A DNA stretch of 36,593 bases, from positions 1-36,593 of the forward strand of contig JAGLHE010000084.1 of the NCBI GenBank assembly GCA_023143685.1. The letters are read 5' to 3'. How positions within the stretch are numbered: position 1 is the stretch's first letter; the number at the start of each line of letters is the position of its first letter. The notes beneath the pieces were generated by a model. The model did no database searches. It was not told the origin of the DNA and was given only the letters and a program-made list of their open reading frames with translations. Origin of the DNA: Candidatus Omnitrophota bacterium (GTDB taxonomy: Bacteria > Omnitrophota > Gorgyraeia > Zapsychrales > JANLHA01). Shown here piece after piece: positions 1 to 36,593 of the stretch. Position numbers and translations under genes: made by a program.

Positions 1-129
1 TTTTCGCTTAGCCTTTTTAGAATTAAATTCTTCAGGGCCTAAAATACCCGCTGTTGGCCCAATAGAATTTAATTGCGTCGCCAGTTTATAATACGTCTCA
101 ATTATTCTATTAACCGCAACACGACTGTA
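1..129 (-). other. C-terminal tail after the LOG domain, lysine-rich at the window edge
   Basis: After the LOG fold the sequence continues as a helix (NRIIETYYKLATQLNSIG) and then a Gly/Pro segment ending GPEEFNSKKAKRK at the edge. No stop is visible. A short basic tail would be a natural protein end, so the true stop may lie just beyond base 1, but further domains cannot be excluded. Confidence 0.5.
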
Positions 130-3100
130 ACCTTCTGCTTGATTTTCACCTAAAAGTCTTGCTTTTTTAGCATAAGACAAGACTTCATCAATAGAGTCTG
201 CCAACACGACTAACTCCTCTAATGGTTTTTGAAAATCCCCTCTCTTTTCTCCATCTTTCAGCCAGTTATAAATTTCTCCATAAAACTTTTTGTCGTATAA
301 AATAACAGGCCCGCTCTTAAAAGGCTGTTTGTCCTTTATCACCACAACTTCAAACAATTCATCCAGTGTTCCAAACCCGCCCGGCATACAAATAAAGACT
401 TGGGATAATCGAATAAAGGCAAGCTTCCGAGGGAAGAAATATTTAAATGTAACCGGTATACTGATATACGGGTTGCCTGATTGCTCATTTGGCAACTTAA
501 TCAATAACCCAATGGATGGTGTGCCTTCCAGGAAAGCACCTTTATTCGCTGCTTCCATAATTCCAGGGCCGCCGCCGCTCACAATAGCAAAACCAACGCG
601 TGCAAGAGCCCTTGAGACTTCCACTGTTTTCTTGTAATAACGATGTCCTGGATCCGTGCGCGCAGAGCCAAAAACAGTAGCTGCCTGGCCTCCGGTTATA
701 CGAATCAACCGGTTCATCAACCTCATCTCGCGAAGAGATGATCGCATAAAACCATAACTCAATATCGGTGAAAACAGCCGCAAGTAACTTGCATTTTCAC
801 CTTCATCTGTGTTTATTTTCTTACTTCCGCTCTCAGATAATGGTTCAACGGTATTCCTGTCTAGGTCCAAATAATACATACTTGACCAACAATACTCATG
901 AAAACTTGCTTTAACTTTTTGCTTAAATTTTTCACGCACAAATTTTCTGCCAACAAACAAGATATTTCTTCCTTTCAAGCAGGCATAATGAATTTTCTCT
1001 TTTCCTTTAAGATCAGCATATCGAATATAGAAAATCGGCCTGACTCTCTGCCCTTTTTCAAGATGTTTAGCTTGTTCCTCGTCAAAAATCTGCACCGCTA
1101 TCTGGAAAATATTTTCTTGCAGTGTTTTTAATTGCACTTCCGAAATCTGATGACTTTCAAATGCTTTTATGAACGCAAACTCAAGTCGATACGCAATTTT
1201 TGTTAACCGTCTGATATTTTTAAACCGATAATGAGGAAAAGACAGAGCTAACATACTATAAGTAAACCCTCCCCACATCGGTAGAAGAACCCACAATGAA
1301 GACCAAGACCAAACACAATCAAACGAAATATGCGGATATTTTCGATATTGGAAATACGCTATTAAAGCTAGTCGCATAATTCCGCCCGTAAACCAAAACG
1401 GAATACTCGCGATCCCGCCTAACGCGGAATACCCGGCAATAACGCCGCCGCCGATTGTTATCACACATCCACTATATTTAATAATTTCAGAAGCGAATTT
1501 AATTTTAACGAAAGCCCATTTTAACTGATTATATGCATCGCGGCATTCTACAGAAACCGAGGCCTCATGCTTCGTAGCAAAGTTAAGAAGTTTTGTAATA
1601 TCTCGGTGAGAATAAAGACGTAACCGTTTCATCATCCGAACAGTCTTTCGGAATAATCGATAAATACGGAATTGAACAACTTCCAAATGGTTTAATATAG
1701 GGAAAGCAGAGCCTTTAGAAAGGAAAACAAGGACTGGTGCGGGATCAAAATTATCTTTTTCTGAAAGTATATAATATTGATTAAAGAATGCGCCTTTGCT
1801 GTACGTTAGCGGACCGGCACGCAAAAGGCCTGACTTAACAGCATTTTTTAAACGTTGATTTAACCTGTCAGCTTTCTTTTTGCGGAAAACAGAAGCATTA
1901 AAACTCTCAATATACTTAACAACAGGATGATTCTTTTGAATTTTTCTAAACTGTTCAATTTGCCCTGATGTAACTACATCCATAACTTCCTTTTGAGCCC
2001 GTTCTTCAGAAGCCCCCGGCTTTTTCCAAACAACAGCTTGATCATTCATCGCACTGTGCTTTACAGGCGAACTGCTTTTTGTCGGTTCAAAAACAGGGTT
2101 TGAGGAGTTTTCCTGGCTTTCCGCAAGAACCTGCCTGAAGATCCCTTGCGTTTTGCCGGCTGAGAAATCAACATGCTGTTCTTGTTGATACCGTCGAATT
2201 TCCATTTTTCTTAATGTTACATTATCTTTTCTGACCAAACCTCTTTCACGGGCAGCCGCAACCAATACTTTATAAAAAACTCGTTTAACTTTTTCGGGTA
2301 TAGCTTCTGACCTTGCCATCAATTCCGGGACAAACGAAACTATTGTTTCAAAAATTATTTTTCGTATAAATTCTCTGCTGCTAAAATCAAACTCTTCCAG
2401 GTTCTGAATACGGTCGGCAATCTTGATGATTTGCGCGGCAAACAGGATGCATTCTTTTATTTCCCTTTCATCCTGAGGCAACAACTGCTTAATCCATTTA
2501 GATTTCCCTGTTAACAATTGGTTCAAATACGCAAATTCCCGGACATGCCGATTAAAATAAAATCCCGGAGGAGCCTTGCTTAAAAGAAGAACCATATGAT
2601 ATATACAACTCCCGAATTCCTTTTGAATAACAAGAGGATCAATAAAGGTGTCTTCAACAACGTCGTGCAAGAGGGCTGCTAACAAAATATTAAAGGCCCG
2701 CATATTAAATCGTTCTAATAAAATTAACGCGACTTCAATAGGATGAACAATGTACGGCCTGCGGTCTTGCCTGTGCTCTCCCGCATAAGCTAAAACAACA
2801 AATCTCAATGCCTTTTTTAACCGTTCTTCTTCTTTCTTTGAAATATTGAAATTTTCTTTGATTTTTCTTATAAACTCATCAATTTTTTCTTTAATAATTC
2901 TCTTATCTTCCCGAACATCCTTAATAAACGATCCCAGGTTCATTTCAGCATCTAATTGTTTAGAACCTTTCGATACGATGACCGCGTTTACATACTCTAC
3001 AAGTTGTCCAATACTATCAATGTTCCACGTTGTGAGCGTATCTGTAATTCTATCCCTGTTAGCCGCGCGGTCTGCTAATTGAACTAACAGCAAGGAATGC

Positions 3101-6100
3101 AACAACCGTGGTGTAGAAATATCTTCTAAAAGCTGTCCAAAATTCTCAAAACTATATTCCCGATACATCATTTTAAATAAGCTGTCATGATGGCGAACAA
3201 GGACAACAACATCCTTAATATCTTGTTTACTATAACCAATCTTTTTCATTGTTCTTTTGGCAATACGGGCAGACTGTTCCGGGTGTTCCTTAATAGAATC
3301 TGTCTTCATCTTGCCTGCCTCATGAAAAAGGATAGCCAGCCTTACTAACCTCAAGTCAATTTCTTTGCTGTATTTGGAAAAAACGTTTTTCAAGGTATCC
3401 TGTATTTTTTTCCTCTCAAGAGAAACAGGCCTCTTCTTTACATCAACTAAAAGGACATCTTCCATTAAAAACTCCAGAGCCTTTAAAACATGGACCACTC
3501 TGGTATCCTGATATCCAGGGGTGAACGGGTCGACAAACCTTTTTAATTTTTTCCAAAACGGCAATAATTCTTCCCATTCACCACTTTGAAGAGCAGGCCC
3601 CATCTCTCTGCGCGTTGAAAGCACCTGATCTAATCGTTTCCATCCTGTTTTTTGAACTGGAGATGAACTGTTTTCTTCTTGAGATCCTGTGCTTCTTTTA
3701 AGCTTTACAATATCAACCTCTTGTTCTCCAAAATGTTTCCGTGCTTTGTGCTGAACCCTGTCCAACTTGTCTTCAATCTCATCTCTCTTCTCTAAGCGTT
3801 CCGGGGACATATCGCTCAAAAGTTCAAGAACATTATGGAACAGGGGTTGCCACGTCATAAGATTAAAATGCCTCAGCAACCATTTCATCTCTGCACAAAA
3901 ATCAAGAACATCATCAAACCTTATTTCTTCAAAAGATGCAAATCTTGACCTATCTTTATAGTCAATCCATTTAACACTCACGCCATCCCATCCGAACACA
4001 ACATTTCTTAATCCAACATCACCGTGAGCAACACCTTTTCCGTACAAGAAAGACAGCCCTTTAATCATCTGACTAATTATTTTTATAACAAAGACTTGTC
4101 TTAACGCGGGTACAGCAATCGCCATGTTATCGAATAAATCTTTCCCGCTAACCCCGTCAACATATTCAACTGTTTGATATTCCATAGCGCCTGGCACATC
4201 AGTTATGGCAATTTTATCAACACGCCATATCTGCGCGACATTTGGATGCTGTTCACCCTGAAGCATCTCCCTGAATTTTTCCGCCTCCTTATTGTTCAAC
4301 GATAAAGACCTTTTCGGAATTTTTAAAGCAACTATCTTCCGGTCAACGACATCATGTGCTTTATAAACATAAGCATTGCTGCCGCGGAAACTAATCGGAT
4401 CCTTGATCACAAGGCCCTTTTCAGCAAACATCAATCCTAATTTATAGGGAATAATATCGTCCATATAAACATTTTGATTTTGAACCATTTCAATTACCGG
4501 GCTGCTGGATTGTTCATTAAACAAGAATGTTTCTCTCTTGCCCAGGTCAACACCCATAATGACCATCTTGTCTTGAGGTAATTGCGAAATAATACGCCGT
4601 ACAATTTCATGAGACTTTCGCCCTTCATAAATAAGATTGTTTCGTTTTTTAGACAATAAAACCTGTATAGTCTTTAATAACTCGGGATGATAGCTGTATC
4701 TCTGGAAAACACTTCCTGCAAATCTACCACTCAATGTATCCCCTCTTATCCTCGATACAAACTTGCGGCCATGTTTTTTGCGAACAGCTTGTTGGATCAA
4801 TTTTGCCAAAGGTTCTTTTCCGCAGGATTCCGGGCCATCCAGAACAACGAGCAACCGCTGTCCGCTGTTTCCTGAAACAGCTAAATCTGATACAGACTGG
4901 ATAATTTCTTCCCACCATGAAGAATGTTGCGGCCGCCATTTCCAAACAATTTGTTTATTTCCGGAGAACCAAACCGGTGAAGAAGAGTTTTTGTGCTCTT
5001 TGGCAATATTTACAAACAAAGCCTGAGGATTCGTCCTCGGAAGATGAGCAAGATACGCCTCAACCAGATCGTGGTTTCTGTTTCGCAACGATGCTTCAAA
5101 AATCCGGGAAAGTATATTATTAACATCCCTGTCAATTACCCTTTTAAGATTTCCGTTTATTTTTGCGCCTAAAAATTTCTTTAATACCGGGACATTCACG
5201 GTTTTTGCCTCGTTACAAACAATACCGACATACTCTTCCCTCTTATGTTGAGGAAGAGCCATCCAGCTCTTTATCGTATAAACAATCGCCGAACCATGAG
5301 GCGTAATGTTGTCGCGTAATATTCCCTTAATTTTATTGTTATTCATAAGGTCCTGAACTGTCTTATGTAAATCAAATGTTTGAATTTTATACGGCGCCTT
5401 CTTTTGAAAACGCATAATTTCTTTTAAAAGCTTTTTCTTAGAAATATTCCTTTCCGCAAACCAATGGTATGACCTGAACACTTCCGTATAGGCACTTAAG
5501 AAATCAAGAAGCATAAATGTTTCGAGCAGCTGAAGAACCTTATATTTATTAACATAAATCTCTTTTGGTCCTTTTGAAACATACGGCAACTCTTTATAAA
5601 GCGGATCTGTAAAAATCAAAGATGGTGAATGGTGGTACCGCACAAGCAGCAACACGACTTTCGACTCTTTGACAATTCTTCTACGCATTAATTCCCCGAT
5701 TATTCTTATCGAATACTCTGGATGCACTCGGACAGAACCAATCTCTTCTGAGTTAAGCCTGCGCGGTGCATTAACAAGCACATTAATATCGGGGACAATC
5801 TTTCCTATATCATGAAGGGCGGCCGCTCTTTGAAGAATAAATTGTTCACCCACAGAATGCCCGAAAATACCCTGTGATGCCCGGGCTAATTTCACAACAA
5901 TATCAGCATGCATCCGCGTAGGCACTGCGACATCCGGATACAAATCAAGCAAGCCGTTACCTTTATTTTGATTCCTCAACTCACGGACTTTTTCAAACGG
6001 ACACAACTCAAAAAGAGCCCTGCCCCCACCATACTTTGGATCAATCGGTGAACTGCTGCTATCTCCGGCTATTTCCTTCATGCGATCCAGCCCTTTTTCA

Positions 6101-9100
6101 AGCCTGGAGATATTAGTTATATATTTAACCTGATAGACGATCTCGAGGTCTTCATCCGAAAGGTCAAAAACCAACCCTGACTCTTTAATTCTTTGTATTA
6201 ATGGCAAGATCTGATTGATTAAATCTTTATATTTGTGCCGCTCTGTTAATGTCATAGATTTAATATCTATTAAACCACGCGTATGTTCGTGATTTGCCAG
6301 ATGAAGCAACAATGAATCATAATCAAAGAAATGATTGTCCTCGTGAGCTCCTTCCGGCAACGGCTTGCCATCTTCCCGCGACCGATGAATTTCTTCAGCG
6401 CGCTTGAGGTACCACTCAATATCTTTTACCGGTGAAGAGGATTTGTTCGTTTCTTTTGGTTGTGGATACTTTTCTTTCAACGCGTTGAGAAGTTGTGAAT
6501 ATGCAGCAACCGCGATTGTTTCATCTTTCTTCCATAACACCCAAAGCGCGTTTTCTTTCCAGTACCGCAAGACATAATCTTTAAACATCTTGTCCTGATT
6601 CATCACAACCTTAAACGCGGCAACCGCGCGCTGTGGCGCTTCGCTGAATTGCGTCAGCCTTTCAAGCAATAAATATTTCTTTGACGAATCAAATTTAAAC
6701 AATCGCCAAATCTCGCGGAGAGCCAAATCATTTTCTTTCTCAACAGCGGCAACGTTTAAAATATTAATGATATACGCCTGTAGATATCGATCTTTACCTC
6801 GAGCAATCTTGCCAAGCAAATTAACAGCGTTTGGCCAGAAGGATTGATTCGCCTCTTCCTTTAAGAACCGGCTGATTTCATCATAGAATTCTCTTCGCTC
6901 TTGCGCCTTAGAATCCCCTTGCCACCATATTGGATCAGTCTTTTGCTTATAAACCTTTTCAAGCCCTAACCACGTTTCTTTTGCCTGTTGATATACGTTT
7001 TGTTCCACGTTAAGATTTTGTGGCAGGCGTTTTGTTTTTTGCAAAATCAAATCTTTTGCACTAACCTGAATTCGAACTCTCTCTCTTTTTTCACCACGCT
7101 TCACAAAAACTTCATAGGTTTGTTTTGATCGTCTGCCCACCAATTCCTTCCATAACAATTCTCTAAAGGCCCGTTTACCAAACTCGCTAAAATACATCCC
7201 GCGCAAATTCTTAAACGGCATATTTTCAAAATACTCTGCGGGCTTACCTATCAGTTGGCCTAACTGCCTGACCATTTTATCCCGACTGATCGACGCGGAA
7301 ATATCAACGTTATGGCCTGAAACAGGATCCATAAACAACTCATCAAAGGATTTACTAAACCACATGTGATTCAAATATGTGCTATCTGTCCTGACAAACT
7401 TAACATCAGCCTTAACCTCTGGTGTTTCTTCCGCGATCAATGACGCCTGCACGCGTGTAAGGCCACGCTCAACAATTTTACGTTCGAGGACCTCCTTGAT
7501 TCCTGCCGGAATTACTGCCGACCATTTATACTCTACTGGTGAACTGCTTATCTCCGACAACAATGGTATTGCTCTATCATTACCAGAACGTTTTGCCGCA
7601 AAGACCGATTTTAACAATGTTGTTTTATCGTGTGTCTCTTCTTTAATCCCTCTCTTCTTTGACACACCTCGTGCACCTAATCCACACACTCCTGACACCT
7701 CTGGCCTTAAGACTGTAGGCGCCAGGATATTACGCACTGTTACTTCTTTATTTTCAACATGTTCTTCGATCCTCACTTCGCTACGTCCTGCCAGAGGGCT
7801 TGAGGAAGCCCTGGCAGCGAATAATGCGTTGTCATGAACTCCTGAAGATACTCCGCTGTTATATCTTTGCTCAACTAAACTATCATTATTGTGTCCTCTA
7901 AAATCTATATTCCCGTCACTGACTTTAATGCTTTCATCTTTTGTGCCTAACGACCTGACATATTTCATAATGCCCTGATCTTGCGGTGTCTTTTTCCTTA
8001 CCCCTTCTCCTGATAATCGCGCACCCAATAAAATAAACGGTATTGCTGTTACCGGAACCGCGTCATTAGATAAAGGTGTTGTATGGACCGGCAAATTCTT
8101 CTCTATATCATTCCACATCTTGAGTAAATAAATCTTCCGCGAGATCGAAGCGTAATCAACCGGCCTTTCATAATCACTTAGTTCGTCAGCAATGGAAAGG
8201 ATAATCGCAGCCTGAGCAGCTTTGCTTGCCAAATACGCTGCCCAAACAGGGTCGCTTTCATTAACTACAGAAGAAGAGGAAACTACAAAAACAGAACCAA
8301 CCGGGTTCGCATTTAGTATTTCGTGTTTCGCATTTCGGTTAGGGAGTAGTTTTGTGTTAAGATCTCTCTCTTCGTTCGAGATGACATCTATAGGTGAGGC
8401 GCTTGGAACAATAATGTTCATCAACTCAAATAATTCTTTGAGAATATATACCAGGTGTTCCCATAGAGATTTTTCTTCAGTCAGGTCAGCAAGGGAAAGT
8501 TCAATAACTCTTTGTTTCTTAGGAATGATTCTATTGATCGGAACAAACTCTTTATCAACTGTATGAACCAGAATATTCGGATCAGAAGTATCAACCTTCG
8601 TACCTCGAACCTCGTACTTCGTACTTTCTACAATCGGACTGGATGCATTAGCCCCATTAGCAGGCAGGACAACCGTAAATTTTATTCCTTTATTATCTTC
8701 ACTCTTAACATCAATTGTTCCACCAAGATTTTCTACAGCTAATTTGGCGATATCAAGGCCAACCCAATCTTCATGTAATGCTTCAGGGAGCTGCTCACCC
8801 TCTGTCACTGGAAGATCAAAGATTTTATCTATAAACTTCGAATCAATGCCGACACTTGTATCTTCAACGGAGATAATAATATTTTGAGATTCTGCTTCCT
8901 CTTCTAAAGAAACAACCACATGCCCTTTCTCTGTAAAATTCAAGGCCTTTTCAATAATGGCCTGTAACCCTATCATAAGGAATATTAACTGTTTCTTTGT
9001 TACAGCTAAACCGGCCTGTTCAAAGCGAGTCTTTAATTTCAAACCTTTCGCCTTAAACTCTTTTGCTAATCCGAAAACAATTTCTCCAAGATTTTCAGAA

Positions 9101-12100
9101 AAATCAACGTTAATCACCGTGTCCTTTTTTCCTAACCCGTTAACAACTCCTGATAATGCCACAAAATCCTGAACCCTTGACAAAAGCATCTCAATCTTCG
9201 CGTAAAGTTTTAGTTTCTCCCCATATCTTGGAGATTTTAAACCAAAAGTAGTTACGCACGTGCCGCAAGATTTACTCAGCTCTTGAAGCTTCTGTGCTTG
9301 TCGCTTAATGTTTTCAATAGCCCGAAGAATATCCTTCTCTGACCTTTTCAAAGAATTAATTTCATCTTGCATATATTTTTCTAAAAAGAGTTTTTCTAAC
9401 GCGATCCTGCTGACATTCAAAATCCGTTCCCTCTCTTGTGTCTCTTTTCCTGCTTTCTTTAGCTCCCTGCCCGCCAGAGAAAAGACTTCGTCCACCGAAA
9501 CCCCTCCCATTATTCTTTGTGTTATCTCATAAATATTTTTCTTAACAGATAAATCCGCTGTTTCTTTTCTTGATACGACCTTTTGTAACCGGCTTACTTC
9601 TTTATCAACTTTTCGCGATAAGGATTCTTTGTCCTGTTTAAGGCTTAAACTAACTGTGTTTATTTGCCGCAAGGCTTCTTCTATATATTCCATCAGCCGG
9701 CCGGCAATCTCTTTCATTTGAAACAACACTACACACGCGCCGGTATCTTGTTCTTCTATATACTGGTGATACGCACCTATTAAATCAGCTAAAATTTTCT
9801 TAACAGAATACACCGTGTGGACCAGGAACCTGAGCTCTTGTGCATACCGAACGCGTTGTGCGTCAAGATAATCATTTGTTTCATTGCGCTGCAAAGCAAC
9901 CTCTGTCATTTTAATAAACGGCTCAAGAAGCGACTTGATAATATCTTGTTCATCGCTGGATAAAAGTTCCTTGTTGATAGGCCATCTATTCATCATTATG
10001 ACAAACCATTTATTCTCCTGGCTGTGGTTAGAAACCTGGCCTGTCATATAAAGGATGTCGTCGGGATTGTCATATTTACGACGATCTTCCGCGTATTTCT
10101 CAGGGACAACACGGTTTTCAGGGCCTAATGGCTTATCAGGGCTGTATTGTTTAGATATCCTTACTTTATAATAATCCCACCAGTTCTGAGAACCTTCGGG
10201 CAACACCCCGTCTTTGGTTAATTGATCAAAATTCATCAAACGCTCAATCTGCCATAAAATTTCTGTGTTAGTCATCGGAGCCCATTGCGGCCACAAGGAT
10301 CTTCCTTCTTGCTGGCGCATAACATTCTTTATCCGCAACGCGTCCTCTTTTTCTTGAACAACATAAACACTAAGGCTGGAAATTCCCATAACAAATTCCA
10401 GCGCGTTTTGCAGTCCAAGCAAGATTTCCTCCTGGCCAGTAGTACGCAAAAGATCTTCTGCCAAACCTTTTAAAGATTCAATATTCTCAAGGTCCCCTAT
10501 CCCTTTATACGAACCCATATCATTAAATAACCGGTCAATCTTTGATATTCGGGATTCCAGGGCCTCACCAATAGTAGTCCCCTGAATTTCTTGATTAAAC
10601 AATTTATCCACATCTTCAAGCTGCTTCAATTTAACATACAAACTTTTTACAGCCTTAAAGGTTGGAAGCATCGACTCTGCTGTTTCACGGTATAGCTGTT
10701 CTTTTAACATAGTTTTTTCAGTTAAACTATAAACAGCGTCCGTCTTATACCGGGCAATAATTTCCTCAAGATCTTTTTCCATCTTGTCAACAAAATCGGT
10801 CATTTCACCTAAAATGCCAAAACCGGAAAATACTGTTTCTTCCTGATTACCTTGCTGTTTCTTCTTTAATTTTTTAACCCCATTACGAATTACGCCTCCA
10901 AAAGTTATACTAATATTCCTGACACCATGACGGATATCCCAACTTTCTTTACGTACGACTAGCTGCCCAATTACTTCCCCTGCCCTGGCCTGAATTTCTT
11001 TTGAACGATCTCTCCACATAGGGTAAAGAAGATTTAATATTTCCGGAATATTATGTATCGCTGTCCCCATATCCTTATCCCAAATGCATGCCATATCATT
11101 TAAAAACATCAACCGCACTCTCCTGTAGCGGTGATAAATAAAGGATTCCAGGATATCCCTTGTCTGTTTTTTGGCAAGTTCTTCTTCTCTCTTGTCCTCC
11201 TGAGATTTCAGAGAATAGGAAACAACTTCCCGCAAAATTTCTCTTCGTTCTTCTTCTCCCACCTCAGGATGCAGGTAGCGGTCCTTTTTACCGCTCATCC
11301 ATTGCTCTCTTGATTCTCCCTTAAGATCAACTTTAATTTGCACAACGCCATTCTCCGACGCGTCTTTCGTAACATATTGCCCGTAATCTAATGCCTCTCC
11401 TTTAATATTAATGAACGGAGCGAATATAAATTTGCCGGGCTGCCGAGCATGAATTGTCATCTTAATCCGTGTATTTTGAGAACGCGTGAAGAACCTGTCA
11501 ATCCGTGTTGACGCGCCGTTGGCATAAACCCCATTGCCGTTTTCTTGAGCATAATAAATGTCACCTGCTTCTTTATATAACTTAACCACCTTTAATTGGC
11601 CAATCTCTGCCTTTACCGGAATTTCTTCTTTTATCTTTGTACCGTCAGATTGCGGCTTCTCAATTTCATACGCGTAATATCCTTCATTATTCGGATCCAG
11701 GATAGCTTCAGCAATTACAGAGTTTACTGGACGGTCAAATATTATGTCGAAATAACTTAGAACAGGATCTTTCCTATAAACCCACGGATATTCACTAGGC
11801 AGGAAGTTGCTTATATCCTTAATTCTATAAGGCACTATCGAGAGCAATTTCTTAACTGCAGCATCTTTTTCTGCTTCCTCTGTCTCTTGCTGCAATATCT
11901 CCCAAACAACAAATTCAACCATGTTCTCTTCAGCCTCTTTAATGTCCGCGAACTTTGCAGCCAGGGTAATCAAGTCTAAAGAAAATTCTCGTCGATCTTC
12001 TTTTATATCTATAGAAGACTTTTCAAGCGCTGCCTCTTTTATAACCAAAGAAACATCATAAAATCGTCCCGCAATAACAGGCACATCCCTATACTTCTCA

Positions 12101-15100
12101 GACATACTGGCCATAAACTCTGAGGTAATTTTGACAACATTTTCCTTTTTCTTAACCGGTGAACTGGCAGGAGAACTCGTATCCTTTGAAGAAGATGCCG
12201 CGCCTTTATCTTCTTGCTCTTTTTTAATTCTTAGATCTTCCGCAACAACAACCTTTTCTATTTCATCAAAATCAGTTATAGACCCGTTGAGCTTTCGCAA
12301 TACTTTTTGCATCTCTTCTTCTGAAGAAAGGGCCTCACCAAACTGTGCCTCTAAAGACTTCATGTCTTCTTCTGCAACAGCTTTTCCTTCTTCAAGAGCC
12401 TTCAGGTAAGCATCTACTTTTGCGGCATCATTCTCGACAAGCGGATGAATCTTTGTCCAATCCGTCGTTCCTTCTTCAAGAAGAGCAACGAGATTCTTTA
12501 AATTGTCCTTAAAGAAAACAAGCAAATCTGACAATATGTCGCGCTCTTTCATTCGAGCTTCTTCTTCGAGCTGTGATGCAAGTAAAACATTTTCTTTCCA
12601 GGCCTCGATGTTTTCATCTGCTTTTGCCCGAAGATTGCTTCTGTCAGCATAATAATCTTGAATCGTTGTGTCATATTTCCCGAATAGTTCTGCCAGGCCT
12701 TTTAAAGATTCCGGTTTACCAATAAATAATTTTCTTAACCCTCTGCTAATCAAAGCAGCTGACATCAAACTCGGTGTCTTCAACTCATGCAAAAGCTCTC
12801 CGATATTATCTTCATCAACAGAATTTTCATCTATCGGCGAAGAGGAGCCATTTGTTTTTTCTTCTAGACTCCTAATATCTCTTTTAAATGCAGCTGCTTT
12901 TTCTTTAGCTAACCATTCTGCCTCATCAAGATATCCAAGATATGCTTCAAGCATTTCCGGCCGTGATAAGTAATATGCTTCCAAACGATCAAGGATCTCT
13001 ACAATATCCTGTCCGTCCGGTATCTTATCTACCGCGGCATATATACGCCCTCGTTGACGAGCGATCTCATTAACCATCTTTCTGTTCCAACTAAGAGTGT
13101 TTCCATTATTATTTCCATTGTTATAACTATTTTGTCTGCCATTCTGTTTCCTAATCGGTGAAGAGGCCTTGCTTTCATCACCAGAACTCAATCCATCTAT
13201 TGATGGATGAATTGGGCTGGAAAATTCTTCGTGGCGCACGCCTGGGTTCTTATCGCCCACAGCTAACATATCTTTCGGCAGAATGAAAGTCACTTCCAAC
13301 CCTTTGCCCTGAGCATCTTCAAAATTCTTAACATCAACCGTGCCGCCGTGGAGTTGCGCAATCAATTTAATATTATGCATCCCTAGCCCTAACCCATGAC
13401 GCAGCGTGCCTTCTTTGTCGGAAAGTTCCTTTGTGGAATATCCTGCCAAGTACGCATCTGCCTCTACTTCTTCCGGGATCCCGCCGGCATAATCGCGCAT
13501 ACGAATACTGATATTCTCACCCAGAGATAACAGCTCCACAAAAATCTTTCTGTCTTCTTGCGGCGCCCCTTGCTCCACATAAGCCTGATATGAATTTCTT
13601 AATACATCGCTAAAAGCATTTCCAAGTTCATAAACTTTTGCGACAGCCAATTGAGCATCCGCTTCTCCTTCAAAAACCAACTGCAACCCTGCCCCCCCGG
13701 CAGATTGATTAACAAAATCAACAAACCTTTCGATATTCTTCTTAAGTGAAATATCTTTAGAAAAATCATTCCCGTTTCCGGCCAACACCATTAAATATTG
13801 AATGAACGTTCTTATATCAGCGTCGATTCCGTGTATCTTTTCAATCACAGCCTGAACCTCTGGCTGTTTAATCTGCTCTTTACTCAACGATTGAGAAATA
13901 CCCCTGATGTTTATAGAAAATCGTATATCACTTAAAAATACGGTAAACTTCTTATCCAAAGCCCCTCTTAAAATAACCATAATCTCTTGTATATCTTCCC
14001 CTTCCAGCCCGGCTATTTCCAATCCATCTGTCGCCTCTTTCATCTCGGCAATAATCCTATCAAAAATCTCTAAAGATATTTCATCCTCAATAGACGGTAT
14101 CATCTGAGTTCGAGATTGCAACTCATCAACTAACCTGTCATGCCGAATTCTCAATTCCTGAATTTGCGTTAACACAGACGGGATTTCTTCAACAATAGCA
14201 AGGCCCTGCGCCCACCCTTTCTTGGCTAACAGGCTGTTGATTCTACGCACTATTTCTCCATACAAGATCGGTGAGCTGGAAATATTTGTACCTTTATCAA
14301 TGTTCTGGATTTGCGAAGAAGAGGATTCTATCTTTTTCGATGGTGTCTTATATGTATTTTCCCTCTCTTCACCGGCTATGCCTAATGCCTCCTTCGCTGC
14401 TTGACGTACTTCCGGATGCTCGTCTTCTAATACCTGATCAAAATACAACAACGTTTTAATCGTCTTCAAAGATAAAACAGCCTCTCTACGAACGACCCAG
14501 ACAGGATCTTTTAAGGCCTCAACCAATAAGGCAACTGCCTTGTCTCCTCCAATATATCCTAACGCCTCTACCGCAAACTTTCGCGCCTCCCAATTGTCCG
14601 GATATATAGGCATTTTTAAACGATCCACCTTGCTCTCGTCCAATATCTTACCTAACGCCCAAGCAGCAACGCTTCCAACTTCCCATGAAATTTGGCCTAG
14701 GCTTGTTGTTAATTCTCTGTTTGAATTCCTCTTTTCTTCCCAAGGTGTTTTTCGCCAAGGATGATATTCCAAAGAATTGACGTTTCCATTTTCTGAGTTA
14801 TATTCTTCAAAACCAGTTATCGGTGGCGTAACCGAACGATACCCCAAGTGTATTCTTAAAATAGATATCGCGCGTTCATCATTCATATGCGCTAATGCGA
14901 TCGCGAGTCCAACACGTGCCGGGATCAATGTCTTATCATTGGCCATCTTCTGAATTAACGAATCTACCAAATCCAGATTTTTTCGCTTGCTCACCTCCAA
15001 TGAGTTCGAAACTCCTCCACCCGGAGACGCTAACGACACTTTGACTTTCCCTCGCGCATGATTTACTTCAACTTTATACTCAAGGGTTCCATTAATATGG

Positions 15101-18100
15101 CCTTCTTCATAAATAACTTTCTCTTGCGGCTCCTTAACCGGAGAAGAAACAGCTGAAGACAAAGTTCCTTGTGTAATCTTGTCTTTATTAAGTTCTTCAT
15201 AGAGTCCCTGATAAACATTTAAGTAGTGAATCAAACTGCGGCTCCAGTCATTATCCTGTCTCATGCCATTTGCAACAATTTGGTGCCACAGATCAGGATC
15301 GTTCTCATAGATACGAATGGCTCTCTCTATCGCCGCATACCCTTGATCCGCATTAATCCCTTTACGATTCGCATCTTCATCCGGATGAATAAGTGCACGG
15401 GAAACACCTTCAAACACAAAACCTGTCCAATTGTCCCCTCCTTCAAACACCGTATCTGCTAAACCACCGGTCAACCTTACGATCGGTACGGCACCATACC
15501 GCATCGCATGCATTTGCGTTAACCCGCTCGGTTCATAATCCGAAGGAATGAGCAACCCGTCTGCGCCAGCATAAATCATGCTAGCTAACTTCGCTGAATA
15601 AGCCTGCACATAAGCTATTGAAATCCCCAATTCTTCTTTTCGCGGATCAGACGCTAACCGCGCAAACTCTTCTTCCAAACTCTTTTCTTCATCTGTTTCA
15701 CCGGTCCCCAAAATAACAATGTCCATACTCAACGCTGCGCGCTTGCCTTCATACATTTCTTGAATCATCTGCGCTAAAATATCTAACTGTTTCTGGCTCG
15801 CCACACGGGATACCACGCCAAGCAAGAACCGGCCTGTCGCAACGTTTAAGAATCCGTGCTTCTTGCTTGAATCCTTAACTCCTAGGGTTGTTACATCGCC
15901 GTGCCGTGATAACACTTCCTGTAAAAGCATCTTATTGACAGAACGGGCTTTCTTAACACTCCCGATCCCGTCATCAATGCTATAATTCACCACAATCTTA
16001 GAATCGGTCGCCGGATTCCACACACTAAAGTCAATACCGTTTAAGATCCCGCCGAAACGCTCGCCAGCTATTTTTAAGAGCCGGTCAACCTCAAACTCTG
16101 TATACGAAATCTCACGTGCATATGTATCGCTTACCGTATTAATATAATGACCCAGCCCTTGACCATACTGAATAATCCCTGGCACAGTGGCCATAAAGTT
16201 GAGCTGCCCGTTCTTAATAATCAAGTTTCTTATTTTGTCAGTTTCAGACAACCCTGTTTCGTTTAACCATTCCACCGGATACTCGCCCTGATATCCGATA
16301 TTGTGGATCGTAAAGGCGCTGCCGCTTTGCGCGAACTTATCTTGATAAAGAGTACGCATATATGTCGGAACAAGCGCGGTATGATGATCGTGCGCATGAA
16401 TGACATCCGGTTTCGTTCCTAAGAATTGCAACAAGTCTAGCGCCCCGCGAGACAAAATGATGGATTCATAGAACTCTGCTTCTTTGCCGGTATATGGTTT
16501 CACAAAGAGGTCTGAACTTTGTGCCTCTAACATATAAACTGTCATGCCGTCTTTCGTAATCTTCTTGGCGGTCACACGTTCTTTTGCCCTGCGTGTAAAA
16601 ACAAGTTCACCTACAAACCCTTCAACATCTTCAACCGTATATTCATCTAAAATTTTATCTACCAAAGATTTAAAATAAGGAATGATCAGTGTCACGTCAT
16701 TCCCCTGCGCTGCAATGACTTTAAACAATTCATACATCACATCGCCTGCCCCGCCGACTTTAACGATCGGCCCGAATTCCATGCCCACCGCAGCAACCAT
16801 GCCCTTAAAGGCATGGTTGAGTTGCTTAATAATAGGTGAGGACGTCTGACTATCAAAGTTCTCTCCGACCCACTGCCCAACAGCCTGAAATTTTGCGATC
16901 TCGCTATTTTTTATTACCCCTTTAGGATGTGCTTTCACCGGTGATGAAACTGTTGGCATTCTTTCCGAATCCAAAATAACCCAATGGTGTTCACTCAATT
17001 TAAATGGTACACCCCATATTTCAACAACCGTCCCTTGCTCTAAAGATTCTTTATAGCGGTTCATGTCGGCTGACATGATCTCGTCCACACTAACATCTTT
17101 CCAGGCAGTATTAACTTCTTGATCTTTCCCTCGAGCATTAACATCAAACTCTCTCATTCCTGTTATTTTTGATAATTTAAACAATATTGTCCAGAACTTG
17201 ACAATTGCCTCATCCTCTAGCTTATCAATAAAGTAATAACAATAGACATTAGACGTTTTCAAGAAATCTTTAAGCGCTTTAGCTTTAGAAGGATATTTAG
17301 CATAAATACTTTCAATTTTCTGTATAACCCTTTGTGCTTTTGCGTCTCTCTCCACATCCGGATTACCTTCATAATCACTTAACAATCGATAGATTCTATC
17401 TGTATCCCACTTCTTGCTAAGCTGGGCCAACCCTTCTTTTGTAATAAATGTATTGGCAAATTCAACAACACTATTACGCAAGAACCCTTCTTTTCGAACA
17501 CCTCGAATATCCGCAAGGTTCAAGACCCGCAACGCTGCTAAGTCAACACCCTGAATAGAAGCAGGGTCAACCTCACCCTTAAGAGCAACCCCTATAGCAG
17601 CATGGTTCAAAAGCAACGCCTTACTTTCATGAATCTCTTGTTGAGAAATATCTGGGATAAGGCGCGGCATAATATGGGCAGCCATCTCAACGCTATAAAT
17701 CAAATGCTGCGCGCCGGAAGCCTTGGCCTTGCCGATGTCATGCAGTAGCGCGTTCAGCCAGAAAACAAGCTTTTTGCTTGGGGTGTTTGTTACCTTGACA
17801 TAATCACGGTGGATTGCTGAAAAATGTTCTTTTATAATATTCTCAATCGCATCATTATTAAATCCATCCCTGTCATTGACCGCAATAAACTGAACGGCAT
17901 CCAAGACCATTTGCGTATGCGCCCACGCGCTTATCGCTCCCAGTCGCGGATTAGTTGTGCCATTATAAAAACACAGCGCTTTAAGCTCTGGGATAACCTC
18001 CCAAAGCTTTCCACTATCAGCCCATTTTCTGATCACATCAGCTGGTCGAGAACTAGAAATAATTTCCTGGTTAAACTCTTGTGTTAATTTCTTAATACTA

Positions 18101-21100
18101 TCTGTTCTTTCTTCTACCTTCTGATCTGTGGCCTCTGTCTTCGGCGCTACTCCAATAACCACCGCAGCCTCTTTATCCTGCTCTAGTTCCTTAATAAACG
18201 CATTCCACAATCCTTCAAGACTTTCTTCCTGTGCCGCGTTAGTAAAGATTTCTTTGATCACGTCAACATCTTCTTTAATCACTCTCATACGATAATAATC
18301 TCTCCAAGCCTGATCTGTGATATCCACAACAGGTGAGCTGGATGCTGCGAATGTTGAACCAACAGTGTTACGTCTGTTAACCTTTTGGACTTGGTCGATA
18401 TCAATTAAGCGAAGCGTTGACTCCTCAACAGCTGTCATGCCTGGTTTCACATAATCAATAAAATGAACCATTCTTTTTTGTGCTACGATTTGTTGTAAAT
18501 ACTGATCAATGGCGATCATGTGGCCTAAAACCTTCTTCAAGGCGGCTAAAAATCTTTCGATAAGCTCCAACAAGAAGTTAAACAACGAGCTGCCAGCCAC
18601 ATAATTCTCCAAGAACAGATTAACAACTGACTCAACAGAAGCTGCTTGCCTATCGATAGCAACAACGTTCATGTCGACCACGACCCGGCCCGGCACCGCG
18701 ACAATATCTTTCCCTGTAGTTTGTAATGCATACACGGGCTGGATTGGGGAAGAAGATAATTTCTCTTTTTCCAGATGATCTTTCCATTCTCCATCCAAAA
18801 CATCAACCAGGTTGTCATAGAGGTTATAATTATTAATAATTACATCAGAGAATTTTTTGTAGTTTTCTTTGTGCTTCTCTGGAGCAGCAAAGATGCCAAC
18901 TGTTGTCTCTGTTGCTAACCCTTTACTAAAATCTTCTAATGCTTTTGCAACATCTTCTAATTGTGCATCCGCGTTAAGAATACTTAACAAGCCTTCGAAC
19001 ATCTCTTTCTTCCATTTATAAACCTCATAAACAAACGGGATTCCCATAACAATCGCATCAAGAAGCGTGTACATCCCTCTAACCCCAACAGGGAGATCTG
19101 CAGACTTTTCTATTTTCTGGAAGACCTGTCCTTCTTGTGGAGCGATAAGATGCATTTTGACAGATGACTTGCCTTCTTTTCCTGCAATTATTTCCCCTCC
19201 TACTCCGTAAACAGCAATTCTTTCGTCAATCTTATCGACAAACACATCTTCCCCTGCAACATTCTTTGGATCATAAACGAACAATACGTCAACACTTTCA
19301 TTTTCCCGCCCTTTGAAAATATTTTCTAAATAACTATTCAACGTCTCAACTTTATTAAAATATGCAAATCCCCATGTGCGCGCTGCCTGCATATTTTCAA
19401 CCGATCGGCCTTGGGCAGCTAAGAGTGAAATAATTTCCTGCTTCTTCACAACGCGATCTTCTGCTGTCAGCTCTAACATCTCTTCGCGCGTATCATAAAG
19501 ATTCTCAGGCAAGTTGGCGCCCAACCGTTCTTGTCCAAACCCTGCCTCAATGATCTTAGCCATCCAAGCAAAAGTCTGGTCTTCATTAGGATTAGGCTCT
19601 GTTGCCATTTGGTCTTCTTCGGTAAGAACAACCGGAATCTTCGGCATTGGATAATTACGCAACCAATCTGAAGACCCTGATACCGAAATCCCAATATCAG
19701 CTGGCTCAAGGCCTAATTCAATATTTTGATCCATTGCGTCAACAACCACGATATTACCAATCTTATTAATTTTAACGTTCTCATCAATGCCAGGATAAAT
19801 TGCTTGAAGTTTTCTATAGTTATCTTCATCTTTAATAACAACCAAACGGATCTCTTTTTCTGGGAATCTTGAAGCCAAGGCCTGCGCCAACAATACTGCC
19901 GCTGTGATGTCTCCGTATCCTTCATAAAGGAAGTTAATATAAATATCCATAATCTTAACGCCTTCTAATTTTTCTTCAGCTTTTGAACCTTCAACCGGTG
20001 AAGAAGTTTTATCTGCCTTTAACGCTTCTTCTGCTTTGGCTCTGGAAAAATAAACCTCTTCGCCTGTCACAACGATCAAGGAATTACGGTTAACATCTGA
20101 ATAAGACTTGGCGTAAGGACCGTTGACCCATTCTGTGTGGCCGTTCTCGTAACAGATAATGAACTTGAATTCGTATGGATTATTTCTGGCAGGTACGATG
20201 TTGGCTGGCACAACAACAGCCCATAAATCATCGCGGATATGTGTAAGTGTTAAAGCACCGTCATTTTCGTTTTGTACCCAATTAGTGAAATCGCCGGTGA
20301 GAACAATTTCGCTGATACCTTCCGGCGGTGCCCGCAAGCTGAACAGCATCCCTTCTTCAACACCGGATTGTGAACGAAATTCCACTAATGTTTGTTCTGA
20401 AGAATCAAATGCCTCTTCTAAATATTCGTGAAGAAGTGCCTGAACAACTGGCCGCTGATCATGTGACAACCAACGTACAATACGTCTCTGAGTTGTCGCT
20501 ATCAAATTACGGTTTCCTGGGCCATCTGTTATAACAGCCATTGCATGAAGAAGCCTATCTCTCGCGATATTATCTTGGCCAACTCTATTGGCGCGTAACT
20601 CACTCATAAGAACTTGCTCTAATTCGTAAAAACGATTACGCACCTGATCAGCTTCGTTCAAAAGTTGTGGTATATTTCTAAAGACAACATGCATATCAAT
20701 ATCAGAAGCAACCCCTGCCTCACCCATTTGGACACTTCCGAGAAGGCTTCCGTCTACAACAAATTCAGAACCAAATTCATTCTGTACCTGACGTAAAATC
20801 GCATGAGCCATTAATGTCAGTGCCATCGCATTAATATTTTCACCAGAAGCCGTAACAGCAACATTTCTTTTTCCCCAAGATTCGAAGCTGTCTTTATAAA
20901 TATCCTGCTCTTCATATCCAGCCTTAGCCTCAAACAACGCCTTGATAATCGGCGTAACCTGTTCAAAGACCGGAGAAGAAGATGCTTCGCGGTACTGTGT
21001 CTTACCGTCTTTCGCATACACAGAGGCTTCTTCGAAATTAACGTCATCTGTTTCTTGCACTTCCACAATCGCTGTCACCGACTCTAACGGTCTGTACATG

Positions 21101-24100
21101 CCTCGTGTTAACTGCTGTGCGGCTGTATTATAGAGGAGATCCCACTGGTGCGCTGTGCAGGAGAGTGTAACTTCTCTAACCTCATTAACGATCATATGGA
21201 TAATTTGTTCATAATTTAAACCATCCACATTGCGTGCTACCATATCGGCCTGACCTTCATAATCGAAACCTGTAACCGTCACGCCAAACTGCTCAAACAC
21301 ATGGAAGGCTTCGCGAACAAGGGCGTCAAAGCTTTGTTCCGGCTGTGTTCTCTTAATAACCGCTGCTACCTTCTCGCCTGTATTCCAAACATATCCGCTG
21401 ATCGCCACAACCATTTGAAACGTTGAATTAGCGCCGATAGAAACGATATTGACCGGCTTACCTGTCTTTGGCATAACAACCACCCATCCTCTATTAACGA
21501 AGATCGCATTTTCTGGATAGTATTGTGTGGCCGCCGAATAACCATCGCTGTACTGGAATGTTAAGGCTTTCTTATCTGCAGCGTAAACCGGTTTTGATAT
21601 CGCTGCCATCGTAACTTCATAATCAGGGATCAGAGCCTTCATAAAATCATCCGACACCTTCTCCCCCGCCCACACCACGCGGATTAGGGAGGATGTCTGG
21701 GCGTCGGCTTTTGTGACCGGGGAGGAGGAACTGTTGTTGTCAGCTGTTGCGACAGGTGAAGAGAAGGTGGTGCCTGAAGAGGAGTCTTGTGTTTGATGTC
21801 TTTTCATATAAGGCTTTCCTGCCGCCTTTTGTGGTACAACATCAAACAATCTTCTGTTTGCCCACGCGACTAATTGATTTTCTAAGAATGTATAAATCTC
21901 GCCCGCATCGCCTGGGACATATGCGTTCTTAATTTGACGTTTATCTACATCAACTTCTTTAGCCAATTTCTGTATAAAATCATCGACGGAGACTTGTATC
22001 TCTTTTCTTCTTACGACCCCAACTCTTTGGGCTGTCGTCTTTTTAAATATTTCTTTTCTCTTTGCCGCATCACCTTCATCATAGATCGGGAACGTAGAGT
22101 CGCTCAACAATCTTACAGCTTTACGGCTCAATCCCATCTGTTTCGCTATACTGGTAATAAACTCTTTAAATTCTGCAGGATGTGTATTAATAAAGTTCCT
22201 CATCACAGAAACCGTTACCCCTTCTGGCAGGTATTTCTTAACATATTTATCAACTTGTGACCCATTGCTTAAATTCGTTTCTGGAGTCGTAAAGATTGTC
22301 TCAGCTCTCAATAACGGATATGTTATCTTTCTCTGAATTTTCATCGCGATCATCGCATTAGCAAACGCGCGTCGAACAATCTTCCTCATATAATTAATTG
22401 CTTTTTTCTTTACGTCTCGGTAACATGGTCCGTCTTTAATTTTCTCATTATCATAATTTACTCCTATTTGCTTGGCTACCTGATCAAAAGTTCCCGCTTT
22501 GACTTTCTTATCCTCAAATTCTCGCATTAATTTATTGCGTATACTTATATACAATTTATAATCGACGCTGCGTTTAACAATCCAAATACCCATCGGTATC
22601 ATCACAGCCCATGGCACAATCCAAAGATACCCAAACCAATAAGCCGCAACAAGTACGCCCACGACTGGGACAATAACTTTATAATAATCAACAATATTAT
22701 CTAAGTTCCCTTTAAAGAACGCCCACACTGTCGGAACACCCACATATTTAGCAAACGACTTGAAGTTCGGATCAAGAACCATCCAGAAAAATATTGGGAT
22801 AATCGCAAAATGCTGATAACTAATGAATATCATAAAGAGAATAGAAAAGATAACATCCCCTGCAGCCTGTGCATTTCGACCAGCCTGATACTTGTCATGA
22901 TTCAAATTAGCAATTACCTGTGAAGTAAAATATATCCCTGCCAAGATAAAGAAGATACCTTGCCCTGACACCAATCCTGCCGTGACCATAGAAATAACAC
23001 CTATTGTTGGAGCAACATATTGTGTTCGTGGCGTATCATAACTTGGTCGTGGATCAGATAAATAAGGATAGACCAACATAGCAACCGCCAAAGACATCCA
23101 CAAGAGTTCAAAAACAAATAAACCTGTAGGAATAAATGGACCAATCAAGAGATACGCCAACAACAACCCACCCCCGATACGAATAGAGGCTTCGTTCGCC
23201 CGATAATTAGTTAGCTTATCTAATCCGTTTGTTGCTGGAGCCCGAACAGTTGGAACAAAGTCAGATTTTCCTGTCACAGAGAATTGAACCTGGACAACCA
23301 CATATCGAATAACATACGCCATAAAATGCCATAATGCGCCTGGCTTATAAAGCGTCCTGTATAACCACATCCCGAACCCTTTATGGAACCCATGAACCCG
23401 ATTCATCAAGGCAATAAGACCTGTGTTGATAGATTGTGAGAAGAGGAACATATACCCAACAAACAACATCATAAACGGATAAGCCGCATAAAAATCAATC
23501 CCCAAGATAACAATGGATATCATGTGCAACAAGAAGTTAACAAAGACAAACGGCTTCATCCCGTAGAACATAAGCAACAAGACAACCTGCGTTAATTTAT
23601 CTGTTACAAGAACATTTTTATTCTTAAAGAATTTGTTCCCATAATAATCTTGCAACATTTCCAGATAATCCAACGAATATTTTTCATTCGGTGTACGAGC
23701 AGGAATAAATCCTAACGCTCGTCCTTCCCCACCTTTATAAAGGAAGTCATACTCAATATCTCCACCATCTTCAACTTTAGCCTGACCGCCCACAGCATCT
23801 TCAGCCGCACGCTCTAATGAAGATGTAATTAATCCTTCGTATTCTTCCTTGGCCACAAACTTACCATATTCCAACAATGTTCCAACCTCATCCGCCCAGA
23901 CCTGAGAAACCTGAGTCCACCCTATGGATGCAATATTTTCACTTCCCGCAACATTGCTTCCTCTCGCATCTGCCGCATATTGAGGGAAGGTAATTGACGC
24001 TACGTTAGGCTGACTGATACGTGCAGCTAAAGCTGGCATAAAGAACCCTGCCTCTGGTCGCATTTCCGCAATCCCGTCAATACGGAAACTTGCTGGGGAA

Positions 24101-27100
24101 CGATATCGTGAGAAAACTGTAATCAAACCACCACGAATATTTAACAACCATTCCACAACCAAATTCGTCGGGCCACCTGTTTGAGTAAAATTATTCCCCG
24201 CCGTTACTTTATCAAAGTAAAATTGATTTTCCGGACGGAAAAAATATTCCTCAGCCTTTGCTGCATTACCACCAAACCCTGCCCGGATTACCAGAAACTC
24301 TGCTTTTTCTTTAATTCGCCACCGCAAGTGTTCATCAATCTTAAGGAACTCTTTTTCCTCATCCGTCAAGTCACCATTTAAAACAACTGCTCTTTCTGCA
24401 GGGTTTAAGTATGCCAGAGACAAGAAATGTTCATGGCTTCGGAAGAGCATCTCTTTCCAATCATAATCAGAAACGCCCTCTAGAGCCCTTAACACCTTTT
24501 CCTCATCCGTCAAGTCACCATTTAAAACAACTGCTCTTTCTGCAGGGTTTAAGTATGCCAGAGACAAGAAATGTTCATAGCTTCGGAAGAGCCTCTCTTT
24601 CAAATCATAATCAGAAACGCCCTCTAGAGCCCTTAACACCTTCTTCATCAATTGTCGCTTCCCTTTCCCACTCTCAAAGAATTTTTCTTTCATATCAAAG
24701 TATCTCTCAGCCTCATTTTCGTCAGCAAGGAATGTCGACTCAACCAAATGCCTAAATCCTAAATCAAATGCGGCTTTGCCCTGTTCCCAAATCCTTAACC
24801 CTGTTGGATTATATTCGTTGAGAATACGCATCATCTTGTGTTGAATATGCTCCATATTGAACATCTTCACATTCTCATCTGTTATTCCCATGTCTTTTAA
24901 CATTTGCATTGTTTCTTCAGTATGGACTTCATCCTCAAACTTTTCTTCCAATAATCGAGACAATGCCTCTTTGCTCGCTTTAGTAATAATCTGCTGCATC
25001 AGAATATCTCGTTGTTTTTCAGATAAACTATCCAAATGATCAATCAGTTTATCTGACAAAATCCACTCTATTTCTTGTTCATCAAACATATTATGCAGCA
25101 TATTACGCCACTGCGTTCCAGCTGTGCGTGTAATCAAATTATTAAACTCATTCGGATAAACAGCACCCTCAAAAGGATTTACCGCTCCTTCATCTAAATT
25201 CCCTCGTTCAATCTTCTTTAATGCCAGAATTCCTTTATTTTTCGCAAAAATCTTTAACAACTGGCTCTTGTCTTCTTTAGTCATATATCGACCTTTTTTA
25301 CGAACCCAAAACCGCTTACTTTCATCATAATGATAAAAGTTGTCCCATAATCTTGCTTCTTCATCAGAAAGAGGAACTTCTTCATTAACTATTTCATTAA
25401 CTTTTATAACGTCAGGGATATCTATACTCTTTCTTCCCTCCTCAAACGTCATCCAAACAATCGGATCATTAAATGTTGCCTCACGCATTGTGATCCGCTG
25501 CATATCTTCCCAAACAATGCCACCCTTAAATACGGCACTTTCAATGTCAAAATCATAGAATCGATTAGAAATTTCTTTTAATCTTTCCCATGCATCAACA
25601 AATGTTATCCCAGCGTCTTTACCCGCCAAAATAGCATCCATTTGTTTTTTCGTAAGATGCCCATCTTCACGAGCGGAATCAAGAAGCTTCATCACAACCC
25701 CCCTAGTCATCCTCTCCTGAATATTCTTCGGCATCTTAACCCAGCTGAAATTGTGGAGGCCAAAACGTTTGCTCAAGACAGAAATTTGCATTTCCAGGTT
25801 AACCCAGCTAAGGACATAAATCCACAAGCCAAGCAATGCTACAGCGGTCCAAACAACAGCACCGATCGTATATAGTTTGATACTCGCAACAACAAGGCCG
25901 ACAATAATAACAGCACTTAATATTCTTGCTGGTGAATACCATCTTGCGCCACCAATGCCAAACACTTTTCGCATGGTATGCTTCACATGTCCATTATAGC
26001 GGACCATATAACGAAGTTGCCGTTCCCAGACTTTCTTAATAACATTTGGCTTGCCAATCAAATATGTTGTCACTTTCGGGAACAAGACCCCTGCCACAAC
26101 TGTAATGCTTCCCGCAAGATAATAATAAAATGCTTGTTCAAACAACGAATACGCCAACTGAACTTCCTGCAGATACGGAAGACCGAAGATAAATGTTAAC
26201 CCGAAGAAAACGGCCCAGAGATATGCAGGATAAGAAATCATATATTTATCCGGCCGTTCTGTGTCTTTGACGATGACTTCAATGACCCTCTGAACAAAGA
26301 ACGGCACAATAAAGACCATGAATGCCATAAAGACAAGCTTCGGCATCAAATATAACGAGAGGACGTTGCTTAAGAAAAGGCCTGCCATGACTACTGAAAC
26401 AGCTAAAATAATTTCTCGTGGCTTTGGCAATGGCCGCACAAACTTCGTAAAGAATGGCATATACTTTCGCATCGTCTCTTTACCCTTTTCATTAGCAAAC
26501 TCATACGATGCGTTATATTCTGAATCTTGGCTAAACATATAAACCTGTTCAACAGCAAAGTCTATGAGGCCTAATTTGCTTCCGTCTAATTGAGCTCTAA
26601 GATACTTGACAAATCTCCCTTCTTCTCCGCCTGTCGCATATTTTAATAACCATAAGATCAATCCTAAAGCAAATGGTGTGCTTCCAAAGACAACCGCAAG
26701 CGGCGTTAAATGAACATCCGGCAAGATCCCCAAGAATAAAATTCCACTGATCGCAAGAACATAAGAGAAAACAGATGTCTTCTTTACCGTCCATTCAGTC
26801 AAAACCCTAATAAAGTTAAGAACATTAAAATGTTGCCCTGGATATTGATAATAATGTCCTTTTTGTGTCTCCTCTTTAAGTGGCTTAACAAAAGGAGAAA
26901 TATATTGACTGTAAATCGTTTGGCCAATATATTGACGTCTCTCTGAACTCTCTTTTTCAACAGCTATTAAAATAGCCCAAAGAACTTTAAAAGGAACATG
27001 TTTCTGAGAATCAAAATTGTCAAATGAAAACTCAGGATCCTTCAACAAGTTCCTTACCTGATCCAACAATAAACCTTTATCATTCAAATCACCCTTTAAG

Positions 27101-30100
27101 ATTTCATTCAATTTAGCAAACGTAAGCCCAATAGCCTTAAGGGGATTCTGATATGTTTCGACATCTTTCCCGTCTACATTCTTTACTATCTTAGAGCCCT
27201 TAAACAACATACTAAATGCCTCAGAATTCAATGTCTCCCTTGCCTGCTCCGGTCCTCGAGAAACAAGGGGTTGATGAACTTTACCCATTTCTGTCTTCAT
27301 AATCTCACTCAAAGCCATGGCTGTTGTTGTAATCTCTTCAATAATCTCATCTTCTCTATCCTCTTCTCTGTAGGTCTTTGATAAATCACGCATATATTCT
27401 GCGAACTCAACATTATTCGCATAACTTCCTATAACAAACTTAAAGATCAGGTCTTCTGTCACCTTCCTCAACGGAACCTCAATCCAACCATCCCACTTTT
27501 TACCTGTACTATCTTTCTTGTATTTACGCGGCCGTTCAACCTTAATATAAATCCCATCTTCTGAATAACGCCCCTCTTCACTCGCAACACCTAATTTTTC
27601 TTCAATATATTGAGATTCAAACTTATTTATATTTCGATCAATCAAATTATAAAGCATATACCCTGTTATATAATCAAAGACATCAACATCTTTATGCCAA
27701 ATAAAGGTATCTTTTCTTTTAAATGGAATAAACCCACGCAAGCTTCGTAACAAGGCTTCAATCTGAGCCAACTTCTTTTCTTCAAGGATAGGGAAGGACT
27801 GTTTGAAATCATCATTCAATTCTTTAAAATCTTTATTGACCAAACTTTGATCATCAATATACCCAAATTCTTTCAACTTCTTAAGAATACGCTCCGGCTC
27901 CAATTCAAGATCCAATCTTTTAATTGCTTCTTTTTCAACAGGCATATCGCTCTTTCCAAAACTCCATTCTTTCTTAGCGTCCTGATTGAAGCCTATTTTC
28001 TCCAATATCTCTTCAATATATGGCCTATAAACTGTGCGTATTAACCTTGTATATAATTGCCAGTAATAATCGCGGCTGCCCTTTCCGCCTAATACCACTG
28101 TAGTTCCCGCCTTCATTTCTGCATCAAGATCCTTCTCAAGTTGTTCTTTCGTCACATCAATATCAAGATCTTCTTTCTTCCCATCGACAACAACTTGCAT
28201 TGACTTAAAGGCATCTTCATAAACTTTAGAATCAAACTTCTTCGCAGCCCCAACAGGCGTTCTAACAAACAATGCCTTAATTAAGGAAATCAATCGCGGA
28301 ATAGCGAATAATGAAACCACTACAGCAACAGCAAAGATTACAGATATGATTGTTCCCTGAGAAGATGTCATCTTGGGCAATTTATCTTTACCAATATTAT
28401 TTATACTCTCATCAAATTCACCCTTAACCTTGGGTAAGGTTTCCTCGACAAACTGTCTGTAATGAGATCCCACAATATTACCAATAATTCTGTTGTACCC
28501 TTCCTTAGTTTGCGGCGCAATATCGACACCAAAATCTTTCAAGAATTGTCTGTTCTGATATTTTCTTTCTCGATTATTGTCAATTCTGAGAATATTGCCA
28601 TTCATGAGAAGCGATCTCTTTAATCGAGTCTCAACAGGTAATATCCCTTTGCCATAATTTAAGAATAGTCTATTCAGATCTTCTAGAAGGCCTTCTTGAA
28701 CAGGAATTTCAACAATGGTAATCTTTCCGGTTTCACTTAATTGAACAACAAATTTAAGATGCGGGACAAGCTCCGGAATCTTTGTGAATGTATGGTCCTG
28801 TTTAATATACGCCTGTTCTGGGAAATCTAAATCAAAATACGTTCGAATCAACTTCGGTCCTTCCCTGGATGTCTGATCTTGATAAACCTTGTCTCCAAAA
28901 CCTAACCGTACTGCTTCCAGAACCTTCCCTCTTTCAGAGGCCTCAGCCTTTTCACTATCCACGATATTTACATCATAAAGGGCGACACCGTGTCCTGTCG
29001 TGAGATCAGCATCATAACCTGTGAATCGCGTCTTCTTGACCAAGCTATTATCCTTCGTCGTATACGTCTCTGCGGATTCCGCTAAACGTCGGTCGCCTTC
29101 GGATGGATAAATGTAACCTGTTCTAAATCGGGCATCCTTCTTCGCAAAACCTAACACGTTAAAGCCCGTAGCCTGATCAAGAGTCTCAACTAAAGAACCA
29201 TCCCCTCTTCTTATTTCGTCCCACGCCTTTATTGGATATTTAAAGAAAATATTATTTGTTGCCTTAAGATGTTGATGTAAATACGCATGAACATCATCCG
29301 GATTTGCTGGCAAGACAAGCTCTTTGGCGTCCTGCCCTTCTTTTGTACTATAATAAACATTTCCTTGATCAAACTTTGTATTGTTTGAATAATAACGGAT
29401 CGATTCTTTCCCATTGCGATGGTAGGTTGTAACAGACTTATTCGCGACCCCTGCCAAACCTAATTCTTGAATATTAAAGGCATAAAATCTATATGTTGAT
29501 TTTTCTTTCATGAGGGTCCCGTCCTCCTCAACTTTTCCAAAATGCGTCTCATGAACATCCCCTAATGCATTGCGGACTTCCTGATAAGCAACAGAATCCT
29601 TGAGGACGTCCTCGCTATCATAATAATATTGATTTCCGACGGCCTTAATTCTTCCTTGTTTATCAAAGACCTTATTAAAGATATCTTTGGTATCTTTAGA
29701 ATTATCTGGCAAGCCGATTTCTGTTTCGTCAAAGTTCACCAGACAACTTGCATCAAGCGGCTTCCCTTCTGTAACAATTCTTTCGTCCTTATCATAAACA
29801 CCGACATAAGTCTCTGATTCAGAAGAAAGGTTTCTCGTGGTCAAAATCGGATGATTATATTTCTTAATAACGATATTATCTGGTATAAATTTCCCTTGTT
29901 TTGATTGTTCCTGAATGGCGCTAATCACCTGCGTTAATTGGTTATGCTTATTACTAATTTCTCTCCAAACTAAATCATTGAATTTCTGATTCTTTAATTC
30001 AACCATTAATACACCCTCAAGATAATCATAGGCAATCGCCTGAGATTTCTTATATTTATCTTCCTCCAACACCTTATCTGTCCCCATATCACGCAAACGA

Positions 30101-33100
30101 TTCAGCACCTGTGATGTATTCGCGATATCAAAATAGGTCAACGGCAAAGTAACTTTTGTCCCATCTGATTTTGTATAAGGAACATGAAGCCCATTGTAAT
30201 CATGTACTGTTGTCTGTTCGAGGATCTTCCCAGATACAGGTCGACTAATCGTCTTACCCCCATCTTCAGCAAAATACGTTGTACTAATATACGGTCTATT
30301 TCGATGATGTACATCCTTCTGTTCATACCATGTAAATTTATCGCGCTCCGCATCCGTTAACTTTAAAGTAATAATCCCACCTTGAAAGTCAACAACTCTT
30401 GATTTTGTGAACGGAACTTCAACCGTTTCATCCCCAATGGTAATTTGAACAACCGTTTCCCCTTCTGCGGCGATGCGCGGGTATTTGCCGCTATAGGCAT
30501 ATCTTGTTACGCGCTTAACTTCTCCAACGATATCCCTTTCTTCATCCTCAATCTCTTCTCTTAAATCAACCTCCACGCTAGGCAATCCTTGTGCGGAAAT
30601 CTCTTCATCAACAATACGGCCGCCATTTAAGATCTCTATACGCGCACGTAGTAATTTACCGTCCTGCCAAGTGTACGGACTGTACTCAAACTCTTGTAGC
30701 CATTCGTTGTGCCATGGCGCGTATTTGTATCCTTTTCCAGAAACCTCACGACCGCTACGATCATAGATCGGAGCGTATAAACGATCAATGCTGTAATCCT
30801 TGTCTTTCTCTTTCTCAAATAATGTCTTTTGATAAATCAGCTTGCCGTGGGCACTGCGGATGGTTTCAGTTTTCTCCTGATAATTATTCTTATCATATTC
30901 TGCCCATCTTGTTGCATTGTCTCTCCATGTCTTGGTTGCGCTGTCATAAGTCGCATACGCTGTCTCAGAAACCGTTTTACTGTTTTGGCCTATCTTTTTT
31001 TCTTGTTTTATCTCAGCGATAGTCTCATCCGTGTTATAAATAAAGGTTGTTACCCATTGATATCCTTCGTCATCTGTGCTGATGGACATAACCGGATTCT
31101 TCCAGCGGTAATCCCAAACATATATTGTTCTCTTATTACCCTTCGTATGATCAATCTCCTCAGCCTTTAACTCACGTGTTACAGCGTTATAAGAAAGTGT
31201 CTTAACCGTTGTTAAATGCTCGCCTGTGTCTTCAGAATAAATATAAGTCGCATAAGGAATGCGCCCATAATAGAACTTGTCACTGTAAAGCGGAATAACC
31301 CTTGTTGCAAAATCATATTTACGGCCACAGGTCCCTGCAAATTTATCTCTGTAGAACTCTGACATCTTGCGGCCGGCATTAGCATTATCAAATGTTATGC
31401 GGCTTGTTAAGTCATGAGCCATATCTGTCTGTTCTATCGGCGTCTTCCATCCATAAATCTCAAGGTCTTTGGCTATATGGTGAACTAAGGACTTATTCTT
31501 TACTCGCAGTTTTCCTTGTTTCGGAGTTTCGGTCGTCCCATCATTTTCATGAACCTTCGAGGAACGGAAGATACCGTTGGCATCATATACAGGTTTTGTA
31601 ATATAAAGATCATCAGATCTATGAATATACCCGCCATAAAGATCATAGGGACCATACGTATCAACAGAAACCCCTCCTCCAACATAATCCAATCGCACGT
31701 GTTTCTCGATTTCATCATCATCCATCAGTGATTCAACTTCTTCTCTATTAAAAGGATTAATAACGTACTGCCAATCAACAAACGTCTTTTCTGTTGGCTG
31801 ACTTTGTTTTGCAGTTTTAATATGATCAAGCAGGTCTGATTTTGTCATAATCTGTTTACTTGGTAATCCCTTCGGGTTAAAATGAGTTACTGTTCTGTCA
31901 AGCAGCTGTTTCCCGTCATAGATTCTTTCTGTAACTGACTTACCCGTAAAAGAATACTTCCATAAACCTTTTTCGTTATAAGCATTGACTTCCGGACCGC
32001 TGTTTGGATTAACCCTTTCAACTAATGTGTATTTACCAACTGGGAAGATGATTGTTGCCAAAACCTCTTCTTCTTGCCCATCCCCATCCGCATCCATTGT
32101 GACCTGAATATCAGCATATCCTTTATTGTTGGCAATAAAGCGATCGCGAGCCTCAAGGCTTGTGACTTTTGTTAAAAGATAATTAACAGTCTTAGAATCG
32201 CGGATAATGTTCCCCTGATGATCCGTAATCGGTGCGTCTCTAATAATCTTGGTACCATCTTTAATGATTCCTGTAATAACCGCCGCACCATTTCGGAAAT
32301 CATATATTATTCCATCCTGCGCAAAGCTTTCATTTCCGGTCAGGGCAGCTGCCATCCGTCTTGCATTGACAGCACCGGCTGCAATTAATTCTCTATATTC
32401 CTTAACTTCTTCATCTGACGACATCATGATAACTTGATGAACTCTTTTTTCCGCATCAATATAAACAAATTCTTGGCCGTTAATCTTATCAAGATAAACC
32501 AACTCTTCCGACAGTTGATTAAGGCCAGCCAGCTTCACTTTATCTTCATCCGTAAAGATGACCCTCTTTCTTAATAAACTTTCTTCCCGTTTGGTTAATT
32601 CGTCTTTAGCGTTTTTCCGTACTAACTCTGCTTGCCTTGCGATTAAAGCTGCCTTGCTTCTTAACCGTTCTCTTTCATCCAACAAGGCAGCTAATTCTTC
32701 CTTCTTCTCACGTTCTTGTTTTCCGAGGACAACCTCACCCAAAGTGTCTTCTTTTGTTATTGGTGTCTTTGGTTTCTCAATATGAGAAAGGGTTGTTGTC
32801 AAATCATCTATCTCAACCTTCAATGTCCAAGGATTATCCCCGGCGATAACGCTGATGTCATATTCCGCAATCGATGCTAAGGCATATTTCCCTAACGGCG
32901 TATACCAGCCAAACCCTGTATAAATCCCGCCCTTAGTTGCCTGCGGTAAACTCGGCTCATCGCCTTTCATTCTGATCAATTCATCACGATAGAAAACAGC
33001 ATGATCCTTAGCATATTTAGCTGCCTCGGTCATGCCCTTCTTCGAGAAAAAGGTTGCTGTCTGTCGATAAACATTTACCATCTCCGCCGTAACCTCTGGG

Positions 33101-36100
33101 AACCCAAGATCAATGCCGCCTTTTCTCTGTGCTCTTCTTTCCTGAGGAGCTAAATCAAACAATGTATACTCTTCACCTCTATAATCCACAATAACGCTGA
33201 ATGCTTTTTCAACCCTTTTTAAATACGCCAAGAATTGTGTTGGGCTCATATCGAATTCCTTCATAAACCTTTCAGGCCCTAACGCGAGAACCCAACGGCC
33301 CTGGGCATCAGCAGACGGCGCAAGATCATCTGTCCCCGCACGAAGCAACCCATTATTCCACATATCACCTTTCTTAACCCAAGCCAAAATATCGTTCGCG
33401 ACATCTCTGTAAGATGTCAAATCCTTACCGCCAAACCAAGATGAAATCATTTCTCCAAACGTTTGTGACTGTTTATGCGTACCAAGATAATCCCCATAAT
33501 TAGACAAGAACGCATAAATAATCGCGTTCGGCTCTGTATATTTACGTACTTTATCTTTGTCAAATTCCGATTTTGGATTTAATCTAAGCCCTCCGGACCC
33601 ATATTCATCATGCCTGTCTACTAACCAATCAGCCATTGGCTTAAGCATTTTATGATATGCCTTCTTGCCTGTTATATATTCATAGAACATAATTTCCTGC
33701 CCTAGAGAAGCCGTAACGCCAATATCACCATTTCCGACATTTGCTCGATTATATGCGCGGTAACTCTTCGGGATTCCGTCAAATTTACCAACTTTCGTTA
33801 CCGACAAATAATTCTCATAATGAATATTCAATAATTGTTCGGCTTCTTTAATAGCTGCAATTCGTTGTGCCTCCTTAACATCATTACCGCCTATTTTTTC
33901 TATCTCTTTACCAAGCTGATCTGCCTTGAGGAGATGTCGGGCAATGGATCTTGAATGATCCCAAGAATACGAGTTATCATAATCTCCTTGTTTTTGATAA
34001 TCATGTGACTTTGGCGCCCCAGACTCAAGATTTTGTTCATACGTCCCTCCTTGCGGGAATATACGATGGACATATCCGCCTTCTTTCTTGGATGCTTCGT
34101 AATCTTCACGATTCTTAATAGTCCGTTCCTTGATCGCCTGAAAATATTCCAACCCCTTCTGTGTTAACATGACCATTCTTTGCTTATATTCACCTGAATG
34201 CTGCTGTTCGGAAACAAGATACACAGGGATATTTACGGTTTCTTTCCCAATGCCTCGTGTCTTTGCAACCTCGATACTCAAAACACCAGGAACCTGCGGA
34301 AGGCCGAGGAAGGCATCTTTTGAATAAGTCACTAAGTCATCCCTAAAGATTTTTTCGTCAATGTCATAAGCAAAGGCCTCGTTCTCTTCATGCATTTTAA
34401 TGAGTTTTTTAGCAAGATCCCACTGAGAATAAAGGCTATATGAAAAATCCAGGAAGGAAAGATTTACGCGGATCTTACTAGGACTATTGATAAACACCTT
34501 ATCAGCTGGCCCTTCACTAAACATGGCATTCGCCACAGATTTTAGATCAACCGAAGCGCCCCCATAGCTAAGAATCTTTTCAATGAAAGAAGCCTCTCCG
34601 CCAAGCTCATTAATTGGCACAAAAGACAATCCTTCCCCTGTGACGGCTAATGATATCGTCTGGCCTATATTAAGTTCTCCTGTGATTGATATATAACGTT
34701 GCTGAAGGATGTCGACCCATTCTTTTTCTTTTGGCTGATAGTAATAAGCTGTTTCTTGCCCGCCTGGAAGCTTTGTGCCGTCTGTAACAAATTCTTGATC
34801 CTGATTGACAAAAAATCCGCCAAAAGACATGCCTTTGGAAAGCAACCCTAAGTAAAAATCAAATGTTATCGCGGACTTGCGTTTTTCAACGAAGGAATAA
34901 AGTTTTTCTCTTTCTCTTTCTGTTAACAAGCCCTTAATGTTCTTTCCGTTTCTTTCGTATTCTTTTCTTTCTTCATTTGATAAACTTACGAACTTCTTGG
35001 CGACATTACCAAAGATCTCTGCCTCTTCTTTTTCATTAAGTTTTTCAGGAACATGATTAAGCGGATTATAGATAATATCAAATAACGTTCTTCCAATGAG
35101 ATTTAACGGTATCCCCAAACCATTTATGTTGAGCGCAATATTTGCAGGGAGAAGAATTCCTTCCAAGATCATCATCTTATCCAAACGATCCTTATTGGCG
35201 AGCAACGCCTGCTTTTCTCGTTTTTGGAGTTCTTCCAAGAACTCTCCACGCATATAATCTAATTTGTCAAAATTGTTCCCGAGAATAATCTCCCCACGGG
35301 ATATCATCGGCTTATACTCTGTTAGTGTGTCTTTTTCAACCCCAAGAGCTTGAGCCATTTGCTCCTTATCAAGATAAAGATCCAAAACGGCGCTCCCTCT
35401 GTCTGTACTATCCAACTGGATTTCTTCGTCTAGTCTCGGGCTAAACACTTTTGTTATCTGATCCGCAATAGCCGGCCACCATTTCAAACTGGCACCTTTT
35501 TGTTTATCGCTCTCGGGTGTATCGCCATATTTTCTCCCCTTAACATATAAAAGTTCTTGACGTGCATACGGTTTATCTTTTTTGTCAGGAACGATTTCAT
35601 GAGAAAGAATAAACCTCGCCAATTTAGTAATATTGCCCCAGTCATCCCTACCCTCAGCTTCAACCCCAACAAAGACGCTTTTCGCCTCTGGAGTATCTTC
35701 GTCTGAAGGAAGGACGATGCTACGGATCATCGGATTCCAGTGATTCTCTATTAAGAATCTTTGTGTATTTCTATTCTCAATATTCAAAATATAAGCAAGG
35801 TCTTTCATTAGATTACGGTTAGCAACCTGTGCCTCAACCATCGCTTCTCTCGCTTCCGCAGCTAAAAGACCCGGTTCAAGAATACCTTCCTTAGCCACCC
35901 CGTCTTCTTCCCACTCAACAAAAGTATAAAAATGTTTATATTTCTTAAGATACTCTTTGATCTCTAGAGGACTGATATCTTCAAAATCACTAATCTTAGA
36001 AAGGTCTACGGCTGCTATGTCATCTAACGGCGCCTTCTTGGACGTAAACTTAACTGTTGAATTCTCATAAGCGAAAGACAAGAAAGATTTCTCGTCGTTG

Positions 36101-36593
36101 ACCGGACCTAATACAGGGAATCGTGCTTCAGGAGCATGCAAGTTCTTTGAATCAGTTGAACCGATAATATATGTTTCCTGTTTTTCTCCTAAATTATTAA
36201 GCTCTATCAAATTCGCTCTTTCATTATCTCTCGCTATTATTCGCCTATTATGTCCCGGAAGGTCTCCGTCTATCTTTTTAGATGTTGGAATCGCTGGGGC
36301 AAACTTTTTATCAAGCTCATCAATAATCGTCTGATCATGCGAAGCGTGTCTTTGATCTAACCCAGACTGTTTCGCTTTTTCTTCAGACAGAGGAATAAAT
36401 TTAATCTCTTTTTCAATATCAAAGATTTGCTGTGATCCTGTTGTTTGGGTTGTTTGGATTACTGCCGCGTCAAATTCCGAACCAAAGAACAAGCTGAATT
36501 TGTATTGACCGTCTACTACAAAATCTTTAGCAGACTTCTCTGATACGAATAACCAGTCTGTCCTTAATGTATTTTTGTTCATCTCATCAGCAA
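1..36593 (-). CDS. Internal fragment of one giant multidomain membrane protein (at least 12,197 aa; start and stop outside window)
   Basis: Seen: the minus-strand frame whose codons occupy plus positions 3n+1 to 3n+3 has no stop over the whole window. I checked every in-frame triplet for TTA, CTA and TCA. Residue 1 of the fragment is the codon at 36589-36591; bases 36592-36593 are an incomplete codon. Recognisable domains (six-hairpin-like, GT2-like, CBM48, GT5, HATPase, kinase, HD, LOG) occur in this same frame from one end to the other, so no hidden frameshift is needed. At about 110 Da per residue the visible part alone is about 1.3 MDa. Known: such sizes occur in Candidatus Omnitrophota. 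Inferred: a polytopic inner-membrane protein with an outward N-terminal part and a cytoplasmic, linker-rich C-terminal part. The fragment ends at low coordinates in a lysine-rich tail after the LOG domain, so the true C-terminus may be near. No ribosome binding site or promoter for the gene can be seen. Confidence 0.96.
130..704 (-). other. Protein domain: LOG/PpnN-type nucleotide monophosphate nucleosidase (Rossmann, TIGR00730-like)
   Basis: Seen: TVFGSARTDPGHRYYKKT (635-680), FAIVSGGGPGIMEAANKGA (535-590), then PSIGLLIKLPNEQ (485-530), VFICMPGGFGTLDELFEVV (340-395) and FYGEIYNWLKDG. The GSAR, GGGPGxMEA and PGGxGTxxE motifs are the complete signature of the LOG family, formerly called lysine-decarboxylase-like. 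The reaction is hydrolysis of a nucleoside 5'-monophosphate to base and ribose 5-phosphate. In plants and many bacteria this activates cytokinins; E. coli PpnN (YgdH) degrades purine nucleotides and responds to (p)ppGpp. The catalytic Glu of the PGG motif is present. It follows a (p)ppGpp-hydrolase-type domain by about 1.6 kb in the same chain. Confidence 0.9.
705..2061 (-). other. Protein region: basic helices with a hydrophobic, possibly membrane-inserted hairpin
   Basis: About 450 residues. The first half is basic (RLFRKTVRMMKRLRLYS near 1620-1670). At 1345-1495 the sequence is hydrophobic (CVITIGGGVIAGYSALGG, then FWFTGGIMRLALIAYF) and again at 1235-1310 (VWSWSSLWVLLPMWGG, YSMLAL), giving two or three possible membrane helices, far from the main membrane clusters. 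The rest is charged and strand-like (PIFYIRYADLKGKEKIHY near 1010-1060). Family unknown. If the helices are real, the C-terminus is tethered to the membrane too. Confidence 0.5.
2280..2850 (-). other. Protein domain: RelA/SpoT-type (p)ppGpp hydrolase HD domain, residues intact
   Basis: Seen: LRFVVLAYAGEHRQD (2765-2810), IVHPIEVALIL (2720-2755), ILLAALLHDVVEDT (2644-2685) and IIKIADRIQNL (2398-2430). These are the hydrolase signature elements of RelA/SpoT/Mesh1: His of HPxxVA, His-Asp (2662-2667), Glu-Asp of VxEDT (2650-2655) and Asp of K-x-ADR-x-x-N. No synthetase or TGS domain follows, so it resembles small alarmone hydrolases. Expected reaction: removal of the 3'-pyrophosphate from (p)ppGpp with Mn2+. 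An SSSPV linker lies downstream at 2062. Its context, with a second HD domain before and a LOG domain after, suggests nucleotide or alarmone handling. Confidence 0.8.
2960..3654 (-). other. Protein domain: HD-fold domain with His-Glu instead of His-Asp
   Basis: Seen: LVRLAILFHEAGKMKT (3301-3348), with His-Glu at 3319-3324 where His-Asp is expected, then KEHPEQSARIAKRTMKKIGYS (in part, 3240-3295), VVLVRHHDSLF (3175-3210) and LLLVQLADRAANRD (3050-3090). The order follows HD domains of CCA-adding enzymes and GlnD (LLHDIGK, H-x-x-x-A, LV-x-HH, L-x-x-AD). The Asp-to-Glu change affects a metal ligand, so catalysis may be lost or altered. It is placed directly N-terminal of a RelA/SpoT-type HD domain with intact residues. 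Confidence 0.65.
3670..4494 (-). other. Protein domain: Ser/Thr protein-kinase-like domain
   Basis: Seen: FRGSNAYVYKAHD (glycine-loop region, 4340-4395), IVALK with the ATP-binding Lys at 4321-4323, a Glu-rich helix (NKEAEKFREML) in the place of helix C, HPNVAQIWRV, a hinge-like YQTVEYVDG, then VAHGDVGLRNVVF with the catalytic Asp at 4018-4020 and the Asn at 4003-4005, and WIDYKD (Asp 3961-3963) in the place of DFG. His-Gly-Asp instead of His-Arg-Asp is usual in bacterial kinases and in aminoglycoside-kinase-like folds. The Gly of DFG is lost. I infer an active or near-active kinase; the substrate is unknown. Linkers border it at 4495 and 3655. Confidence 0.75.
4510..4971 (-). other. Protein domain: P-loop-like kinase or NTPase with altered Walker A
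   Basis: Seen: QRLLVVLDGPESCGKEPLAK (4803-4862). A hydrophobic strand ends in Gly-x4-Gly-Lys, which is a Walker A loop, but the following Ser/Thr is Glu. After it comes NLIYEGRKSHEIVRRII (4575-4625), then KMVIMGVDLG (4543-4575), a possible Walker B-like strand. The size (about 150 residues) and order resemble small nucleoside or polyphosphate kinases (polyphosphate kinase 2 has a related 'GxDxxGKxG' loop). The Glu substitution makes activity doubtful. It is bounded by SSSPV linkers at 4972 and 4495 and precedes a protein-kinase-like domain. Confidence 0.5.
4987..6426 (-). other. Protein domain: HD-GYP/HDIG-type phosphohydrolase-like domain
   Basis: A small helical piece (6061-6426) with an SSSSPI linker precedes the domain. 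Seen: GHSVGEQFILQRAAALHDIGK (in part, 5800-5865) with HD at 5806-5814, then VRVHPEYSIRI (about 5700-5735) and VRYHHSPSL (about 5610-5640). The order H, HD, H, HH is that of the HD-GYP subgroup, which hydrolyses cyclic di-GMP, but the GYP motif after HH is missing, so c-di-GMP specificity is not claimed. A long helical tail follows (5000-5560). It is the second of four HD-type domains in the C-terminal half. Confidence 0.65.
6442..7533 (-). other. Protein domain: unrecognised, mixed then all-helical (HEAT-like texture)
   Basis: About 360 residues between SSSPV linkers at 7534 and 6427. The first half has a helix IKEVLERKIVERGLTRVQASL and a strand YEVFVKRGEKRERVRIQV (about 7075-7130). The second half is helical pairs with repeat texture (FWPNAVNLLGKIARGKDRYL, AVEKENDLALREIWRLF, SEAPQRAVAAFKVVM; 6560-6860), consistent with HEAT or TPR-like arrays. 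No enzyme motif. Confidence 0.35.
7549..8631 (-). other. Protein region: low-conservation interdomain stretch with repeat-like DNA
   Basis: About 360 residues without a recognisable domain, with three linkers or variants (SASPI 8389, SSSPL 7792, SSSPV 7534) and short Val/Ser runs (VFVVSSSSVVN). Pieces at 8290-8400 and 8590-8630 look like translated intergenic repeats (described separately). The part at 8050-8260 is helical (AAQAAIILSIADELSDY), and the part at 7560-8040 looks disordered. This is the least protein-like stretch of the window. Confidence 0.45.
8290..8630 (-). repeat. Repeat-like DNA embedded in the coding frame
   Basis: Plus strand 8595-8630 has TCGAACCTCGTACTTCGTAC, a near-tandem of TCGTACTT units. 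Plus strand 8310-8340 has TTTAGTATTTCGTGTTTCGC followed by ATTTCGG, also near-tandem. Plus strand 8362-8390 has TCTCTCTTCGTTCGAGATGA. In frame they give TKYEVRGTKV, RNAKHEILNA and DVISNEERDL. From memory, sequences of exactly these types are dispersed intergenic repeats in several environmental bacterial genomes. Here they are read through as protein. Confidence 0.45.
8644..9884 (-). other. Protein domain: sensor-kinase-like helices and degenerate HATPase domain
   Basis: The first 600 bases are signalling helices. At 9256-9267 the sequence reads SKSCGTCV in the place where a phospho-accepting His would be expected, and no H-box is present. The ATPase part has an N-box-like helix IGLQAIIEKALNFTEKG, in which the invariant Asn is replaced, a G1 box VEDTSVGID (8839-8865; usual DTGIGI) and a G2 box WVGLDIAKLA (8740-8766; usual GLGL), then GGTIDVKS and IKFTVVLP. 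The overall fold is clear, but key residues are altered, so I infer a pseudo-kinase or a low-activity ATP-binding regulatory domain. It ends at SSPI 8632. Confidence 0.65.
9885..10499 (-). other. Protein domain: GAF-like sensory domain
   Basis: Seen: a helix with a GAF-type start (LRTTGQEEILLGLQNALEF, 10390-10450), a strand SLSVYVVQEKEDALRIK (10330-10380), a long Trp-rich middle (SLWPQWAPM, QNWWDYY) and a closing NKWFVIMMNRWPI strand with SSDEQDIIKSLLEPFIKM helix (9915-10010). The arrangement follows GAF domains, which bind small molecules or linear tetrapyrroles; the ligand is unknown. It precedes a kinase-type helix and a degenerate ATPase, the usual sensor-kinase order. Confidence 0.5.
10500..10869 (-). 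other. Protein region: coiled-coil signalling helix
   Basis: About 120 residues of charged helix with Leu/Ile/Met at heptad-like spacing (FVDKMEKDLEEIIARY, LKEQLYRETAESMLPTF, LYVKLKQLEDVDKLF). It leads directly into the GAF-like domain, as signalling helices in sensor kinases do. Confidence 0.5.
10870..12153 (-). other. Protein domain: unrecognised module, strand-rich then helical
   Basis: About 425 residues. It begins with a helix-strand part (ITSEFMASMSEKYRDVPVI). A strand-rich part follows (DIIFDRPVNSVIAEAILDP, KMTIHARQPGKFIFAPFIN, about 11420-11780), resembling an immunoglobulin-like sandwich. Then come basic helices (ILESFIYHRYRRVRLMF near 11110-11160) and a GVIRNGVKKLKKKQQG end. No enzyme motif is visible. 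It is bounded by the SSPV linker at 12154 on one side; no linker separates it from the following coiled coil. Confidence 0.35.
12180..12831 (-). other. Protein domain: HisKA-like H-box helix with long coiled coil
   Basis: Seen: IGELLHELKTPSLMSAALIS (12745-12803), with the sensor-kinase H-box His-Glu-Leu-Lys-Thr-Pro; the candidate phospho-accepting His is 12787-12789. It is followed by about 170 residues of charged helix (QLEEEARMKERDILSDLL and so on) ending in a Ser/Thr/Lys-rich tail with SSPA and SSPV linkers (12177-12154). In ordinary kinases the HATPase domain follows the H-box directly. Here the intact ATPase lies on the N-terminal side and a degenerate one lies 3.5 kb further on. Phosphotransfer from the upstream ATPase is possible but not shown. 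Confidence 0.6.
12847..13209 (-). other. Protein region: asparagine-rich linker and short helical hairpin
   Basis: Two SSPI linkers (13210 and 13153) are followed by an Asn/Gly/Ser-rich stretch (RQNSYNNGNNNGNTLSWN, about 13090-13145) and then charged helices (IVEILDRLEAYYLSRPEML, about 12960-13015). This is likely a flexible joint and a spacer between the ATPase and the H-box helix. Confidence 0.55.
13222..14265 (-). other. Protein domain: histidine-kinase-type ATPase (HATPase_c) with intact boxes, no H-box
   Basis: Seen: N-box helix AFSDVLRNSYQAYVE (13570-13620), G1 box RMRDYAGGIPEE (13468-13503), G2 box HGLGLGMHNI (13369-13401) and the closing GGTVDVKN...VTFILP strand pair (13270-13350). 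These are the ATP-binding boxes of GHKL sensor kinases and look functional. The 500 bases before it are helical (RRINSLLAKKGWAQG to FVDFVNQSAGG), but I see no H-box with the usual His-Glu-x-(Lys/Arg)-Thr-Pro. That motif appears instead at 12787 after this ATPase. A C7 tract (13682-13688 region) encodes the Gly-Gly of SAGGAGL. It is bordered by SSSPI (14266) and SSPI (13210). Confidence 0.8.
14345..15010 (-). other. Protein domain: HEAT-type helical repeats
   Basis: Seen: repeated helix pairs with the HEAT/PBS-lyase texture: LIPARVGLAIALAHMNDERAI (in part, 14880-14960), VGSVAAWALGKILDE (14630-14680), ARKFAVEALGYIGGDKAVALL (part, 14530-14590), LKDPVWVVRREAVLSLK (14460-14520) and DEHPEVRQAAKEALG (14370-14430). 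The D-P-x-x-x-V-R-x-x-A-x-x-x-L pattern is clear in the last two. Such arrays bind proteins. It links the glycogen synthase domain to the histidine-kinase-type ATPase, so it may act as a scaffold between metabolism and signalling parts (inference). A short strand-rich piece at 15010-15135 (EVNHARGKVKVSL) precedes it. Confidence 0.7.
15180..16800 (-). other. Protein domain: GT5 glycogen/starch synthase, apparently complete
   Basis: Seen in order: FGPIVKVGGAGDVMYEL (16726-16776, the ADP-glucose-binding KxGGxGDV motif), HAHDHHTALVPTYM (about 16350-16395), FTIHNIGYQGEYP (about 16275-16315), NTVSDTYAREI, GILNGIDFSVWNPATD (about 16000-16050), GVVSRVASQK, IPSDYEPSGLTQMHAMRYG (15493-15550) and TGGLADTV. 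All landmarks of GlgA are present in about 536 residues; stand-alone GlgA is about 480. Known reaction: transfer of glucose from ADP- or UDP-glucose to the non-reducing end of an alpha-1,4-glucan. The usual EPCGL is EPSGL here (Cys to Ser), otherwise catalytic residues look intact. It starts 10 codons after an SSPI linker (16831) with an internal Met-Val. A CBM48 domain lies upstream in the same chain. This is the most certain domain of the window. Confidence 0.92.
16948..18327 (-). other. Protein domain: HD-superfamily phosphohydrolase-like domain
   Basis: Seen: NALLHDIGKAKASG at 17710-17755, the HD metal-binding motif (His 17740-17742, Asp 17737-17739). It is preceded by a helix with a candidate first histidine (WAHTQMVLDAVQF, about 17875-17930) and followed by HLIYSVEMAAHIMPRL and HESKALLLNHAAI helices, the latter offering the next histidine. 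This is the usual order H...HD...H...H/D of HD domains. A small strand-rich tail (GTVVEIWGVPFKLSEHHW, about 16980-17040) closes the module before the SSPV linker at 16936. Known family activities are hydrolysis of cyclic or other nucleotides and phosphate esters; the substrate cannot be told. It sits directly N-terminal of the glycogen synthase domain. Confidence 0.65.
18343..18741 (-). other. Protein region: small helical module between linkers
   Basis: About 130 residues between SSSPI (18742) and SSSPV (18328). A short strand (IVAVPGRVVVDMNVVAID, about 18650-18710) is followed by amphipathic helices (LFNFLLELIERFLAALKKV, about 18530-18590). The strand resembles the phosphocarrier HPr/DAK-type 'PGR' turns only superficially. 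No family assigned. Confidence 0.3.
18760..19992 (-). other. Protein domain: GT-B-like glycosyltransferase fold (EarP-like appearance)
   Basis: About 400 residues between SSPV at 19993 and SSSPI at 18742. The N-terminal half starts with MDIYINFLYEGYGDITAAV (about 19895-19950), a strand-glycine-rich loop-helix as in GT-B transferases, followed by strands IRLVVIKDED and IVVVDAMDQ. The C-terminal half has IDVLFVYDP-type and VKMHLIAP strands, then SADLPVGVRGMYTLLDA and IVMGIPFVYE (about 19020-19090), the typical acceptor/donor loop of GT-B enzymes. The pattern, with a YGD motif early and a served-by-name 'SADL...GRG...GIPFVY' late, recalls EarP-type rhamnosyltransferases, but the match is weak. 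Donor and acceptor are unknown. Confidence 0.4.
20060..20358 (-). other. Protein domain: CBM48/AMPK-type glycogen-binding module
   Basis: Seen: MLFSLRAPPEGISEIVLTGD then FTNW, then a strand with a DDLWAVVVP segment, then YEFKFIICYENG, a WVNGP turn and NSLIVV (20065-20350). This is the early-set beta-sandwich of CBM48 and AMPK-beta carbohydrate-binding domains (V-x-L-x-GDF-x-x-W ... W-x-x-x-V ... Y-x-YKF-x-x-x-G ... DP ... NS-x-V). The Trp of the GDFxxW motif and the later Trp residues are present, so binding of alpha-1,4-glucan is plausible. It lies between the nucleotidyltransferase-like domain and the GT-B-like domain, 3 kb upstream of a glycogen synthase domain in the same chain, which makes a glycogen-docking role attractive (inference). 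Confidence 0.7.
20440..20967 (-). other. Protein domain: Pol-beta superfamily nucleotidyltransferase-like
   Basis: Seen: VVDGSLLGSVQMG followed by AGVASDIDMHVV (20683-20760). The G-S...x-S-D-I-D pattern is the signature of the nucleotidyltransferase fold (MNT, GlnD, CCA-adding and related), with the two metal-binding aspartates at 20701-20703 and 20695-20697. A preceding helix (MALTLMAHAILRQVQNEFG) is in the usual place. The third acidic residue cannot be placed with certainty. The family transfers NMP to proteins, antibiotics or RNA; the substrate here is unknown. GlnD-type proteins combine such a domain with HD domains, and HD domains do occur further along this chain. An SSSPV linker at 20968 starts the module, and a glycogen-binding domain follows. 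Confidence 0.6.
20985..21714 (-). other. Protein domain: unrecognised alpha/beta module between SSP linkers
   Basis: About 240 residues. The first half is strand-rich with many aromatic residues (LTFQYSDGYSAATQYYP, GWVVVMPKTGKPVNIV, about 21450-21590). The second half is alternating helix and strand (QIIHMIVNEVREVTLSC near 21160-21215). It is bounded by linkers at 21715 and 20968, which argues for an independent folding unit. I cannot name a family. Confidence 0.35.
21765..22515 (-). other. Protein region: basic helical segment after the last membrane helix
   Basis: About 250 residues rich in Lys and Arg (for example KKKAINYMRKIVRRAF near 22320-22360), as expected for the cytoplasmic flank of a membrane domain. 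A second half (22130-21790) has short helices spaced like small helix-turn-helix or degron-type modules (QMGLSRKAVRLLSDS, VDKRQIKNAYVPGDAG), but no family is assigned. It ends at the first SSPV linker. Confidence 0.4.
22530..23590 (-). other. Membrane cluster 2: about eleven transmembrane helices following the GT2-like domain
   Basis: Hydrophobic stretches run almost without break: LTQVVLLLMFYGMKPFVFV, MISIVILGIDFYAAYPFMML, MLFVGYMFLFS (23400-23560), WHFMAYVIRYVVVQVQF (23220-23275), LLLAYLLIGPFIPTGLFVF and LLWMSLAVAMLVYPYL (23050-23110), TIGVISMVTAGLVSG and GIFFILAGIYFTS (22860-22950), VIFSILFMIFISYQHFAI and IPIFFWMVL (22715-22800), VIVPVVGVLVAAYWFGYLW and IVPWAVMIPMGIWIV (22515-22620). A GKSDFVPT loop at 23185-23215 resembles the gating-loop region (GK-x-F-x-T) of GT2 synthases, which supports the GT2-like reading of the preceding domain. 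Confidence 0.8.
23590..24180 (-). other. Protein domain: GT2-like (cellulose-synthase-like) glycosyltransferase, divergent
   Basis: Seen: SPASFRIDGIAEMRPEAGFF (24035-24090), then ALAARISQPNVASITFPQ (about 23925-23970), like the GT2 Asp-x-Asp / P-x-VA-x-VQ-x-PQ segment. Next come a helical part, an AEDAVGG element (about 23745, in the place of the catalytic TED) and a LQDYYGNKFF segment (about 23570-23590, in the place of QxxRW), directly followed by membrane helices. This order is that of processive GT2 synthases such as cellulose or hyaluronan synthases and GT84-like proteins. The metal-binding second Asp and the exact QxxRW are not conserved, so activity is doubtful. Inferred role: synthesis or guiding of a surface polysaccharide through the adjoining helices. 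An alternative is a structural pseudo-transferase. Confidence 0.45.
24200..25739 (-). other. Protein region: charged helical segment between membrane cluster 1 and the GT2-like module
   Basis: About 510 residues, mainly amphipathic helices with many acidic residues (SLSEKQRDILMQQII near 25000) and several Trp residues. I do not recognise a fold. Its C-terminal quarter contains the 48-residue tandem duplication described separately. Its position between two membrane clusters suggests a cytoplasmic location. Confidence 0.4.
24355..24642 (-). repeat. Recent in-frame tandem duplication, two 144-bp copies (24355-24498 and 24499-24642)
   Basis: The two copies are identical at 141 of 144 positions by direct comparison. 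The unit is exactly 48 codons, so the frame is kept. Each copy encodes a helical unit containing ALEGVSDYD, then FRSxEHFLSLAYLNPAER and GDLTDEEK. All three base differences change the amino acid (Leu/Trp, Arg/Met and Tyr/His in the FRS-EHF part). The near identity means that the duplication is young. It lies in a helical cytoplasmic-type region next to the GT2-like module. Confidence 0.95.
25740..26770 (-). other. Membrane cluster 1: about eight transmembrane helices
   Basis: Hydrophobic segments: 26718-26770 (FSYVLAISGILFLGIL), 26640-26703 (LAVVFGSTPFALGLILWLL), 26344-26416 (EIILAVSVVMAGLFLSNVL), 26220-26340 (FMAFMVFIVPFFVQRVIEV), 26105-26165 (LWAVFFGLTFIFGLPYL), 26015-26085 (YYYLAGSITVVAGVLFP), 25850-25930 (LSAVIIVGLVVASIKLY) and 25742-25815 (AVVWTAVALLGLWIYVLSW). 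The exact number is uncertain by one or two. No transporter signature is visible. The cluster lies upstream of a GT2-like module that has its own membrane helices, so together they may form one polysaccharide-related membrane unit (inference). Confidence 0.75.
26830..28260 (-). other. Protein region: soluble helical segment between membrane helix 1 and the first membrane cluster
   Basis: About 475 residues, charged and mainly helical, with Lys-rich runs (RPRKYKKDSTGKKWDG near 27480-27530) and acidic helices (REEDREDEIIEE near 27345-27385). No family is recognised. By topology it should be cytoplasmic. It contains no SSP linkers. Confidence 0.4.
28282..28356 (-). other. Transmembrane helix 1
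   Basis: The stretch TIISVIFAVAVVVSLFAIP followed by RLISLIKALFVR is a clear membrane helix with a positive C-terminal flank. It separates the beta-rich N-terminal part from a soluble helical part. By the positive-inside rule the Arg/Lys-rich side after the helix should be cytoplasmic, which leaves everything N-terminal outside. This supports the proposed topology. Confidence 0.8.
28440..32460 (-). other. Protein region: long beta-rich stalk with YD/RHS-like character
   Basis: About 1,340 residues are dominated by alternating short strands with many Tyr-Asp, Asp-x-x-Gly and Tyr-x-Tyr elements, such as PVYDANGIFRSS (about 31560-31610), APIYDRSGREVSGKGY (30730-30780), VFDKQGRIKAVGNQYYYD (29620-29680) and VTRYAYSGKYP (about 30485-30510). 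This resembles YD/RHS repeat proteins and insecticidal Tc-type shells in texture, but I see no strict repeat period and no RHS core motif, so the family is not assigned. It ends just before the first transmembrane helix, so I infer an outward-facing stalk or shell. Alternatives are a large adhesin or a carbohydrate-binding beta-helix. A DxDxDG loop lies inside it at 32065-32094. Confidence 0.4.
32065..32094 (-). other. Calcium-binding type loop (DADGDGQEEE)
   Basis: The residues Asp-Ala-Asp-Gly-Asp-Gly-Gln-Glu-Glu-Glu form the DxDxDG core of EF-hand, dockerin or thrombospondin type-3 loops. Position 12 of a canonical EF hand (Glu) is not in place, so this is a calcium-loop-like site rather than a complete EF hand. 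It fits an extracytoplasmic beta-rich protein, where calcium often stiffens domains. Confidence 0.45.
32520..32725 (-). other. Protein region: highly charged helix, probable coiled coil
   Basis: About 70 residues of almost continuous Glu/Lys/Arg/Leu/Ala sequence (for example ALLDERERLRSKAALIA) with no glycine or proline run lie directly after the hairpin barrel and before the beta-rich region. The heptad-like spacing of Leu and Ala suggests a coiled-coil spacer or oligomerisation helix. Function unknown. Confidence 0.5.
32750..33990 (-). other. Protein domain: six-hairpin (alpha/alpha) glycosidase-like barrel
   Basis: Seen: the order of motifs follows a six-hairpin barrel. A YDNSYSWDHS-type opening lies at 33950-33990. 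Next come a glycine-rich NVGNGDIGVTAS turn with a Tyr-x3-Gly helix (YEYITGKKAY, about 33660-33690), a WLVDRHDEYGSGG hairpin, TEPNAIIYAF (about 33510-33535), LAPSADAQGRWVLALGPE (33270-33320), a later GGIDLGFPEVTAEMV helix, and a closing GWYTPLGKYALAS...GDNPW (32766-32850). This order matches the general scheme of predicted six-hairpin glycoside hydrolase and phosphorylase-like proteins (Asp-x-Ala opening, TEN-Asp-type helix, W-x-LALGPE, EGT-like helix, NPF end). Expected role: hydrolysis or binding of surface polysaccharide. Specificity and catalytic acids cannot be assigned by eye. It sits N-terminal of the first membrane helix, so an extracytoplasmic location is inferred. The length of about 410 residues fits such a barrel. 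Confidence 0.55.
34020..36591 (-). other. Protein region: uncharacterised N-terminal segment of the fragment
   Basis: I do not recognise a family here. The first 500 residues mix charged helices and short strands, with an aromatic-rich patch near 35440-35480 (KWWPAIADQ). A moderately hydrophobic stretch at 35050-35160 (LPANIALNINGLG and after) is too polar to call a membrane helix with confidence. From 34700 to 34200 the sequence is strand-rich (GELNIGQTISLAVTG), followed by charged helices leading into the hairpin barrel. It lies on the same side of the first membrane helix as that barrel, so I infer that it is extracytoplasmic. No SSP linkers occur here, unlike the C-terminal half. Confidence 0.4.

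Follow-up and report, generated by a model that had tools for sequence, protein, structure and literature searches.

The open frame and its genome

The window, which is the whole stretch of DNA analysed and at 36,593 bp the entire contig C312, comes from a MAG that totals 2.55 Mb over 328 contigs and is 89% complete. It is occupied by one open frame with three main divisions.

1..36591, minus strand: open frame, 12,197 codons long, an interior part of a giant gene
28357..36591, minus strand: soluble front part, aa 1-2745, with homology to stretches of further giant frames in the order
22618..28356, minus strand: membrane block, aa 2746-4658, with 14 helices predicted by hydropathy only
1..21762, minus strand: module chain with 22 SSP[VI] tags, aa 4944-12197

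All six frames of the window were checked. From 36591 to 1 on the minus strand, no stop was found in 12,197 codons, while the five remaining frames carry 501-1,245 stops each and no open run longer than 155 codons. At the lowest stop rate among these five frames, the chance of an open run of 12,197 codons is about 10^-222. The frame exits the contig at both ends, so the start and the stop both lie outside the window and the ends of the gene are missing. An earlier note, made from the letters alone, had proposed a piece of a giant gene, and this proposal is borne out by the absence of stops in a frame that runs off both ends. Stop reassignment was ruled out, as all three stops are in use by sampled ordinary ORFs (TAA 58, TAG 21 and TGA 16 at the ends of ORFs of at least 300 aa on sampled unmasked contigs), and the giant frames G009:C3 and G002:C5 terminate in TGA and TAG, respectively. 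Codon usage along the frame correlates with that of ordinary ORFs at r 0.84-0.94 per 2,000-codon block. No Rfam match for an RNA element was found in the window at gathering score.

That the locus consists of fused decaying genes or is an artefact of assembly, with no real giant protein behind it, is very unlikely. Such an origin would agree with a MAG of short contigs, with a 144-nt tandem duplication within the frame and with the strong divergence of the embedded gene copies, but it is opposed by 12,197 codons without a stop, by similar unbroken frames without N of up to 44,856 aa in other genomes, and by the retention of most active-site motifs examined. Separate internal starts are unsupported: ribosome-site-like starts within 60 codons after the tags described below number 0 of 22 against 1.0 expected, a weak test. 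Promoter-like and terminator-like sites, with both strands pooled, also stand at or slightly over the shuffled level (45 against 44.4 and 61 against 49.0 ± 6.8; 14 against 15.8 and 18 against 13.9, respectively).

Front part and membrane block

The first 4,000 residues gave no Pfam match at E 0.01, hydropathy predicts no helix in aa 1-2745, and a PDB sequence search with aa 801-2733 returned nothing at E 0.01. Matches to aa 1-3000 occur in 19 of 54 genomes, the window's own included, and in eleven other genomes the match falls within a frame of more than 3,000 aa, one of which (G035:C42) contains masked bases. One relative is a complete 5,041-aa ORF, whose start, judged by eye, resembles a Sec signal. 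Eight genomes of the order have free-standing relatives of about aa 928-1266 (about 32820-33810) in frames of 627-787 aa; this region belongs to no Pfam family.

A hydropathy window predicts 15 helices in the whole frame, 14 of them at aa 2746-4658, which by this measure gives the protein the many transmembrane helices of Omnitrophota giants; no helix is predicted at aa 4659-11708. The closest relative of the membrane part is G019:C120 of the same order, 44-50% identical by segment and letter for letter the same as JAHFFX010000128.1, 'Candidatus Omnitrophota bacterium isolate nzgw301', which supports the source in Omnitrophota that had been suggested from the letters. The homology with this relative stops at aa 4921, and the first tag stands at aa 4944. 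Within the membrane part, an in-frame tandem duplication of 144 nt (48 codons, 97% identical) lies at 24347-24634; most of it is absent from the aligned G019:C120, and it is either a recent duplication or an assembly effect. AlphaFold predictions for two single pieces of the window were uninformative, with mean pLDDT of 33.6 and 38.2.

The earlier note had raised the idea of a giant surface protein, but only approximately the first 4,900 residues resemble secreted or membrane-type giants of relatives. The domain list had looked odd for a surface giant because the other 7,250 residues form a chain of enzyme-like modules punctuated by tags.

Modules and tags in the window

The modules recognised in the chain and the first bases of the tags are as follows.

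17671..17772, minus strand: HDIG-type motif, aa 6274-6307, weak and under the curated cut-off
15205..16797, minus strand: complete GlgA (glycogen synthase) module, aa 6599-7129, with flanking tags at aa 6584 and 7149
14380..14598, minus strand: HEAT repeats, aa 7332-7404
13270..13623, minus strand: histidine-kinase-type ATPase, aa 7657-7774, with a tag 17 residues on
8659..8970, minus strand: second histidine-kinase-type ATPase, aa 9208-9311, with a tag 6 residues on
6442..7533, minus strand: unannotated module flanked by tags, aa 9687-10050, with a relative in the tagged frame G014:C51
3958..4386, minus strand: Ser/Thr kinase-like domain, aa 10736-10878
3061..3390, minus strand: HD domain, aa 11068-11177, with the motif altered to HE
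2371..2811, minus strand: RelA/SpoT hydrolase-type HD, aa 11261-11407
175..678, minus strand: LOG-type domain, aa 11972-12139, with the PGGFGTLDE motif retained
21762, 21732, 20982, 20004, 18756, 18342, 16947, 16842, 15147, 14280, 13221, minus strand: first bases of tag copies 1-11
13164, 12846, 12165, 8643, 7548, 6441, 6060, 4986, 4509, 3669, 2076, minus strand: first bases of tag copies 12-22

The complete GlgA module (TIGR02095 at 348.5 bits, with a cut-off of 328.45) thus shares one frame with histidine-kinase-type, kinase, HD and LOG modules, an assembly of several complete unrelated proteins as in a polyprotein. The three domains named in the earlier note, GlgA, the RelA/SpoT-type HD and LOG, are all present in this frame. 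The kinase, read by eye, carries DYK where DFG stands normally. The Pfam matches of the window include no peptidase domain, nor do those of the tagged relatives in the parts scanned; the front and end of the gene lie outside. A SecA-like helicase domain, reportedly seen in Omnitrophota giants by West-Roberts et al. in 2023, is absent from the Pfam matches of the window, in which the gene is incomplete.

The tag, which the earlier note does not mention, has the form S(2-4)P[VI], and its 22 copies between modules compare with 0.2 in shuffles and 0-2 for permuted motifs; in fact, an unsupervised 4-mer count of the window frame places SSSP and SSPV on top. In 62,464 aa from 195 ordinary ORFs of the same genome (26 unmasked of 40 sampled contigs), SSP[VI] does not occur and SSPL occurs twice. 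The tag codons are used as elsewhere in the frame and 21 of the 22 tag DNA words differ, which indicates that the peptide, not the DNA, is kept by selection. The tags lie in hydrophilic surroundings.

None of 172 tags from five giant frames falls inside a recognised domain, where 18-20 were expected on the assumption of uniform placement, although any linker motif would avoid domains (0 of 108 against 9.7-11.5, and 0 of 64 against 8.4). For this test, each place was represented by the best stretch of a single family, copied by hand, with overlapping families and further HD stretches omitted. It covered 12,197 of 12,197 aa in the window, 8,721 of 8,721 in G014:C51, 19,855 of 44,856 in G009:C3, 10,000 of 12,189 in G042:C51 and 29,998 of 33,383 in G002:C5; G036:C15 and G002:C3 stood outside it. 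Furthermore, of 58 ends of alignments between pairs of tagged frames (E ≤1e-10), 19 lie no more than 15 aa from a tag against 4.4 expected, with reciprocal pairs counted, so that the ends are not independent. The recurrence of a motif at module borders is again a feature of polyproteins. In G009, two adjacent modules align from one tag to the next with 38% identity. Window aa 9688-9957 match a G014 module with tags only at the window start and the G014 end, and some homologous stretches do not run tag to tag.

Tags in other giant frames of the order

Thirteen frames of at least 8,000 aa were compared, a non-random sample found via window queries and searches for GT5 and CoaE. A dominant short tag is present in seven of them, from six genomes, and the window shares the layout of a module chain punctuated by tags with giant frames from five further genomes in the order. 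The tag is SSPV/I in G042:C51, as in the window, SSPV/L/I in G014:C51 and SSPA/L in G036:C15. In G009:C3, a frame of 44,856 aa without N whose stop lies within the contig, 94 copies of SSP[VILMF] end chiefly in L, I, F and M. In G002:C5 (33,383 aa), the tag is N[AS][AS]V, present 72 times, with L after 58 copies, T before 38 and permuted forms found twice each; G002:C3 has a weaker form, present 13 times. The last tag position is almost always hydrophobic, and G002 belongs to the family of the window, so the tag varies within one family. No such tag was found in G022:C20, G051:C67, G016:C1, G011:C16, G033:C10 and the unmasked part of G035:C42, a frame whose length of 37,904 aa was discarded because 72 kb reads N. 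The frame in G022:C20, of 19,780 aa, apparently continues in other frames past two N gaps of 2 bases each, a break such as gap filling might produce.

The tags are rare in neighbouring and ordinary genes. The flank of G009:C3 holds no SSP tag in 23,489 aa and the ordinary ORFs of G009 hold two SSP[VI] and five SSP[VILMF] in 53,574 aa, of which both SSP[VI] and three of the five SSP[VILMF] fall in one frame of 6,146 aa. The ordinary ORFs of G014 hold no SSP[VI] and two SSP[VILMF] in 43,568 aa, and N[AS][AS]V is absent from the flank of G002:C5, a small control of 6,170 aa. A second frame of the giant type, 6,146 aa long and with three SSP[VILMF], occupies G009:C21 1-18438 and runs off the contig start.

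Distinct tag DNA words number 89 of 94 in G009, 51 of 58 in G002 and 18 of 33 in G014. A DNA repeat as the source of the tags was ruled out for the window, G009 and G002:C5, and is partly true for G014 and for one palindromic unit in G009. In G009:C3, this in-frame tag-carrying unit of about 26 aa (SDRHQLSSPMSG...) occurs at aa 19189, 19583, 19920, 24193 and 25032; four copies are alike at 70-74 of 78 bases and the fifth at 53-54 of 78, and the four are bounded by the inverted repeat GTGACAGGCACC/GGTGCCTGTCAC, which makes the unit palindromic and REP/MITE-like.

Some spreading of this kind would be expected if the tags were flexible Ser/Pro or Asn/Ala linkers without a reader, dispersed by drift and duplication, and the hydrophilic dips in which they sit would suit such linkers as well. 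This explanation is nevertheless quite improbable, since permuted motifs of the same composition are rare, almost all tag DNA words are distinct in three frames and the last position is so consistently hydrophobic. Still less credence is given to a modification mark, by Ser/Thr phosphorylation or by O- or N-glycosylation, with no cutting at the site. Serines are present in the SSP tags and Thr or Ser adjoins the core in most G002:C5 tags, but 25 of these 72 tags lack Ser/Thr across the core of four, and 6 of 72 still lack them when six residues are counted. N-glycosylation is disfavoured, as N-x-S is fitted by only 22 of the 72.

The G002 frames may themselves be connected. G002:C3 runs off the right contig end a little past a membrane block, a stretch of which is homologous to the window, and G002:C5 enters at the left end; with facing ends in matching orientation, the two are suspected to be one gene, possibly of at least 51,057 aa (17,674 + 33,383). 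The rule of one tag per genome would then rest on approximately one gene per genome.

Module content and second copies

Pfam matches in the tagged chains comprise glutamate dehydrogenase, CoaD-like, CoaE, carbamoyltransferase, radical SAM and histidine phosphatase domains; HD-GYP with GAF, ROK, AIR synthase-like, CofD, deaminase and HIT domains; and PEP-utilising, GNAT, methyltransferase and kinase domains, together with an RNase III-like domain under the cut-off. Wall-cutting domains of the SLT and Tse3-like types also lie within tagged chains. Judged by eye against general knowledge of the families, key motifs are retained in CoaE (P-loop, two copies), deaminase, HIT, histidine phosphatase, radical SAM, HD-GYP, GlgA and LOG, and altered in ROK (D to N), one window HD (HE) and the window kinase. 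The altered motifs of HD and ROK could mark partly dead modules.

Ordinary GlgA and CoaE genes are neighbours on contig C26 of the window's genome. What the giants carry of these two families is thus a diverged addition and not the sole copy; the extra copy is shown for GlgA in the window and for CoaE in relatives. The GT5 domain scores 150.6 bits in the giant against 263.5 in the ordinary copy. Within frames of more than 3,000 aa, GT5 is matched in at least 13 of 54 genomes, the window's included, and CoaE in 3 of 54, one of them weakly. A tree of GlgA comprised five embedded rows, of which that of G022 rests on a weak match, and seven free ones, two of them the same gene. In it the embedded copies group at 0.98 on very long branches, which makes common origin and long-branch attraction indistinguishable. 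The GlgA of the window is 28-31% identical to free copies against 23% to other embedded copies.

A chain possibly cut at its tags

On the available sequences, an even chance is given to a polyprotein that a protease acting in trans cuts at tags tuned to the lineage. One chain is encoded, as the open frame shows, and it would be transcribed and translated in one piece. The front part, by its homology and predicted helices, would be exported or anchored in the membrane. The rear part consists of enzyme and signalling modules on hydrophilic linkers, each linker with a short tag kept at the protein level. A protease co-adapted with the tag in each lineage would cut at these sites and free the modules, with the final hydrophobic residue presumably serving as the main specificity residue. 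The freed products would be diverged second versions of housekeeping and regulatory enzymes and would probably be active, because most key motifs examined are retained. The strict motif, selection at the level of the peptide, the position at borders and a key residue that varies with lineage are judged to fit cutting in trans better than passive linkers.

The residues [A/S]SP followed by V/I, L/F/M or A are taken to resemble P4-P1 of elastase-like or chymotrypsin-like sites, and HtrA proteases prefer V/I. The resemblance gives a lead, but no reader of the tags emerged from the protease domains searched: HtrA-type domains were found in 11 of 11 genomes checked, tagged or not. The window's MAG has three Trypsin_2 ORFs, at C68, C150 and C89, which are candidate proteases. 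S8 subtilisin gave no match in the tagged genomes G000, G002 and G042 (G000 and G042 being 88-89% complete), which rules it out as the sole reader of the tags.

The main rival to a cut polyprotein is an uncut chain, a membrane-tethered multi-enzyme necklace in which the tags are hinge or docking peptides for a partner such as a scaffold, a chaperone or an export factor. The same tag data would serve it, as a strict motif demands a binder as much as a protease, and the membrane block lies in the same chain. Yet the modules are enzymes unrelated to one another, in which no pathway order is evident, and they are duplicated and rearranged among giant frames; an uncut necklace is considered rather unlikely. 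The cut polyprotein can be carried further: with somewhat less than an even chance, bacteria of this order make the largest polyproteins known, in which a shadow set of tens of diverged metabolic and signalling enzymes in a chain of up to 45,000 residues or more would be cut into single enzymes by a protease co-evolved with a lineage tag of 4-6 residues, perhaps so that the whole set is made or delivered in one step, for example to a prey or host cell on contact.

The tags offer concrete sites for protein-end proteomics as well as a rule for splitting giants with little annotation into modules for separate study. If the chains are cut, they would be polyproteins of bacteria that far exceed those of viruses in size; if they are uncut, the tags would be a new kind of linker code.

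Comparison with known systems

Viral polyproteins share with the window one frame, many enzymes and a short recurrent border motif, and usually encode the protease in the same chain. The window differs in being chromosomal and bacterial, with relatives of up to 44,856 aa, in being known here from sequence, and in that no protease domain was found in the scanned parts of the chain, the gene's front and end lying outside. NRPS/PKS megasynthases are likewise very long bacterial multi-enzyme chains, but condensation, adenylation, carrier and ketosynthase domains are absent from the Pfam matches of the window. As far as the available extracts describe them, MARTX proteins carry several effector-like modules in an exported chain that are freed by cutting between modules; the window differs in that the Pfam matches of its incomplete gene include neither RTX repeats nor a cysteine protease domain, and its modules look like housekeeping and regulatory enzymes.

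The nearest known class is that of the Omnitrophota giant ORFs, reported in the available text of Seymour et al. 2023 (PMC10066038) at more than 20 kb in 77 of 116 Velamenicoccia genomes and including the LiM giant of 39,678 aa, peptides of which are up threefold in attached cells. With 36.6 kb open in an Omnitrophota genome, the window shares with them the phylum, the length above 20 kb, the membrane helices and the few annotated front domains. In that text, the giants are presented as surface, coat, adhesion or wall-degrading proteins, with no mention of tags or of a chain of cytosolic-type enzymes such as the window has. A preprint by West-Roberts et al. (2023) on giant Omnitrophota ORFs is cited in the available part of PMC12057145. 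Papers on such tags in Omnitrophota or giant proteins were absent from the literature matches listed, with preprints outside their scope. In conclusion, giant genes are already known in the phylum, and the novelty lies in the build: a soluble front, a block of 14 predicted helices and a tagged module chain of more than 7,000 residues.
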